Part shown: one piece after another, positions 1 through 64,000 of the stretch
How the letters are laid out: each line of letters starts with the position of its first letter
Numbering within the stretch: position 1 is the stretch's first letter
Source of the DNA: Saccharopolyspora phatthalungensis
GTDB taxonomy: Bacteria > Actinomycetota > Actinomycetes > Mycobacteriales > Pseudonocardiaceae
DNA: 64,000 nucleotides
Assembly: GCF_014203395.1 (NCBI RefSeq)
Contig: NZ_JACHIW010000002.1
Coordinates: 2,046,001-2,110,000 of the forward strand
Direction: 5' to 3'
Notes under the pieces: generated by a model
What the model was told of the DNA's origin: nothing
The model's input: only the letters and a program-made list of their open reading frames with translations
Databases searched by the model: none
Made by a program: the position numbers and the translations under genes

Positions 1-3000
1 TAAACGGTGCGGTACCGCACCACCGTGGCGTTGCCCGCCGCGGCCTCGTGGTGCCCCGAGGCGTGGGTGAACTGCTGGTCATGGCTACTCCCGCCGCCGC
101 CGGCGACATATGGGCCGGCGGCGACGGTCAGCATGCCCACATCCACACCCGGGCCCGCCGACACCGAGCCACTGACGTGCCGGGACGCACCGAAATGACT
201 CGTCACCGTCGTGCCCTCCGTACCGGCGGACACCACCGACGCACCCTCGATCGTCTCCAGATACGCCACTTCCCGCGCCACCGCGCGCATCTGCACGCGG
301 CGGATACGGGTCGGCAGCAACCGGGTCAGCGGAGTACCCAACGGCAACAACGCCTCCGAGGACACCCAACCCCGGCCCGCCGCCGCCTCCTGCGGGCTCA
401 CCGCCATCCTCGGCACATGGTGCTCAATGCCCCGCTGGCTCAGGAAACTCCGCAGACCGGCGCGCGCATGGCCGCCCAGCGAACCGAACTGCGCGATCAC
501 CTGGTCATAGATGCTCGGCAACCGGCCCGGCCTCATCTTCATCCGGACGGGCTTGCCCTGGTAGTGACCGCGCACCGTCTCGCGGACACGCGCCCCCTCC
601 AGCACCGACGAAGGCAACTCCGACGGCACCGGCACCGCACGACCATGCTTCACCGGCCGCAACCCGGTGGGCACACTCAACTCGACGCCGACCGGGCCGG
701 CGCCGGGATGATCATGCCCACCCACAATGGCAGTGCGACCGACGGCGTCTCCGTTATTGTCCACTAGGGACATGTGGAACGTCACCCGCACCTGCACCAC
801 GGTCGCACCGGCGTACTCGCTATCACCGCCGGGAGCCGGCTTCGCCGGCAACGCGATATTCACCGACTCCCGCAGCGTCTCGGCACGATCCGTGCCCCGG
901 CTCACCGCCGTCCCCGTCGGCACATCCACCATCCCCAAACCGAAAAGACCCGGCACCGCAGGGACGAAAAACACCTGCTGGTAATGCGGTTTGAAGCTCG
1001 AAGCAGTCCCCTCCCCCGACGCGAAGTCACGACCCGCGGCAGCCGAGGGCGCACCACCCTGCCCCCGCACGACAGCCCGCCCCACCCAGTCGAACTCCGC
1101 CCGCACCCGGATCACCGCATGCCCCACCCGGAACTCCCGGCCGTCCCCCAGCAAAGAACCGACCTCGTTGCGCACCGCATGCTCCACCGCGTCCATGCCC
1201 TCGCCCGCCGGCACCAGGTCCTTGGCCGCCGCCACCACACGGTCCGCGCCCACCGTCGCGCTGACTTGCCGCGCCGGACCCAACGACGCACCCCGCCGCA
1301 AATATCCCGGCAACCGCAACCGAGGCCGAGCAACGTCGCGGGGTTCACCGCCGCCAGCCTTGCCCCCAACCGCTCCGGCCAACGCATCGCCACGACCGTC
1401 GCCGACGTCGCGGTCGGGAATATCCGATGGCTCCGACCACCGCTCCGGCTCGGACCGTCCGGCCGGCTCAGACCACGCGGCCGACTCCTCGGACTGGGCC
1501 GAGTCGGACGAGTCGGCCTGATTTTCCGTGCCGCCAGGCCAGAACAGGCGGCGTTGTGTGCCGCCCCCGCCAGTGGGCGTGCGCGCATCCTCCGCCGAAC
1601 CGTCCTCCGGAGTCTGTTCCAACCTGGATGGTGCGGTCTTGCGCCGAGCACCAGGGCTTGACCGGTCGTCATTACGCGAGCTAGCCAACCGGTACAACCG
1701 CGCCAGCAAATCACGTCGCTCGCGCTCCATCGCATCATCAGCTTCGAAACTGGCCGCCTCCCGCACCGGGTCCACGACCGACAACTCATCACTGGGTCGC
1801 GGAAGGAACCCACCACCACCGCCACCCGCGTCGGCACCCGCACTCACGTTCGCGCTCGCAGCCCCCAACGCCCGCAAGTGTTGCCGCATTGCCTCCGCAG
1901 CCGCCCGATCACCCGGAGCACGCAACACCTGATGCGCCATCACCAACCGCACCGGCTCCGGTGCCGGACCACCCAACGCCGCATCGGCAGCAGCGAACAA
2001 CCCCGCCACCGCGCCGGCACCCTGCCGATTCGTCAACTCCCGCAACGCCAAATCAGCCGCCTCGATCAACCCGTGCATCTCCCGCACCGCTGCGTCATGC
2101 CGCACCTGCCGCACCCTCGCGATAGCAGCCGCCGCAGCCTGCGCCTCGTTCCGCAACGCCCGCACATCCACCTCACCCGACATCCCCTGCCGCGCGATGT
2201 CCGACCACCACTCCGCCCGCGCACGCAACTCGGGGTCATAAGACGCCGAAGCATCAACCAGCAGCCGCCGCAGAGAGCCCACCGATGCCGTCAACTCAGA
2301 AACCAACCGCTGCCGCTCACCCGCACCCACCGTCGGCACACCGCCACCCGAACGCGATGGCCCGGCAACCGTCGGCACACCGCCACCCGAACGCGATGGC
2401 CCGGCAGCCGGACCACGAGGCTCGCGGTTGACCTCCGCCACCCGCGCCTGGCCCCATTTCTTGCCCTTCCCGAACATCTCCGCCAACGACTCACCGCTGA
2501 GGCGCTCACCGGCGTCGCGGGCACGACGCACCTCCGCACGCGCCGCCTCCCGCTCCTGCTCGCCCTGATCCTGCCGGACCGTCGTACCACCCTCGCGCCT
2601 GACCTCCGCCAGCCGAGTCCAACCCCATTTCTTGCCCTTCCCGAACATCTCCGCCAACGACTCACCGGTGTGGTCCCTACCGGCCTCGCGGGCACGACGC
2701 ACCTCCGCACGCGCCGCCTCCCGCTCCTGCTCGTCCAGATCGTGCCGGGTCGGCGCACCACCCTCGTCCTCGATCTCCGCCAGCCGCGCCCGACCCCAGT
2801 CCCCCGTTCTTCCGAACCGCTCCCCCAAGACCGCACCGGTGTAGGGCCGACCCGCTTCGCTGGCACGACGCGCCTCCGCACGCGCTTCGGCCCGCACCTG
2901 CTCGTCCAGATCCTGCCGCGCAGTCGAACCATCCTCGCCGATCTCCGCCAGCCGATCCCGACCCCAAAACCGGCTCTTCCCGAACTTCTTCCCCAAGTCC

Positions 3001-6000
3001 GTAGCGGTATAGGGCCGACCCGCCTCACGGGCACGAAGCGCCTCCGCACGCCCCGCCTCCCGCAACCGGTCGTCCAACTCTTGCCAGGTCGCCGCGCCAC
3101 CATCGCCCGCGATCTCCGCCAGCCGATCCCGACCCCAGTCCCGGCCCTTCCCGAACTTCTTCCCCAAGTCCGTACCGGTATAGGGCCGACCCGCATCTCG
3201 GGCACGACGCGCCTCCGCACGCCCCGCCTCCCGCAACTGCTCGCGCGGATTCGCCTGTCCCCGATCCTCACCCCTACCGCGCTCGGTTCCCGGCGCCGCT
3301 GCTGCGTAGGGCCTGCCCTCGGCAAGAGGACGACGCGCCTCCGCACGCACCGTCGCCCGCTCCTGCTCGGCACCTTCACCGACCGAATCGCCTTCTCCCG
3401 CACCATCATCAGACATGCCCCCAGCAAAATCCGACAGCGCCGCTTGTTCCGGATCCGAATACCCGGCATCGTCTGACTCCACGGCCGCGCCCGGGTCCTG
3501 CCTATACGCCCTCGAAACGGCAAGCTCCGGCCCACCGACCGAGCGCACACCATCCCCAAAACCCGATGGCTCGGCTACTGCAACATCAGCCTCGTTCTCA
3601 ATCTCCGTCAGCCGGTTCAGGCCCCAGGTGCGGCTCTTGCCGAACTTCCTCCCCAACTCCATACCCGTATAGGGCATGCCCTCGTCACGGGCACGACGCG
3701 CCTCCGCACGCGCATCCGCACGCAACCGGTCGTCGAGACCCTGCCAGGTCGCCGCACCGCCCTCGCCCTCGATCTCCGCCAGCCGCGCCCGACCCCAGTT
3801 CCGGCTCTTCCCGAACCTCTTGCCCAAGTCCGTAGCGGTATAAGGCCGACCCGCGTCACCGGCACGACGCGCCTCCGCACGCGCGGCCTCCCGCTCCTGC
3901 TCATCCAGATCCTGCCGGGTCGTCGCACCACGCTCGCCGATCTCCGTCAGCCGCGCCCGACCCCAGTTCCGGCTCTTCCCGAACCTCTTGCCCAAGTCCG
4001 TAGCGGTATAAGGCCGACCCGCGTCACCGGCACGACGCGCCTCCGCACGCGCCTGCGCGGACAACCGGTCGTCCAGATGCTTCCGGGTCGTCGCACCACC
4101 CTCGCCCTCGATCTCCGCCAGCCGCATCCGACCCCAGCTCCGGCCCTTCCCGAACTTCTTCCCCAAGTCCGTAGCGGTATAGGGCCGACCCGCCTCACGG
4201 GCACGAAGCGCCTCAGCACGCGCATCCGCCCACTCCCGAAATGGCATTCCCGGCCCTGCGTCATCAAGCCCGCCGGGCCCAGCAAACGTCTGCGACGGCC
4301 CCTCACTGACCGAATCACCGTCTCCCGCACCATCGTCAGACGACTCTTCCTCAACATCCGACAACCCCCTATCACCAAATCGTTCCGCGCCGCCGCCAAG
4401 CCCCGCAAACCTCTGCGACGGGCCCTCACCAACCGAATCACTCTCTCCCGCACCATCATCAGACGACGAGTCCTCAGACGACTCATCATCCGACGAACCC
4501 GACTCCTCATCCGACGATGCCGACTCATCATCCGACGATGCCGAATCCTCATCCGAGGACCCCGAATCCTCATCCGAAACCGAATGCCCGGCATCCGCTC
4601 GCGGCTCGACGTCGGAGTCGTCCGCCTGCACACCCACGTCAGGAACACGCTCACGCGGCCCCGAAACATCAACCACCCCGTCGCGGCGCAGCCGCTCCAC
4701 CAGCGCCCTGGCGTCACTCACCCGCTTCCGCAATGCGGGCACATCCACACCATCGAGCCCGTGCCGACCCAACGTCGCCCACCAGTACTCAACCCGCTCT
4801 CGCAACCCAGGCAGGTAACCGTCCGGTGCACCAACCAAAGACCGTCGCAACGATGCGACCGACTCCCACAACTCGGCAACCAACCGTGTCCGCTCGCCCC
4901 CATCGACACCCCTCGCCGCGACGCCCTCCGAGGACCCAACGCCCGGCGAATCAGCAGCACCCAACGACGATCCCGCTCCAGCCTGGACAACCGTTCCCAC
5001 GGCGCGCGTATGCTCCTCCCGCTCCGCACCCGATTCCGGCCGGGCCGCAGCACTCTCGTTCCTGATTTCCCCAAGGCGTTCCAAACCCCAGCTCTGGCCT
5101 TTTCCGAACTTCTTCCCCAACTCCACGCCGCTGTAAGGCCTGCCCTCGTCCCGTGCACGACGCGCCTCCGCACGCGCCTCCTCCCGCTCCCGCTCCCGCA
5201 ACGCCGAAAAAGAAGCACCCTCGTCCTGGATCTCCCTAAGACGCTTCGCGGCCCAGTCCTTGCTCTTTCCGAACTCCTTCCCCAGTCGCGCAGAGGAGTA
5301 AGGCCTGCCCTCGTCCCGTGCACGACGCGCCTCCGCACGCGCCTCCTCCTGCACCCGCTTTTGCAACGCCGAAACAGTCACACCCTCTTCCCTGATCTCC
5401 CGAAGCCGCGCCGAACCCCACTTTTCACTCCTCCCGAACTTCTCCCCCAACGCCTTGCCGTTGTAGGGCTCACCCGCATCCCAAGCACGACGCGCCTCCG
5501 CACGCGCCTCCTCCCGCTCCCGCTCCCGCTCCTGTTCCAGCAACGCCGAGCGGCTCAAGCTGCCCTCGTCCCTGATCTCCCGAAGCCGCGCCGAACCCCA
5601 CTGTTCGCCCCTCCCGAACTTCTCCCCCAACGCCTTGCCGTCGTAGGGTTCACCCGCATCCCAAGCACGACGCGCCTCCGCACGCGCCTCCTCCCGCTGC
5701 ATCTCCAGCAACGCCGGGCGGCTCAAGAAGCCGTCCTCGTCCCTGGTCTCCCCACGCGCCTCCTCCCGCGGCTCCTGGTCACGCGACGTCGCACGAGTCG
5801 CGCCGATTTGTTCATTGAGCTCCGCAAGCCGGTCTTTACCCCACGTCGAGCTCTTTCCGAACTTCCATCCCAAGATCTCACCCGTGTACGGCCGACCCGC
5901 ATCCTGCGCACGACGCGCCTCCGCACGCGCCTCCGCACGCAGCAGCTCCTTGTCCCGCCAAGCCGACCGGGTCACCTCACGGTCTCCGCGGACTTCGGCA

Positions 6001-9000
6001 AGCCGGTGTCTACCCCACGTCGAACCCTTTCCGAACTTCCTCCCCAACGTCTCACCCGTGTAGGGCTCATCCACGTCATCAGCGCGACGCGCCTCCGCAC
6101 GCGCCTCCTCCCGCAACCGATCTACATCCGCAAGCCTCGTGGCCGTGCTACGGCGCCTCGCCGGCCTACGTTCGGTGTCGTCATCTGGCGAATCGGCAAC
6201 ACGCCCCCGCTTGCGGCCACTGCTTTCACCGATCGGAGCCGTCTCGGCGACATCTCGATCACTGTCCTCATCGGACGACACGGCCTGGTCATTGTCCTCC
6301 TCGGAAAAATCCCGATTACTGTCCTCATCGGACACCTCCACCACCGCGGCATCCCGGCCCGAGCTGTCGACGCCACTGGACTCGGAGGCATCGGAGACCT
6401 GGAACGCCGCTGGGGCAGTCGACGCCATTACCACGTCGGCAGCGTTGCCTGCCGGGGCCGCATCCCATACAGGACTCATCGGATTAAACGACCACGTCGC
6501 GATGTCATCCGCCAGAATGGCGGCCGGATCAAGCGACGCCGAATCAATCGTCCAATTCGACCAATCCGCCGCGTACTCGGCTTCGCCCGGGTCAAGCCCC
6601 CACGTCATCGGAATATCTGGCGTTTCGGCAGCCGCGCTGGCGGCCTGACCGCTGTCCGCACCGTCATCGAAGCCGGGAAGATCCGCCAACGGATCCGGCC
6701 CCGCCCCGGCCTGGACGGCCAGCCCCGTGCCTCCCGTACCAAGGCGGGCCGCCAACTCCCGGGAAAACCGCACCGGATCCTCATGGCCAACCCCACCGGC
6801 CTTCGCCGCCACCAAAGCCACCACATCGTTCAATGACACGCCCGCATCGCCACGCGCCAGCGCCACGACATCATGCGTACCCTGCACAATCCGCATCGCC
6901 ACGGCATGCGGCGCACCCACCGACCGAGCCCGCTCAATCTCCCGACGCAGATCCGACTCCGTCCACCCCGTCACACCGACGGACGCACCGTCTGCACTGC
7001 CCCGCACCCCCGCCTCGGCCGGGGGCACGAATTGAGAGCCCACCTCGCCGCGCACCCGCTCGACCAACGCCCGAGCACCGTCCACCCGCTTGCGCAAATC
7101 CCCCAACGCCGCACCATCAAACCCACCTCGCCTCAACGTCTCCGTCCACAACTCAACCCGCCCGCGCAACTGAGGCATATACCCCTGCGGCGCACCAGAC
7201 AACATCCCGCGCAGGGCATCCACCGATTCCGCCAAGTCGGAAACCAACCGCGACCGCTCAGCCGTCGCCGCACCCCCAGACACATCCACCGTCAGGTCGC
7301 CCGCCGCCGTAGAACCGCTGCCAGAACCCGCCGCATCACCGACATTCCCGATCTCCGCAAGCCGTGTCGCGCCCCATTTCCAGCCCCTTTGGAACCTCTC
7401 CCCCAATGCTCGGGCGTTGTAGGGATCACCGGCATCCCGTGCGCGACGCGCCTCCGCACGCGCCTCCTCCCGATCCCGCGCGTCCAATTCCTTCCGACTC
7501 GACTCACCTTCATCCTTGATCTCCGCCAACCGCGCCCAACCCCACGAATCGCTCCTCCCGAACTTCTCCCCCAACGCCCCGCTGCTGTAGGGCTTGCCCG
7601 CATCCCGCGCACGACGCGCCTCCGCACGCGCCTCCTCCCGTTCCTGCTCGTCCAAGTCCTGCCGGCTCACAACGCCGTCATCCTTGATCTCCGCAAGCCG
7701 TGCCTGACCCCACCCGTGGCTCTTGCCGAACTTCACCCCCAACGTCGCTCCGCTGTAGGGCTCACCGGCATCCCGGGCACGACGCGCCTCCGCCCGCGCC
7801 GCCTCGCGCTCCTGCTCGCGCGAATACTGCCGAGTCGCACCACTGTCATCCTTGATCTCCGCAAGCCGCGCCTGCCCCCACCGTTCGCTCATCCCGAACT
7901 TCTGCCCCAACGCCTTGCCGGTGTAGCGCTCACCCGCATCCAGCGCACGACGAGCCTCCACCCGCGCCGCCTCGCGCTCCTGCTCGCCCGCTGCCGGTTG
8001 AGCACCGTCGACGTCCTTGACCTCCGCAAGCCGCGCCTTGCCCCACTTCACTCCCCTTTGGTACTTCTCCCCCAAAGTCGTGGCGGTGTAGGGCTGCCCC
8101 GCGTCCCGAGCACGACGCGCCTCCGCACGCGCCTCCTCCTTTTCCTGCTCGTCCACATCCTGCCGGTTCAGACCATCCGCATCCCTGATCTCGGTAAGCC
8201 GCGTATGACCCCACCTTTCGCTCATCCCGAACTGCTCGGCCAACTCCAGTCCAGTGTGGGGCTTGCCCGCATCCCGAGCACGACGCGCCTCCTGCCGCGC
8301 CGCTTCGATAACCCCCTGCCGGTTCGCCGCATCGTCATCCCTGATCTCCGCAAGCCGCGCCCAACCCCACGCCTGGCTCCTCCCGAACTTCTGCGCCAAC
8401 GTCGTGCTGCTGTAGGGCGTACCCGCCTCTTGGGCACGACGCGCCTCTACGCGCGCCTGTGACCGCAGCTGCGTCGGGGCCTGCGACTTCGGCTCACCCA
8501 CACGGCCCTCGCTCCTGACCTCCCGAAGCCGCGCCTCAGCCCATTTCACGCTCTTGTCGAACCTGTTGGCCAACTGCGGGCCGGTGACGGGCTCGCCCGC
8601 GTCCCAAGCACGACGCGCCTCCGCACGCGCCGCCTCTCGTTCCTGCTCGTCCAAGTCCTGCCGGCTCGCACCGCCCTCATCCCTGATCTCCCGAAGCCGA
8701 TCCAAACCCCACGCGCCGCTCTTCCCGAACTTCGCTCCCAACGTCGCGCCGCTGTCGGGGTTACCCGCATCCCGAGCGCGACGCGCTTCCTGGCGCGCCG
8801 CCTCCCGTTCCCGTTCCCGCGCGTCCCATACCGGCCCGGTCGCCTCACCCTCCTCCGTGATCTCCGAAAGCCGCATCCAACCCCACGATTGGCTCTTTCC
8901 GAACTTCTCCCCCAATGCCTTGCTGTGGTAGGGCTCGCCCGCATCCCGAGCGCGACGCGCCTCCACCCGCGCCGCCTCCCGCAACTGCTCCTCCAAATCC

Positions 9001-12000
9001 TGCCGGTCCGCACCGCCCTCCTCCTTGATCTCCCGAAGCCGCGCAAAGGCCCACGTTTCGGACTTCCCGAACTTCTTCGCCAACTCCTTACCGCTGTAGG
9101 GCTTGCCCGCATCCCGGGCACGACGGGCCTCCTCGCGGGCCTCCTCCTGCACCCGCTGCGCCTCGGACTGCTCGCCCGTGCCACCAGGCCCGGCCGACCT
9201 GTGTGCGGCGCCTTCATCGACAGAATCATTGGCACGCCGCCGCTTGCGGCCACTGCTCCCGCCAACCAGAGCCGTCTCGCCCACACCACCGTCACTGTCC
9301 TGGTGCGGAAGGCGGTGCGGCTCCAACTCGCGGCTCACCCGCTCGACCAACGCCCGCGCATCGTTTACCCGCTTCCGCAGATCCTCCACCGCAGCACCAT
9401 CAAACCCGCTCCGCCCCAACGTCCCCGACCACACCTCAATCCGCCCACGCAACCCAGGCATCAAGCCATCCGGCGCCCCGGCCAAAAGCTCCCGCAATGT
9501 ATCCACCGATACCGTCAACTCAGAAACCAACTGCGACCGCTCGGCGGCATCCACATCCGCAGACGACGCAGCCGGGTCAGCCGCATCGGCCCTCGACTCA
9601 CCCACGTCCGACCCAAAATTCCACTCCGGCAAAACCATCGGCTCAATCGACCACGTCCCCAGATCCATCGCCAGCTCGTCAGCGTCCGGATCAAAGCCCC
9701 ACGTCATGGGAATATCCGCAAAATCGGCCGATTCGGCGGTCATACCGGCGGTCTGGCCGCCGTCAGCAACTTCCGCAGAGCCAGGAAGATCCGCCAACGG
9801 GTCCGGCCCCGCCCCAGCACTGACACCGAGCCCGGTCCCCCCGGAACCAAGACGCGCTGCCAACTCCCGAGAGAACCGCACCGCCTCATCGCGACCGAAC
9901 TCACCAACCCGCGCCGCCACCAAAGCCACCACATCATCCAACGACACACCCAAATCACCACGCGCCAACGCCACCACATCATGCGTGCCCTGCACAATCC
10001 GCGCCCCCACATCATGCGGCCCACCGACCGCATGAGCGTGCTCCATCGCATTACGCAGATCCGACCCAGACCACGCCGCCACACCCGACAAGCCCGAAAC
10101 CGGCAGCTCGCCCCCGGTCACCGCCGCCGGCACACCACCCGGCGCCGGGCCCTCCAGCACCTGCTGACTCGCACCAGCATCGTTCTTGATCTCCGCAAGC
10201 CGGTCCTTACCCCAGCTATGGCCCTTTCCGAACTTCTTCCCCAGCTCCTTGCCGCTGTAGGACTGACCCGCGTCCCGAGCTCGGCGCGCCTCCGCCCGCG
10301 CCGCCTCCCGCACCTGCTCGCGCTCATCCCGCCAGGTCAGAGCGTCCTCATCCCTGATCTCGGCAAGCCGCGACGCACCCCACTTCACGCCCCTTCCGAA
10401 TTTCTCCCCCAATGCCAAGCCTGTGTAGGGCTCCCTCGCGTCCCGAGCTCGACGCGCCTCCGCCCGCGCCTGCTCGCGCAGTTCCTGCCAGTCCGGAGCG
10501 TCCTCATCATTGATCTCCGCAAGCCGGGACGTCGCAGAGTCGGGACCGGAGCCCTGGAAAACCTCCGGAACGCGGTAAGAACCCACCTCGCCGCGCACCC
10601 GCTCGACCAATGCCCGAGCGTCGTCCATCCGCTTGCGCAAATCCCCCAATGCCACAGCGTTGAGCTCACCCCGCGCCAATGTCCCCGACCACATCTCAAC
10701 CCGCTCCCGTAACCCGGGCAGGTAGCCCGTCGGCGCACCTGGCAAGAGCCTCCCCAATTCATCCACCGACAGCGCCAACTCAGAAACCAACCGCTCCCGC
10801 TCGGCCGCATCCACATCCGCAGACTCCACAGCAGCGTCAGCCGCATCCTCCTCCACACCCGAGCTAGAACCCCGCTCTCGCGCCACATCCGCCGGATCGA
10901 ACGACCCCGTCGACAACCCTTCCTCCGCAAGCTCGACGGCCGTGGGGTCGAAGCCCCACGTCATCGGAATATCCGCCAGCTCATCGGTCGCATCGCCGAG
11001 CTCACCGCGGTCCGCGATCTCCGCGACCTCCGCAAACTCCGGAAGACCTGCCAATGGATCCGGATCGGCAGGAACCTCGGACACAGGCATGACCTGGGAC
11101 GGCAACTCACCGCGTACCCGCTCCACCAACGCCCGAGCATCATTCACGCGCTTGCGCAAATCCTCCAATGCCACATGGTCGAACCCACCCCGCGGCACCA
11201 TCTCCGACCACACGTCAACCCGTTCCCGCAACCCAGGCATGTACCCCTCCGGCGCACCCGCCAAAAGCCCCCGCAACGCCTCCACCGACACCGCCAACTC
11301 GGAAACCAACCGCGACCGCTCAGCCGCAACCACATTTATCGCAGACATGGCCTCCGATGCCACCGCGCCTGCCCCATCACCTTGCTGCGACCCCGACGCA
11401 TCGCCGACTCCCCTGATCTCCGCCAGCCGAAGGCGTCCCCACCTCTCGCTCTTCCCGAATTTCGCACCCAACTCGACACCGCTGTAAGGCTCACGCCGCA
11501 CACGTGCACGGCGCGCCTCCTCCCGCGCCGCCTCCCGCAACTGCTCTTCCAAGTCCTTCCGGCTCGCCCCGCCCTCAACCTTGATTTCATCAAGCCGCGC
11601 ACGACCCCACGATTCGTGCCTGCCGTACTTGCTCGCCAACACCAAGGCGGTATAAGGCTTTCCCTCATCGCGCGCACGACGCGCCTCCACGCGCGCCGCC
11701 TCCCGCTCCTGCTCCTTCGAATCCGGCGAGCGCACATCGCCCTCATCCCTGATCTCCGCAAGCCGCTTATTGCCCCACCGCAAACCCCGTCCGAACTTGT
11801 TCGCCAATGTCTCGGCGGTGTTCGGCATCCCCGTATCACGAGCACGACGCACCTCCACCCGCGCCGCCTCGCGCAACTGCTCGGAGTCCGCTACCTCCCG
11901 CTGACTCTCAGCGTCCTCTTCCCTGATCTCCCTAAGCCGCGACAAACCCCACCATTCGCCCTTCCCAAATTTGGCCCCCAACGCACCGCCGGTGTACGGC

Positions 12001-15000
12001 TCACCCGCATCACGAGCACGACGCGCCTCCACCCGCGCCGCCGCACGCATCTGCTCCACGTCATCCGGCTCCGCCACGCTCGCGCCGGGCTCGTTCCTGA
12101 TCTCCCGGAGCCTTGTAGAACCCCACCGTTCGTTCCTCCCGAACTTCCTCCCCAACGCACCGCCGGTGTACGGCTCACCCGCATCACGAGCACGACGCGC
12201 CTCCGCCCGCGCCGACTCCCGCAGCAACTGCCCCGGGGCCTCCGGCTCCGCCACGCTCGCGCCGGGCTCATTCCTGATCTCCCGGAGCCTTGTCGAACCC
12301 CACTTTTCGCTCTTCCCGAATTTGGCCCCCAACGTGCCGCCGCTGTAAGGCTCACCCGCGTCCCGCGCACGACGCGCCTCAACCCGCGCCGACTCCCGCA
12401 GCTGCTCGTCCAAATCTTGTCGGCTCGCACCACCCTCAGCCCGGATCTCCGCTAGCCGCCTCCGGCCCCACACTCCGCTCTTCCCGAACTTCGTCCCCAA
12501 CTCCTCGCCGGTGTAAGGCATCCCCGCATCACGAGCACGACGCGCCTCCTCCCGCGCCGCTTCCAGTTCGTGCTCGTCCAATGCCTGCTGGAGCACATCG
12601 CTCTCATCCTTGATCTCCGCTAGCCGCGACCAACCCCACCTTTCACTCTTCCCGAACTTCTCCCCCAAAGTCTTACCGTTGTACGGCTCACCCGCATCAC
12701 GAGCACGACGCGCCTCCGCCCGTCCCGACTCTCGCTGTTCCGCAGGGCCAACCAGCGTGCGCCTGCCACCGGGCTTCGCAGGCCGACGCGCGGCACCTTC
12801 ATCGACCGCATCGTCCTCGACATGTCCCCGCTTACGGGAATCACCAACCGCAGCCGTTTCGCCCACACCACGGTCACTGTCCGCACCAAACTCCAACAAC
12901 CCCGCCGCATCCCAGCCGGCGGCCTGCGACTGCTCAATGCTCGCCGGATCGGTCGACCACAGCGGGCGGCCACCCCCCCATTCAACGGCCCCCGGATCAA
13001 GCCCCCACGTCATCGGAACATCCGCCGACTCCGCGGCCATTCCACCGGTCTGGCTACCGTCCGCACCTTCCGCAAAACCCGGAAGATCCGCCAACGGATC
13101 CGGACCCGCCCCAGCACTGACACCGAACCCGGTCCCCCCGGAACCAAGACGCGCTGCCAACTCCCGAGAGAACCGCACCGCCTCATCGCGACCGAACTCA
13201 CCAACCCGCGCCGCCACCAAAGCCACCACATCATCCAACGACACACCCAAATCACCACGCGCCAACGCCACCACATCATGCGTGCCCTGCACAATCCGCG
13301 CCCCCACATCACGCGGCCCACCCACCGCATGAGCCAACCCCACCGCCCTACGCAGATCCGACCCAGTCCACCCCGCCACACCCGACGAGTCCGAAACCGG
13401 CAACGCGCCCCCGGTCACCGCCGCCGGCACACCACCCGGCGCCGCGCCCCGCAGTGCCTGCTGACTCGCACCAGCATCCTTCTTGATCTCCGCAAGCCGG
13501 TCCTTACCCCAGGTACGGCTCCTTCCGAACTTTTTCCCCAGCTCCGTTCCGCTGTAGGGCTGACCCGCTTCCCGAGCACGACGCGCCTCCGCCCGCGCCT
13601 GCTCCCGTACCTGCGCCAGTTCCTGCTCGACCAGATCCCGCCGACTCGCACTATCCTCGCTCCCGATCTCCGTAAGCCGCGACGAACCCCACTTCACGCC
13701 CCTTCCGAACTTCTTCCCCAGCTGCTCGGCGGAGTAGGGCCTCCCCGCGCCCAGTGCGCGCTGTGCCTCCGCCCGCGCCGCCTCCTGCACCTCCTGCTCA
13801 ACCGAATCGTGCTGGCGCAAAGCGCCCTCGCTCCTGATCTCCACAAGCCGCGACGCACCCCACTTCACGCCCCTTCCGAACGTCTCCCCCAATTCCTTGG
13901 CGGAGTAGGGCGTACCCGCTTCCAGTGCACGACGCGCCACAGCCCGCGCCTCTGCCTTTTCTTGCTGGTCAGCAACCTTTCGGCGCACATCCTCCGCATC
14001 CCTGATCTCCGCAAGCCGCGCCAAGCCCCAGTCCGCGCTCTTCCCGAACTTCCCTCCCAATGCCTTGCCCGTGTAAGGCTCCTGCGCATCACGACCACGA
14101 CGCGCCTCCACGCGCGCCGCCTCCCGCACCCGCTGCGCATCAGACGACTCAGCCGTGCCATCGGGCCCCGCCGGCCTACGTTCAGCACCTTCATCGACCG
14201 ATTCATCGGCACGCCCCCGCTTACGGCCCGCACTCCCACCAATCGGAGCCGTTTCACCAACTCCATTACCACTGTCACTGTCACTGTCCTCATCAGACAG
14301 CGCCAATCCCACCGCATCCGAGTCGGAATGTTCTCCGTCGCTCGTCACAGAGTCGAGGCCGCCGCCCTGGAACTGCCCGCCAACACGATAAGACCCCGCC
14401 TCACCGCGCACCCGCTCCACCAACGCCCGGGCATCGGCCACCCGCTTGCCCAAATCCCCCAACTCCACATCGTCAAACCCGCGCCGCTCCAAAGTCGCCG
14501 ACCACACCTCAACCCGATTCCGCAACCCAGGCATGAAACTCTCCGGCGCACCCACCAAAAGCCCCTGCAACGCATCCACCGACGCCGCCAGCTCAGCGAC
14601 CAACCGCGACCGCTCAGACGCATCCGCCGCCGACTCACCCACCGAGCCCACAACCGCTTCCGCGGCATCCATGCTCGGCCCGGAACCCCACTCCCGCTCA
14701 AAAGCGCCCGTATCAAACGACCACGTCTCCAGCCCTTCCATCAATTCGGCAGCATCCGGATCAAATCCCCACGTCATCTGAATATCCGCCGAGTTAGCGG
14801 TCATACCACCGAACTCACCGCTGTCCGCGACCGCCGCACCGGCCGATGCGGACTCACCCTCATCACCGCCCCGCACTCCCGCCTCGGGCACAGGCACGTC
14901 TGCCGCTGGCACGAACAGAGACCGCACCCCATCGCTCACGCGCTCGACCAGCGCCTGAGCATCCGCCACCCGTTTGCGGAAATCCTCTACCGCAGCACCA

Positions 15001-18000
15001 TCAAACCCACCCCACCGCAACGTCCCCGACCACACATCGACCCGCTCCCGCAACCCAGGCATGAAACTCTCCGGCGCACCCGCCAAAAGCCCCTGCAACG
15101 CATCCACCGACACCGTCAACTCGGAAACCAACCGCGACCGCTCAGCCGTGATCACATCCGCAGACGACGCGGCCTCCGGCGCCACCACGCCCGCCACATG
15201 GCCGCCCCGAGAACCCGACGCGTGGCCGGATGCGGAGGGCTCACCCGCATCAACAGCACGATGCGGCTCGGGCAATTCCCGCTGGCGCACATCATTCTCA
15301 TTCGCGATCTCGGCAAGCCGCGCGCGTCCCCACCTTTCGCCCTTCCCAAACTTCGCCCCCAACTCCCTGGTCTTGTAGGGCTTACCCGCATCGCGCGCAC
15401 GACGCGCCTCGGCCCGCCCTGCCTCCCGCAGCTGCTCATCCAATTCCTGCCGACTCGCACCGTCCTCATTCTTGATATCCGCAAGCCGCGCGCGTCCCCA
15501 CGTTTCGCTCTTCCCGAAATTCTCCCCCAATTTCACGGCGGTGTAAGGCTTTCCCGCATCGCGCGCACGACGCGCCTCCGCCCGGCCCGCCTCCCGCAAC
15601 TGCTCCTCCAAATCCTGCCGACTCACACCGTCCTCGGCCCTGATCTCCGCAAGCCGCGCCTTGCCCCATTTCACTCCCCGTCCGAACTTTTTCGCCAATG
15701 TCTCGGCCGTGTAGGGCTTACCCGCGTCGTGCGCACGACGGAACTCCTCGCGCCCTGCCTCCCGCACCTGCTCATCCAAATCCTGCCGACTCGCGCCGGC
15801 CTCATCCTTGATCTCCCCGAGCCGGGTATGGCCCCACCATTCGCCCTTCCCGAACTTCGCCCCCAGCGCCGCGCCGGTGTACGGCTCACCCGCATCACGA
15901 GCACGACGCGCCTCCTCCCGCGCCTCCTCCCGCAACTCATCCGGATCCGCCGCGACGCTCTCGCCTTCGTTACCCTTGATCTCCCGAAGCCGCTCCAGAC
16001 CCCACCAATCGCTCTTCCCGAACTTCGCCCCCAGCGCCGCGCCGGTGTACGGCTCACCCGCATCACGAGCACGACGCGCCTCCTCCCGCGCCTCCTCCCG
16101 CACCACCTCCGAAGCCTTTAACCGCTTCCCGCTCGCATCACGCTCGTTCGTGATCTCCTGAAGCCTTCTCAAACCCCAGGTTTGGCTCTTCCCGAACTTC
16201 TTTCCCAACTCCTTGCCGGTGTACGGCTTCTCCGCATCACGAGCACGGCGCGCCTCCGCTCGCGCCGCCTCCTGCAGCTGCGCCGCATCATCGGGCCTAT
16301 CGGGCGTGCCATCGCGCCCTGCGGACTGGCGCGCGGCATCTTCATCGACCGAATCGTCATCAACATGTCCCGGCTCGCGGCCAGCATCAGCGGAAAGCGT
16401 TTCGCCAGCACCGCCGTCACCGTCCGCACCAGACACCGATGGGTCCGACCCACCCACACCCCACTCCCGCTCCAAAGCCACCGGATCAAACGACCACGTC
16501 CCCAGATCACCCGCGAGCTCGGAAGCGCCCGGATCAAGCCCCCATGCCATCGGAATATCCGTCGCCTCAGCGCTCATACCACCGAACTGACCGCTTTCCG
16601 GGACTTCCCCAAACCCCGGAATCTCCGCCAATGGATCCGGGCCCGCTCCGGCGCGAACGCCCAGGCCCCTGCCCTCCGTACCTAGACGGGCCGCGGACTC
16701 GTCGGCATTACCGCCCCGCACCCCCGCCTCAGACACAGCCACGAACTGTTGCGCCGCGCTCTGCACCCGCTCGACCAACGCCCGGGCATCTCCCGCCCGC
16801 TTGCGCAAATCCTCCACCGCAGCACCATCAAACCCACCCCTCCCCAACATCCCCGACCACACCGCAACCCGCTCCCGCAACCCAGGCATAAAGCTCTCCG
16901 GCGCACCCACCAAAAGCCCCCGCAACGCATCCACCGACGCCGCCAACTCAGAAACCAACCGCGACCGCTCAGCCGCAATCACATCTACAGGTGACACGGC
17001 CTCCGACAACGCCACATCCGCCACATCACCGTCCGGAGCATCCGACGGATCGTCGGCTCTCCCGATTTCCGCACGCCCCGCCGCGCCCGATGTCCAGCCC
17101 TCGTTGACCGTCTCGCCCTCGTCCCTGATCTCCGCAAGTCGCTGCCGACCCCACCTTTCGTTCTTCTCAAACTGCTGGGCCAACGCGATACCGGACTCGT
17201 AGGGCTCACCCGCATCACGTGCACGACGCGCCTCCGCACGCCCCGCCTCCCGCAACTGCTCCTCCAATTCCCGACGGCTCGCACCGCCCTCATCACTGAT
17301 CTCCGCAAGACGCTGCCGACCCCACCATTCGCCCTTCCCGAACTTCTCCCCCAACGCCCTGCCGGTGTACGGCTTGCCCGCATCACGAGCACGACGCGCC
17401 GCCTCCCGCCCCGTCTCCCGCAACTGCTCGCCCAATTCCTGACGGGTCGGACCGCTCCCATCCCCGATCTCCGCCAGGCGCGTCAAGGCCCACGTTTGGC
17501 TCTTCCCGAACTCCTGCGCCAACGCCCCAACGGAGTAGGGCTCTCCCGCGTCGCGAGCACGACGCGCCTCCGCACGCCCCGCCTCCCTCAACTGCTCGTG
17601 GGCGTCAATCCCGCCACTCTCGTCCCTGATCTCCCGAAGCCGCTGCAACCCCCAGCTTTCGCTCTTCCCGAACGCCTCTCCAAGTTTCGCGCCGGTGTAA
17701 GGCTCTCCCGCCTCGTGAGCACGACGCGCCTCCGCCCACGCCGCCTCGTATTGCTGCCTGGGCTCGTTCGATGCCTGGCCGCTCGCAGCATCGTCAGCCG
17801 TCACCTCCGCAAGCCGGTCCCTAGCCCAACTTCCGCCCTTCCCGAACTTCGCCGCCAACTCCGTGGTGCTGTAGGGCTCACCCGCATCGCGAGCACGGCG
17901 CACCTCCACTCGCGCCGCCTCCCGCGCCTGCTCCAGATCACCCGCGCCGACCTCATCGTTGATCTGACGGCTCGCACCGTCTTCCTTTCTGACCTCCGCA

Positions 18001-21000
18001 AGCCGGTCCCTAGCCCAACTTCCGCTCTTCCCGAACTTCGCCGCCAACTCCGTGCTGCTGTAGGGCTCACCCGCATCACGAGCACGACGCGCCTCCACTC
18101 GCGCCGCCTCCCGCACCTGCACCGGGTCTTCCACCGGCCGCTGACTAGCACCGCCCTCCTTGATCTCCGCCAGCCGCCCTCGACCCCACCTTTCACTCAT
18201 CCCGAACTTTCGTCCCAAAGCCTTGCCGTTGTAGGGCCGACCCTCATCCCGAGCACGACGCGCCTCGACCCGGGCAGCCTCTCTCAACTGCTCCGCTTCG
18301 TGGGACTCCTCGGCCGTGCCATCGCGCCCCGCAGGCTGGCGCGCGGCACCTTCATCGACCGCACCGTCATCATCACGCCGCCGCTTACGGCCACCACCCG
18401 AAACCGTTTCGCCAACACCACGGCCGCTGTCCGCAGCAGACACCGACAGCCCCGCCATTCCTACGTCCAACCCGGCACCGTGCGATTGCTCAATGGCCGA
18501 CGGGTCAAACCACCACGCCCCGTCATCCGCCCAGTTAGCGACGCCCGGATCAAGCCCCCACGTCATCGATTCATCCGCAGCCTCACCGCTCATGCCACCG
18601 AACTGACCGCCGTCCGAAAATTCCCCAAACCCGGGAATACCCGCAAACGGATCTGGTCCTGCTCCGGCGTGAATGCCGAACCCTGTTCCCCCGCTACCGA
18701 GGCGGGTCGCCAATTCCCGGGCGAACCGCACGGCATCGGCAACGCTGACGTCGCCGGCCCTGGCCGCGACCAAAGCCACCACGTCGTCCAGCGACACATC
18801 CGCATCGCCCCGCGCCAGAGCCACTACATCATGCGTGCCCTGCACGATCCGCTCCGCCACATCACGCGGCCCGCCGACCGACTGAGCCCGCTCGACCTCC
18901 CGACGCAGATCCGCGTCCGTCCACTCCGCCACGCCGGTCGAAGTCGGTTGTTCCTCGACCTGCGCGCCGTCCGGAACAGCAGCCGACGAACTCGCCAAAG
19001 CATCCAGCCCGGCCGGCGCCTCAATCCGGCCCGGCCCGCCGACCGGGCGGGGACGAGACCCATCGGCAGCGAACCGCATCCACCGCGGACCACGCCGGCC
19101 ACGCCCCGGCATCAACACAACAACATCACGACCCAATTCCCGCGCCACCTCCGACGCCTGGCCCGACGACATCACACCGGGACTCGAACCGTCCCCCGAC
19201 TCCAACACCACCGGACCCGCGCCAGCATCGCCAACACGACCACGCACGAATTCCACAACCCCACCGCCGGAGGCCACATCCACCGGCACCGACACCCGCA
19301 CCGCACCCGCACCCGCACCCGCACCCGCACCCGCACCCGACACCGCACCACCCGACGCCACAGCCCCAGACGACTCCGGCAACACCGACGAGCCCGGCGA
19401 GACCGTCGACTGCGGCCCACCATCACCCACACGAGCCGAATCCGCATTCCCCGCCACCGAACCCGCACCAGAACCCGGCCCCGCAGACGCAGCCGGAACG
19501 GCGGTTCCACCCCACACAGACCCATGCCCCGGCAACGTGGCCCCGCTGTCCGAACTCGGGGCCGCACCAGGCGCCGTGGACGTCGTCCCCGACATCACGG
19601 CATCCGAAGACGCACCAGGCACATCAGTGGCGCCCGTCGACGGCTTGTCCACCACCGAGCCAGGCACCTGAGTGGCGGGCCCCGCCGCCTGCGCACCCTC
19701 CAGCGGGGCATTCGGGTTGTCCACACCAGAGGGACCAGTGCCCGTGTGGTCGTTCGGCGAGTCGACACGGGAATCGCCAACCGTCACACCACCAGCAGAG
19801 CCCACCGCACCACCCGGACCCGACGAACCCGACCCCACCGCCGGATTCCCGGTCGCCGCAGCCGCACCATCCGCACCCGACGAGCCAACACCCGCGTGAT
19901 CACTGCCAACAGCTCCGCCATACGCCGGCGATTCACCCACCCGAGAGCCCTCGGCCGTCACACCACCATCAGAAACCGACGAACCATCCCGATAGCCGCC
20001 AGGACTGTCCATAGACGACGAGCCGCGAGTGGCCAGCTCGCCACGCTGCGTCGAATCGCCTTGGGAATGACCTGCCGTCACACCATCGTCAGCGACCGGC
20101 GAACCATCCCGGCCGGGCGAACCCGTCCCCGGCACCGGCGCCGAATGCCCCACCGAATCGGACGAATGCCCGACCGCATCGCCACGACTGTCCACACCAG
20201 ACGATTCTGGAACGCCGTGGTGGGTATCGGCATTCGGGCTGAAGGCCGGTGGCGGCGAGGCGGCGTGGGAGCCGCCCACCCCGGCCGCATCCTCCAAGCC
20301 CGGCGAATGGCTGCTGACCAGGTCGTGCCCCTGGGGTGGGCTGTAGGGTGGCGGCGGCGTGCCCGGCCTGCCCTGACCCGCCAGCGCACCGGGCACCGCT
20401 CCATCAGCCTCGCGCCACGACGCCACCCCGCTCGGCGTCTCAAATACACCGGCATTGGCGTCCTGCCCCAATGCGGCACCGGCATCCGCATCCCTGGGCC
20501 CACCACCCGGCGTGGCCACGCCGCCAGCGGGCGAAGCAATACCGGTATGCGGTACCGAGTTATGAGCTGAGCGGCTCGGCGTCGCAGCACCCGAGGACGG
20601 AGACATGCCGGCGGCATTTTCCTTGGCCACCGCACCATCTCCGCGTTCCGGTGCACCAGACGCGTCGCCAAGCGGCGCCTTTTCGGTGCCGGAGCCAGCA
20701 GGCGGGAGAGTCGACGGCACCGTAACGCCCGACCCCGCCGAACCCGGTGCTTGGCCGGTGGCGATTGCGCCGGCACCAGGCGCACGCACCCCGGATTCCA
20801 CATCGGGCAGGCCATTCGGGGAGCCGGGCTTTTCGCTGTGGGTATACGAGAAGCCTGGCTTCTCGCTCGTCTGCGATCCCTCGCCCTTCTCCGACCCGGA
20901 ATCGGTCGTCAACTCCTCCGACGTGTCGGTGCCGGTGTCGGTGCTGCCGGAATTCTTTTCCTCGTTGGCGGCCTCCCGGGCGCGGCCCGCCGGGGTCAGC

Positions 21001-22037
21001 TCGCCCCGCACCGCCAGGCCCGCCAGGTTCCCGACGCCTGAACCCACCGCTTCGGACAGCCCGGCGGTGAAGGAGAACGGGTTCCACTGCGCTCCCTGGC
21101 CGCTGATCGCGCCGTACCCGGCCTCGCCGAGCATTTCGGTCAGGCCCTCTTCCAGGGATTCGCCCAGGCCATGGCCGAAGCGGGCCACCCACATCGCCCG
21201 CACCGACATACCCGTGTAATCCTCTAGGTTCTTGGAGACCACATCGGCGAATTTCGCCATCGAGGCCACCGGGTACTGCTCCGCATGCTCCTCGGCCACC
21301 TGCCGCGCCGCCGTCTCCAGCAGCTTGGCATCGACCTCATCACCCAGACCCCGCACCAAAACCTTGGTGATCGCGTTGCCGACCACATTGCCCAGCGCCG
21401 ACAAGGGCGCCGCCAGCAGCCCGCTGAACGAGCCGACCCCCACCGCCATTTCCGACATCGCGGCATCCCACTTATCGCGCGTTCCCAGCGCGAACTGCAA
21501 ACCCTGTGCCCCAGCATCCATGACCACTTGCAGCCCGACGCCCACGATCTGACCCATCGCCAAATGCATGAACAACTGACCCCACCACCGCGACAACAAA
21601 AACCGCATTACCGCAAACCGCGCCGCCAGCCACGCCATACTCGCCCCAGCAGTAGGGCCCGCCATCGCCACCGCCCAAGCGATCTCCGCCAAAAGCAGCA
21701 GCAGGCCCCCCACTGTCACAAACTTCAAATACTGCACCTGCAACGCCAGATTCCGCACAAACTGCGCCAATTCCCGCAACCCCGCGCCACCGGATTCCAG
21801 CATTGGACCAAACGCCTCCAACCGCTGCGCGAACCGGTCCGCCGCCTTCCCCGAAAACTCACCCCGCACCCGCCCCACCACATCCCCCACCACCGGACCC
21901 AACGTCTCCACCGTCGCCGCATCCGACTCCAACCGCTCCGCCACCGCGAACAACGCATCCTCATCCGCATCCGTCATGTCCTCGCCGGTCAATACCTGAA
22001 AAAGCCGCCTCACCTCCTCCGGCACCAGTAAGGACAC
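1..22037 (-). CDS. Giant WXG100-like/CpnT-like protein with about 54 HTH-like repeats, C-terminus beyond window
   Basis: At least 7,345 codons on the minus strand, still open at the left edge. I confirmed the frame by translation at about 0.1, 2.4, 6.2, 12.8, 18.4 and 21.9 kb. The GTG at 22037 gives MSLLVPEEVRRLF, like starts of CpnT-type N-terminal domains; ATG 21978 is an alternative. Residues 1-320 form a helical domain with a hydrophobic stretch (about 95-180), as in WXG100-like N-termini of type VII-linked polymorphic toxins. Residues 330-970 are a Ser/Gly/Pro/Asp linker. Residues 1250-6530 hold eight arrays of HTH-like repeats (consensus ARRARDAGEPYTG, then LGxKFGKSxxWGRxRLAEI), separated by recurring spacers: a RIVQGTHDVVALARGD block (four copies), a MTWGLDPG motif (seven), a three-helix block with MPGLRERVEVWS (nine) and a GRKRRR-type basic motif (five). 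From residue 6900 on the sequence looks beta-rich. No toxin domain is visible. Export and DNA binding are inferred. Confidence 0.85.
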   Translation of the reverse strand, partial: MSLLVPEEVRRLFQVLTGEDMTDADEDALFAVAERLESDAATVETLGPVVGDVVGRVRGEFSGKAADRFAQRLEAFGPMLESGGAGLRELAQFVRNLALQVQYLKFVTVGGLLLLLAEIAWAVAMAGPTAGASMAWLAARFAVMRFLLSRWWGQLFMHLAMGQIVGVGLQVVMDAGAQGLQFALGTRDKWDAAMSEMAVGVGSFSGLLAAPLSALGNVVGNAITKVLVRGLGDEVDAKLLETAARQVAEEHAEQYPVASMAKFADVVSKNLEDYTGMSVRAMWVARFGHGLGESLEEGLTEMLGEAGYGAISGQGAQWNPFSFTAGLSEAVGSGVGNLAGLAVRGELTPAGRAREAANEEKNSGSTDTGTDTSEELTTDSGSEKGEGSQTSEKPGFSYTHSEKPGSPNGLPDVESGVRAPGAGAIATGQAPGSAGSGVTVPSTLPPAGSGTEKAPLGDASGAPERGDGAVAKENAAGMSPSSGAATPSRSAHNSVPHTGIASPAGGVATPGGGPRDADAGAALGQDANAGVFETPSGVASWREADGAVPGALAGQGRPGTPPPPYSPPQGHDLVSSHSPGLEDAAGVGGSHAASPPPAFSPNADTHHGVPESSGVDSRGDAVGHSSDSVGHSAPVPGTGSPGRDGSPVADDGVTAGHSQGDSTQRGELATRGSSSMDSPGGYRDGSSVSDGGVTAEGSRVGESPAYGGAVGSDHAGVGSSGADGAAAATGNPAVGSGSSGPGGAVGSAGGVTVGDSRVDSPNDHTGTGPSGVDNPNAPLEGAQAAGPATQVPGSVVDKPSTGATDVPGASSDAVMSGTTSTAPGAAPSSDSGATLPGHGSVWGGTAVPAASAGPGSGAGSVAGNADSARVGDGGPQSTVSPGSSVLPESSGAVASGGAVSGAGAGAGAGAGAVRVSVPVDVASGGGVVEFVRGRVGDAGAGPVVLESGDGSSPGVMSSGQASEVARELGRDVVVLMPGRGRRGPRWMRFAADGSRPRPVGGPGRIEAPAGLDALASSSAAVPDGAQVEEQPTSTGVAEWTDADLRREVERAQSVGGPRDVAERIVQGTHDVVALARGDADVSLDDVVALVAARAGDVSVADAVRFARELATRLGSGGTGFGIHAGAGPDPFAGIPGFGEFSDGGQFGGMSGEAADESMTWGLDPGVANWADDGAWWFDPSAIEQSHGAGLDVGMAGLSVSAADSGRGVGETVSGGGRKRRRDDDGAVDEGAARQPAGRDGTAEESHEAEQLREAARVEARRARDEGRPYNGKALGRKFGMSERWGRGRLAEIKEGGASQRPVEDPVQVREAARVEARRARDAGEPYSSTELAAKFGKSGSWARDRLAEVRKEDGASRQINDEVGAGDLEQAREAARVEVRRARDAGEPYSTTELAAKFGKGGSWARDRLAEVTADDAASGQASNEPRQQYEAAWAEARRAHEAGEPYTGAKLGEAFGKSESWGLQRLREIRDESGGIDAHEQLREAGRAEARRARDAGEPYSVGALAQEFGKSQTWALTRLAEIGDGSGPTRQELGEQLRETGREAARRARDAGKPYTGRALGEKFGKGEWWGRQRLAEISDEGGASRRELEEQLREAGRAEARRARDAGEPYESGIALAQQFEKNERWGRQRLAEIRDEGETVNEGWTSGAAGRAEIGRADDPSDAPDGDVADVALSEAVSPVDVIAAERSRLVSELAASVDALRGLLVGAPESFMPGLRERVAVWSGMLGRGGFDGAAVEDLRKRAGDARALVERVQSAAQQFVAVSEAGVRGGNADESAARLGTEGRGLGVRAGAGPDPLAEIPGFGEVPESGQFGGMSAEATDIPMAWGLDPGASELAGDLGTWSFDPVALEREWGVGGSDPSVSGADGDGGAGETLSADAGREPGHVDDDSVDEDAARQSAGRDGTPDRPDDAAQLQEAARAEARRARDAEKPYTGKELGKKFGKSQTWGLRRLQEITNERDASGKRLKASEVVREEAREEARRARDAGEPYTGAALGAKFGKSDWWGLERLREIKGNEGESVAADPDELREEAREEARRARDAGEPYTGAALGAKFGKGEWWGHTRLGEIKDEAGASRQDLDEQVREAGREEFRRAHDAGKPYTAETLAKKFGRGVKWGKARLAEIRAEDGVSRQDLEEQLREAGRAEARRARDAGKPYTAVKLGENFGKSETWGRARLADIKNEDGASRQELDEQLREAGRAEARRARDAGKPYKTRELGAKFGKGERWGRARLAEIANENDVRQRELPEPHRAVDAGEPSASGHASGSRGGHVAGVVAPEAASSADVITAERSRLVSELTVSVDALQGLLAGAPESFMPGLRERVDVWSGTLRWGGFDGAAVEDFRKRVADAQALVERVSDGVRSLFVPAADVPVPEAGVRGGDEGESASAGAAVADSGEFGGMTANSADIQMTWGFDPDAAELMEGLETWSFDTGAFEREWGSGPSMDAAEAVVGSVGESAADASERSRLVAELAASVDALQGLLVGAPESFMPGLRNRVEVWSATLERRGFDDVELGDLGKRVADARALVERVRGEAGSYRVGGQFQGGGLDSVTSDGEHSDSDAVGLALSDEDSDSDSGNGVGETAPIGGSAGRKRGRADESVDEGAERRPAGPDGTAESSDAQRVREAARVEARRGRDAQEPYTGKALGGKFGKSADWGLARLAEIRDAEDVRRKVADQQEKAEARAVARRALEAGTPYSAKELGETFGRGVKWGASRLVEIRSEGALRQHDSVEQEVQEAARAEAQRALGAGRPYSAEQLGKKFGRGVKWGSSRLTEIGSEDSASRRDLVEQELAQVREQARAEARRAREAGQPYSGTELGKKFGRSRTWGKDRLAEIKKDAGASQQALRGAAPGGVPAAVTGGALPVSDSSGVAGWTGSDLRRAVGLAHAVGGPRDVGARIVQGTHDVVALARGDLGVSLDDVVALVAARVGEFGRDEAVRFSRELAARLGSGGTGFGVSAGAGPDPLADLPGFAEGADGSQTGGMAAESADVPMTWGLDPGAVEWGGGRPLWSTDPASIEQSQAAGWDAAGLLEFGADSDRGVGETAAVGDSRKRGHVEDDAVDEGAARRPAKPGGRRTLVGPAEQRESGRAEARRARDAGEPYNGKTLGEKFGKSERWGWSRLAEIKDESDVLQQALDEHELEAAREEARRARDAGMPYTGEELGTKFGKSGVWGRRRLAEIRAEGGASRQDLDEQLRESARVEARRARDAGEPYSGGTLGAKFGKSEKWGSTRLREIRNEPGASVAEPEAPGQLLRESARAEARRARDAGEPYTGGALGRKFGRNERWGSTRLREIRNEPGASVAEPDDVEQMRAAARVEARRARDAGEPYTGGALGAKFGKGEWWGLSRLREIREEDAESQREVADSEQLREAARVEVRRARDTGMPNTAETLANKFGRGLRWGNKRLAEIRDEGDVRSPDSKEQEREAARVEARRARDEGKPYTALVLASKYGRHESWGRARLDEIKVEGGASRKDLEEQLREAAREEARRARVRREPYSGVELGAKFGKSERWGRLRLAEIRGVGDASGSQQGDGAGAVASEAMSAINVVAAERSRLVSELAVSVEALRGLLAGAPEGYMPGLRERVDVWSEMVPRGGFDHVALEDLRKRVNDARALVERVRGELPSQVMPVSEVPADPDPLAGLPEFAEVAEIADRGELGDATDELADIPMTWGFDPTAVELAEEGLSTGSFDPADVARERGSSSGVEEDAADAAVESADVDAAERERLVSELALSVDELGRLLPGAPTGYLPGLRERVEMWSGTLARGELNAVALGDLRKRMDDARALVERVRGEVGSYRVPEVFQGSGPDSATSRLAEINDEDAPDWQELREQARAEARRARDAREPYTGLALGEKFGRGVKWGASRLAEIRDEDALTWRDEREQVREAARAEARRARDAGQSYSGKELGKKFGKGHSWGKDRLAEIKNDAGASQQVLEGPAPGGVPAAVTGGELPVSGLSGVAAWSGSDLRNAMEHAHAVGGPHDVGARIVQGTHDVVALARGDLGVSLDDVVALVAARVGEFGRDEAVRFSRELAARLGSGGTGLGVSAGAGPDPLADLPGSAEVADGGQTAGMTAESADFADIPMTWGFDPDADELAMDLGTWSIEPMVLPEWNFGSDVGESRADAADPAASSADVDAAERSQLVSELTVSVDTLRELLAGAPDGLMPGLRGRIEVWSGTLGRSGFDGAAVEDLRKRVNDARALVERVSRELEPHRLPHQDSDGGVGETALVGGSSGRKRRRANDSVDEGAAHRSAGPGGTGEQSEAQRVQEEAREEARRARDAGKPYSGKELAKKFGKSETWAFARLREIKEEGGADRQDLEEQLREAARVEARRARDAGEPYHSKALGEKFGKSQSWGWMRLSEITEEGEATGPVWDAREREREAARQEARRARDAGNPDSGATLGAKFGKSGAWGLDRLREIRDEGGASRQDLDEQEREAARAEARRAWDAGEPVTGPQLANRFDKSVKWAEARLREVRSEGRVGEPKSQAPTQLRSQARVEARRAQEAGTPYSSTTLAQKFGRSQAWGWARLAEIRDDDAANRQGVIEAARQEARRARDAGKPHTGLELAEQFGMSERWGHTRLTEIRDADGLNRQDVDEQEKEEARAEARRARDAGQPYTATTLGEKYQRGVKWGKARLAEVKDVDGAQPAAGEQEREAARVEARRALDAGERYTGKALGQKFGMSERWGQARLAEIKDDSGATRQYSREQEREAARAEARRARDAGEPYSGATLGVKFGKSHGWGQARLAEIKDDGVVSRQDLDEQEREEARAEARRARDAGKPYSSGALGEKFGRSDSWGWARLAEIKDEGESSRKELDARDREEARAEARRARDAGDPYNARALGERFQRGWKWGATRLAEIGNVGDAAGSGSGSTAAGDLTVDVSGGAATAERSRLVSDLAESVDALRGMLSGAPQGYMPQLRGRVELWTETLRRGGFDGAALGDLRKRVDGARALVERVRGEVGSQFVPPAEAGVRGSADGASVGVTGWTESDLRREIERARSVGAPHAVAMRIVQGTHDVVALARGDAGVSLNDVVALVAAKAGGVGHEDPVRFSRELAARLGTGGTGLAVQAGAGPDPLADLPGFDDGADSGQAASAAAETPDIPMTWGLDPGEAEYAADWSNWTIDSASLDPAAILADDIATWSFNPMSPVWDAAPAGNAADVVMASTAPAAFQVSDASESSGVDSSGRDAAVVEVSDEDSNRDFSEEDNDQAVSSDEDSDRDVAETAPIGESSGRKRGRVADSPDDDTERRPARRRSTATRLADVDRLREEARAEARRADDVDEPYTGETLGRKFGKGSTWGRHRLAEVRGDREVTRSAWRDKELLRAEARAEARRAQDAGRPYTGEILGWKFGKSSTWGKDRLAELNEQIGATRATSRDQEPREEARGETRDEDGFLSRPALLEMQREEARAEARRAWDAGEPYDGKALGEKFGRGEQWGSARLREIRDEGSLSRSALLEQEREREREEARAEARRAWDAGEPYNGKALGEKFGRSEKWGSARLREIREEGVTVSALQKRVQEEARAEARRARDEGRPYSSARLGKEFGKSKDWAAKRLREIQDEGASFSALREREREEARAEARRARDEGRPYSGVELGKKFGKGQSWGLERLGEIRNESAAARPESGAEREEHTRAVGTVVQAGAGSSLGAADSPGVGSSEGVAARGVDGGERTRLVAELWESVASLRRSLVGAPDGYLPGLRERVEYWWATLGRHGLDGVDVPALRKRVSDARALVERLRRDGVVDVSGPRERVPDVGVQADDSDVEPRADAGHSVSDEDSGSSDEDSASSDDESASSDEESGSSDDESSEDSSSDDGAGESDSVGEGPSQRFAGLGGGAERFGDRGLSDVEEESSDDGAGDGDSVSEGPSQTFAGPGGLDDAGPGMPFREWADARAEALRAREAGRPYTATDLGKKFGKGRSWGRMRLAEIEGEGGATTRKHLDDRLSAQARAEARRAGDAGRPYTATDLGKRFGKSRNWGRARLTEIGERGATTRQDLDEQEREAARAEARRAGDAGRPYTATDLGKRFGKSRNWGRARLAEIEGEGGAATWQGLDDRLRADARAEARRARDEGMPYTGMELGRKFGKSRTWGLNRLTEIENEADVAVAEPSGFGDGVRSVGGPELAVSRAYRQDPGAAVESDDAGYSDPEQAALSDFAGGMSDDGAGEGDSVGEGAEQERATVRAEARRPLAEGRPYAAAAPGTERGRGEDRGQANPREQLREAGRAEARRARDAGRPYTGTDLGKKFGKGRDWGRDRLAEIAGDGGAATWQELDDRLREAGRAEALRAREAGRPYTATDLGKKFGKSRFWGRDRLAEIGEDGSTARQDLDEQVRAEARAEARRASEAGRPYTGAVLGERFGRTGDWGRARLAEIEDEGGAPTRHDLDEQEREAARAEVRRAREAGRDHTGESLAEMFGKGKKWGWTRLAEVRREGGTTVRQDQGEQEREAARAEVRRARDAGERLSGESLAEMFGKGKKWGQARVAEVNREPRGPAAGPSRSGGGVPTVAGPSRSGGGVPTVGAGERQRLVSELTASVGSLRRLLVDASASYDPELRARAEWWSDIARQGMSGEVDVRALRNEAQAAAAAIARVRQVRHDAAVREMHGLIEAADLALRELTNRQGAGAVAGLFAAADAALGGPAPEPVRLVMAHQVLRAPGDRAAAEAMRQHLRALGAASANVSAGADAGGGGGGFLPRPSDELSVVDPVREAASFEADDAMERERRDLLARLYRLASSRNDDRSSPGARRKTAPSRLEQTPEDGSAEDARTPTGGGGTQRRLFWPGGTENQADSSDSAQSEESAAWSEPAGRSEPERWSEPSDIPDRDVGDGRGDALAGAVGGKAGGGEPRDVARPRLRLPGYLRRGASLGPARQVSATVGADRVVAAAKDLVPAGEGMDAVEHAVRNEVGSLLGDGREFRVGHAVIRVRAEFDWVGRAVVRGQGGAPSAAAGRDFASGEGTASSFKPHYQQVFFVPAVPGLFGLGMVDVPTGTAVSRGTDRAETLRESVNIALPAKPAPGGDSEYAGATVVQVRVTFHMSLVDNNGDAVGRTAIVGGHDHPGAGPVGVELSVPTGLRPVKHGRAVPVPSELPSSVLEGARVRETVRGHYQGKPVRMKMRPGRLPSIYDQVIAQFGSLGGHARAGLRSFLSQRGIEHHVPRMAVSPQEAAAGRGWVSSEALLPLGTPLTRLLPTRIRRVQMRAVAREVAYLETIEGASVVSAGTEGTTVTSHFGASRHVSGSVSAGPGVDVGMLTVAAGPYVAGGGGSSHDQQFTHASGHHEAAAGNATVVRYRTV
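2330..2407 (-). repeat. 39-bp tandem duplication
   Basis: Two adjacent copies of a 39-bp unit encode the 13-residue repeat PSRSGGGVPTVAG between the last HTH unit and the last three-helix block. Confidence 0.9.
2440..4230 (-). repeat. HTH-like repeat array VIII (about 10 units, one degenerate)
   Basis: The last array before the beta-rich region. Nine clear turns lie near 4140, 3968, 3800, 3634, 3146, 2970, 2806, 2632 and 2466, and a degenerate unit near 3295 keeps the ARRPLAEGRPYA start but loses the KFGKS core. A 250 bp linker (3330-3590) splits the array. Units at 3.80 and 3.97 kb are almost the same. Confidence 0.8.
4440..4585 (-). repeat. Acidic Ser/Asp/Glu tract
   Basis: About 48 residues made almost only of S, D, E, G and A (units such as SGSSDEDSASSDDE and SASSDEESGSSDDE), in frame between arrays VII and VIII. 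The DNA shows a degenerate 21-bp period. Tracts of this kind are common in eukaryotic nuclear proteins as acidic or CK2-type regions; whether that applies here is unknown. Confidence 0.6.
5050..6120 (-). repeat. HTH-like repeat array VII (6 units)
   Basis: Six units with turns near 6026, 5850, 5606, 5426, 5265 and 5095. Linkers are rich in EREREEARAEARRA, which suggests long helical connectors. The two units at 5.4 and 5.6 kb are near-identical in DNA. Confidence 0.85.
6200..6220 (-). other. Basic NLS-like motif GRKRGR (copy 5)
   Basis: Encodes SSGRKRGRVADS in frame, before array VII. A second basic run (ERRPARRRS) follows about 12 residues later, giving a bipartite-like arrangement. A sixth position near 16.37 kb keeps the SVDEDAAR tail but has lost the basic core. 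Confidence 0.45.
7330..9180 (-). repeat. HTH-like repeat array VI (11 units)
   Basis: The longest array: eleven units with turns near 9060, 8895, 8715, 8545, 8380, 8218, 8055, 7885, 7720, 7550 and 7380. Several units depart from the KFGKS core (KYQRG and RFQRG forms near 8055 and 7380; the 8218 unit has EQFGM), which may mark weak or non-functional units. Confidence 0.85.
9232..9252 (-). other. Basic NLS-like motif GRKRRR (copy 4)
   Basis: Encodes SSGRKRRRANDSVDEGAAHR in frame, before array VI. Confidence 0.5.
9831..10014 (-). repeat. 184-bp perfect long repeat, copy A
   Basis: By reading, identical base for base to 13128-13311. It encodes part of the VVALARGD spacer (RELAARLGSGGTG region). 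Perfect identity at third codon positions inside an otherwise diverged repeat family points to recent gene conversion or duplication. Confidence 0.85.
10170..10540 (-). repeat. HTH-like repeat array V (2 units)
   Basis: The shortest array, with turns near 10390 (GRGVKWG) and 10205 (GKGHSWG). It closely resembles the end of array III, and both are followed by the same VPAAVTGGxLPVS linker, so the two neighbourhoods look like copies of one ancestral module. Confidence 0.85.
11410..12750 (-). repeat. HTH-like repeat array IV (8 units)
   Basis: Eight units with turns near 12645, 12475, 12305, 12135, 11955, 11785, 11610 and 11445. Three adjacent units share the linker RLREIRNEPGASVAEP or a close variant, a local tandem amplification. 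The residues after KFG differ from unit to unit (KSE, RNE, KGE, RGL, RHE), as expected if specificity sits there. Confidence 0.85.
12823..12839 (-). other. Basic NLS-like motif SRKRGH (copy 3)
   Basis: Encodes DSRKRGHVEDDAVDEGAARR in frame, before array IV. Confidence 0.45.
13128..13311 (-). repeat. 184-bp perfect long repeat, copy B
   Basis: Partner of the copy at 9831-10014. Similarity continues on both sides at lower identity. Recombination between the two copies would excise about 3.3 kb and, because the distance is a multiple of three, keep the reading frame. Confidence 0.85.
13480..14140 (-). repeat. HTH-like repeat array III (4 units)
   Basis: Four units with turns near 14035, 13870, 13695 and 13515. 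Two of the four have the GRGVKWG variant instead of KSxxWGR, so the presumed recognition helix varies between units. The array is bounded by a basic GRKRGR motif at 14.2 kb and by the VVALARGD spacer at 13.3 kb. Confidence 0.85.
14210..14230 (-). other. Basic NLS-like motif GRKRGR (copy 2)
   Basis: Encodes GRKRGRADESVDEGAER in frame, before array III. It shares the acidic SVDEGA tail with the other copies. Confidence 0.45.
15290..16290 (-). repeat. HTH-like repeat array II (6 units)
   Basis: Six units with turns near 16185, 16010, 15845, 15680, 15505 and 15345. The two units at 15.85 and 16.0 kb share nearly all of their DNA, including the stretch encoding GEPYTGAALGAKFGK. A three-helix spacer block and a Ser/Asp linker flank the array. 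Confidence 0.85.
17110..18290 (-). repeat. HTH-like repeat array I (7 units)
   Basis: The most N-terminal array of the giant protein (residues about 1250-1643). Seven units of 165-185 bp are recognisable by the KFGKS-type turn, near 18195, 18020, 17835, 17665, 17500, 17330 and 17160. Two units near 18.0 kb are almost identical (ELAAKFGKSGSWARDRLAEV), which suggests recent duplication. Confidence 0.85.
18374..18391 (-). other. Basic NLS-like motif GRKRRR (copy 1)
   Basis: Encodes GGRKRRRDDDGAVDEGAARQ in the giant frame, just before array I. The core fits the classical monopartite K-[KR]-x-[KR] nuclear-localisation pattern. Nuclear targeting is inference only; a DNA-contacting or flexible basic patch is also possible. 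Confidence 0.5.
19303..19338 (-). repeat. Hexanucleotide tandem repeat (6 x 6 bp), Ala-Gly
   Basis: Six perfect copies of gcaccc on the plus strand encode an alternating Ala-Gly run in the low-complexity linker. The period is a multiple of three, so copy-number slippage would keep the giant frame open. Confidence 0.9.
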
Positions 22038-22094
22038 GAAAAAACACCCAATCAGATCACGCTTCGGACTTGGCCTAAACGGCCATCGTGCAGG

Positions 22095-22130
22095 TATTAT
22101 GAGGCAGCCGAGCCCGTGCACCGAACCGTT
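22095..22130 (-). promoter_or_regulatory. Possible promoter of the giant gene
   Basis: On the minus strand a CATAAT element lies about 18 nt after TTCGGT and about 65 nt before the chosen GTG start. The spacing suits a sigma-70-type promoter, but the -35 element is weak. Confidence 0.25.
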
Positions 22131-22875
22131 CACCCCGCCCCGACAGCGATCATGCGCGTTCAGCCGCCAAAAGCGGGAAATTCGGGCAACACACGGACCT
22201 CTCGCTCCCCGAGACCGAACGCACCCAGGACGCCGACCTCAGGGCGGACGCGACCCCGATTTTCCCAGGTCGCCGAAAACTCGCGCCCGGCAACGTATTC
22301 GGTCCGAGTTCATTCCGACACGTCCCGTCACCCCGCGCGCCGTCATCCGCCGCCTGACCATCCGATTGACCCGAGAACATCCACATTGCGGCTTTCGCCG
22401 TCTGCCCGTCGCCACCGTCCACAACAGAGCCTCGACCACCCGCCGGCACGACCGTGCACCGAGTTTTGGCACCGTACGGGCCTACTTGGCGCTGCACCGG
22501 GTGTTCGCCGCGCGTCCGCCTCCTTGGCACTTGCACTAAAGGGCCAGCTTCGATGCTCGAACTGACTACCTTCCATGGCTCTCGCGATGACGCTCCTACG
22601 CTGCGCCCATGCGGATGGATTCATTGCTGCTTTCAGCCCCGCTGGGGATCACCTTGAGACCGCCCCCTGCCCATTGTCCGCCACACCTGCCTCTCGCGGC
22701 GTGACGGCCCGGACCGAAATTGAATCTTGTCTATCGTGCCGGTCGGTAATCCTCGTCAATTGCTCGGGTAATCGGCGCCTTGTTTTCGCAGGCGTTGATC
22801 GGCTGCGGCATCCGCAGCATTCCGTGAACCAACGAACCCAAAGGCCCGCTGGAGGACGAAAGTAGCAGGTCTCCC
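22131..22875. other. 745 bp without a convincing gene
   Basis: Open frames exist on both strands, but their translations lack recognisable domains and have unbalanced Arg/Pro-rich composition. I see no coding signal I can support and no RNA gene. It separates the giant gene from the polyketide synthase remnant and may be decayed sequence. Confidence 0.5.
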
Positions 22876-23829
22876 CCTCGATGCTTCCGACATCTGCTGA
22901 CCGGTACCTCCGCCGCCGTCGCGTCGGGCAGGCTCGCCTACTTCTACGGTTCGGAAGGCCCGGCGATCACGGTCGACACGGCCCAGTCATCCTCATTGGT
23001 GGCACTGCATCTGGCCTGCCGGTCGTTGCGAGCACGCGAATGCACGGTGGCGTTGGCCGGGGGTGTCTCGGTGCTGTCCACCCCCGGTGTGTTCGTGGAA
23101 TTCAGCAGGCAGCGGGCGCCGGCGCCGGATGGGCGCTGCAAGGCGTTCTCCGCGACCGCAGACGGGACAGCCTGGGCCGAGGGCGCCGGTGTCCTCGTTT
23201 GGAGCGGCTCTCCGATGCGGTGCGCGGTGGGCACCGCGTCATGGCCGTGATTCGTTCCTCGGCGGTCAATCAGGACGGCGCGAGCAACGGACTTACCGTG
23301 CCCAATGGTTCGGCGCGGGAACGCATGTTCCGCCAAGCGCTTTCGGCAGCTCGGCTGGGCCGGCGGACGTGGACATGGTCGAGGCCCACGGCACCGGCAC
23401 CCGGGTCGGCGACCTCGTCGAGGCGCCGAGCGGCTGGAGCGGGCGAGGATGGCGCCGACCGGAATCGTCCTGCTCGACACCTACCTGCCCACCAGCGACG
23501 AGATCGCGGCGATCCTGCCCGAGCTCATCGGGGACATGTTCGAGCCGCCAGACGGAATCGCCCACCTCGAACAGCTCCGGCTCACCGCGATGGGACGGTA
23601 TTTCCGGATGTTCGGCGACTGGAACCCGAATCCGGTTTCCGCGCCGAAGCTGTTCGTGCGGCCGGGCGACCCGCTTCGCGAACACCATCGAGAAGTCGCC
23701 TGGCGGGCCGGGTGGCCGCTGCCCCACCATTCGGCGGATGTTGGCGGGAACCACTTCACGATGATGAGCGAGGGGGCCGCGACGACGGCCGAGGCGATTT
23801 CGCGATGGATCGACGCGCTCCGGCATTGA
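22876..23829 (+). pseudogene. Type I PKS remnant: KSQ loading-domain fragment fused to thioesterase fragment
   Basis: From about 22885 one frame reads [20 protein letters not shown] and then [20 protein letters not shown], a ketosynthase active-site region with Gln in place of Cys, the hallmark of decarboxylating KSQ loading domains. Around 23195 the match moves to a second frame ([17 protein letters not shown]) and near 23350 to a third ([12 protein letters not shown]). From about 23430 a fourth segment ([20 protein letters not shown] to [18 protein letters not shown], stop at 23829) matches the end of a modular PKS terminal thioesterase. Everything between KS and TE is missing, so this looks like a polyketide assembly line collapsed by deletion and then frameshifted. 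It cannot make product. Confidence 0.85.
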
Positions 23830-24064
23830 AACGTCCTAATGTCCGCTGGGCGGAATGGGAATTTCGGTCCGATCGGTGCAACAGCCCCCGCTGTCTGCTT
23901 TATTCGCGATGCTCTATTCGCGCGGCGTGGGACGACTGCGGCGTGCGGCGACTTCCGTTATCGGTGAGGTGATTTCAGATTCTCGGTTTTCCGGCGACGC
24001 TTCTGGGGAAATGCCGATTTCGCCACTTTTGAAACGATTCTTTAGGCGTCGAGAAGTCCGCGCG

Positions 24065-25144
24065 TCAGGCGCGGGCGGAGGGCACGGGGCGCCGAAGCAG
24101 CCCCTCGTTGATGGCACGGGAGGCGGCCTCGGCCCGCGTCGTGCAGCAGAGCTTGGCAAGCAGGTGCTCGACGTGCTTGGCGACGGTCTTGGTCGAGAGG
24201 AACAACGTGGCAGCGATCTGCGGGTTCGAGCACCCGGCCGTCACGAGCGTGAGCACGTCAAGCTCGCGAGGCGTCAGCTCGTGCGGGAGGCGGCTCGCAG
24301 CCACGGTGACCACGGCGCCCTCCGGGATGGGTGCTAGCCGCACCTCGTGCCAATGTCCGGCGTCGTCCTGCCACAGGAAACGGGTGACCACCTGCCCGGA
24401 GCACAGCGTCTGGGCCACGGCGCGGGGCAGCGCGCCGTCGGAGATGAGGTGGGGCCCGGGAGCGGGGCCCGCGAGCGTGACCACCCTCGCCTCAGGGGTC
24501 ACGATGGCCCCTCCTTCCTCGGTGCCGAGCGAGGAAGCCAGCCACGTGGGCGGGCGAAGGATGTCGGTCACGCCGGCCAGCATCTGCTGCATGATGACCA
24601 GCGCATGCGCCGCGGAGTCCGAGGGGTGGCGCCGCGAGTCGGTGCTGACGTGCATGCTGCCGGTGTAGCGGCCGTCCGGCGTGTAAAGGCAGGTCGTCAC
24701 GCCTTCGTCGAAGCCCGCCGGCATGAACACCTCGCGCGCGGAGTACAGCCGGCGGTAGTCGAACGGCATGTCGCGCCAGCGCAGCGGCTCCGGGTCGACG
24801 TTGCGCATGAGTTCGTAGACCTCGTCGTGGTGCACGAACCAGGTGTCGAGGTGCCGCACCACCTCGGGCGGGTAGGACGCGTTGGCGATCGTTTCGTGTC
24901 GATCGGTAATTGGATTCCACGCGCTGATGCTGGCCGCCGCGTACGGCACGATCGACCGGAAACGGTCCAGGATCTCGGCGGCGCCGGCCCTCAGGTCGGT
25001 GGTAGCCGCGGCGATTTGTCCGATATCGAGCAAACACTCAATGTCGCGCGGCGCGATGTGCTGGCCGTGGGTGCGAAGAACCCCGGCAGGACTCCGGTGA
25101 GTGCTACGGCGACCCGGACCTCGCCCTTGACCTATGCCAACCAT
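24065..25144 (-). CDS. LuxR-family transcriptional regulator next to the dimethylformamidase operon
   Basis: About 360 residues. The N-terminal two thirds resemble a GAF-like sensor domain (ILDRFRSIVPYAAASISAWN onward); the C-terminus is a LuxR HTH: LTPRELDVLTLVTAGCSN, then STKTVAKHVEHLLAKL. The frame is open up to 25210, and no good ribosome site marks the start; 25144 is my tentative choice and a shorter protein is possible. It is divergent from the dimethylformamidase genes with about 170 bp between them, so it probably controls them. As I recall, a LuxR-type activator (DmfR) precedes dmfA in Paracoccus, which fits this layout. Confidence 0.75.
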   Translation of the reverse strand: MVGIGQGRGPGRRSTHRSPAGVLRTHGQHIAPRDIECLLDIGQIAAATTDLRAGAAEILDRFRSIVPYAAASISAWNPITDRHETIANASYPPEVVRHLDTWFVHHDEVYELMRNVDPEPLRWRDMPFDYRRLYSAREVFMPAGFDEGVTTCLYTPDGRYTGSMHVSTDSRRHPSDSAAHALVIMQQMLAGVTDILRPPTWLASSLGTEEGGAIVTPEARVVTLAGPAPGPHLISDGALPRAVAQTLCSGQVVTRFLWQDDAGHWHEVRLAPIPEGAVVTVAASRLPHELTPRELDVLTLVTAGCSNPQIAATLFLSTKTVAKHVEHLLAKLCCTTRAEAASRAINEGLLRRPVPSARA

Positions 25145-25315
25145 TATGTCCAGCAATTGTGGGCGAGGTCCGGGGAGCGGGCAAGAGCGGTGCCGGCGAA
25201 AAATGCGCAAGTTGACTTATCGAACCGGCGTCGGCAGCGGGCTACGTTGAATAGCGCGGGTGTTCCGGAGTCCCGGAGTTCCGATGGTTCGGCCGGCAAA
25301 GGAGGTTGATCAGGG

Positions 25316-25702
25316 ATGGCAGTGGAGCTTCCCTCTCAGGAAGAGCAGTTCGCGCGCGAGCACGCCGCGTATCTCCAGGTCGAGCAGCACATCCTGGAAA
25401 CCGAGGTCAAACCGCGCATTACCCAGGCGATCATCGACGAGCACCGCACGCGACCGATCGGCAAGCACAGTGACGAGCTGGAGCGGGTGCTCATCTACCT
25501 GCGAAAGCATCACCTGAAAATGCCGGGCAAGTACATCCTCGTGTGCACGAAACCGCACGAGGAATGGCGCATTGCGACGATCATCGGCACGCCCGGGCGC
25601 CCGCCCGAGCTCCTGCCCGACAGCTTTCCCGACCGATACGAGGCCGAGCACGGCCTCTTCCTGAAGCGGCTCGCGGACGCCGACCTGTTGCCGGCGTACT
25701 GA
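25316..25702 (+). CDS. dmfA1: N,N-dimethylformamidase small (alpha) subunit
   Basis: 128 residues, the usual size of the small subunit of dimethylformamidase, which hydrolyses DMF to formate and dimethylamine. Recognisable stretches are LYLRKHHLKMPGKY-like (here LIYLRKHHLKMPGKYILV) and ERVLIYL. A strong AAAGGAGGT site precedes the ATG. The large subunit gene starts 13 bp downstream, so the two are co-transcribed. The small subunit has no catalytic residues of its own and packs on the large one. Assignment rests on recognition of the family and on the partner gene. Confidence 0.8.
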   Translation: MAVELPSQEEQFAREHAAYLQVEQHILETEVKPRITQAIIDEHRTRPIGKHSDELERVLIYLRKHHLKMPGKYILVCTKPHEEWRIATIIGTPGRPPELLPDSFPDRYEAEHGLFLKRLADADLLPAY

Positions 25703-25715
25703 GGAGGTCAGGATC

Positions 25716-28073
25716 ATGAAGGTCATCGGCTACAGCGACGAGCTGAGCGTGTTCCCCGGCGAGCTCGTGAACTTCTTCGTCAGCTGTGACGCGGAGAGCT
25801 ATCACGCCGACATCGTGAAGCTTATTCACGGCGACACGAACCCCGACGGCCCGGGCTTCAAGGTCGAACCGGTCCGCACCGACATCGACACCGACTACGA
25901 GGGCCGGGTGCAGCGCGTCTACTCCGGTTCCCATGTGATCGTCGACGATCATCCGCGCCTGCGTCTCCCCGTTTTCACGCTGCAGGTGCTGATCTGCCCG
26001 ACGATGCCGACGAAGACCGAGGGCTACTGGCGGCCGGGCCCGCAAGGGCTGCTGACGAAGTGGGACGCTTCCAGGGAAGCGGGGTACGGCCTGTTCATCG
26101 GGGAGGACGGGTGCCTCGAAGCCTGGCTGGGCGATGGGCCGGGAAACGTCCACCGCATTTCCTCCGGAAAACCGTTGCTGGCCGGATGTTGGTACCTCGC
26201 CTCGATGTCCGTGGAAAATGGCACCGTCACGCTCAACCAGGAGCCGATCGTCACGCCGACGAACGGGCGCTTCGCGCTGGCGAGCTCCTTGCAGTCGACT
26301 ACCGCGCTCGTGATGGAGCACAGCACCGTGCGCGTGCCGAACGACGTCGACGTGCCGTTGGTGATGGCCGGTTATGTCGAGCAGTTGACCGACGAGCCGA
26401 TCGGAGTGGCGGTAGCCGGTGGCTACAACGGCAAGCTCGACCGGCCGCGGGTGCATGCGGCGGCGCTGCCGCGCGAGCAAATCGTTTCACAGATCGACAA
26501 TCCGCACGGTCCGGCGCTGGTCGCCGCGTGGAACTTCCAGGAGGAGATCACCCGGCAGGGCATCCGCGAGACCCGCCGGATCACCGATGTGTCGGCGAAC
26601 CAGCTGCACGGCCGCACGGTCAACGTGCCGACCCGGGCGGTGACCGGCTACAACTGGCGGGCCAAGGAGCAGAACTTCATCCATGCCACGGACCAGTACG
26701 GCGCGATCCACTTTCATGATGACGATCTCGACGACGCGCGCTGGGCGGTCGACTTCACGCTGAAGGTCCCCGACGATCTCCCCTCCGGTCTGTATGCCGC
26801 GCGGCTGCGCGCCGACGCCGACACCGACTACGTGCCGTTCTACGTTCGCCCGCTCCCCGGGCGGGAAAAACGCATCTGCTTCCTCGTGCCGACCGCCAGC
26901 TACCTGGCCTACGCCAATGATCATGTGACGTTGACGGCGCCGCTGGCACAACTTTTCGTGGCGCGGGCACCGGCGCTGCAAGAAGGCAACATCGTCCTGT
27001 CCGAGCATCGCGAGTTCGGCCTTTCCACCTATGACGTGCACAGCGACGGATCCGGGGTGGCGTACTCCTCGCGGCTGCGGCCGATTCTGAACATGCGCCC
27101 GGGCTTCCGGCACTGGCTGTCGCCGTCGCTGTGGCAGTTCAACGCCGACCTCCACCTGATCGATTGGCTCACGACCCTGGGCTACGAGTTCGACGTGATC
27201 ACCGACCAGGACCTGCACCACGAGGGCGTCGACGTGCTGCGGCCGTACCGCGTGGTGCTCACCGGCTCGCACCCCGAGTACTACTCCGAGCAGATGCTCG
27301 ACCACCTGCACGCCTACACCGAAGGCGGCGGGCGGCTCATGTACCTGGGCGCCAACGGTTTCTACTGGGTCATCAACTTCGACCCGGAGAACAAGAACGT
27401 CATTGAGGTGCGCAAGGGCCACGGCTCCAACGCATGGCGCTGCCGCCCCGGTGAATTCCACCTCTCCTTCACCGGGGAATACGGCACACTTTGGCGCCAT
27501 CGCGGCCGCGCGCCGCAACGGCTGGCAGGGGTCGGCTTCGGTGCCGAAGGCTTTGACGTCTCGTCCTACTACCGCCGCACCGAAGATGGCCGCAGCGACC
27601 AACTGAACTGGATGTTCGACGGGATCGCACCCGACGAAAAGTTAGGAGACTTCGGCCTCGTCGGCGACGGCGCGGCAGGACTCGAACTCGACATCTATGA
27701 CGCGGCGCTCGGATCACCGCCGGAGGCGCTGATCGCGGCGAACTCGGAAGGTCACACCGACATCTACCTCGAAGTGCTCGAAGAGCTCTTCTTCAACGTC
27801 CCCGGCTCGGGCGGAACGCAGAACGGTCGCGTTCGCGGCGACATCGTCTACTTCCCCACCGCCAACGGCGGCGCGGTGTGGTCGGCGAGCTCGATCGCCT
27901 ACTGCGGTTCGCTCTCCCACAACAACTACGACAACAACATCTCCAAGCTCACCAAGAACGTGCTCGACCGCTTCGCCTCCGACGGGCCGCCGCCCCCGGG
28001 CGCGCAGCGACAAGCCACCACCGCAGCCAACACGGAAGACACAGTCGAACCTCTCCTCGACGGAGTCGGCTGA
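25716..28073 (+). CDS. dmfA2: N,N-dimethylformamidase large (beta) subunit
   Basis: 785 residues, close to the family's length of about 760. The N-terminus (MKVIGYSDELSVFPGE) and a LamG-like beta-sandwich (about residues 85-230) match the family, followed by the catalytic domain. In the Paracoccus enzyme a mononuclear iron is held by two Tyr and one Glu. The GSHPEYYS motif at residues about 515-522 carries that Glu, and LAYANDHV near residue 400 is a candidate for one Tyr region. A GAGGAGG ribosome site precedes the ATG. It forms an operon with the small subunit; a strong hairpin follows the stop. The last 40 residues are Pro/Thr-rich and probably disordered. Confidence 0.85.
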   Translation: MKVIGYSDELSVFPGELVNFFVSCDAESYHADIVKLIHGDTNPDGPGFKVEPVRTDIDTDYEGRVQRVYSGSHVIVDDHPRLRLPVFTLQVLICPTMPTKTEGYWRPGPQGLLTKWDASREAGYGLFIGEDGCLEAWLGDGPGNVHRISSGKPLLAGCWYLASMSVENGTVTLNQEPIVTPTNGRFALASSLQSTTALVMEHSTVRVPNDVDVPLVMAGYVEQLTDEPIGVAVAGGYNGKLDRPRVHAAALPREQIVSQIDNPHGPALVAAWNFQEEITRQGIRETRRITDVSANQLHGRTVNVPTRAVTGYNWRAKEQNFIHATDQYGAIHFHDDDLDDARWAVDFTLKVPDDLPSGLYAARLRADADTDYVPFYVRPLPGREKRICFLVPTASYLAYANDHVTLTAPLAQLFVARAPALQEGNIVLSEHREFGLSTYDVHSDGSGVAYSSRLRPILNMRPGFRHWLSPSLWQFNADLHLIDWLTTLGYEFDVITDQDLHHEGVDVLRPYRVVLTGSHPEYYSEQMLDHLHAYTEGGGRLMYLGANGFYWVINFDPENKNVIEVRKGHGSNAWRCRPGEFHLSFTGEYGTLWRHRGRAPQRLAGVGFGAEGFDVSSYYRRTEDGRSDQLNWMFDGIAPDEKLGDFGLVGDGAAGLELDIYDAALGSPPEALIAANSEGHTDIYLEVLEELFFNVPGSGGTQNGRVRGDIVYFPTANGGAVWSASSIAYCGSLSHNNYDNNISKLTKNVLDRFASDGPPPPGAQRQATTAANTEDTVEPLLDGVG

Positions 28074-28129
28074 GAAGCCACGTTGGCTGAGGAGCCCAGC
28101 CCCGACAACCCCCGACCTGGGCTCTGCAC

Positions 28130-28168
28130 GCCAGTGGCGTCGGCCCCCCGAATGCCGACGCCACTGGC
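28130..28168. terminator. Hairpin after the dimethylformamidase operon
   Basis: A perfect 15-bp stem (28130-28144 with 28154-28168) and a 9-nt loop, lying between convergent genes, so it can serve both strands. Confidence 0.75.
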
Positions 28169-28234
28169 GAAAACCTCATAAGCCGTACCCCGCGCTCCCC
28201 CACTCCGACCACCCGGCCGCCCGGCTGGGGCATG

Positions 28235-28283
28235 CGGTCGCGAACGGGATAAGCCCTTCCAAGGCAGTTTCCGTTCGCGACCG
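28235..28283. repeat. Inverted repeat with 23-nt loop, second hairpin adjacent
   Basis: Perfect 13-bp arms at 28235-28247 and 28271-28283. A shorter GGCGC/GCGCC hairpin overlaps its right arm (to about 28301). It could be a second terminator for the minus-strand gene ending at 28455, or a cruciform or protein site. Confidence 0.5.
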
Positions 28284-28454
28284 GCGCCCCGAGAAGCGCC
28301 GGTGATCAACCAGGTAGCCATCTACTTTTCTCCCTTTCCGCATGGCTTTCCGTACCCCCCACTGAAACAGCCCGGAGCAACGAAAAGAGCGCCGAAGATG
28401 GTCACCCTTATCCAGGGACGAAAAGGACCACCATCACCACGGGAGAGGCAGCGT

Positions 28455-29174
28455 CTATCTGATGTTCTTGTGGCGAGCTTCCAGCACCGGGATTCTCGCG
28501 ATCTTCTCGGGCGGCAGGTCGTCCCACAGAAGTCCCTGCGGTCGCCTCGGATCCGGGCAGCGGATGACGAAGTCGGGCGTCACGATCACATCCACGCTGA
28601 AGTCGTGGTCGGTCTCGGGAAGCTCGTCCTCAATGACCTGAAGGGGGTGCACAGTAGTCACGATCGTCGTCTCCGGCCCGATCAGCCCCGCCTCCTGAAG
28701 CAAGGCCACCTCGATGTCCGAGTAACCCGCGCCTTTGCCCAGCCGGACCCCGCGCCGGTTAACGGCCACGCTGCCGCAGACAATCAGGTCGACCGGTTTC
28801 ATCTCGTCCACATCCACTTTACGGCCGATCTTCGCAGCGACGTTCTTACTGGCGGCCTCGTCGGCGGGCACTGACAGCTCAGCCGGGGCGAGCAGCGAGA
28901 AAGGTTTCGGCTCGGCCAGCTTCGGCACCGCCATGTATACGAGCTTGCCCTCTCGGAGAGCACGGGCACGGACGGGTTGCTGGGCCTTGTCCGGTACGGC
29001 CTTCACCACCTTGGCGGCCTGCCACTCGGGCAGTTCGGCCAGCCGCTCGGCGGCTCGATCGGCTCCGAAGAACGACGGGATGCGGCCGTGGACGCCAGCG
29101 GGGGCGGCCAGACCAGACTCCAGCAGCGCCCACACCCGCTCACGAATTGCCTGCTTCGCCTGATCGACGTTCAC
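28455..29174 (-). CDS. 5-formyltetrahydrofolate cyclo-ligase family protein
   Basis: 239 residues. The family signature is seen in KLVYMAVPKLAEPKPF, in VDLIVCGSVAVNRRGVRLGKGAGYSDIE (phosphate/folate-binding GxGxGYxD-like loop at about residues 150-165) and in the C-terminal PETDHDFSVDVIVTP. The enzyme class converts 5-formyl-THF to 5,10-methenyl-THF with ATP. Members of this longer actinobacterial subgroup may act on other substrates. It is convergent with the dimethylformamidase operon; a link to formate from DMF breakdown is speculative. Confidence 0.75.
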   Translation of the reverse strand: MNVDQAKQAIRERVWALLESGLAAPAGVHGRIPSFFGADRAAERLAELPEWQAAKVVKAVPDKAQQPVRARALREGKLVYMAVPKLAEPKPFSLLAPAELSVPADEAASKNVAAKIGRKVDVDEMKPVDLIVCGSVAVNRRGVRLGKGAGYSDIEVALLQEAGLIGPETTIVTTVHPLQVIEDELPETDHDFSVDVIVTPDFVIRCPDPRRPQGLLWDDLPPEKIARIPVLEARHKNIR

Positions 29175-29198
29175 CAGCTCACCCCTACACGGTCATCA

Positions 29199-29381
29199 GG
29201 GCCCGGGCTGCTCGATTCCGACGCGGTCGAACTGGTCGCCATCTGCGACGAGGACGCCGAGGCCTTGCGCGAACAGCAGTACAAGCTGAAGGTTGCGGGC
29301 TACGCCAACGCGGACGCAAATCGGTTCGCCTCAATCGTTGCGGAACGCTACGGCCTCGGGCCGGGGGCCGTAGCGGCGTGA
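29199..29381 (+). pseudogene. 3' end of an unidentified gene, 5' part missing
   Basis: About 60 codons with clear coding bias (GC at third positions) read LLDSDAVELVAICDEDAEAL and end AERYGLGPGAVAA. There is no start codon in frame before the divergent cyclo-ligase gene. I do not recognise the family. It looks like the tail of a gene cut off by rearrangement. Confidence 0.5.
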
Positions 29382-29386
29382 TGAGA

Positions 29387-30265
29387 TCAGCGCACGTTCG
29401 GTTCGCGTTCCTGGTTTTCGGTGCTGTTCCAGTTCGCCAGCAGGCGCATCGAGGTGTCCGAGGGCGAACCGGGTTCCGTGGTGTAGACGAACAAGATCTG
29501 GTCGGGATCCCCGGCCGGATGCAATGCCTGGTACTGCACGGTCAGGTCGCCGACGAGGGGATGGTGGTAGCCCTTCGACCCGGTGGTGCGCCGGTGCACC
29601 TTGTGGTCGGACCACCACTTCCGGAACTCCGCCGAGTGGATGAACAGGTCGCCGATCAGCGCCGACAGCTGCGGATCGTCCGGGTAGCGGCCGGCGTCGA
29701 GTCGCAGCATCGCCACCGTGTCGGCGGCGACCGCCGCCCAGTCCTGGTAGAGCTCGCGAGCATGCGGATCGAAGAACACGAACCGCGCCTGGTTTCGCTC
29801 GGCCGCCGGCAGCGCCCGGAACTCGGTGATCAGCGCACCGGCGAGCCGGTTGTGCGCCAAGACATCGAGCCGCCGTCCGAGGACGAACGCCGGGGAGTGC
29901 AGCTCGTCGAGCATTTCGATCAGTCGCAGGGTCGCGGGTTCCACGCGCTGGGGGCGTGCGCGGCGCTTGCGCCGGGCCGGCTCCGGCCGACCCAGGTCCA
30001 TCAGGTGCTGGCGCTCGGCCTCGTTGAGCCTCAGAGCGGTGGCCAGCGCGTCCAGCACGTCGGCCGAGGCGCTGCGGCTGCGGCCCTGTTCCAGCCGCGT
30101 GTAGTAGTCCACGCTCACCCCAGCGAGCTGCGCGAGCTCTTCGCGCCTCAGTCCGGGGACCCGACGGCGGGAGGATTCGCGGCCCAGCGCCAGCTCCTCC
30201 GGACTCACCCGGGCCCGGCAGGTTCGCAGGAACTTCGCCAGCTCAGTGCTCTCCACGGCGCTCAT
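29387..30265 (-). CDS. HTH regulator with MmyB-like ligand-binding domain
   Basis: 292 residues. An XRE-type HTH lies at about residues 10-80 (RRRVPGLRREELAQLAGVSV, then DYYTRLEQGR), followed by a C-terminal MmyB-like PAS domain (FVLGRRLDVLAHN, AHNRLAGALITEF, KVHRRTTGSKGYHHPLVGDL). Family members bind a hydrophobic ligand and typically regulate an adjacent oxidoreductase gene, but no obvious target sits beside it here. It ends 6 bp from the gene fragment to its left. Confidence 0.85.
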   Translation of the reverse strand: MSAVESTELAKFLRTCRARVSPEELALGRESSRRRVPGLRREELAQLAGVSVDYYTRLEQGRSRSASADVLDALATALRLNEAERQHLMDLGRPEPARRKRRARPQRVEPATLRLIEMLDELHSPAFVLGRRLDVLAHNRLAGALITEFRALPAAERNQARFVFFDPHARELYQDWAAVAADTVAMLRLDAGRYPDDPQLSALIGDLFIHSAEFRKWWSDHKVHRRTTGSKGYHHPLVGDLTVQYQALHPAGDPDQILFVYTTEPGSPSDTSMRLLANWNSTENQEREPNVR

Positions 30266-30400
30266 AACGCCGATTTTGCCCGTTCAACGCGCGGTGGAAC
30301 CGCGTCAACGTGGCCCAACTTGTCCCCCTCGCATGGCGATTTCTGGCCTGAAGCGGCAGTGGCCGACGCCCGGAGCTCCGGCGGCTGGCAATCTGATCAT

Positions 30401-30658
30401 GTGCTTGACGTTGCCGACAAACTGGCCTCCGTCGCCTCCGCGGTCTTCGGGCTGGCGGCGCTGATCCTGACCGGCTACAGCGTGGGACTCCACCGGCATC
30501 CCTTGCTGCGTCGGCTTCTGCGGCGAGGATTCCCGCCCTCGGTGGTCGGTCGGCGGCGGGCCCGCGCGACCCAAACCCTGGCCTGGGCGCTGGCGGTGGC
30601 GGCCTTCATGTCCCTGGCGTACCTCACCCTTGTTCGGCTGTTGCAGGACAGGGGCTAG
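30401..30658 (+). CDS. Small membrane protein, two predicted helices
   Basis: 85 residues from a GTG start (VLDVADKLASVASAVFGLAA). Two hydrophobic segments (about residues 10-28 and 60-78) flank a basic loop (RRLLRRGFPPSVVGRRRARA). The frame is open farther upstream, but the earlier part reads as non-coding. Function unknown. Confidence 0.5.
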   Translation: MLDVADKLASVASAVFGLAALILTGYSVGLHRHPLLRRLLRRGFPPSVVGRRRARATQTLAWALAVAAFMSLAYLTLVRLLQDRG

Positions 30659-30715
30659 GTCGTCCTACCGGAACTGTCGTTTGCCGTGGTCGGCCAGGTT
30701 GCGGTTGGACAATGT

Positions 30716-31729
30716 CTACTCCGGTGTGATCCGGCCGAAGCGAGGCGCGGGGGCGGGTTCCACCCGGCCCTTGTTGACCCGCAGGGTGCCGCGTGTCACC
30801 ACGTGTGGGTCGGCCGCCGCCTCGGCCATGCTCAGCACCGGCGTGACGCAGGCGTCGAGTGGCTCGAAGACGGCGGTCCACTCGGCCCGGGTGCGGGTGG
30901 CGAAGACCTCGGCGAACAGTTTCTTGGTGGCCGGCCAGGAAGCCCGGTCCCATTGCTCGGGCAGTTGCGCGGGATCCAGCCCGAGGGCACCTACCAGCCG
31001 GTCGTAGAACTGGGGCTCCATGCTGCCCACGGCCAGGTACCCGCCGTCGGCGGTCTGGTAGACGTCGTAGAACGGGGCCCCGGTGTCGATGTCGTTGGTT
31101 CCCGGCTCAGGTTGCCAGCGCCCTGCCGCGACCCGGTTCCAGATTCCCGACATCAGCAGGCTGATCCCATCGACCATCGCGGCATCGACGACCTGGCCCC
31201 GTCCGTTGATGTGGCGGTCGTGCAAGGCGGCCAGGACACCGAAGGCGAGCAGCATCCCACCGCCGCCGTAGTCGCCGACCAGGTTCAGCGGCGGCACCGG
31301 CGCTTCGCCCCTCCGGGCGATGGAACGCAGCGCGCCGGTAAGGGCGAGGTAGTTGATGTCGTGCCCGGCCTTGGCGGACATCGGCCCGGTCTGTCCCCAA
31401 CCCGTCATGCGCCCGTAGATCAGTCGCGGATTGATCTCCAGGCATGCGTCGGGCCCCAGCCCGAGCCGCTCCATGACCCCCGGACGGAAGCCTTCGAGCA
31501 GCACGTCGGCCGCCGCAATGAGCTCGTGCGCGCGGGCGCGCCCGGACTCCGACTTGAGATCGAGGCGGGTGGTGGGGCGTCCGCGTTCGAGGATGCCGCC
31601 GTCGGATTCGGACCCGGGCCGGTCGATCCGCACGATGTCGGCGCCGCAGTCGGCGAGCATCATCGCGGCGAACGGGGCCGGGCCGAGTCCGGCGAACTCC
31701 ACGACGCGCAGTCCATGCAAGGGACCCAT
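30716..31729 (-). CDS. CaiB/BaiF CoA-transferase family protein (alpha-methylacyl-CoA racemase-like)
   Basis: 337 residues from ATG 31729 (MGPLHGLRVVEFAGLGPAPF). Family motifs: IDRPGSESDG, TRLDLKSESGR, GRMTGWGQTGPMSAKAGHDI and LVGDYGGGGMLLAFG. The His of AGHDINY and the Asp of VGDYGGG correspond to the catalytic pair of alpha-methylacyl-CoA racemases, so racemase activity is as likely as CoA transfer. It is the last gene of the five-gene minus-strand operon, 14 bp after the SDR gene. The frame stays open upstream through the SDR gene, but that part is a shadow. Confidence 0.85.
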   Translation of the reverse strand: MGPLHGLRVVEFAGLGPAPFAAMMLADCGADIVRIDRPGSESDGGILERGRPTTRLDLKSESGRARAHELIAAADVLLEGFRPGVMERLGLGPDACLEINPRLIYGRMTGWGQTGPMSAKAGHDINYLALTGALRSIARRGEAPVPPLNLVGDYGGGGMLLAFGVLAALHDRHINGRGQVVDAAMVDGISLLMSGIWNRVAAGRWQPEPGTNDIDTGAPFYDVYQTADGGYLAVGSMEPQFYDRLVGALGLDPAQLPEQWDRASWPATKKLFAEVFATRTRAEWTAVFEPLDACVTPVLSMAEAAADPHVVTRGTLRVNKGRVEPAPAPRFGRITPE

Positions 31730-31743
31730 GATCTTCTGTCCTC

Positions 31744-32469
31744 TCACGCCGGGGGCCGGTAGGGATCGCCGATGCTGCGGCCGCCGCAGACCACGAGCAC
31801 CTGGCCGGTGACGTAGGAAGCGCCGCTGAGATAGGCCACCGCGTCCGCGACGTCGCTGGGCCGCCCGGCGCGGCCGACCGGGATGGCGTCGAGGGTGCGC
31901 TGCCGGATGCGCTCCGGCAGGCCTTCGGTCATCCGCGTCGCCACGAATCCCGGCGCCACGCAATTGACGGTGATGCCCTGGCGCGCGACTTCGAGGGCAA
32001 GCGACCGGGTGGCGCCGACAAGCCCGCCCTTGGCGGTCGAGTAGGCGGTGGAACCGAAGGTGCCCAGCCACGCGCGCGAGGCGACGTTGATCACCGCTCC
32101 CCCATTGCGCTGCGCCATCGGCCCGAGCAGCAGCCGGGTGAGGGCGAGCGGCCCGAGCAGATTGATCGCGAGCAGGCGGCGGAACAGGGCGGGGTCGAGG
32201 GTGCCAACGCGGGCGTCTTCCAGCACGCCGGCGCAATTCACCAGGACGTCGATCGCCCCGAACTCCTCGACGCAGGCCGCCGCGACGGCCTCGCGTGAGG
32301 CCGGCGAGGTGACGTCGAGAACCATCGGCCGGGCCTTGGGCCCGAGGCCGGCCGCCGCCGCATGGGGATCGAGGTCGGCGACGACCACGACGTCCACGTC
32401 CCGGGCCAGCCGCTCGCAGACGCCATGCCCGATGCCCCCGGCTCCGCCGGTGACGAGTGCGGTTCTCAT
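31744..32469 (-). CDS. SDR-family oxidoreductase
   Basis: 241 residues with a complete classical SDR set: TGGAGGIGHG nucleotide loop (residues 7-16), VNCAGVL, the Ser of INVASRAWLG, YSTAKGG catalytic Tyr/Lys and the C-terminal SGASYVTGQVLVVCGG. It probably oxidises a hydroxyacyl intermediate with NAD(P)+. Its start overlaps the end of the preceding SDR-like gene by 4 bp, implying translational coupling. Confidence 0.85.
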   Translation of the reverse strand: MRTALVTGGAGGIGHGVCERLARDVDVVVVADLDPHAAAAGLGPKARPMVLDVTSPASREAVAAACVEEFGAIDVLVNCAGVLEDARVGTLDPALFRRLLAINLLGPLALTRLLLGPMAQRNGGAVINVASRAWLGTFGSTAYSTAKGGLVGATRSLALEVARQGITVNCVAPGFVATRMTEGLPERIRQRTLDAIPVGRAGRPSDVADAVAYLSGASYVTGQVLVVCGGRSIGDPYRPPA

Positions 32470-32978
32470 GGCCGCAACCTCCCCAGACCGCTGCCCGCGG
32501 TGACATAGATCTCCTGACCGGTGATGGCCGCCGATTCGGGCGCTACCAGCGCCGCGACCTGCCGGGCGACGGCGGGCTCGCTGCCGTCGGCGTAGAGCAG
32601 CGTGTTGACCGTCACGCCGTCGCGGCCAAGCTCGATCGCCAAGGTTCTGGACATGGACAGCACCCCGCCGGCGACCGCACTCGCCGCCGTGCTGTGCGGT
32701 CTCCCCAGCGCGACATCGTGCGGCAGTAGGAAAACCAGACGTCCTCCCCGGCTGCTCAACTCGGGCAGCACCTGTTGCACCTCGGCCAGCACGTCCCCGA
32801 GCACGTCGCCGATCTCGGCGTCGAGCAGTTCGTCGGAGAGCGCTTCGAGGTCCCGGTCACCGGGCAGGTCCGGGATCAGACAGGCCGCCGGCACGCCGCT
32901 ATCCACTTTGGACAGAGCGTCCACGAGTGCGGTTCGGCCGCCCCAGACGGTCAGTCCGGCGCTCACCCCGGCGGTCAT
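32466..32978 (-). CDS. SDR-like protein lacking the catalytic Tyr-x3-Lys
   Basis: 170 residues. The second half aligns with an SDR fold (SRGGRLVFLLPH, VAGGVLSMSRTLAIELGRDG, SAAITGQEIYVTAGSGL), but the YxxxK position reads ASAVAGG and the N-terminal glycine loop is missing. It is shorter than normal SDRs (about 250). It may be a non-catalytic partner of the neighbouring SDR, as in some heteromeric SDR pairs; that role is inferred. 4-bp overlaps on both sides place it firmly in the operon. Confidence 0.7.
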   Translation of the reverse strand: MTAGVSAGLTVWGGRTALVDALSKVDSGVPAACLIPDLPGDRDLEALSDELLDAEIGDVLGDVLAEVQQVLPELSSRGGRLVFLLPHDVALGRPHSTAASAVAGGVLSMSRTLAIELGRDGVTVNTLLYADGSEPAVARQVAALVAPESAAITGQEIYVTAGSGLGRLRP

Positions 32979-34129
32979 TTCGACATCACCAGCGTCGTCA
33001 CCGAACCTCCGTCCGTTCCGTTGACCGTGCCGCCCTTGCAGTAGCTCAGCCCGACGCGAGCGCCCTCGACCTGACGGCCGCCGGCAGTGCCTCGCAGCTG
33101 CCAGGTCAGCTCACAGGCTTGGGCGACTCCGGTGGCACCGACCGGATGCCCGCGAGAGAGCAGACCGCCACTGGGGTTGACCGGCAGGCGCCCGCCGAGC
33201 GAGGTTTCGCCCGCCGCGGTCCAGGCCGCCCCGGCACCGCGCGGGATCAGGCCGAGCCCTTCCATCCGCACGATTTCGGCGATGGTGAAGCAGTCGTGCA
33301 TCTCCACCAGGTCGATGTCCTCCGGGCCGATCCCGGTGAGTTTCCACGCTTCCTCGGCGGCCCGCCGGGAAACGTCCTCTTCGTTGACGTCGCCGGTGCC
33401 GGGCCGCACGCTGCCGCTGACCAGGGCGCAGCCCAGCATCCGGGGCCCCGGCGCGACGAGGCCGAGACGCCGCAGACCGGCCGGGGTGCACAGCACCATC
33501 GCGGCGGCTCCGTCGGAGATCGGGCTGCAGTCCAGCAGGCCCAGCGGTTCGGCGATCGGGCGCGCGTTGAGGACTTCCTCGATGCTGACCGGCCGCTGGT
33601 ACTGCGCGAAGGGGTTGTGGACCGAGTGGGCGTGGTTCTTCACCGCGACCGCCGCGATCTGTTCGCGCGTCGCACCGTGATCGGCCATGTAGCGCCGGGC
33701 GCTGAGGCCATGGCCGGCGGCCATGACGTAGCCGACCGCCGCGTCCAGATCGCCCGGGTCGGGCCGGACGCCACCGGCGACCCGGTCGGTCATTTTCTCC
33801 ACGCCCACGATCAGCACGACATCGTGCAGTCCGGCGGCTAGCGCCACCCAGGCTTCGCGCAGCGCGGTCGCGCCGCTGGCGCAGTAGTTTTCGTGGTTGG
33901 ACACCGGCAGCCCGTCAAGTCCGAGCTGCGCGGCGATTCGTTGCCCGGCAACGGGTCCGCCGAATACATGGCCGACGTAGCACGCGTCGATCTGGGTGAG
34001 ATCGGCGCCGGCGTCGAGGAGTGCCGCACGGGCGGCGCCGACCGCCATCCGTTCGAGCGTGACGTCGGCCGGGTACTTGCCGAAGCGGATCATCCCGGCG
34101 CCGGCCACGTGAGCAGGAGCGAGTGTCAT
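32975..34129 (-). CDS. Thiolase-family protein (SCP2/SCPx type)
   Basis: 384 residues from ATG 34129 (MTLAPAHVAGAGMIRFGKYP). The nucleophilic Cys is in NHENYCASGATAL, and GHPVGATGVAQ and SYCKGGTVNG are the other thiolase motifs, typical of the SCPx branch that often pairs with a DUF35 OB-fold protein. It would cleave a beta-ketoacyl-CoA. The upstream OB-fold gene overlaps it by 4 bp, as in many steroid and substituted-acid degradation operons. The actual substrate is unknown. Confidence 0.85.
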   Translation of the reverse strand: MTLAPAHVAGAGMIRFGKYPADVTLERMAVGAARAALLDAGADLTQIDACYVGHVFGGPVAGQRIAAQLGLDGLPVSNHENYCASGATALREAWVALAAGLHDVVLIVGVEKMTDRVAGGVRPDPGDLDAAVGYVMAAGHGLSARRYMADHGATREQIAAVAVKNHAHSVHNPFAQYQRPVSIEEVLNARPIAEPLGLLDCSPISDGAAAMVLCTPAGLRRLGLVAPGPRMLGCALVSGSVRPGTGDVNEEDVSRRAAEEAWKLTGIGPEDIDLVEMHDCFTIAEIVRMEGLGLIPRGAGAAWTAAGETSLGGRLPVNPSGGLLSRGHPVGATGVAQACELTWQLRGTAGGRQVEGARVGLSYCKGGTVNGTDGGSVTTLVMSK

Positions 34130-34542
34130 GCCGTCACCTCGCTCGCGGCGCGGAACCGGTAGCCGACGAGCTCCGTGCCGTCCCCGTCCCGGCCGAAGGC
34201 CGTTGGTTCGAGTCGCACGCCCACTCCGATGGTGACGGCTTCGGGAGCCACCCCGACGACCTGACCCAGCACGCGGACCCCCTCCGGGAGGTCGATATAG
34301 GCCAGCACGTAGGGCACCTCGATCCCGGGCGGTGCCTGCCGGACGACCGTGAAGCTGTACACGGTGCCTTCGGGCGACAGCTCGGTCTCGGTGATCGGCT
34401 CGACGGCTCGGCAACCCGGGCAGAATTCCCGGGGCGGGAAGGTGACCGTGGCGCAGCGGCCACAGCGAGAACCGAGCAGACGCGGTGGCGTCAGCTTCAA
34501 CAGCCCCTCCCGGAACGGGCGGGCCGCGGCAACGGCGGGCAT
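34126..34542 (-). CDS. Zn-ribbon/OB-fold (DUF35) protein, thiolase partner
   Basis: 138 residues from ATG 34542, which has a GGAGG site 5 nt upstream; an upstream in-frame start lacks one. The N-terminal rubredoxin-like zinc ribbon (GSRCGRCATVTFPPREFCPGC) is followed by an OB fold (GTVYSFTVV, VPYVLAYIDLPEGVRVLGQV). Such proteins bind SCPx-type thiolases and are required for their activity. First gene of the operon. Confidence 0.85.
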   Translation of the reverse strand: MPAVAAARPFREGLLKLTPPRLLGSRCGRCATVTFPPREFCPGCRAVEPITETELSPEGTVYSFTVVRQAPPGIEVPYVLAYIDLPEGVRVLGQVVGVAPEAVTIGVGVRLEPTAFGRDGDGTELVGYRFRAASEVTA

Positions 34543-34707
34543 CAGAACCTCCGGCGGTCTTCGGTGGACATCAGGACCGTACGAGTTTGATATATGATCA
34601 CGCAACCCTCCTCTTTCCAAAAACCGGGTCCTTGCCAGCTATTTCGCCGACTTGCGGGCCCATCCTGGGCATCCCGGCCAGGCCGACTTAGCCTTCGACA
34701 GGCCTTA

Positions 34708-34720
34708 TTTGTATCAAATA
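34708..34720. promoter_or_regulatory. Palindrome ATTTG-TAT-CAAAT in the operon/MarR divergent region
   Basis: A perfect 5+3+5 inverted repeat. Its half-site TATCAAA recurs inverted (TTTGATA) at about 34586-34592, close to the presumed start region of the minus-strand operon. Both are AT-rich islands in GC-rich DNA. Candidate operator for the adjacent MarR protein. Confidence 0.45.
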
Positions 34721-34768
34721 TCGAAGAGGATGGGGTAGTGATGTTCAGAAATTCGACAGCTATCTGTG

Positions 34769-34778
34769 CAGTTAACTG
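34769..34778. promoter_or_regulatory. Palindrome CAGTTAACTG before the MarR gene
   Basis: A perfect 10-bp palindrome 21 nt before the GTG start, followed by TATAAAT. The position suits autoregulation of the MarR gene. Confidence 0.4.
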
Positions 34779-34799
34779 TATAAATGCTAGCCTCGGGGC

Positions 34800-35252
34800 G
34801 TGAGCGACCAGCGATCCGAGTCACCGGTGGACACCTCCCTGCTGGCGGGCGAAATCCGAGTCGTCCTCGGCCAGCTCGTGCGCAGGCTCCGCGAGCAGGC
34901 GGAGGGCAGCGACCTGACCAAATCGCAGTCGTCGGTCCTGCTTCGCCTGGAACGCGACGGGGCGGCCACGGCCACGGCCCTGGCTCGCGCCGAGGGTGTG
35001 CGGCCACAGTCGATGGCCAAGATCATCCAGGTTCTCCAGGACGCGGGCTTGGTCACCGGATCGCCCGACCCGAACGATGGACGCAAGACGCTGCTGAGTC
35101 TCACCGAAGCCGCTCGCGAGCAGTTCCGCACCGGGCGGCGCGCCAAGGAGGACTGGCTGGCCAGGGCCCTCGAAGCCGGTTTCTCCGCCGCGGAGATCCG
35201 GCAACTGTCCGCTTGCACGGATTTGTTGCGGCGCCTGGGCCAGTTCCCCTGA
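34800..35252 (+). CDS. MarR-family transcriptional regulator
   Basis: 150 residues from a GTG start. The winged HTH is seen in SDLTKSQSSVLLRLERDG, ALARAEGVRPQSMAKIIQVL and the wing SPDPNDGRKTLLSLTEA (D-x-R-x3-L-T). It is divergent from the five-gene acyl-CoA operon with palindromes in the 257-bp gap, so it most likely represses that operon and itself, with an aromatic or acyl-CoA effector (inference from family practice). Confidence 0.85.
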   Translation: MSDQRSESPVDTSLLAGEIRVVLGQLVRRLREQAEGSDLTKSQSSVLLRLERDGAATATALARAEGVRPQSMAKIIQVLQDAGLVTGSPDPNDGRKTLLSLTEAAREQFRTGRRAKEDWLARALEAGFSAAEIRQLSACTDLLRRLGQFP

Positions 35253-35386
35253 ACCGCCGATCGTCCCTGCGCAGCCCCGCGCGACCGATCTGGCGCTCGA
35301 TGTCCGAATGTTCGAAGTTCCGGCTCGCGGTGCGAGCCGTTCGTCCCCGTCACATCCTGAGTGCGGGCAATGTCGGGGAGGCCGCC

Positions 35387-35446
35387 ATGAGCAACCAACG
35401 CCAATACGCGACCGCAGTCGTCATCTTCCGCGACGACCTCCGATGA
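35387..35446 (+). CDS. 19-residue upstream peptide, possibly a photolyase N-terminus remnant
   Basis: MSNQRQYATAVVIFRDDLR, with a GGGGAGG ribosome site; its stop overlaps the GH65 start codon (ATGA). The sequence resembles the first strand of DNA photolyases (AxVxFxRDLR). It could be a truncated photolyase start that now serves to couple translation of the GH65 gene. Confidence 0.4.
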   Translation: MSNQRQYATAVVIFRDDLR

Positions 35447-37878
35447 CCGCCTGGCAATTCGGCTTCCACGACTTCGACCCGGACGACGAAGGCCGCCGGG
35501 AAGCCTTGTGCACGCTGGGCAACGGCTACTTCGCCACGCGCGGAGCGGCACCGGAGTCCCGCGCCGACGGCGTGCACTACCCCGGCACCTACGTCGCCGG
35601 CTGCTACAACCGGCTCACCACGACGGTGGCCGACCACGAGGTGGAAACCGAATCGCTGGTCAACATGCCGAACTGGCTGCTGCTGACCTTCCGCCTCAAC
35701 GACGGCCCCTGGTTCGACCTGACGCAGGTCGACCTGCTCGACCACGAGCAAGAACTGGACCTCGAACGCGGCATTCTGGTCCGCCGGCTGCGTTTCCGCG
35801 ACCGGCAAGCCCGCACCACCAGGGTCGTGCAGCACCGCTTCGTGCACATGGCCTCACCGCACCTCGCCGGGCTGGAAACCACGCTCGTCGCGGAGGACTG
35901 GTCGGGCACGCTGACGTTGCGCTGCGGAATCGACGGGAACGTGGCCAACACCGGGGTCGCCCGCTATCGCGCGCTGGGCGACCGGCACCTCGTCGATTAC
36001 CACACCGCCGAAATCTCCCCGAATATCGTTGTGCTACAGGCACGAACATCCCAGTCGCACATCCGCATAGCCGAGGCCGAGCGCGCCCGAATCTACCTGG
36101 GTGACGAGCCGATCGACGCGAAGCGGTCACTCCTGCGGCACGCGAACGTCATCGCCCACGATCTCACCGTCGAGGTCCAACGGGGCACCGAGGTGCGGGT
36201 GGAGAAGATCGTCTCCCTGCACACCTCGCGGGACTTCGCCACCACCGAACCCGTTGCGGAGTCCGTGGAACAGGTGCGCGACGCCGCCGGCTTCGACGGC
36301 CTGTGCCGATCGCACAGCCTCGCCTGGGCACGCCTGCACAGAACGTTCCACTATGGACTGTCAATGAGCGAGGCCGCTCGGCAAGCGGTGCACCTGCACC
36401 TGTTCCACCTGCTGCAGACCATTTCGCCCAACAGCACCGATCTCGACGTCGGCCTACCCGCCCGTGGCCTGCACGGCGAGGCATATCGCGGCCACGTGTT
36501 CTGGGACGAGCTGTTCATCCTGCCCACCCTCAGCCTGCGCATGCCGCAGTTGGCCCGCCTGCTGCTGCACTACCGCTACCGCCGGCTGCGGCAAGCGCGC
36601 AACGCCGCCCGCGATGCCGGATTCGCCGGGGCGATGTTCCCGTGGCAGAGCGGCAGTAACGGCCGGGAGGAAAGCCAGCTGCTGCACCTCAACCCCCGCT
36701 CCGGCCGCTGGCTGCCCGATCACACGCACCTGCAACGGCACATCGGCATCGCCGTGGCCCACAACATTTGGCACTACTACCAGGCCACCGGGGACGACGA
36801 GTTCCTCAGCGACTACGGCGCGGAAATGATCCTCGACATCGCGCGGTTCTTCTCCTCGCTCGCCCAGTACGACCACAGCCGCGACCGCTACGTCATCCGC
36901 GGCGTCGTCGGCCCGGATGAGTATCACACCGCCTACCCCGGCCGAGACCGACCGGGAATCGACAACAACGCCTACACCAACATCATGACCGCCTGGCTGT
37001 GCCGCACCGCGGTGCGCCTCCTGCACGAACTGCCCGCCGAGCGCCGCGATGAGCTCACCGATGCCCTCGACATCCGCCATCACGAAACCGACCGGTGGAA
37101 CCGCATCGCACAACGGATGTTCGTGCCGTTCCACGCCGACGGCATCATCAGCCAGTTCGAAGGCTACGACCGGCTCGCCGAACTCGACTGGGACGCCTAC
37201 CGCGGCCGTTACGGGGACATCCAACGCCTGGACCGCATCCTGGAAGCCGAAAACGACGACCCGAACCGCTACCAGGCATCCAAGCAAGCCGACGTGCTGA
37301 TGCTGTTCTACCTGCTGTCGGCCGAAGAACTGGAGGACATCCTCACCAGGCTCGGCTACCCCATGCCCGCCGAGACGATCCCCGACAACATCGACTACTA
37401 CCTCAGGCGCACCAGCCACGGATCCACCCTCAGCGCGGTGGTGCACGCCTGGGTTCTCGCCCGCGGCCACCGGCACCGGGCGCTGGAGTTCTTCGACGAA
37501 GTGCTGGCCAGCGACATTCACGACACCCAGCACGGCACCACCAACGAAGGCATCCACCTCGCCGCCATGACCGGCGGCGTCGACCTACTGCAACGCTGCT
37601 TCGCCGGCATCGAAGTCCGCGACGGCATGCTGCGGTTCAACCCGCTGTGGCCGACCGAGCTCGGCCCGCTGGAGCTATCCCTGCGCTACCGCGGCCTGCC
37701 GCTCACCATCAAGGTCACCGGACGCACCATCACCGTGCGAAGCGCACTCGGACCGGCCCACCGCCGGGTGACCTGCGCCTGCGGCCCCCGAACCGTCCAC
37801 CTCGGGCCGGGCGAGACCGCACGGTTCTCGCTGGAACACCCACCCCGGGGCGGCGATCCCACGGCCTTTCCACCTTGA
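35443..37878 (+). CDS. Glycoside hydrolase family 65 protein (disaccharide phosphorylase or hydrolase)
   Basis: 811 residues, the normal GH65 length. The N-terminal beta-sandwich (LCTLGNGYFATRG, YVAGCYNRL) is followed by the (alpha/alpha)6 barrel: GLHGEAYRGHVFWDELFILP, MFPWQSGSNGREE, and VVGPDEYH, whose Glu (about residue 493) is the catalytic acid. NIDYYLRRTSHGSTLS and DTQHGTTNEGIHLAAM are the phosphate or sugar-site regions. Family members use trehalose, maltose or kojibiose with phosphate; I cannot decide which. The start overlaps the 19-residue upstream peptide. Convergent with ppk2, with only 25 bp between. Confidence 0.85.
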   Translation: MTAWQFGFHDFDPDDEGRREALCTLGNGYFATRGAAPESRADGVHYPGTYVAGCYNRLTTTVADHEVETESLVNMPNWLLLTFRLNDGPWFDLTQVDLLDHEQELDLERGILVRRLRFRDRQARTTRVVQHRFVHMASPHLAGLETTLVAEDWSGTLTLRCGIDGNVANTGVARYRALGDRHLVDYHTAEISPNIVVLQARTSQSHIRIAEAERARIYLGDEPIDAKRSLLRHANVIAHDLTVEVQRGTEVRVEKIVSLHTSRDFATTEPVAESVEQVRDAAGFDGLCRSHSLAWARLHRTFHYGLSMSEAARQAVHLHLFHLLQTISPNSTDLDVGLPARGLHGEAYRGHVFWDELFILPTLSLRMPQLARLLLHYRYRRLRQARNAARDAGFAGAMFPWQSGSNGREESQLLHLNPRSGRWLPDHTHLQRHIGIAVAHNIWHYYQATGDDEFLSDYGAEMILDIARFFSSLAQYDHSRDRYVIRGVVGPDEYHTAYPGRDRPGIDNNAYTNIMTAWLCRTAVRLLHELPAERRDELTDALDIRHHETDRWNRIAQRMFVPFHADGIISQFEGYDRLAELDWDAYRGRYGDIQRLDRILEAENDDPNRYQASKQADVLMLFYLLSAEELEDILTRLGYPMPAETIPDNIDYYLRRTSHGSTLSAVVHAWVLARGHRHRALEFFDEVLASDIHDTQHGTTNEGIHLAAMTGGVDLLQRCFAGIEVRDGMLRFNPLWPTELGPLELSLRYRGLPLTIKVTGRTITVRSALGPAHRRVTCACGPRTVHLGPGETARFSLEHPPRGGDPTAFPP

Positions 37879-37903
37879 GCACGACGACACGGGTTCGCCC
37901 TCG

Positions 37904-38728
37904 TCACAGCGAAGCAGCGTGGTCGGGCACGTAGGTGTAGTTTTCCCGAGGCGGCCGCTCGTAGTCGCCGGGCGGTGGCCGAACCGGCAGCTCCGCCCTG
38001 GGGACCGGCACCTCGTAGTACGGGACGCTGGACAGCAGGTGCGCGATCATGTTGATCCGTCCCCGGCGCTTGTCCTCGCATTCCACGAGATACCAAGGCG
38101 CCGCCGCGGTGTCGGTCGCGGCAAGCATCTCATCGCGGGCCCGCGAGTACTGCTGCCAATGGGACACCGATTCCAGATCGACGGCGGAGAGCTTCCAGCG
38201 ACGCATCGGATCATCGACGCGCTTGCGCAGGCGCCGCTCCTGCTCCGCCTGGCTGATCGAGAACCAGTACTTCCGCAGCAGCAAGCCGTCCTCGACGAGC
38301 AGGCGCTCAAAAACCGGGCACTGCCGCAGGAACCGCCGGTGCTCCTGCTCGGTGCAGAACCCCATCACCCACTCGACTCCCGCGCGGTTGTACCAGCTGC
38401 GGTCGAAAAGCACGATCTCGCCCGCCGTCGGCAACTGCTCGACGTAGCGCTGAAAGTACCATTGCGAACGCTCCCGCTCCGACGGCGCCGGGAGAGCCGC
38501 GATCCGCGCCTGCCTGGGGTTGAGGTACTCGGCCACCCGCTTGATCGTGCTGCCCTTCCCGGCCGCATCGCGCCCCTCGAACACCACTACGAGGCGGGCA
38601 CCCGCGACCCGAACCCACTCCTGGAGCTTGACCAACTCCCCCTGCAGCCGGAACAGCTCACGTTCGTAAACCGGACGCGGCAGCCGCTTCCGCAGCCCGA
38701 CCCCGTCGCCCTCCCCGCCACCGGACAT
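37904..38728 (-). CDS. ppk2: Polyphosphate kinase 2 (PPK2)
   Basis: 274 residues. Walker A GRDAAGKGSTIKR (about residues 52-64), SQWYFQRYVEQLP, the Walker B/lid region FDRSWYNRAGVEWVMGF and KYWFSISQAEQ are diagnostic of PPK2, which moves phosphate between polyphosphate and nucleotides. The single-domain length suits class I. The PRPVYERELFRLQGELVKLQ start is the usual N-terminal helix. No operon partner on its own strand. Confidence 0.9.
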   Translation of the reverse strand: MSGGGEGDGVGLRKRLPRPVYERELFRLQGELVKLQEWVRVAGARLVVVFEGRDAAGKGSTIKRVAEYLNPRQARIAALPAPSERERSQWYFQRYVEQLPTAGEIVLFDRSWYNRAGVEWVMGFCTEQEHRRFLRQCPVFERLLVEDGLLLRKYWFSISQAEQERRLRKRVDDPMRRWKLSAVDLESVSHWQQYSRARDEMLAATDTAAAPWYLVECEDKRRGRINMIAHLLSSVPYYEVPVPRAELPVRPPPGDYERPPRENYTYVPDHAASL

Positions 38729-38990
38729 GCCCGCTCACCTCCAGCCTCGACGTACGCACATTCGTCGAAATCCCCAGCAATTCCAACAGTATCCCCACCG
38801 GTAAGGGTACGACGACAAGTTCACCACAGTGGACTCCGCGGGCTCACCATGCGGCGACGAATGCGCGTTGCAGACGCCATGAAGCGTAGTCGCGACAGTT
38901 CCAGTCCGGCGCGGCTACCCGCATCGAGGTGTGCCAGCAGGACATGGCCTGCCCCGGTGTTCGCGGCGGGCTCGTCGCACATCACTGTGG

Positions 38991-39098
38991 CTATCTCCAG
39001 ACGCGCCACTCATAGATCCGGTGCAGTTGCTCGGCGTGCTGAAGGACGCCCGCCAACGCCAGGTTCACGGCGATGACCTTGTCCCGAGCCTCATTCAC
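38991..39098 (-). CDS. Small 35-residue protein
   Basis: GTG start preceded by GGAGGTGAGTCG; translates as VNEARDKVIAVNLALAGVLQ and ends EWRVWR. It sits 4 bp after the 136-residue gene upstream and appears coupled to it. One amphipathic helix; function unknown. Confidence 0.55.
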   Translation of the reverse strand: MNEARDKVIAVNLALAGVLQHAEQLHRIYEWRVWR

Positions 39099-39102
39099 CG
39101 AC

Positions 39103-39513
39103 TCACCTCCCGACTTTCCAATCGGCGGGGCCGGTGAGCTGCGGCGGGCGAATGGTGACCGGTTGGCCGAGATCAGCGGGCAGGAAGCACAGCAGGTCGG
39201 GTTTCAGCACCGCGATCGGCGCTTGCGCATGCCCTGGGGGCGGCAGTGCGAGCGCCGCCCGGAGGGTCCATACCGCCGATGAGTGGTACTGCCACGACAC
39301 CAGATCGGGTACGAACACGTCCGAGCCCAGCATGGTCGGCGTACGGTAGGCCGTCGCATCGTCCTCGCCGCGAAGGATCACCACGTCTGCGCACGTCTGC
39401 CATCTGTGCACCGCAGCTACGACGTCGGGGCCATGCTTCGGGCCGAACACCCAGAGTCCCCACACAGTGCGGCGCAGCTCGGTCAGCAAGAGGTCAATCT
39501 CGGATGAACACAT
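39103..39513 (-). CDS. Conserved hypothetical protein
   Basis: 136 residues from ATG 39513 (MCSSEIDLLLTELRRTVWGL). Features: FGPKHGPDVVAAVHRWQTCA, LRGEDDATAYRTP and PDLVSWQYHSSAVWTLRAAL. I recognise the pattern as an actinobacterial protein without known function. It lies between a one-TM small protein and a 35-residue peptide, apparently one transcript, next to an XRE-TPR regulator that may control it. Confidence 0.65.
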   Translation of the reverse strand: MCSSEIDLLLTELRRTVWGLWVFGPKHGPDVVAAVHRWQTCADVVILRGEDDATAYRTPTMLGSDVFVPDLVSWQYHSSAVWTLRAALALPPPGHAQAPIAVLKPDLLCFLPADLGQPVTIRPPQLTGPADWKVGR

Positions 39514-39680
39514 GATCCGCCGCCTCCCGCAACTCGTCTTCTGTGTCGTCCTGGTCGGCGTTGCGGCGCGCTTGCTCGCCGCAACCACATCTCATCGACG
39601 AAGATGGCTAACCCGCTGATCACAGCCGAACCGAAGGCAAAGACGGCCATCACGACGAGCACCGTGGTAAATCCGCTCAT
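39483..39680 (-). CDS. Small single-pass membrane protein
   Basis: 65 residues from ATG 39680 with GGAGGGG 6-8 nt upstream. The N-terminal hydrophobic segment (FTTVLVVMAVFAFGSAVISG) is followed by a basic, low-complexity tail. Its 3' end overlaps the next gene by 31 bp. Function unknown. Confidence 0.5.
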   Translation of the reverse strand: MSGFTTVLVVMAVFAFGSAVISGLAIFVDEMWLRRASAPQRRPGRHRRRVAGGGGSCVHPRLTSC

Positions 39681-39876
39681 CGTCACCCCTCCTGCGGTTC
39701 CAGTCGCCGTAGCGAAACCGTCGCTCTACGTATCCACCACGTAACCGTGTGGAACTGACGTGGGGGATAATGTGGGCGAAACTCCCACACCTAGCTGGCC
39801 TTGTCCTCCTGTTCGTGCAGCTAGCTACGCCCATGCACGTACCGGACATGTGCTGCGGACACGACTGGAGACGTTC

Positions 39877-41256
39877 ATGGCCCGTGCTCCTGAAGCGATC
39901 ACAGAACTTCGTCGTGCCCTGGGAGCCGCGCTCCGCAGATACCGGGAGGCTTCACCGCTTGACCAAACCGCCATCGGGAAGATCACCGCCTACTCGCGAA
40001 CGTCGATCTCCCACATCGAGGCCGGCCGCCAGTTCCCAGGCCGTGTCTTCTGGCAAACCGCCGATCAGGCGCTAGAAGCCAACGGCGAGCTTCTCGCCCA
40101 CTTCGACCGTGTCGTCGCGGAAGCGAAGCGGGTCAAGATTGCCGAACTGCAAGGCGCCCGGGTAGGAAGGAATGGCCCAGCAACACAACCGCGGTTCCCC
40201 GGCGCGCCGCACGACGACGATTGGCAACGTGACGACGTGAATCGCCGTGAACTACTCCGCTTGGTAACGGTCACGGGCAGTCTGCTCGCGATCCCCGCTC
40301 TTGACATCGACCGGATCCGGCACGCCGCCGAGCACCCCCGCCGCCTCGCCCCCGTGACCGTGGACACCTACGAGCGTCTGAACGCTGAGCTGTGGACGAA
40401 GTTCGCCCAGTCGCGATCCAAGCGCGATGTCCTTCCGGCCGCACGGGAGCAGCTCGCCACCCTCCACGCCAGCCTGCACGAGCCCCAGGGGGCAGACGTG
40501 CGACGCAGGCTTTGCGCACTGACCGGTGACCTTTTCCAGCTCTGCGGGGAAATTTTCTTCGACGGCGACAGCTACGAGGATGCCGCGCGCTGCTACGCGG
40601 AAGCCGCACACGTCAGCAAGGAAGCGCGCGAGTTCGATCTCTGGGCGTGCGCGATGACCCGGCACTCGTTCATCGGCATCTACGAACGGCAGTACAAACA
40701 AGCCTCCTCGCTGCTCGACGGGGCTACGCAGCTCGCGGTGCGCGGCAACCCCAGTCGGACTACTCGATTTTGGGTTGCCGCCGTCCAGGCACAGACCCAG
40801 GCGGGATTCGGGAACCTCTCCGCCTGCCAACGGGCCTTGGACAAGGCCGAGCAAGTCGCCGACCTCGACGCGAAAGCGCCCGCGACCGGCTGGCTTCGAT
40901 TCGAAGGCTCACGGCTGGATGAGGAACGCGGCGCGTGCTACGTGACGCTGCGCCGCCCGGACCTGGCCGAGCCCGCGCTGAACAAGGCATTGCTGCAAGC
41001 CACTTCCGCCCGCCGCCGAGGGAGCGTGCTCACCGACCTCGCCACCGTCGGCGCGCAGCGCGGCGATGTCGACCAGCTGCTTATGAACGGCGCCGCAGCA
41101 ATGGACAGCGCCCGGCAGACGGCGTCGGTAGGTTACCTTGGGCGCAAGCTTGGGGATCTGCGAGAACACCTGGTGCCGTACCTCGGCGACCGGCACGTGC
41201 GCTACCTGGACTCACAGATCAGAGACGTTGTGACGACATCCGCCCCGAGGCAGTGA
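39877..41256 (+). CDS. XRE-family regulator with TPR-like C-terminus
   Basis: 459 residues from ATG 39877. The HTH is at residues 15-65 (AIGKITAYSRTSISHIEAGR), then a short linker and a helical repeat region (YEDAARCYAEAAHVSKEARE, PSRTTRFWVAAVQAQTQAGF) like the TPR half of actinobacterial regulators of this type. Such proteins often sense peptides or small molecules. It is divergent from the small-protein cluster on its left and followed by a probably co-transcribed 124-residue gene. Confidence 0.8.
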   Translation: MARAPEAITELRRALGAALRRYREASPLDQTAIGKITAYSRTSISHIEAGRQFPGRVFWQTADQALEANGELLAHFDRVVAEAKRVKIAELQGARVGRNGPATQPRFPGAPHDDDWQRDDVNRRELLRLVTVTGSLLAIPALDIDRIRHAAEHPRRLAPVTVDTYERLNAELWTKFAQSRSKRDVLPAAREQLATLHASLHEPQGADVRRRLCALTGDLFQLCGEIFFDGDSYEDAARCYAEAAHVSKEAREFDLWACAMTRHSFIGIYERQYKQASSLLDGATQLAVRGNPSRTTRFWVAAVQAQTQAGFGNLSACQRALDKAEQVADLDAKAPATGWLRFEGSRLDEERGACYVTLRRPDLAEPALNKALLQATSARRRGSVLTDLATVGAQRGDVDQLLMNGAAAMDSARQTASVGYLGRKLGDLREHLVPYLGDRHVRYLDSQIRDVVTTSAPRQ

Positions 41257-41267
41257 GGAGAGTTCCA

Positions 41268-41642
41268 GTGTCGGACGAGCAAGGACGGATTTTCCGCGAG
41301 GCGTGGATCGCCGGGGTGAACAAGTACTACCCGGGCGAGCCGAAGCCCGGCTACATCGCCCCGTGGGAAGACACACCCGATTGGGAGCGCGCCAGCGCGA
41401 CAGCCGTATACCGGCAGGTACACGACTTCATCGTGGCGACCGAGGGCAGCACGGCCAAGCTCACCCGCGAGCAGAAGGGACGTTTCGTCGCGCTGTGCTG
41501 GATCGGCCAGATCTTCCGGCACTTCGAGGACCCCAAACCCGCATACGTGGCCGACTGGGAAGCCATGCCCGAATGGCAGCGCAACACGGACTCCGACATC
41601 TTCGAGCGCATCGAGGAGAACGTGACTTCCCGTACGTCCTGA
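41268..41642 (+). CDS. Conserved hypothetical protein downstream of the XRE-TPR regulator
   Basis: 124 residues from GTG 41268 with GAGGAG upstream, 11 bp after the regulator. It contains an internal near-repeat: PKPGYIAPWEDTPDWERASA and PKPAYVADWEAMPEWQRNTD. The family is unknown to me. A strong terminator follows at 41663. Confidence 0.65.
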   Translation: MSDEQGRIFREAWIAGVNKYYPGEPKPGYIAPWEDTPDWERASATAVYRQVHDFIVATEGSTAKLTREQKGRFVALCWIGQIFRHFEDPKPAYVADWEAMPEWQRNTDSDIFERIEENVTSRTS

Positions 41643-41662
41643 CAGCATCCACCGACCACATC

Positions 41663-41694
41663 AGCGCCCGCCCGGAAAACACCGGGCGGGCGCT
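41663..41694. terminator. Rho-independent-like hairpin
   Basis: A perfect 13-bp GC-rich stem with loop AAAACA, 21 bp after the stop of the preceding gene. Confidence 0.75.
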
Positions 41695-41732
41695 GCTTCA
41701 CGTCCGGACTGCCGCCTTTCCGCATGGTGAAT

Positions 41733-41746
41733 GGGACCGAGGTCCC
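41733..41746. promoter_or_regulatory. DosR-box-like palindrome upstream of pup
   Basis: GGGACCGAGGTCCC has the two GGGAC/GTCCC half-sites and the 4-nt centre of the mycobacterial DosR motif (GGGACTWWAGTCCC), although the centre is CGAG rather than AT-rich. It lies 113 bp before the pup start. Confidence 0.4.
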
Positions 41747-41858
41747 CTAGCGCCGGTCGGCCATCGTTCGCGACCCTTGCTGTTGCGGGCGCGACTCGCG
41801 ACCACTGACGCCGGTAATGCGCATGCTCTGGGCACGCATCGACCGCAGGAGGTGCCGA

Positions 41859-42047
41859 ATGCGCCAGGAGAAGACCCGCCGACACACCCGTCATGAGGAA
41901 GAACTGGCCGAACCTGCTCCATCGGGGGCGGATCGCCGTGACGAGCTCGACGACACCACCGAGGCCATTCTGGACGAGATCGACGACGTGCTGGAGGAAA
42001 ACGCCGCCGAGTTCGTGCGCTCGTACATCCAAAAGGGCGGTGAATGA
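41859..42047 (+). CDS. pup: Pup, prokaryotic ubiquitin-like protein (stand-alone gene)
   Basis: 62 residues, the normal Pup size. The C-terminal half (EAILDEIDDVLEENAAEFVR then SYIQKGGE) is the proteasome-targeting helix and the GGE tail that PafA joins to lysines. Ending in Glu, it would need no deamidation by Dop. The N-terminal half (MRQEKTRRHTRHEEEL) is basic and unlike standard Pup. A perfect AGGAGGT site precedes the ATG. No dop, pafA, mpa or proteasome gene lies nearby, so this is probably an extra copy. Confidence 0.85.
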   Translation: MRQEKTRRHTRHEEELAEPAPSGADRRDELDDTTEAILDEIDDVLEENAAEFVRSYIQKGGE

Positions 42048-42147
42048 ACCGCGCTACGGCACAACACCATCGCCTTGGGCGTCCGGCAAAGTCAGTTCGG
42101 CGCTCGGGCCATACCGCATAAGTTCCCGCTGAACGCCCTCGGGGTGC

Positions 42148-42762
42148 TCAACCCTGCCGGGTCCACTTTGGTTCGATGATTTCCCATTCCCGGTGCCACG
42201 CGCGTTCCGCACACCCGTTCGCGATCGCCAGGACGCCTGCGATCAGCACTACGCACAGCGCCTCACCCGCGAGAATGGCCCCGAAAGCGACGCCGAAGGC
42301 CGATCCGCGCGCCTGGCTCTCGCCCGGCGGTGCCGCCACAATTCGCTCACTGGTGTCGACCCACAACGGCATCTTGCTCCCCACCACACTGCCCGGCGGA
42401 ACCTCGACCGTTTCCACCCTCGGGGCCCCGTCGGCACCGGTCCACCGCACCTCGGCCCGATGGCTGGTGACCTGGGCATCCGGGCTGACCGCCAGCACTT
42501 GGGTGGTGGGTTGACCGGTCACGACGGCATCCACGGTGTGCCGCGTGGCGGCGGCAACCGCGGCCGCGCGCTGGCCCGCTTGATATGCGGCGTTGCCCCA
42601 TGCGATCGCCACCAAAGGGACCGCGGTCAACGCCATGATGAGCACGCCTAGCACCGCCGCCGCCGCGACCCGATCAAGCCGCCGCCGCAACGGATTCGCC
42701 GTCAGCCCCAACGCGTGAATGAGCCAGCCTGCGCCGGCTGGGACACAACCGCGGTTCATCAC
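42148..42762 (-). CDS. Rv1733c-like membrane protein
   Basis: 204 residues with two membrane helices (about residues 33-57 and 160-182) around an extracytoplasmic region containing VTSHRAEVRWTGADG and GSKMPLWVDTSE, as in the Rv1733c family. The mycobacterial member belongs to the DosR dormancy regulon; its biochemical role is unknown. Confidence 0.75.
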   Translation of the reverse strand: MMNRGCVPAGAGWLIHALGLTANPLRRRLDRVAAAAVLGVLIMALTAVPLVAIAWGNAAYQAGQRAAAVAAATRHTVDAVVTGQPTTQVLAVSPDAQVTSHRAEVRWTGADGAPRVETVEVPPGSVVGSKMPLWVDTSERIVAAPPGESQARGSAFGVAFGAILAGEALCVVLIAGVLAIANGCAERAWHREWEIIEPKWTRQG

Positions 42763-43094
42763 CTGCTCCTGGGCGCGTTGTCACTTCCAGGCTGGGCGAT
42801 GCCCCGGGGGGACATTAGGGCATTTCGTCATGGCCTGCGGAGGCGATTGGCGATACCGCCGGAAACTCACGCGTCGCTTCTGACTCGTCCGCCACAAGCG
42901 CCCCGATGAGCGCGCAATGAGCGCCCAAAGTCTCTACCCCACCTGGTATCCAGTGCGAATCCTGAAGCCACGATCGGCAGGGATTCACCTGCGTTGCCGT
43001 TAGGCGTGGTGACCGTGCGTATTTGCTTTTCCGTGAGCATGCGCGACTCGGCGCGTGGCCGTCGGCTCGGCCCACCGCTTCCGCGGAGCCCGGC
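42763..43094. other. 332-bp intergenic region between divergent genes
   Basis: No gene seen. At 42811-42824 a GGGAC-ATTA-GGGCA sequence resembles half a DosR box, 49 bp upstream of the Rv1733c-like gene. The rest should hold the promoter of the copper ATPase. Confidence 0.35.
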
Positions 43095-45638
43095 ATGAGC
43101 GCGGTTGACATCGTCGTCGTGGTCGTCGCCTGCGTGGCCATCGCCATGCTGGGCTGGTTCTTCTTCGGGCCGCGCCGGGCCAGCACCGCTCGCCTCGTCG
43201 ACGGGGTGCAGCGAGTGCAGGTGATCGTGCGCGGCGGGTACCGGCCAGATGTCATCCGGGTACGTCGGGGCGTGCCGGTGGAGATGGTGTTCGACCGCCG
43301 GGAGTCGGGAGACTGCACCGCCCGGGTGGTGTTTCCCGATCTGCGGCTCAGCGCGGAACTGCCCTCGTACCGGCGGACCACGCTCCGGCTGATGCCCGCC
43401 GAGCCCGGCTCGTTCGGGTTCGCGTGCGGGATGAACATGGTCCACGGCACGCTGGTGGTCGATGCCGGGGTGGTCGATGCCGGGGTGGTCGATCCCGGGG
43501 TGGTCGACCCAGGGGTGGTCGACCCAGGGGTGGTCGACCCAGGGGATGGTGCCGCGCCCGGTGATGTGACCTCGCAGACCGCTCCGGTGGCGAGCGGCCA
43601 AGCCGAGCCGACCGCCCCCGAACCGGCAAGCGGCGATGTGGAAACCGAAGAGCGCCGTGCCGAGATCGTCGATCTGACCCGTCGCGTGCTGGTGGGAGTG
43701 GTGCTCACCGCGCCGGTGCTGTTCGCGGTGATGGCTCAGCCGTTGTTCGGCGTGGCCTGGATACCGGCCGTGCTGCTCAACCACTGGGTGCAGTTAGCCC
43801 TGATCACGCCCGTGATGTGCTACACGGGCTGGCCGATCCACCGCACCGGCTGGATGACGCTGGTCCACCGCAGCGCCGACATGAACAGCCTCATCACCCT
43901 GGGCACGTCCGCCGCCTACGGCTACAGCGTGCTGGTCACGGTATTCCCGAGCGCGTTGCCCGAAGAGGTGCGGGAGGTCTACTTCGAGGCCGTCGGGGTG
44001 ATTCTCACGCTGATCATGCTCGGCCGGCTATTCGAGGCACGCGCGAAAGCCGGTACCGGTGAGGCGATCCAGGCCTTGCTCGGCCTGCAGGCGCGCGCCG
44101 CGCGCGTCGTTCGCGATGGCGTCGAGACCGAAATCCCCGTCGAGGACGTCGTCGTGGGTGATGAGGTGGTGATTCGTCCCGGGGAGAAGATCCCCGTCGA
44201 CGCGACCGTGCTGGCCGGATCCTCGGCCGTGGACGAATCGATGGTCACCGGCGAGCCGATGCCGGTGACCAAACGGGCCGGCGACACCGTGATCGGAGCG
44301 ACGATCAACGGCACCGGCGCGCTGCGGGTCCGCGCGGCCAAGGTCGGCGCGGACACGATGCTCGCCCAGATCATTCGGCTGGTGCGGCAGGCGCAAGCAT
44401 CCAAGGCCCCGATCCAACGCCTGGCCGACGCCACTTCCGCCTATTTCGTGCCGGCCGTGATCGCCGTCGCCATCATCACGTTCGCAGTGTGGTTCGTGGC
44501 CGGACCGCCGCCCGCGCTGACCCTCGCGCTGGTGTCCTCGGTCGCGGTGCTGATCATCGCGTGTCCCTGCGCGCTCGGCCTCGCCACGCCACTGTCCATC
44601 ATGGTCGGTACCGGAAAGGGCGCCAAGGCCGGCATCCTCATCCGCTCCGCGGAAGCGTTGGAGACCGCACACAAGCTCGACATGATCGTGCTGGACAAGA
44701 CCGGCACCATCACCGAGGGCAAGCCCGTGCTCACCGACGTCGTGGTGGCCGGAGCTGTCTGCGAGGCCGAGTTGCTGACCCTGGTCGCCGCGACCGAGGC
44801 CGACAGCGAGCATCCCTTGGCGGCGGCGATCGTGGCTGGGGCCCGGGATCGCGGCCTCGTCCTATCGAAAGCGAGCGACTTCGATTCCATCACGGGGAAA
44901 GGCGTACACGCTACTGTGGACGGTCATGCGGTGGTTGTCGGTACCGGTTCGCTGCTCGCCAGCTCCGGGATCGACACGCGCCCGCTCGACCCGATCAGCG
45001 AGCGACTTTCCGCCGATGGCAAAACCCCGGTCCTGGTTGCCGTGGACGACAAAGCCGCCGGAGTGCTGGCAGTCGCCGACACCGTCAAGGACGACTCCAC
45101 CGCGGCGATCGCCGCGCTGCGCCGGCTGGGCACCGAGGTCGTGATGATCACTGGCGACAACGCCCGCACCGCCGCCGCCATCGCCAGGCAGGTTGGCGTG
45201 CATGTGGTGCGCGCCGAGGTGCTACCCGAGCACAAGGCCGGTGAAATCCGTCGCCTGCAGGACGCGGGCCGCCGGGTCGGCATGGTCGGCGACGGCATCA
45301 ACGACGCCCCCGCCCTGGCGCAGGCCGATGTCGGCCTGGCCATCGGCACCGGCACCGACGTGGCCATCGAATCCGCCGACATCACCCTGATCTCCGGTTC
45401 GCTGACCGGTGTGGTCACCGCGATCCGGCTTTCCCGCGCCACCATGCGCAACATCCGGCAGAACCTGTTCTTCGCACTGATCTACAACGCCATCGGCATC
45501 CCCGTCGCCGCCGGAGCGCTCTACCCGCTGCTGGGCATCCGGCTGTCCCCGATGATCGCCGCCGTCGCGATGGCCCTGTCCTCGCTGTCAGTCGTGGGCA
45601 ACGCCAACCGACTGCGCCGCCACAAATCGCCGAACTAG
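43095..45638 (+). CDS. Copper-type P1B ATPase with N-terminal cupredoxin-like domain
   Basis: 847 residues from ATG 43095. Residues 1-22 form a membrane anchor; residues 35-120 form a cupredoxin-like domain with candidate ligands in [10 protein letters not shown]; then a VVDPG repeat linker (121-150) and a P1B-type core: TGEPMPV, metal site [13 protein letters not shown] (CPC, about residue 489), [11 protein letters not shown] (phosphorylated Asp about 534), SEHPLAAAI and [16 protein letters not shown]. It exports Cu+ or Ag+. The usual heavy-metal-associated CxxC domain is replaced by the cupredoxin-like domain. Neighbours are a USP and an Rv1733c-like gene. Confidence 0.9.
43455..43544 (+). 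repeat. Six 15-bp tandem repeats encoding VVD(A/P)G
   Basis: Two VVDAG and four VVDPG units in the ATPase linker. The last three are identical in DNA. The unit is a multiple of three, so length changes keep the frame. Confidence 0.9.
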
Positions 45639-45699
45639 GGCGCTTGCCTCGGCCCGCTGCGCCCGGGTGGAGGACGCCCATTCCGTCGTGGAGGGCCGC

Positions 45700-46161
45700 A
45701 TGAACGAGCAGCAGAGATACGCGATCATCGTCGGGATCGACGGCTCGCCTTCCTCCCAGGACGCCCTGCGCTGGGCCGTCGGCCAAGCCCGGCGCACAGA
45801 CGGCGAAATCACCGCGGTGATGGTCTGGGATACACCCGCTCTTTACGACTGGCCCTTGCAGACCGCGGAACAACTCGACCGCGTCACCGACGAAACGCTT
45901 CGGAAGGTCGTCCGGGAGAGCGTCGACGAAGACGACCTCGCCAGAATCCACACGCAGGTCGCCCGCGGCCACCCCGCCAAGGCCCTGCTGCGCGCCGCCG
46001 AATCCGCCGATCTCCTGGTCGTCGGTCGCCGTGGTCAAGGCGGTTTCTCGCCCGCCCTGCTGGGCTCTATCAGCCAGTACTGCGTGAGCCACGCGCCATG
46101 CCCGGTGGTCGTCGTGCGTGACCAGCGGCCACGAAGCCGCGACGGGTCTCAAGGAGGCTGA
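45700..46161 (+). CDS. Universal stress protein (UspA family)
   Basis: 153 residues from ATG 45700 (GGAGGGC upstream; an earlier in-frame start at 45667 is weaker). A single Usp domain: IIVGIDGSPSSQDALRWAVG, then the ATP-binding GRRGQGGFSPALLGSISQYC and PCPVVVV. Probably transcribed with the copper ATPase 61 bp upstream. Confidence 0.85.
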   Translation: MNEQQRYAIIVGIDGSPSSQDALRWAVGQARRTDGEITAVMVWDTPALYDWPLQTAEQLDRVTDETLRKVVRESVDEDDLARIHTQVARGHPAKALLRAAESADLLVVGRRGQGGFSPALLGSISQYCVSHAPCPVVVVRDQRPRSRDGSQGG

Positions 46162-46293
46162 ACGGCCCCCGGCAGATCGTCGACGACCACCCGAGCCGGC
46201 TGTGGTGACCCCTTCGATGATCTTTCGCCCCGTCCGGGTTATCTTGGTTCACAGGTGGAGCGTCTCGTCGTACCCGCCCGCCAGGAGCTGCCC

Positions 46294-47889
46294 GTGAACG
46301 ACACCCTGCCGCCCCAGCTGCCCTACCGCGGCCGCCCCAACTCGATCAAGATCAAGGCGACGTTGCTGGGACAACAAAGTCAGGCGTGTCCGGCCCGGTC
46401 CAACATGGAAGCCCGCCCCGGCATCGCCCCACCCACCGGATGGTCCTTGCGCCGCGACCCGTGGCCGTTCCTGCTGGGTGCCGTCATCCAGGCCGTCACC
46501 GCGGTCCATCGCGGCGCCGACGAGACCGATGCCATCCGCAAGGCCAACGCCACGGTGTCGCGGCAGGGAATCTCCTTGCACCCCCTCGCCCGGGAATACC
46601 TCGCCTCCGCCGTGTGGAACTACCTGGAGGCGCACGAGGACCGGCAAGCCGATCTCGGCCCGTTGGGGTTGAGCAATGAACGCCTCATCCAGCACCCAGG
46701 CAAGGAATTGGCCGCCTGGGGGATGTACTACCAAAGCCCCGACGGTGCCATTCGCGAAGTGCGCCGGCTCCGGCTCGGCCAAGTCCGCGGTGCACACGAA
46801 GACGACCTCGCCTGGGCGGCGGTCGCCGCGAAACTCGCCGCCGACGGTACCCGTGACGGCGGCACGAACGGGGACCAAGAACCCGACCGGGTCGTCATCA
46901 CCGAGATCGGACTCGCCGACGCCGGCAGCACCGTCCTCGCCGACCTCAACGCCGCCGGAGCCCGGGACCTCTACGCGAACGCGGCGCTGCCCCGAATCCG
47001 CCGTCTCATCGCCGGAACAGACCTGCGACCATGCTGGGACTGCGGGCAATGCCGTTGGTTGTCGATCTGTCCCAGTGTCCCCGACACACCGGGCCTGCTC
47101 GGGCTGTCCGAAACCGGCACGCACACCCGCACGGTTAGCGCCTCGGACCTCGATCGCTACGCGGTCTGCCCCGCCCAGTACTTCGCGACCCGCGTCCTCC
47201 ACCTCCCCGGCGAGAACGACCAAACCAGCGCCCAAACCCGCGGTCTCGCGGTCCATTCCTGGTTGGCCGCGGCACACAGCAGGCCGGCTCACCCGGCCTG
47301 CACCCCCGCGGACCTTCCCGAACCCGGCACAGCCCCACCCGCCTGCGCGGACGTGCTCACCGAGGACGAATACCGGGAAGCATGGCCGTTCCTCCGCCAG
47401 CACCTCCACCATTGCCCACTGCACCAAGCGGATCGGGACCGGCGAGTCCAGGTCGAACCGTCGTACTACGCCCACGACTCCGCCTGCGACGTCCTGCTGG
47501 CCACTACTCCCGACCTCACCTACGGTCACCGCCAAGCACCGATCTGGCGCGAAACCAAAACGACACAGCGGCCCCTGCCGACAAGCGAGGACGACGCGCT
47601 CTCGCGGTTCCTTCCAGCGGCGGTCCATATTGTGCTTCTCGCCGCCCTCGCCGCACGACACTCGATCACAGCTCCTGCGAATCCCTCGGTCGAACTGGAA
47701 GTTCTCGGCCACGACGACAGCCGCACCTACAGCTACGACGTCACCGACCCGCACTTGGTCGACCACGCGCGTGCCCTGGTGGCCCAAGCCGCAAGCGAAT
47801 GGAGCCGCGACACGGCCTTCACCACCCGCCCTTCGACCGCGTGCCACTCGTGCTCCGTGAGCCGCTGGTGCGCCGATCGCATGAACTGA
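46294..47889 (+). CDS. PD-(D/E)XK nuclease-like protein with two Cys clusters
   Basis: 531 residues from GTG 46294 (CAGGAG upstream); GTG 46255 is an alternative. Nuclease motifs of the RecB/Cas4/AddB kind: VSASDLDRYAVCPAQYFATR, VHSWLAAAH, CDVLLATTPD (Asp) and IWRETKTT (E-x-K). Two Cys groups, CWDCGQCRWLSIC (about 247-259) and CHSCSVSRWC near the C-terminus, could each hold an Fe-S cluster, as in Cas4-like nucleases. No CRISPR or helicase gene is adjacent; a DNA-repair or defence role is inferred. Confidence 0.65.
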   Translation: MNDTLPPQLPYRGRPNSIKIKATLLGQQSQACPARSNMEARPGIAPPTGWSLRRDPWPFLLGAVIQAVTAVHRGADETDAIRKANATVSRQGISLHPLAREYLASAVWNYLEAHEDRQADLGPLGLSNERLIQHPGKELAAWGMYYQSPDGAIREVRRLRLGQVRGAHEDDLAWAAVAAKLAADGTRDGGTNGDQEPDRVVITEIGLADAGSTVLADLNAAGARDLYANAALPRIRRLIAGTDLRPCWDCGQCRWLSICPSVPDTPGLLGLSETGTHTRTVSASDLDRYAVCPAQYFATRVLHLPGENDQTSAQTRGLAVHSWLAAAHSRPAHPACTPADLPEPGTAPPACADVLTEDEYREAWPFLRQHLHHCPLHQADRDRRVQVEPSYYAHDSACDVLLATTPDLTYGHRQAPIWRETKTTQRPLPTSEDDALSRFLPAAVHIVLLAALAARHSITAPANPSVELEVLGHDDSRTYSYDVTDPHLVDHARALVAQAASEWSRDTAFTTRPSTACHSCSVSRWCADRMN

Positions 47890-48120
47890 CCCCGCATTGC
47901 TTCTCGCTGCATCTGGCGCCCTGCGGCGCACCAGTAAAGCCGCAGCATCGGGGCGCACAGAGCGTGCTCGGTGGACAATGCGGCGGGTTCGCACACGTCC
48001 GTGGAGCTGCTGCAACAGGTGATGGACACGCCGGCCCCAATGACGACCGAGCGGAGGATTCCCGTCTCACTGGTGCCGCGCGGCACGCACGGCCCATGCC
48101 CAGTATGACGAGCGCGCCGG

Positions 48121-49500
48121 TCAGCTGACTGCCGCTTCGGGACGCGCGCAGCACGTTTCGCCCGCCGGGTCCCGCTGCGAGGGGATGAGGTCCCGGAGGT
48201 GTTCGCGATGCCGGGCAGGCAACGCCTTGCCGCCTGGTCGCGGTCTTCGGTCGATGTCCACTGTGGGTGGTGGGATGAAGACGGGTCTCCCGTCGCGCAT
48301 CTCGATTTCCCACCGCTGACTGTGCACGGCGCGATGGTGGTGGCCACACAACATCGTCATGTTGGCCAGTTCGGTGGGGCCACCATCGATCCAGCTCACG
48401 AGATGATGCGCGTCGGGGGTTCCCGGCGGCCGGTCGCAGCCGGGGAACGAACAGACGCCGTCGCGCTGGAGTAGCGCGGCACGGATGTGCGCCGGGGCGG
48501 TCCGCTTGGCCCGGCCGACGTCCAGGGGCAGGCTCTCGCCGTCGAGGACCATGGGCAGTACCTCGCTGTCGCAGGCGATCCGCCGCGCGTTCTCGGCGGT
48601 GATGGCACGCCCGGTGTTCAGCGTGCCGGGCATGCCCTGCTCATCGAGCAAGCCCAGCCCGCGCTTGAGATCTTCGAAGTCGATGGTGATCGTCAGGTGC
48701 GGCCGTTGCCCACCGGCACGCGGTACCCCGTCGGAGTCGATGGCCAGATCGAGCAACGCGGCGAAGCCGTCGGCATTGCGCTGCCCGACGCTGCGAGGAT
48801 CCTTCTCCCCGCCGGTTTCCGGACGAGGCGCGGCCAGCGGCTCGATGAGCGCAACGAATGTCGCCCCGGTCTCACGGTCCAGCCGGGCCTTGATGACCGT
48901 CATCCCGTCCCGAGCGGTCCCGTAGTGCAGCTCCCGAGCCTCGTGCTGGTCGGCTTCGTCCTGGTAGGCCCCGTCCTGGTCGAGCAGGTACCTGATCCGT
49001 TCGGCGATTGTCTCCAGTTCACGCGGCGGCACCTGGCGGGCGTAGCCGGCCAGGGTCGCCTCGACCTCACCCACCCGGTGACAACGGGCGTACTCCGGCA
49101 GCCGGCGCACGCCCGCCACGATCACCCGCCCATGCTCAACACTGATCGCGCCTTCCGACAAGGCGGCGGCGGTCTGGGGAAGCTCGGCGGGCATCGTCTC
49201 GCCATACAGCGAAGCCCGGTCCTCGACGTTGCGGGCGACCGTCACCCGCGTTGTGGCGTCGCGGTGGTCGATGTTGAGCAACTCCCGCAACCACACCTGC
49301 ATCGACCTCGCACCACGCTCGGCATGCAGCCCCCGCCGGTCGGCCTCGGCGATAACCTGCAACTGCTCCATCATCACCACCCGCATGCTCTGCTCAAGGC
49401 GCTGAATCCGGGCGATGAGCTCGGCATCGGAGCACGACACCGCCGAGCGCGAAGACATCATCTCCACGCTCGCATCCGGGGTGTCCATCAACGGTGCCAT
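48121..49500 (-). CDS. DUF222 / 13E12-repeat family HNH endonuclease-like protein
   Basis: 459 residues. The N-terminal DUF222 region (RGARSMQVWLRELLNIDHRD, LSEGAISVEHGRVIVAGVRR) is followed by a C-terminal HNH domain (LLQRDGVCSFPGCDRPPGTP, DAHHLVSWIDGGPTELANMT, LCGHHHRAVHS) with the His/Asn/His metal site intact. This family is repeated in mycobacterial genomes (REP13E12) and serves as a phage integration site. Function unproven. Confidence 0.85.
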   Translation of the reverse strand: MAPLMDTPDASVEMMSSRSAVSCSDAELIARIQRLEQSMRVVMMEQLQVIAEADRRGLHAERGARSMQVWLRELLNIDHRDATTRVTVARNVEDRASLYGETMPAELPQTAAALSEGAISVEHGRVIVAGVRRLPEYARCHRVGEVEATLAGYARQVPPRELETIAERIRYLLDQDGAYQDEADQHEARELHYGTARDGMTVIKARLDRETGATFVALIEPLAAPRPETGGEKDPRSVGQRNADGFAALLDLAIDSDGVPRAGGQRPHLTITIDFEDLKRGLGLLDEQGMPGTLNTGRAITAENARRIACDSEVLPMVLDGESLPLDVGRAKRTAPAHIRAALLQRDGVCSFPGCDRPPGTPDAHHLVSWIDGGPTELANMTMLCGHHHRAVHSQRWEIEMRDGRPVFIPPPTVDIDRRPRPGGKALPARHREHLRDLIPSQRDPAGETCCARPEAAVS

Positions 49501-49559
49501 ACCCTAATTCTCCCAGATTCGAACACTCATTCGCACGCATTCAAGCATCGCTTGATCAG

Positions 49560-49832
49560 GTGACCCCCCCGTTATGTTCTTCGTGGTCCTGCAACAGGGC
49601 CGCTGGCCTGCGGGCCCGGTATGACTGTTTCCCCCTGTCGTATGCATGACCTGGGGGGTGGTGTCGCCGGGCCCGGGGGTGCCGTTGGAGACGCTGATGA
49701 GAGGTCCGGCCACCGCCCAGACCAGGCGCAATGCCCGGCCGATTTGCGGGCGGCAGGTCTGCATAACGTGGATGCGCGCACACGGCACCGAACCGGGCCG
49801 GCACCGACGAGAGCCCCATTCGGGAGGGCCGG
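49560..49832 (+). ncRNA. Candidate bridge RNA region of the IS110 element
   Basis: IS110 elements encode a structured bridge RNA in the non-coding end next to the transposase gene; in IS621 it lies in the left end. This 273-bp stretch has no credible gene and several GC-rich inverted repeats (CCCCCTG near 49630 with its complement near 49655). I did not fold it. Confidence 0.35.
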
Positions 49833-51035
49833 TTGTACGACATCGACGACGTGGGCGTTTTCCTCGGCCTGGACGTCGGAAAGACCGCCCATCACGGGCA
49901 CGGGCTGACCCCGGCAGGAAAGAAGGTGTTCGACAAGCCGCTGCCCAACAGCGAGCCGAAACTGCGGGCCGTTTTCGACAAGTTGCGCGCGAAGTTCGGG
50001 ACCGTGCTGGTGATCGTGGATCAGCCGGCTTCCATCGGCGCGCTGCCGCTGACCGTGGCCCGTGACACCGGCTGCAAGGTCGCCTACCTGCCCGGGCTCG
50101 CGATGCGCCGGATCGCCGATCTCTACCCAGGCGAGGCCAAGACCGACGCCAAAGACGCCGCGGTGATCGCCGATGCCGCCCGCACTATGCCGCATACCCT
50201 GCGCTCGCTGGATCTCACCGACGAGATCACCGCTGAACTGAGCGTACTCGTCGGCTTCGACCAGGACCTCGCTGCTGAGGCCACCCGCACCAGCAACCGG
50301 ATACGCGGCCTGCTCACCCAGTTTCACCCCAGCCTGGAGCGCGTCCTCGGGCCCCGCCTGGACCATCGGGCCGTCACCTGGCTTCTGGAACGCCACGGTT
50401 CCCCTGCCGCTCTGCGGAAAGCCGGACGCAGCAAGCTTGTTGAGGCGATCCGGTCCAGGGCCCCGCGCATGGCCCAGCGCCTGATCGACGACATCTTCGC
50501 CGCACTCGATGAACAGACCGTCGTCGTCCCCGGCACCGGCACCCTCGACATCGTCATTCCCTCCCTGGCCCGCTCGCTGGCGGCCGTCCACGAACAGCGC
50601 AGGGCCCTGGAAGCACAGATCGAGACCCTGCTGGAGCAGCACCCTCTTTCCCCGGTCCTGACCTCGATGCCGGGGGTCGCGGTCAGGACCGCCGCAGTGC
50701 TGCTGGTCACCGTCGGCGACGGCACAAGCTTCCCCACCGCCGCAAACCTCGCCTCCTACGCCGGACTCGCCCCGACAACCAAGTCGTCGGGGACCTCCAT
50801 CCACGGCGAACACGCGCCCCGCAGCGGAAACCGGCAGCTCAAACGCGCGATGTTCCTCTCCGCCTTCGCCGCCCTGCACGATCCCGCCTCCCGCGCTTAC
50901 TACGACAAATGCCGGGCCCGCGGAAAGACGCATACCCAAGCCCTCCTCCGCCTCGCCCGCCACCGCATCAGCGTCCTGTTCGCCATGCTCCGCGACGGCG
51001 CCTACTACCAACCCAGAGCCCCACGCGCCGCTTGA
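49833..51035 (+). CDS. IS110-family transposase
   Basis: 400 residues from a TTG start. The N-terminal DEDD (RuvC-like) domain shows GVFLGLDVGKTAHH, VDQPASIGALPL and GEAKTDAKDAAVIADAAR. The C-terminal Transposase_20 domain shows TSMPGVAVRTAAVLLVTVGD and ASYAGLAPTTKSSGTSIHGE, including the conserved Ser region. It appears intact. Confidence 0.9.
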   Translation: MYDIDDVGVFLGLDVGKTAHHGHGLTPAGKKVFDKPLPNSEPKLRAVFDKLRAKFGTVLVIVDQPASIGALPLTVARDTGCKVAYLPGLAMRRIADLYPGEAKTDAKDAAVIADAARTMPHTLRSLDLTDEITAELSVLVGFDQDLAAEATRTSNRIRGLLTQFHPSLERVLGPRLDHRAVTWLLERHGSPAALRKAGRSKLVEAIRSRAPRMAQRLIDDIFAALDEQTVVVPGTGTLDIVIPSLARSLAAVHEQRRALEAQIETLLEQHPLSPVLTSMPGVAVRTAAVLLVTVGDGTSFPTAANLASYAGLAPTTKSSGTSIHGEHAPRSGNRQLKRAMFLSAFAALHDPASRAYYDKCRARGKTHTQALLRLARHRISVLFAMLRDGAYYQPRAPRAA

Positions 51036-51110
51036 CAAAAGACATAGAGGCACCCCCCCCCAAAAAAAACCACGAAACCCCCACCCCGCAACAAAAACCC
51101 CCACCACACG

Positions 51111-51508
51111 CCGAAGGCGCCCCTCATCACGACCGATCAAAACCCCTTACGAAACAACCACAAGCCGATCTGCATCAGTCCCAGCCACGGCCGAATCCGC
51201 CGCCCCGCAACGCGACCTGCCCGATGTGCCAGCCCACTCCGGGGCCATCCCCGCGATACAAAGCCAAACCGGGGCTGTGCCGATCGCGGGGATGGCCCAT
51301 CCAACACGGAACCTCCCACAGCCCCAACCCGCTCAAAAGGCGCGCGAAAAGTCCCTCACGCCGCGGACTCCACATCTACCGGGTTCTGGGGCCAGCAGGC
51401 AGATGAACGGGACACGCGCAGGGGCACTGACGTGCGTGTTAGTCAGCGTGCCTGCGAGGTTGGGTGCCCGAGTGATGGGATCAGGGTCGAGAACCAGATC
51501 CCTTCGGT
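51111..51508. other. About 400 bp without a recognised gene
   Basis: Frames on both strands are short and match nothing I know. It lies between two insertion sequences and is probably remnant DNA. Confidence 0.4.
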
Positions 51509-51797
51509 ATGCCGGTGCCCGCAAACGGCTTACGCCGCTTACAAAACAGGTCCGGGGGCGGCGGTCAGGTTCCGGTGGCTGGCAGCGTCATCCTCTCCGC
51601 CGCGCCCTGGGCCTGGAGCACCAGCCGGGTCGTGCAGCAGGTCCTCGACGGAGATCGGCGTGACTTCGAAACCGACCTGCGGTTGGGCGCGGACCAGGCC
51701 CTGCCTGCGGTCGTTGTGGGGGGCTCCGACCAGACCCACCGAGTCCCGACGAACAACAAAGACGTTCCCTTCTATACGCCTGTGGTAGGGGTGTTTA
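51509..51797 (+). pseudogene. Gene fragment cut by the IS21 insertion
   Basis: The frame starting MPVPANGLRRLQ shows coding-type third-position GC (QQVLDGDRRDFETDLRLGAD, PAVVVGGSDQTHRVPTNNKD) and runs straight into the left end of the IS21 element at 51798. I do not recognise the family, and no continuation is visible to the right of the element. Confidence 0.4.
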
Positions 51798-51981
51798 TGC
51801 CGGGTAGTTCCGGCCCCGGTTGTCCGGTGAGTTCTGGCCCCGGCTGAGTTCGTCCGGTGGGTTTTGGCCCCACCGTGTCCGATGTGGACACGCCCACGAT
51901 GGTGTGAAGGACCGGTCTTCCCCCGTTGGTACGGGCAACGATGTGCGCCTTGAATCCAAGCGGTCGTGTCGGAGGCCGGAG

Positions 51982-53688
51982 TTGTCGTTGTCGCGCGTTG
52001 AGTTGTTCGCACGCATACGCCGTGATCGGCGGTTGGAGCCGGACCTGTCGGTCCGGGCGTTGGCCGAGCGGTATGGGGTGCACCGCCGGACGGTGCGGGA
52101 AGCGCTGGAGTCTGCGGTGCCCAAGGAACGGAAGAAGCCGCCGCCGCGCCGCTCGGTGCTGGAGCCGGCTTATGGGTTGATCGACGAGATGCTGCGCGCG
52201 GATCTGTCGGCGCCGCGCAAGCAGAAGCACACGACCGCGCGGATCTACCAGCGGCTGATCACAGAGCATGGGTTCACCGCAGCGGGCCGGACCGTGGTCT
52301 ACGAGTACGTCGCCCGGCGGCGGCCGGAGCTGGTGGCCGAGCTGCGCGAGGAACAGCGGCACCTGCAGGGCATGGTGCCCCAGCAGCATCAGCCCGGCGA
52401 GGAAGCCGAGGTCGACTTCGCCGACGTGTGGGTCCGCGTCGCGGGCACGGTGCTGAAGTGTCACCTGTTCACGCTGCGGCTCAGTTTCAGCGGTCGCGCG
52501 GTGCACCGCGTGTTCCTGTCCGAAGGGCAGGAGGCGTTCATGGAAGGCCACGTCGAGGCGTTCCGGGCGCTGGGCGGGATCCCGACCCGCCACATCCGCT
52601 ACGACAACCTGCGACCCGCGGTCCAGCGGGTCTGCTTCGGCCGCTCTCGCGTCGAGTCCCAGAACTGGGTCAAATTCCGTTCACACTTCGGTTTCGATGC
52701 CTTCTACTGCATCCCGGGCAAAGACGGCGCGCACGAAAAAGGCGGCGTCGAGCAGGAAGGCGGCCGGTTCCGCCGCACGCATCTGGTCCCGGTCCCGGAG
52801 GTCGCCAGCCTGACCGAGCTGAATGAGAAGATCGCCGCGATCGACCTGGCCGAGGACGAGCGGATCCTGCACGGACAACGGGTCAGCATCGGGTTCAACT
52901 TCGCCCACGAGGCCGAGCTGCTCGCGCCGGTCCCGTTCGAGGAGTTCGACACCGGCAGCACGCTGACCCCGAAGGTCGGCCGGGATTCGCGGATCACCGT
53001 GCGGCAGTCGCAGTACTCGGTGCCGGCGCGGTTCATCGGCCGGAAAGTGCGAGTCTCGTTGCGCGCCAACGAGGTGCTGGTGTTCGACCGCACCACGATC
53101 ATCGCCCGGCACGTCCGGCTCACCCGCCGCGGCGAGTCGCATGACGAGCTGGATCACTACCTGGAGATCCTGCTCGGCAAGCCCGGCGCGCTGGCGGGGT
53201 CCACCGCGCTGGCCACCGCCCGCGCCGAGGGCACCTTCACCTCGGCGCACGAGGCGTTCTGGTCGGCCGCTCGCGCCGCGCACGGCAACGGCGACGGGAC
53301 CCGTGCGCTGATCGAGGTCCTGCTGCTGCACCGCCGCCTGCCCGCCGAGGCGGTGATCACCGGCATCACCACCGCGCTGGACGCCGGGTCGACCAGCCCG
53401 GAGCTGGTCGCGATCGAAGCCCGCAAGGCCGCCGCCAGCACCGCCCGCGACCAGCCGCTGCTCGACGATGCCGACCTGTCCGACCTCGGCATCGACACCA
53501 CGGTGATCCCGAAGATCATCGACGACACCCCTGATCCCCGCGAGCACGCCCCACCCACGCCGGTGAGCACCGCTGCACCGGTGATCTCCCTGCGTTCGCG
53601 CCGGGAACTGCCCGCGACCTCGACCCCGCTGCCCTCGGTGGCGATCTACGACCAGCTGCTTCGCCGCACGAAAGGCACCTCCGCATGA
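51982..53688 (+). CDS. istA: IS21 transposase IstA
   Basis: 568 residues from TTG 51982, which has GGAGG 6 nt upstream; the frame is open into the terminal repeats. N-terminal HTH (LSVRALAERYGVHRRTVREA), then an rve-type DDE core: EVDFADVW, RYDNLRPAV and the Glu in HEKGGVEQEGGRFRR. The C-terminal beta-barrel and tail follow. The stop overlaps the istB start by 4 bp. Appears intact. Confidence 0.9.
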   Translation: MSLSRVELFARIRRDRRLEPDLSVRALAERYGVHRRTVREALESAVPKERKKPPPRRSVLEPAYGLIDEMLRADLSAPRKQKHTTARIYQRLITEHGFTAAGRTVVYEYVARRRPELVAELREEQRHLQGMVPQQHQPGEEAEVDFADVWVRVAGTVLKCHLFTLRLSFSGRAVHRVFLSEGQEAFMEGHVEAFRALGGIPTRHIRYDNLRPAVQRVCFGRSRVESQNWVKFRSHFGFDAFYCIPGKDGAHEKGGVEQEGGRFRRTHLVPVPEVASLTELNEKIAAIDLAEDERILHGQRVSIGFNFAHEAELLAPVPFEEFDTGSTLTPKVGRDSRITVRQSQYSVPARFIGRKVRVSLRANEVLVFDRTTIIARHVRLTRRGESHDELDHYLEILLGKPGALAGSTALATARAEGTFTSAHEAFWSAARAAHGNGDGTRALIEVLLLHRRLPAEAVITGITTALDAGSTSPELVAIEARKAAASTARDQPLLDDADLSDLGIDTTVIPKIIDDTPDPREHAPPTPVSTAAPVISLRSRRELPATSTPLPSVAIYDQLLRRTKGTSA

Positions 53689-54506
53689 CCGCCACCCTGC
53701 CCGCGCCCACCACCTCTGCCACCGCGGCGACCGTTCCGGCCGTCGCGCCCGGCGTCGACAGCATGGACGCCCTGATCGACCAGGCCTGCCGCACGCTGCG
53801 GTTGCCCACCATCGGCTCCCGGTTCGAGGAACTCGCCGCCGCGGCATTGCGGGAACAGGCGTCCTACAAGGCGTTCCTGCTCACCCTGCTCGACGCCGAA
53901 TGCGAGCACCGCGACGAACGCCGCAAGATCCGCCGCGTCCGCGAGGCGAACTTCCCCCGCTCGAAGCGGCTCGACGACTTCGACTTCGCCGCCAACCCGA
54001 ACGTCGTTCCCGAGGTCATCAACACCCTCACCACCCCAGGCTGGGTCAACGCCGGGCAGCCGCTCTGCCTGATCGGCCAGTCCGGCACCGGCAAGTCGCA
54101 TCTGCTGATCGGCATCGGCACCGCGATCGCCGAATCCGGGCTGAAAGTCCGCTACACCACGACAGCGAACCTGGTCAACGAGCTCGCCGAGGCCGCCGAC
54201 GACCGGCAGCTGACCCGCGTGCTCAACCGCTACAGCAAGGTCGACCTGCTCTGCTTGGACGAATTCGGCTACCTCGACCTGGACAAGGCCGGCGCGAAGC
54301 TGCTGTTCCAGGTCTTCACCGACCGAGAGGAACGCAGCGCGATCGCCATCGCCTCCAACGCCCCGTTCTCCGAATGGGACCAGACCTTCACCGACAAACG
54401 GCTCTGCTCCGCGATCGTCGATCGGCTCACCTTCAACGGCAACATCATCGAGACCGGCGCCGAGTCCTACCGGCTGCGCGCCACCCAGCAACGCCCGCGC
54501 GGCTGA
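53685..54506 (+). CDS. istB: IS21 helper ATPase IstB
   Basis: 273 residues. AAA+ ATPase of the IstB/DnaC type: Walker A CLIGQSGTGKSHLLIG, Walker B VDLLCLDEFGYLDLD, sensor IAIASNAPFSEWD and the C-terminal AIVDRLTFNGNIIE. It assembles on DNA and directs IstA to the target. An N-terminal Ala/Thr/Pro extension of about 25 residues precedes the core. Confidence 0.9.
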   Translation: MTATLPAPTTSATAATVPAVAPGVDSMDALIDQACRTLRLPTIGSRFEELAAAALREQASYKAFLLTLLDAECEHRDERRKIRRVREANFPRSKRLDDFDFAANPNVVPEVINTLTTPGWVNAGQPLCLIGQSGTGKSHLLIGIGTAIAESGLKVRYTTTANLVNELAEAADDRQLTRVLNRYSKVDLLCLDEFGYLDLDKAGAKLLFQVFTDREERSAIAIASNAPFSEWDQTFTDKRLCSAIVDRLTFNGNIIETGAESYRLRATQQRPRG

Positions 54507-54513
54507 CCCGCTG

Positions 54514-54762
54514 ATGCCGCAACTCTGGATCGGCGACGAACCACCCGACGACCTGTCCGTCGCTGACCCGGCCGAGGGGCCGAGCCGGTCGCACCTGCTC
54601 GAGCTCCTCGGCGTCTGCGCGGACTTCCTCGGCACCGCCAGCCCCGCGGTGCACCACGAGCTGCGCGTGTTCCTCATCGCCCGCGGAGATCACGCCATCG
54701 CCGGGCTGCCCGCGTTCCTCGACCAGCTGGCCCTCACCGCCGCCGCTCAGCCAAGGCCCTAA
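54514..54762 (+). CDS. Small accessory ORF inside the IS21 element
   Basis: 82 residues (MPQLWIGDEPPDDLSVADPA, HHELRVFLIARGDHAIAGLP), 7 bp after istB. It is probably co-transcribed; the function is unknown. Confidence 0.55.
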   Translation: MPQLWIGDEPPDDLSVADPAEGPSRSHLLELLGVCADFLGTASPAVHHELRVFLIARGDHAIAGLPAFLDQLALTAAAQPRP

Positions 54763-55182
54763 ACGAAAAAGGGCCGACTGCTCACGGATCCAGCCTTGTC
54801 GGAGGCGGAGCCATGAACACCCGGCGAGCAGAACGCTAGCTCTCCACCCCGTTCACCGGAGCGCACACCACTCGGCACCCGCGAAGTTTCACCCATCCAG
54901 GGGCGGGGCCAAAACTCGCCGGACACCGTCAGCCCCCGGCGGCCCAGCCCGCCGGACACACCCGGCACCGGAGCCTGAACAACCCGGACCAACGGGTCCA
55001 GAAAACACCGGCAAAAACAGTAGGGGCTCCGCCGATTCTCGGAACGGGCTGGTACGACGGTTTTTCTCAGGGGCAGATCGTGACACCGGGTGGCGGAGGA
55101 AACATGAACTCCCAAAGAAGCCTGCGAGTGTTTATTTCAACGCCCTGAAGAGCGTCACTCGGAGCGGATCGAGGTGGTTGTC

Positions 55183-55443
55183 ATGTCGCTGGACCCCTCT
55201 TGGCGACCAGCCTTTGAGACCATTGTCTGGGCTGCCGGGCATATCAATGAGGAAGCGGTAGCCACCGCGATCCGGGAAGATGTCGCACGGCGAGGACAAG
55301 ACCTCTCCGGCGACTCGGACGATTACTGGCGTTTGATCGGCGAAGCGGCCGTAGAAGCAGTGGTATTCGACTTGGTCGAGGAAGCAAAGCGCTGGGGTAC
55401 CGAGTTTCCTTCCTCGGGCGGCCCGGACTCGCCAGGGCAATAA
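55183..55443 (+). CDS. Hypothetical protein
   Basis: 86 residues from ATG 55183 with GAGGTG upstream. Helical, acidic (INEEAVATAIREDVARRGQD, IGEAAVEAVVFDLVEEAKRW). No family recognised. It stands alone between the IS21 end and a gene remnant. Confidence 0.5.
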   Translation: MSLDPSWRPAFETIVWAAGHINEEAVATAIREDVARRGQDLSGDSDDYWRLIGEAAVEAVVFDLVEEAKRWGTEFPSSGGPDSPGQ

Positions 55444-55504
55444 CCGACACAAGGAGCTGCGGCGCTTCCCCAAGACACCGCGAGGTGGGGGAGCGCCGCA
55501 CCGT

Positions 55505-55765
55505 AGGAACTGCACGGCAATCCGCGACACCAAGAAGGCGCTCATCGCCAAGATCAGCGAAGGCCAGCTGCGCTACGCATCCCTTGAGCACCGCCCGGCA
55601 TCCATTCACGTCAACGGCGCAACCGCCGTCGTCGTCGGCGAGATGAGCGCGCTGGTAACCGTGTCGGGCAACACCATTCGGCTGAATACGCAGACACTCG
55701 AAGCGCACGTCCTCGAAGCAGGCTCGTGGCGCCTCCTCGCGTTCCAATCAACAAGCCCGAACAGC
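55505..55765 (+). pseudogene. C-terminal part of a SnoaL/NTF2-like (DUF4440) protein
   Basis: The frame reads KKALIAKISEGQLRYASLEH, NGATAVVVGEMSALVTVSGN and EAGSWRLLAFQST, the end of a DUF4440-type NTF2-like domain. The N-terminal third and any start codon are missing and the frame runs on past the natural end, so it is a 5'-truncated remnant. Confidence 0.6.
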
Positions 55766-55991
55766 GGTAGGAAGTGTGGTGACCAGGTGCGCCACACCCC
55801 AAGCGTCCAGGAACGTTGGGGTTATCGCAGTGGCCCTTCACGCGGGACCAGCCACCCGATAGCCGTGATCAAAATTAACGCCGGATCCGTCTGTACGGAC
55901 AATAACCGCTTAGCGGCCGGTGCGAGGACGGGTGTTGATGCGACGATGCCCCGCACCATAGGTGCGGAGCATCGGTCGTGATCGGGTTGGC

Positions 55992-56111
55992 TCAGTCGTC
56001 GGTGTCGGTGTTCACCAGGTCTTCTACCTTGTCGTCACCCTGCGACCAGTGATCGACGTCCCGATCGAACTCGTCCTTAGGCTTGCCGTGTGGCAGTCGT
56101 GTCGCCCGCAT
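55992..56111 (-). CDS. Small acidic 39-residue protein
   Basis: ATG 56111 with AAGGAG about 10 nt upstream. It reads MRATRLPHGKPKDEFDRDVD and ends DLVNTDTDD. Its start overlaps the end of the next gene upstream by 35 bp. Too small to classify. Confidence 0.45.
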   Translation of the reverse strand: MRATRLPHGKPKDEFDRDVDHWSQGDDKVEDLVNTDTDD

Positions 56112-56343
56112 CAACCCACTTCTCCTTCTTCCGCTCAGCGGCGCTGAAGGTGGCTTGAATGTCCGGCAGGTGGTTCCTCACCAGGTGCACCAGATGCAAT
56201 GACCGCTTCAAGGCGTCTCCGAACACCGTAGGCTGCTGCTTCGACGTCCAACGCTCTTCAGCTCCGCACAGGTTGCAGGTCTGCTTGTCGTCCTTCGCAA
56301 CGCTGTACTCAAGCTGGATCGGGTGCACGCGGACTTGCGCCAT
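56077..56343 (-). CDS. Small protein with zinc-finger-like N-terminus
   Basis: 88 residues: MAQVRVHPIQLEYSVAKDDK, then TCNLCGAEERW, and a downstream HLVHLVRNH that could complete a C2H2-like metal site. Probably part of a group of small Cys-containing minus-strand proteins between 55.9 and 57.4 kb. Confidence 0.55.
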   Translation of the reverse strand: MAQVRVHPIQLEYSVAKDDKQTCNLCGAEERWTSKQQPTVFGDALKRSLHLVHLVRNHLPDIQATFSAAERKKEKWVDAGDTTATRQA

Positions 56344-56495
56344 ATCGGTTTACTCCTCGGGTCGGCACGGCAGTTGAACACCTCCCCTCACCTTACGTGA
56401 TTGCCAGGGCTGAAACCTGCACCCTGGCCGATCTAGAGGCTTCCGAGAGCCGCATGTCTGATCAATCGGCCATGTGAGGGGTGTTGCGATGGATT

Positions 56496-56539
56496 GCGGC
56501 CGGTTGGCGTGGCGAGGAGGAAGGACGCCAACCGGCCGC
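56496..56539. terminator. Long GC-rich hairpin(s) after the Cys-rich gene
   Basis: A perfect 15-bp stem (56496-56510 with 56525-56539). A second GCCGGG/CCCGGC hairpin lies at about 56550-56590, directly after the minus-strand gene ending at 56600. Confidence 0.65.
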
Positions 56540-56599
56540 GAACGGGCCGATGCCGGGTCGGGGGGCACCAGTAACTGAGTGCCCGGCACCGGCCCGCGT

Positions 56600-56854
56600 C
56601 TAGATCAGCTCCAATCCGCGTTGGACACGACGAAGGAGCCGCCATCGACGGGAACGCTCTTTCCGGCCCACCTTGACTTTCCTGGCATCGCAGTAGCAGT
56701 GAGAGCAGGAGCAATGCCACCGTGTGAGAACTGCGGCGTACGTCTCGGCTTGCACGGCCGACCAACGGTGGAGACCCCTCAGACAGTCAGCACACGGAAT
56801 GGGCTTGAACGTGGTGGTGATCTCTGCGGCGGCAAGGCGTGACTCGGTGCTCAT
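56600..56854 (-). CDS. Small Cys-rich, probably zinc-binding protein
   Basis: 84 residues from ATG 56854, with GGAGGT upstream. CADC and CSCSHCYC motifs (residues about 22 and 50) suggest a metal site; the C-terminus is strongly basic (RKERSRRWRLLRRVQR), which could bind nucleic acid. Function unknown. Confidence 0.6.
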   Translation of the reverse strand: MSTESRLAAAEITTTFKPIPCADCLRGLHRWSAVQAETYAAVLTRWHCSCSHCYCDARKVKVGRKERSRRWRLLRRVQRGLELI

Positions 56855-56920
56855 TACGACACCTCCCGCCGCATTCGTCTCGTTCGCCTGCGGCAAGGTC
56901 CAGCTTTGAACCTGCTTCGT

Positions 56921-57445
56921 TCACTGCGTGCCTCCCGTGGACTTCATGAGGTCCAGGTAGCCCCTGATACCGCGTACGACTTCCTCAAGACCTGCGGCAA
57001 GTTCGTGCAGTTCTGTTGCCGCGCAGGGACTGTGGTTGAGTTTGTTGCAGACTGACCTGATCGCTTGCTCAGCCTTTTGGAGTACGAACGTCAGATGTGA
57101 CTGAGCCGAGTAGGACCGGTCTTGATCGTCCACATTGGGCGCGCATGTGTCTGCGACCCGATCGACGTTACGGATGGCACGCAACACGCAGTCCTCGCAC
57201 GGGGCCCCGGTGCCCTCCGAGCACTCGTCCATCTGACTGCGTCTGAACGTCTGTTGGCACAGCGATGTGATCGTGTGCTCATCGGCCGATACCTGGTAGT
57301 GCAGAACACGCAGCGACTCTCCGACGACACCCGCCTTGTACCGGAAACACTGCACGTCGCTAATCGTGAGCGTCTTTCCGGAATGGCCAGGTTGTGGAGC
57401 GATGCCCGCCATGCTGCCTCCCAGGTTGAATGTTTGACTCGCCAA
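56921..57445 (-). CDS. Hypothetical protein divergent from an XRE regulator
   Basis: 174 residues, or 163 if translation begins at the second Met. Contains GAPCEDCVLRAIRNVDRVAD and helical segments (TFVLQKAEQAIRSVCNKLNH, ELAAGLEEVVRGIRGYLDLM). No family recognised. Divergent from the XRE/DUF5753 gene. Confidence 0.55.
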   Translation of the reverse strand: MASQTFNLGGSMAGIAPQPGHSGKTLTISDVQCFRYKAGVVGESLRVLHYQVSADEHTITSLCQQTFRRSQMDECSEGTGAPCEDCVLRAIRNVDRVADTCAPNVDDQDRSYSAQSHLTFVLQKAEQAIRSVCNKLNHSPCAATELHELAAGLEEVVRGIRGYLDLMKSTGGTQ

Positions 57446-57562
57446 GTACGCTGTTGATGCAAAGGTTGATCCGTGGTGACTAGAGATTGGGTGAGGCGGC
57501 TATGACCACACAATTGCTCTAAATGGGTGATGTCGCCCGGATGACACGTAAGGATGTATCGC

Positions 57563-58447
57563 ATGGCTACCAATGGGTCACCGCGAGCTAGGGCACTGTC
57601 GGCTGCTTTGCGTGACGCTCGGAACGTACGCGGGATAAGCCTTCGCGAGCTGGCAAAGAAGCTGTCACTTGATCAGTCTCATCTATCCAAGATAGAGACT
57701 GGCAAGCGAGTGCCTAGCGTCGAAACTACCGCGATGATCTTGGCGGTCCTGGGTACCGGACCTAGCGAGCGCGAACGGATTCTCGACCTCGCAAAGAATG
57801 CAAGCGAGCCAAACTGGCTCACCGTTGGCATGCCCGGAATACCACAACAGCTAGCGGGTGCTGTCGAGAGTGAACGCGAAGCATCAGCCATCGTTTATTG
57901 GTCGCCCATGATTATGCCGGGTTTGCTACAGACGGCTGATTACGTTCGGACTATCGCTATAGCGGATGGACAGCCGAAACACGACGTTGAATCACGTGTG
58001 ATGGTTCGCCTCGCTAGGCGTGAAGTCCTTACCCGCCGTGAACCAGCAAAGTTCGACGTACTTGTCGGCGAGGTTGCGCTACGGCAGCCGATCGGAACAC
58101 CAGACATGATGATCGAACAGTTGCGGTACTTGATTAAAGCTAGTGTCGAATATCCTAACGTCAATCTCCGTGTGGTACCTACGCGTGTGGGATGGCACCC
58201 TGGAACGGCTGGGTCGTTCGCGCTCTACGAGTTTCCGGACTCGCCACCGTTTGTCCATTTCGAGCACTACAGCTCGGGCGCTTTCGTTACGAACTCTGAC
58301 GACATCGAAGCGTACCGCAAAGCCGTAGCCGCGATTGGTCAATACGCATACAGTCCTGCCGATTCAACAAATTTCATCGCGCAGGTTATCGTAGAGGAGT
58401 ATCAAGAAAATGACATCCGAGATCAAATGGCGCAAGAGCACGTATAG
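57563..58447 (+). CDS. XRE-family regulator with DUF5753 domain
   Basis: 294 residues from ATG 57563. The HTH is at about 10-65 (GISLRELAKKLSLDQSHLSK); DUF5753 follows (YWSPMIMPGLLQTADYVRTI, SRVMVRLARREVLTRREPAK, GTAGSFALYEFPDSPPFVHF). Actinobacteria pair such genes with a small DUF397 gene in developmental (WhiJ/AbaA-like) and toxin-antitoxin-like roles; the pair here overlaps. Lower GC and more A/T-ending codons than neighbours suggest a different origin. Confidence 0.85.
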   Translation: MATNGSPRARALSAALRDARNVRGISLRELAKKLSLDQSHLSKIETGKRVPSVETTAMILAVLGTGPSERERILDLAKNASEPNWLTVGMPGIPQQLAGAVESEREASAIVYWSPMIMPGLLQTADYVRTIAIADGQPKHDVESRVMVRLARREVLTRREPAKFDVLVGEVALRQPIGTPDMMIEQLRYLIKASVEYPNVNLRVVPTRVGWHPGTAGSFALYEFPDSPPFVHFEHYSSGAFVTNSDDIEAYRKAVAAIGQYAYSPADSTNFIAQVIVEEYQENDIRDQMAQEHV

Positions 58448-58586
58448 TAACGTTAATGGCGAATGTGTCGAGCTGACAACAACGTTAGACCGGATCCGCG
58501 ATTCCAAAGATCCGAATGGCCCCACGCTGCGCGTAAACGCGGCGAGTTTCGTTCATGCGGTGAAGCAGGGACGCTTCGACCGCTAA
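58410..58586 (+). CDS. DUF397 protein partner of the XRE regulator
   Basis: 58 residues: IKWRKSTYSNVNGECVEL, RIRDSKDPNGPTL and FVHAVKQGRFDR, the standard DUF397 pattern (W-x-KSxYS, VRDSKxPxGP, F). It starts 38 bp before the regulator's stop in another frame and is followed at once by a terminator. Confidence 0.85.
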   Translation: MTSEIKWRKSTYSNVNGECVELTTTLDRIRDSKDPNGPTLRVNAASFVHAVKQGRFDR

Positions 58587-58590
58587 CATG

Positions 58591-58623
58591 ATGGTGCCCC
58601 GGTACGTCGTACCGGGGCACCAT
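58591..58623. terminator. Perfect 15-bp hairpin terminator
   Basis: Stem 58591-58605 with 58609-58623 and loop GTC, 4 bp after the DUF397 stop. Confidence 0.85.
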
Positions 58624-58795
58624 TGTGCCGAGCGGTTGAGAATGTGCCGACTTGGCTTTCTTACCCAAATTCGAGGCATTTCGGCGCCCGCCCAACCTGC
58701 GGACCTGAGGCGGAGGGATTCGTCAGATTACGTGCCGTCGGCGGGTGGTCGTGCCACAGCGGAGACGGGCAGGGGACTTGTGCGTGCTGCGTTTG

Positions 58796-59413
58796 TCAAG
58801 GCTGCTCGGTGACGTTCAGCGAGGCGAGCGTGTTCTCCCGGTCATGGATGTACACGAGGTCGGTAACCGTGGCCGGGCGGAACCAGTTCAGCAGCTCGGC
58901 AAGAGCCTGCTGCTCATGCGACGTCACTCGGATTTCATCCTTGACTAGGCAGGCGCACAGATTGTCGAGCATGATCGCTTGTTCCCCGGCGAAGCTTAGG
59001 GAGCGGTTGCTGTCGAGATCGTGTGGCGACAGCCGTCCGGCGAATCGCTCAAGCAGCTCCTGGGATTTCGTGTTGAGCCAGTTCAGGTCGGCGTTGGTCA
59101 CCACTCGCGGTTGATCGGCGACCTGGATGGCGGCAAGTGTCTGCGCACGATTGTTGATGTAGTCGTAGTGGCCGGCGGGGACCACATCGAGCAGCCGGGT
59201 CAGCGTTTCCTTTTCCGCCGGTGTCACTTCGGTGCGGCGGTTGACTAGCATCTTGCAGATTTCGTTGAGCAAAGATGCCGACTCGCCTGCTTCGCCCAGG
59301 GCGCGGTACGCGGCCAGCCGACGCTTGGGCAGCCGGTCGGCCAACCGCTCCAGCAACCGGCGCAGCGCCTCGTTCACATGGGCTGTATCCATCGTCGTGT
59401 GGTCTCCACTCAC
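58796..59413 (-). CDS. MafI-like immunity protein with internal duplication
   Basis: 205 residues from GTG 59413, or from ATG 59392. Two similar halves of about 90 residues: LLERLADRLPKRRL to LAAIQVADQP, and LLERFAGRLSPHDL to LASLNVTEQP. Each matches the MafI pattern (RL-P, GE, L-x-x-LC-x-x-L, T-x-x-E). The toxin-tail frame ends 6 bp upstream on the same strand, so it probably neutralises that toxin. Confidence 0.6.
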   Translation of the reverse strand: MSGDHTTMDTAHVNEALRRLLERLADRLPKRRLAAYRALGEAGESASLLNEICKMLVNRRTEVTPAEKETLTRLLDVVPAGHYDYINNRAQTLAAIQVADQPRVVTNADLNWLNTKSQELLERFAGRLSPHDLDSNRSLSFAGEQAIMLDNLCACLVKDEIRVTSHEQQALAELLNWFRPATVTDLVYIHDRENTLASLNVTEQP

Positions 59414-59418
59414 TTACG

Positions 59419-59772
59419 TCAGGGTACCGGGTGCGGATTGCCGAACTCGTCGTTCATCATGACGCCTTCGCCGCGCAACGGGTAGCCGGTTTTGACCTGA
59501 CCCTCCGGCGTCACGAGGCCCTCGATCTCCACGCCGTCTCTGGTTCCGGTGAACCTGTAGTTCCCACTTTTCTCCAAAGTGGGCGGGCGGTCCGGGTTTT
59601 TCGCAACATCTTCAACGGCGTTGATGATCTGGTCCTCGTCCCAAGACTCGGGGTAAGTCTCCAGCGCTTTGCTCGCTGCGTGGAAACAGTCACCGGCCTC
59701 CAGCCACTTGGTCGGCTCGCCGTCGAAAGCGTCACGGAACTGCTCGGCGGCTTCCCCTAATGGTGGAGTCGG
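59419..59772 (-). pseudogene. 5'-truncated polymorphic-toxin C-terminus, EndoU-like
   Basis: An open frame of 117 codons without a start codon: EAAEQFRDAFDGEPTKWLEA, NYRFTGTRDGVEIEGLVTPE and GYPLRGEGVMMNDEFGNPH. The end resembles the last strands of EndoU RNase toxins (xGTxDGVxIExxVxPxGxVxTxYP). A TAA closes the frame at 59773, so the delivery part of the toxin has been lost. Family call is tentative. Confidence 0.5.
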
Positions 59773-59953
59773 TTATTGGAACGGTCCGAATACCTGCCTG
59801 ATTCGAGCCCTCGGTGCCGCGTGGTGGTGGCTCGGCCGTTGCCGCCTCAAAGTTGACACGTGGGCGTGTCTGAGAAATCGGGTGCTTTGTGAGGGGCGGC
59901 CCGTCAGTATGAGGATCATGAGTGGCGGGACGCGCGTGGGGAGTTAGCAGGAC

Positions 59954-60724
59954 GTGGAGAAGGCGGGGCGTCCGCTCGCCTTGGTCACGGGGGCGGGACG
60001 TTCGGCCGGGATCGCGGCGTCCGTAGTACTGAATCTGGCGCAGGCTGGCTGGGACGTGGCCTTCACGTACTGGACGCCTTATGACGCGCGGATGCAGTGG
60101 GGCATGGAGCCGGGCGCACCTGGAGAGTTGCAGAGGAAGGTGGCTTCCCTCGGAGCGAGAACAGTTGCGGTTGAGGCGGATCTGAGCGACTCGGATGCGC
60201 CGGCTCGGCTCTTCGACAGTGTTGAGCGCGAGTTGGGAAACGTCAACGCGTTGGTGCTCTGCCACTGCGAGTCGGTCGACTCTGGTCTGTTGGATACCAC
60301 GGTGGAGAGCTTCGATCTGCACTTTGCAGTCAATGCACGGGCAACGTGGCTGCTGATCCGGGAGTACGGGTTGCGATTCCGCGGGCAGTACGGAAGCGGG
60401 CGTATCGTCAGTCTGACCAGCGACCACACCGCAGGCAACTTGCCCTATGGGGCGAGTAAGGGGGCGATGGACCGGATCACGCTGGCCTCTGCCCGTGAGC
60501 TCGCTCATCTGGGAGTGACCTGTAATGCGATCAATCCCGGGCCGACCGATACCGGGTGGATGACCGAAGAGCAAAAGGCAGACATGACTCGCTCCACACC
60601 CCTGGGACGTCTCGGTGTGCCGCAGGACTGCGCGAATCTGGTCACGTTCCTTTGCTCGGCGGAGGGCGGATGGATCAACGGCCAGCTTCTCCAGAGCAAT
60701 GGCGGTCTCGGGTCAAATGCATGA
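59954..60724 (+). CDS. SDR-family oxidoreductase
   Basis: 256 residues from GTG 59954. TGAGRSAGIAASV cofactor loop, Ser in IVSLTSDHTAG, YGASKGAMDR (Tyr/Lys), INPGPTDTGWM and the C-terminal GGWINGQLLQSNGG, like 3-oxoacyl-ACP reductase-type enzymes. Substrate unknown. Convergent with the recombinase module. Confidence 0.85.
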   Translation: MEKAGRPLALVTGAGRSAGIAASVVLNLAQAGWDVAFTYWTPYDARMQWGMEPGAPGELQRKVASLGARTVAVEADLSDSDAPARLFDSVERELGNVNALVLCHCESVDSGLLDTTVESFDLHFAVNARATWLLIREYGLRFRGQYGSGRIVSLTSDHTAGNLPYGASKGAMDRITLASARELAHLGVTCNAINPGPTDTGWMTEEQKADMTRSTPLGRLGVPQDCANLVTFLCSAEGGWINGQLLQSNGGLGSNA

Positions 60725-60732
60725 GGCGAGGC

Positions 60733-61842
60733 TCACGGGTGCTTGCGGCTGGCGACGTCGGCGGCGTAGTTGGTCCAGTCTCCGCTGGAGGCGCGTTGCC
60801 ATGCGACGGCGACTTTGACGCTGATTCCGAGCATACGGGCCAGCATCGCGGCCGGGAGTTCGCCGGCGAGGGTGAACAGCGCGGTGGAGCGGTCTTGTTG
60901 AGGATTGAGGCCGATGTCCTGCAGACGTTGGCCGAGCCGTTCGTCGCTGATCGGCCGGCCAGGGTGCCCGCCGGGGAACAGCCACGGGGCGTGATCGGGG
61001 GCGCCGGTCATGGCATGGCCGCGGCGGGTGCTGACCAGCCTGCGCACCATTGCTCCCAGTGGTTCCGGGAGGTGGATCGGGGAGGTGCCCAGCGTGATCT
61101 CGACCCGGTCTTCGTGAAAGCGGACGTGGTCGATGGTGAGGTGGGTGATGGTGGCGATGCGTTGGGCGTAAAGAAGAAGTAAGAGCCCGGCGACGCGGTC
61201 GGAGGTGGCGAGGGTGTCGTCGTGGAGCAGTCGGCGAGCGTCGGTCCAGCGTTTCTCGGTGTCCGGGGTCCCTTGGGGTGCTGTCCAATAGGGAGTGGTG
61301 TAGGTCAGTCCGTGGGCGTGCCGGTATTTGACGGCCCAGCGGAGGAAATGGCTGGTTTCGTCCCGGTGGCTGGAGGTGGACGCGGTGATCCAGCGGTCGA
61401 GGTCGGCCTGGGTGCAGGTGTCGAGTGTCAGTGCGTTGTCGCCGAGCCAGTTGAGAAAGTTCGTCGCGGCGGTGACATGGCAGCGCACGTTCAGGTCCTG
61501 GAGGCGGGTGGTGTGGTTTTCGCCGAGGCGTTGCCGCAGTCGGCGTAGGTGGTGCCAGACGGCGTAGTTGTGCAGGATCCGGCGCTCGGCAGGGTCGGTG
61601 CGGTTTTGGACGGTCGTGGTGATCCAGCGTTCCAGCGCGGTGAGGCGTTCGTCGCGTGGGGGCAGGACGTTGGTTGCGACCAGGATGCTGCGGAGGTGCG
61701 CGAGTGTCTTGCCGTCGGGTAGTTGGTCAAGGATCTCGTGAGTGAGCGGGCCGGTGTTCCCGGCGATCTGCGCGAGGAGTTCGCGGACTTTCGATCGGGA
61801 GAGCCAGGTCAGGGTGCTGTCGGGGCGTGTAACGCCGGTCAA
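60733..61842 (-). CDS. Recombinase-like protein, probably the split C-terminal half of a longer protein
   Basis: 369 residues from a TTG. The helical N-terminal half (TTTVQNRTDPAERRILHNYA) is followed by a tyrosine-recombinase-like region (VAGLLLLLYAQRIATITHLT with the first Arg, WTNYAADVA with a candidate Tyr), but the H-x-x-R box is not clear, so catalysis is doubtful. It overlaps the preceding gene by 116 bp in another frame and has no ribosome site of its own, consistent with a frameshifted single gene. Confidence 0.6.
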   Translation of the reverse strand: MTGVTRPDSTLTWLSRSKVRELLAQIAGNTGPLTHEILDQLPDGKTLAHLRSILVATNVLPPRDERLTALERWITTTVQNRTDPAERRILHNYAVWHHLRRLRQRLGENHTTRLQDLNVRCHVTAATNFLNWLGDNALTLDTCTQADLDRWITASTSSHRDETSHFLRWAVKYRHAHGLTYTTPYWTAPQGTPDTEKRWTDARRLLHDDTLATSDRVAGLLLLLYAQRIATITHLTIDHVRFHEDRVEITLGTSPIHLPEPLGAMVRRLVSTRRGHAMTGAPDHAPWLFPGGHPGRPISDERLGQRLQDIGLNPQQDRSTALFTLAGELPAAMLARMLGISVKVAVAWQRASSGDWTNYAADVASRKHP

Positions 61843-63133
61843 TTGCCTTGTGCAGTGATGTCAGCTCGGAACGGATCGTGCCGGTTTCGTTGCTGAGCAA
61901 ATGGCGTAGGCGCTGGTCGAGGATGCATCGTTGGCAGGGTTGCTGGCTGAGCTGCCATGTGGTGCGGCAGACCGGGCAGCGGTCCCAGAACTCGGGGTCG
62001 GGGTTGGTGCATTGGGCGCACAACGGCTGCTGCATGGTGCCTCCGCGCACCGGCGCGGTGTTGCCGCAGCCGGTGCAGGTCGCCCAGCGTTGTTTGCAGC
62101 GCAGGCACCATGGTTGCCCGGTGGCCCGGGAGATGTCACATGGTGCTGTGCGCCCGCAGAGCGCGCACGTGGTTGCGGACCTGGGCCGGCAGACACTGCA
62201 ACGCGGGCCGTCGGGTTGGCGGACGGAGACGGGCTTGTGGCGTCCGCACTCGACGCAATTTTCCCAGGTGGTACGGTCTTTGACCCAGCAGGTGTGACAC
62301 AGGGGTGCGTTTTGATCGTCGCGGGCGGCAGGCGTTCGCACGGCGCCGCAGCGGGCGCAGGGCAGTGCTGTGGTTCGGGCGAAGCAGCTGCGACAGAGCC
62401 GCTGGCCGTTGCGCACCTTGACGAGTGGCTTGATCTGCTGGCATTGCGGACAGGCTGGCTTGATCACGTTCGTAGCGCCTGCTTGAACGAGCTCGTCGAC
62501 GAACCGCAGTACCCCTGGAGTGGGCGCGTTGTGACCGGCCCCGGTCAGCAGGGTCGGCTGGGCGAGCACGGCCCAGACCACTCGTCGTTGCTCGGCTGGG
62601 CGCTTCGCGGCGGCGCTGAGCGCCGCGCGAACGATGTCCGCCTCGAGTGCTGGATCCAGTTCGGTGACAAGTTCGGTGAGATCTGCCAGCGAGTCCTCTG
62701 CAGTGTCAGGGCAGCGGGAGCAGCGAGGCCTGCCGTGACGATCCCGGCCGGCGACGGGGCGTCGCTGGCCGCAACCTGCGCAGGTGGTGCGTGTGTCCGA
62801 ACAGGACGAACATCTCCATTGCCGACCGCTGACTCGACGACGAGTCTGTCCGCATACACCGCAGTGAGGAAGGGAAATCTCCTGGGCGCCAGCGTCGTGC
62901 AGTGCTACCAGCATCCTGGCCACGCAGTAGGGCGCCGGTGGCCGGCCTGTGCGCAACACCGATGGATCGTCACGGAGAGCCCGGGCCAGGCGTCGTTGAC
63001 TCGTTCGCTCGCGAACAACGGAGCACACAGCTTGCCGGATAGCCGCCGCATCCATGCGGGGTTCGATGGTGTTGATCAGCTCGACGATCAGCCCGATGGG
63101 GTCGGGCAGCACCTCGTGGTCGGTGTTGGTCAC
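61727..63133 (-). CDS. Multi-zinc-ribbon protein of a recombinase module
   Basis: 468 residues. Many CxxC pairs from residue about 90 to 420 (CGVCGQ, CSSCSD, CAGCGQ, CPQCQQ, CRSCF, CARCG, CHTC, CVECG, CALCG, CLRC, CTGCG, CPVC, CQRC) form a string of zinc ribbons, probably for DNA or RNA contact. After about residue 430 the sequence becomes Pro/Arg-rich, while the continuation expected by homology lies in the overlapping frame of the next gene. ATGA overlap with the HTH gene upstream. Confidence 0.7.
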   Translation of the reverse strand: MTNTDHEVLPDPIGLIVELINTIEPRMDAAAIRQAVCSVVRERTSQRRLARALRDDPSVLRTGRPPAPYCVARMLVALHDAGAQEISLPHCGVCGQTRRRVSGRQWRCSSCSDTRTTCAGCGQRRPVAGRDRHGRPRCSRCPDTAEDSLADLTELVTELDPALEADIVRAALSAAAKRPAEQRRVVWAVLAQPTLLTGAGHNAPTPGVLRFVDELVQAGATNVIKPACPQCQQIKPLVKVRNGQRLCRSCFARTTALPCARCGAVRTPAARDDQNAPLCHTCWVKDRTTWENCVECGRHKPVSVRQPDGPRCSVCRPRSATTCALCGRTAPCDISRATGQPWCLRCKQRWATCTGCGNTAPVRGGTMQQPLCAQCTNPDPEFWDRCPVCRTTWQLSQQPCQRCILDQRLRHLLSNETGTIRSELTSLHKAIDRRYTPRQHPDLALPIESPRTPRADRREHRPAHSRDP

Positions 63134-63477
63134 TGGTCCACCGCAGTGATCCGGGCCCTCTTCGGCCTCAACAAGCCGACACCTTCACCAGCCGAGGTGC
63201 CGCCTGCAGCGGCCTTTCTAGGTTTCCTTGCGGTTTCGCCCGTGGCGGCGGGCTCGATGAGGTCCTCCATTGAGCAGTCCAGGATGTCCAGCAAGGCCAT
63301 CAGAACTTTCAGGCTCAGGCGTTCGGGCCGTTCGGTGACCAACCGGTAGACCTGGCTCGACGACAGGGTGATCCCGCATTCGGCCAGCAGCGGGATCAGA
63401 TCGGTGGTGGAAAACATGCCTCGATCTGCCATGACCCGGCGCAGGTGCCATCGGTAGTCCAATTTCTGCTCCATCAA
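63130..63477 (-). CDS. Small XRE-type HTH protein
   Basis: 115 residues. HTH: LIPLLAECGITLSSSQVYRL, then LSLKVLMALLDILDCSMEDL, followed by a basic, disordered tail. 4-bp overlaps with the integrase upstream and the zinc-ribbon gene downstream place it in a tightly coupled recombinase operon, probably as its regulator or a DNA-binding accessory factor. Confidence 0.75.
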   Translation of the reverse strand: MMEQKLDYRWHLRRVMADRGMFSTTDLIPLLAECGITLSSSQVYRLVTERPERLSLKVLMALLDILDCSMEDLIEPAATGETARKPRKAAAGGTSAGEGVGLLRPKRARITAVDQ

Positions 63478-64000
63478 CGCCCCTTCCCATACGGTGCGGT
63501 TGGCTCCAGCGCTGGCGCGATAGCGTTACGCAGTGCGGTGTTCATGAAGTCATCGCTGACGTGTGTGTAGATCGCCGTCGAGCTGTCACACTCGTGTCCT
63601 ACTTGGACTTGGATGAACCTGCGGTCCACCCCCTCCTCGGTCAGATGCGTTACATACGAGTGGCGAAGACTATGGGGTGTAAGGATTTTCGGCAGTTTCA
63701 ACGCGTCCCGATAAGATTCGAATCGTGCGTTGATCTCCGCTGGCTTGATCCGCCCACCGCGCTCTGTCACCCACAGCGCCGGGTGATCGGCGCAGCCGAA
63801 GCGGGGCCGGATGTTCTCCACATAGTCGGCCACCGCCTCCACCGCCCAACTCATCACTGAGGCCACGTTGCGCCGCCGCGGCGGCTGACCGCGCTTGGCC
63901 TTGCCATAGCGGACATGCAGCATCCCGAACCGGCCGAACTCCGGCGCTGCCGGATTGCGACCCCAGTCCACCACATCCAGTTTCGACGCCTCCGTCCGCC
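63474..64000 (-). CDS. Tyrosine recombinase/integrase, N-terminus beyond window
   Basis: About 175 C-terminal residues; the frame is open to the right edge. Catalytic set: RRTEASKLD (first Arg), GKAKRGQPPRRR (Lys region), LTPHSLRHSYVTHL (H-x-x-R), VGHECDSSTAIYTHVS (His and the Tyr nucleophile). A phage-type integrase leading the four-gene module. Confidence 0.85.
   Translation of the reverse strand, partial: RTEASKLDVVDWGRNPAAPEFGRFGMLHVRYGKAKRGQPPRRRNVASVMSWAVEAVADYVENIRPRFGCADHPALWVTERGGRIKPAEINARFESYRDALKLPKILTPHSLRHSYVTHLTEEGVDRRFIQVQVGHECDSSTAIYTHVSDDFMNTALRNAIAPALEPTAPYGKGR

Follow-up and report, generated by a model that had tools for sequence, protein, structure and literature searches.

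Introduction

The repeats of TAL effectors (TALE) are 33–35 amino acids long, consist of two helices and follow a two-residue code. CpnT of Mycobacterium tuberculosis has a WXG100-like N-terminal region which is followed by a separate effector part; this protein is far smaller than the one described here and is not known to contain a repeat array. The giant and polymorphic toxins of actinobacteria which are associated with the type VII secretion system (T7SS) have been described by Zhang et al. (2012, PMC3482391), and nine copies of one toxin were found in Saccharopolyspora spinosa (PMC3482391). Where the helix–turn–helix (HTH) comes up in that paper, the sections concerned describe one toxin domain, "Tox-HTH", and no arrays of HTH units.

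The locus described here encodes a giant protein with a WXG100-type N-terminus in which HTH-like units are strung together in arrays. It lies in a stretch of 64,000 nucleotides from Saccharopolyspora phatthalungensis (NZ_JACHIW010000002.1, positions 2,046,001 to 2,110,000), which is called the window in the following. Among the matches listed by a literature search of titles and abstracts, we found no description of arrays of HTH units of this kind.

Results

The giant open reading frame

In the ORF listing the minus strand of the window contains an ORF at positions 3..22133 with an open left end, which codes for 7,377 amino acids inside the window. Together with the adjoining genome sequence the ORF comprises 8,796 amino acids without interruption and ends with a stop codon about 4.26 kb beyond the left end of the window; the 5′ 7,377 codons occupy positions 1..22133 (minus strand), with the GTG of the longest frame taken as the putative start. 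An earlier note on this DNA had described a frame of more than 7,300 codons with a type VII-type N-terminal domain and had proposed a search to the left for the full gene and its C-terminal domain; the frame and the N-terminal domain are confirmed. The N-terminus contains a WXG100_2 domain (PF25547, 21615..21971, minus strand) which scores 38.2 bits in Pfam at a cut-off of 27, and it is part of a region (about amino acids 26–379, 20997..22058, minus strand) that is conserved, with matches elsewhere in the genome. The ORF also contains a long Gly/Ser/Pro-rich stretch, and two short modules are interspersed in the ORF, namely RLVSEL...SVDSL with eight matches and IVQGTHDVVALAR with four.

The C-terminal region comprises about 1,850 amino acids (from amino acid 6951 on) and lies mostly beyond the window. 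Its beginning (1..1283, minus strand) is also present in three other ORFs of the same genome and in two fetched ORFs of a sister genome (G006). A Pfam scan of amino acids 4713–8796, which include the C-terminal region, gave no match and no toxin domain, and the same holds for an NCBIfam scan of amino acids 1–4711 and 7379–8796. Upstream of the giant ORF we observed an ORF on the plus strand (22881–23972) with a Pfam match of 39 residues to the C-terminal part of ketoacyl synthases, likely a polyketide-synthase remnant, and further on a gene similar to the beta subunit of N,N-dimethylformamidase (25716–28073, plus strand; PF20254, 321.8 bits).

Units, arrays and basic motifs

In the giant ORF 53 intact units match the pattern W[GA]..R[LV].[ED][ILV] and a 54th is visibly degenerate, in agreement with the number of about 54 given before. 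Eight arrays had been claimed as well; when a gap of at least 90 residues between units is taken as the array boundary, nine arrays are counted. All are encoded on the minus strand: array 1 with 7 units (17115..18302), array 2 with 6 (15294..16292), array 3 with 4 (13473..14144), array 4 with 8 (11403..12743), array 5 with 2 (10176..10490), array 6 with 11 (7338..9170), array 7 with 6 (5052..6128), array 8 with 4 (3588..4238), and array 9 with 5 units (2421..3248). The spacing of the units is mostly 52–63 residues. With two units left out, the remaining 51 of the 53 align without gaps at a mean column identity of 66%; because of this identity and because the core codons are under purifying selection genome-wide, the units are not a chance resemblance.

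Several arrays are directly preceded by a basic motif: RKRRR...ARQ before array 1 (18324..18389), which by eye is similar to a nuclear-localisation signal or an AT-hook, RKRGR...ERR before array 3 (14160..14225), RKRGH...ARR before array 4 (12771..12836), RKRRR before array 6 (9183..9248), and RKRGR before array 7 (6150..6215), again all on the minus strand. When the motif, typically RKRGR.DDS.DEGAARR, was sought with a loose pattern in all ORFs of the family, it was found before 55 of 126 arrays as compared to 14 of 1,531 overlapping 90-residue segments elsewhere in the same ORFs. In general the motif is reminiscent of nuclear-localisation signals as well as of AT-hooks.

Predicted fold of the unit

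A single unit from array 6 (8844–9002, minus strand) was modelled with a mean pLDDT of 88.1, with 40 of its 53 residues at 90 or above, and with helices at positions 2–20, 27–33, and 38–52. The predicted models thus have three core helices, the second and third of which are separated by a short turn. A string of three units from the same array (7503–7997, minus strand) gave a pLDDT of 72.6 with low-confidence linkers and a pTM of 0.41, which leaves the relative orientation of the units undefined in the model. The neighbours of the modelled unit in a fold search are mostly DNA-binding HTH domains (LexA, DeoR, Lrp/AsnC, FadR, and sigma factors), with weak scores. The models are therefore in line with the suggestion that each unit is a complete HTH, and they give no support for coiled coils or disorder, although the linkers are of low confidence.

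No HTH family passes the Pfam cut-off in the window protein, the score of HTH_11 being 22.4 bits at a cut-off of 25. A related array in another genome (G014) is above the cut-off as a whole for Sigma70_r4 (33.5 at 24.1), HTH_11 (29.9 at 25), and HTH_10 (25.1 at 23.1), with not one stretch passing an HTH family cut-off by itself. On average the unit residues 8–51 carry a charge of +2.7 and the linkers of −1.8. We also considered a relation to zinc fingers, as the top sequence matches among solved structures are C2H2 stretches of the type EKPY.C.ECGK.F. Such a relation is rejected, since the similarity is confined to a short stretch and lacks the metal ligands; the consensus of the unit contains neither Cys nor His.

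Variability and selection across the units

In the window ORF the entropy reaches 2.9–3.1 bits at positions 28, 38, 39, 42, and 43, whereas L30, W40, and R44 are invariant and F34, L45, and E47 almost so; the linker positions 1, 2, and 4 equal helix 3 in variability. A gapless pattern of 53 residues fits 535 of the 643 unit hits in the genome, so that at least 108 hits were not used, and 533 of the 535 units are distinct. W40 and R44 never vary in this set, but both belong to the selecting pattern; L30, which lies outside this pattern, varies in one unit only. Among positions 8–49 the four highest entropies are those of positions 42 (3.50), 38 (3.44), 39 (3.42), and 43 (3.20), and position 28 (3.17) is next. 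The residue alphabet at positions 38, 39, 42, and 43 is broad, including Trp, Ala, and Glu, and 466 distinct quadruplets are found there. The earlier note had proposed that residues at the start of helix 3 vary while the frame of the motif is fixed. This applies within positions 8–49, where the entropy peaks inside helix 3, but not to the whole repeat, as the linker positions 1–4 (3.3–3.7) are equally variable and position 50, with which helix 3 ends, is slightly above position 43 (3.23 bits). With these two reservations, the computational outcomes which according to the note would have spoken against its reading, namely coiled-coil or disordered units or an entropy that is highest outside the presumed recognition helix, did not occur.

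For the comparison of amino-acid changing and silent differences (pN/pS), nearest-neighbour pairs of units were picked on codons outside each tested class. The helix-3 positions 38, 39, 42, and 43 gave a ratio of 1.68 (bootstrap 1.51–1.86) and the core a ratio of 0.26, indicating purifying selection, with the limits that pairs share units, that units recombine, and that codon usage is biased, which may inflate every ratio. The assignment of positions as exposed rests on the helix register and on an alignment with LexA, not on coordinates; according to this alignment the operator-reading residues of LexA presumably correspond to the unit positions 39, 42, and 43. The substitution excess is found outside helix 3 as well, since some positions of helices 1 and 2 also exceed one: the ratios are 1.69 at positions 28, 29, and 32, and 1.54 (1.09–2.29) at positions 10, 13, and 14. 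Positions 46, 49, and 50 gave 1.27, positions 33, 36, and 37 gave 0.69, the loop 0.57, and the helix-1 positions 16, 17, 19, and 20 only 0.34. Within the fold the absolute pN peaks at the helix-3 class (0.47, next class 0.32). When the closest 41 pairs are related to their own silent change, the values are 2.96 for positions 46 and 49 and 2.32 for positions 28, 29, 32, and 33, based on few changes. In one run the linker positions 1–7 had the highest ratio, which we put down to misalignment.

Judged from these codon comparisons, positions 38, 39, 42, and 43 of helix 3 are likely diversifying under selection. Such a pattern is what would be expected of selection for changed recognition, whatever the target that is recognised. 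The fact that amino-acid changes outweigh silent ones in helix 3 suits the idea of modular DNA recognition put forward previously, but a modularity of the TALE type does not follow from it, given the broad alphabet and the pTM of 0.41.

The gene family in the genome

The genome has a size of 8.54 Mb on six contigs. The N-terminal region (amino acids 1–381) matches at 41 places, some of them partial and one very weak. Fragments included, 44 ORFs have at least one of the three shared parts (N-terminus, units, C-terminus) and carry 643 unit hits in the fetched stretches; the number of 44 is a lower bound, as stretches outside these may add more. Thirty-three of the ORFs have at least three units and account for 637 of the hits. 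Measured from stop to stop, the 44 ORFs sum up to 166,225 amino acids, that is 5.84% of the genome, and the ORFs richest in units have 62, 61, and 53 of them, with the window ORF in third place. Seven ORFs run off a contig end, on C1, C3, C4, C5, and C6, and it is therefore likely that the assembly broke at these ends.

The C-terminal region of the window ORF is present in only four of the 44 ORFs. The C-terminal parts differ among the ORFs and several are long; an N-terminus found at 41 places together with differing C-terminal parts is a trait of polymorphic toxins. In the long C-terminal parts of four paralogues Pfam detected only PF25547 and one match below cut-off. Some of the 40 ORFs without the C-terminal region may be decayed or may serve as donors. 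When the downstream sequence (up to 2.5 kb) of the 37 ORFs with both ends known was searched with tblastn, the seven ORFs open at a contig end being left out, 28 had no homology on the same strand, which rules out frameshifts as the cause of every short copy. For two ORFs (o1551, o1741) same-strand homology starts at most 10 bases from the stop in a frameshift-like manner, behind a third (o7410), at a distance of about 850 bases, there is an ORF with units which may continue it, and for the remaining six the homology leads into or near the start of the next copy. The nearest relative of a unit sits in another ORF for 47% of the 535 units. One paralogue (L038, G000 C2:1913720-1922731) has after its arrays eight copies of the repeat PNPQVDVPLLEWPASSGPV, 25 residues apart.

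Putative export and effector context

The genome contains two genes for EccB, the component of type VII secretion that was searched for. One of them (C1:10.9 kb) is located about 5.7 kb from the paralogue C1:2-5167 on the same strand, and in between there are a WXG100 match of 21.6 (cut-off 27.3), a YbaB gene, and other genes that belong to no clear family. In another species (G004) an array-bearing giant contains a glutamine deamidase domain with a papain fold (PF15644, 59.7 bits, cut-off 24.1). This giant (G004 C3:176036-204316; L139, L140) has divergent HTH arrays, three Pfam DnaJ stretches and a WXG100_2 match of its own below cut-off (21.4 at 27), and another giant with divergent HTH arrays was observed at G014 C2:4907319-4932242 (L137, L138), with J-like and papain-like repeats by eye. 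No immunity protein was found among the scanned neighbours, which were a subset of the neighbours listed.

Relatives of the units

A typed consensus unit matched nine of 31 mostly same-genus genomes at a threshold of 1e-3, with many matches in the window's own genome and one or two in each of the other eight. With a unit profile at 1e-5 at least 27 of 249 genomes of the same family match, 21 of these once (up to 27 candidates per genome were scored), and in a phylum-wide search with 17 scored candidates per genome only the window's own genome out of 396 matched. Seven single-match ORFs of other genomes were scanned with Pfam (L012, L014, L148, L149, L150, L152, and L155). Four of them exceed the cut-off for DUF2637 (PF10935) and have an HTH similar to the unit close to the C-terminus. 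L148, which scores highest of all single matches (E 1.5e-12), just misses this cut-off with 22.4 at 22.8, and L149 and L155 gave no Pfam family match.

Unit matches are also located in giant ORFs of 5,857–12,488 amino acids (G045, G059, G143, G180, G014, and G004), and these giants also show tandem units of a different type at lower scores. The sister genome G006 has 26 places with the N-terminal region and also the C-terminal region, and its fetched ORFs contain only isolated units. One of its giants (C1:1766-28273; L081, L082) has the same N- and C-terminal regions and a TcdA/TcdB glycosyltransferase match below cut-off (19.3 bits at 23.6). Based on these isolated units next to the same N-terminus and on the C-terminal HTH of the DUF2637 proteins, the arrays have probably developed from HTH units that occurred singly.

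The genome G045, placed in another genus of the same family by the grouping of the genome set, encodes an ORF of 11,795 amino acids whose N-terminus is by eye similar to that of the window ORF and which contains a second, younger array of seven units, six of them near-identical, at a spacing of mostly 56 residues. The amino-acid differences among the last six units are mostly at positions 39, 42, 43, 44, and 49, where several are two- or three-base codon changes, and also at positions 6, 10, 27, and 35. Unit 1 deviates from the others at many positions; as unit 6 shares Ser42-Glu43 with it, exchange between the units is possible. Of the 110 residues of P0008, which is named as a partial hypothetical protein of Saccharopolyspora erythraea, the first 105 are the same as in the G045 ORF.

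A search of 5.77 billion proteins returned six matches with an 11-unit query and two with a two-unit query. Over the aligned part P0002–P0006 are 96.8–100% identical to ORFs of the window genome, P0007 has 88.9% and P0001 51–55% identity to fetched ORFs, and the matches other than P0005 likely come from other assemblies of this genome or from near relatives. A unit scan with a single peptide pattern recovered none of 589 candidate stretches in general genome contigs, and a unit search none of 152 in viral contigs. A phage or plasmid origin of the units is rejected, with no match in viral contigs, plasmids, or phages.

Discussion

How can the function of these proteins be understood? We tentatively favour the view that they are effector-like giants which are likely exported by type VII secretion and whose HTH arrays likely bind DNA through the diversifying positions of helix 3. 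This view is built on sequence comparison and predicted models, and DNA binding is suggested because the presumed DNA-facing positions are among the fastest-changing. The giants, or parts of them, would leave the producer by type VII secretion and would act as effectors on another cell. There an array might grip DNA multivalently, with each unit contributing little affinity and some sequence preference, and the DNA specificity could drift fast through selection on helix 3. The arrays of predicted tri-helical units would have originated from single HTH units. The main weaknesses of this proposal are that selection on an exposed face can be explained just as well by protein binding, that the excess extends beyond helix 3, and that 40 of the 44 ORFs are without the C-terminal region.

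Repeats often serve as stalks in giant exported proteins, and the units could accordingly be tri-helical spacers which set the length of the giant without any role in nucleic-acid binding, the variation of exposed positions being due to relaxed constraint. The weak fold-search scores and the ratios above one at positions 10, 13, 14 and 28, 29, 32 would suit such a stalk. Relaxation alone, however, would lead to a pN/pS of about 1 and not of 1.5–1.9, unless codon bias lowers pS. Moreover, the helix-1 positions 16, 17, 19, and 20 are constrained, the core keeps HTH features, and the related G014 array as a whole is above the Pfam HTH cut-offs. We regard spacers as unlikely.

HTH folds can also bind proteins, and the selection on the exposed face might just as well be due to the binding of proteins. 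The arrays would then use the HTH as a scaffold for a recognition surface which diversifies and is directed against variable receptors of competitors or predators, and diversification with an alphabet as broad as the one observed is compatible with this idea. Nevertheless, diversification is strongest at the positions through which HTH domains contact DNA, the folded part carries a net positive charge, and 55 of 126 arrays are preceded by the basic motif. On balance protein binding is in our opinion rather unlikely and stands behind the spacers.

A more far-reaching form of DNA binding appears quite doubtful. It supposes that the giants are exported modular DNA readers in which each HTH unit has a changeable base preference (positions 38, 39, 42, and 43), that up to 14 units would read an extended site, that the basic motif would serve as a signal for nuclear localisation or for the minor groove, and that this system arose independently of TALE and targets the DNA of competitors or eukaryotic predators.

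Least probable appears to us a sequence store, in which a few complete genes (the four with the known C-terminus) are diversified by recombination with shorter copies of N-terminus plus array and the target of the array is secondary: the rarity of the C-terminal region, the 28 of 37 two-ended ORFs without same-strand homology up to 2.5 kb downstream, and the nearest unit relatives in other ORFs speak for it, but the core codons are still under purifying selection across units (pN/pS 0.26) and several ORFs have other long C-termini, so that the label "incomplete" for the short copies may be wrong.

If the arrays bind DNA, as we favour, the 533 distinct units among 535 would amount to a large natural set of versions of a single small DNA-binding module, in which the recognition rules of this fold are directly testable, and the question would arise why an exported protein grips DNA. 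If they bind proteins instead, they would represent an unusual bacterial system of diversifying recognition.

Comparison with known systems

The giants share with the T7SS-associated giant and polymorphic toxins, as far as these are described in the sections cited above (PMC3482391), the WXG-type N-terminus, the large size, and the several paralogues per genome. A T7SS gene near one paralogue and the PF15644 domain in the array-bearing giant of another species are further similarities, whereas the parts of the window protein that were scanned contain no known toxin domain. WXG-type giants are already known; among the papers listed by the literature search none describes 643 HTH-like units in one genome with a diversifying, presumably DNA-facing helix.

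The window protein resembles CpnT in its WXG100-like N-terminus and differs from it by its much larger size and by the repeat arrays. The C-terminal HTH of the DUF2637 (PF10935) proteins is similar to the units of the window, but it is present as one unit in a smaller membrane protein. With TAL effectors and TALE-like proteins the arrays have in common that they are bacterial, that they form long tandem repeats, and that variable residues are found at fixed positions. In contrast to TAL effectors, the units are spaced mostly 52–63 residues apart, have three helices in the models, and vary at four or more positions with a broad alphabet instead of a restricted code.
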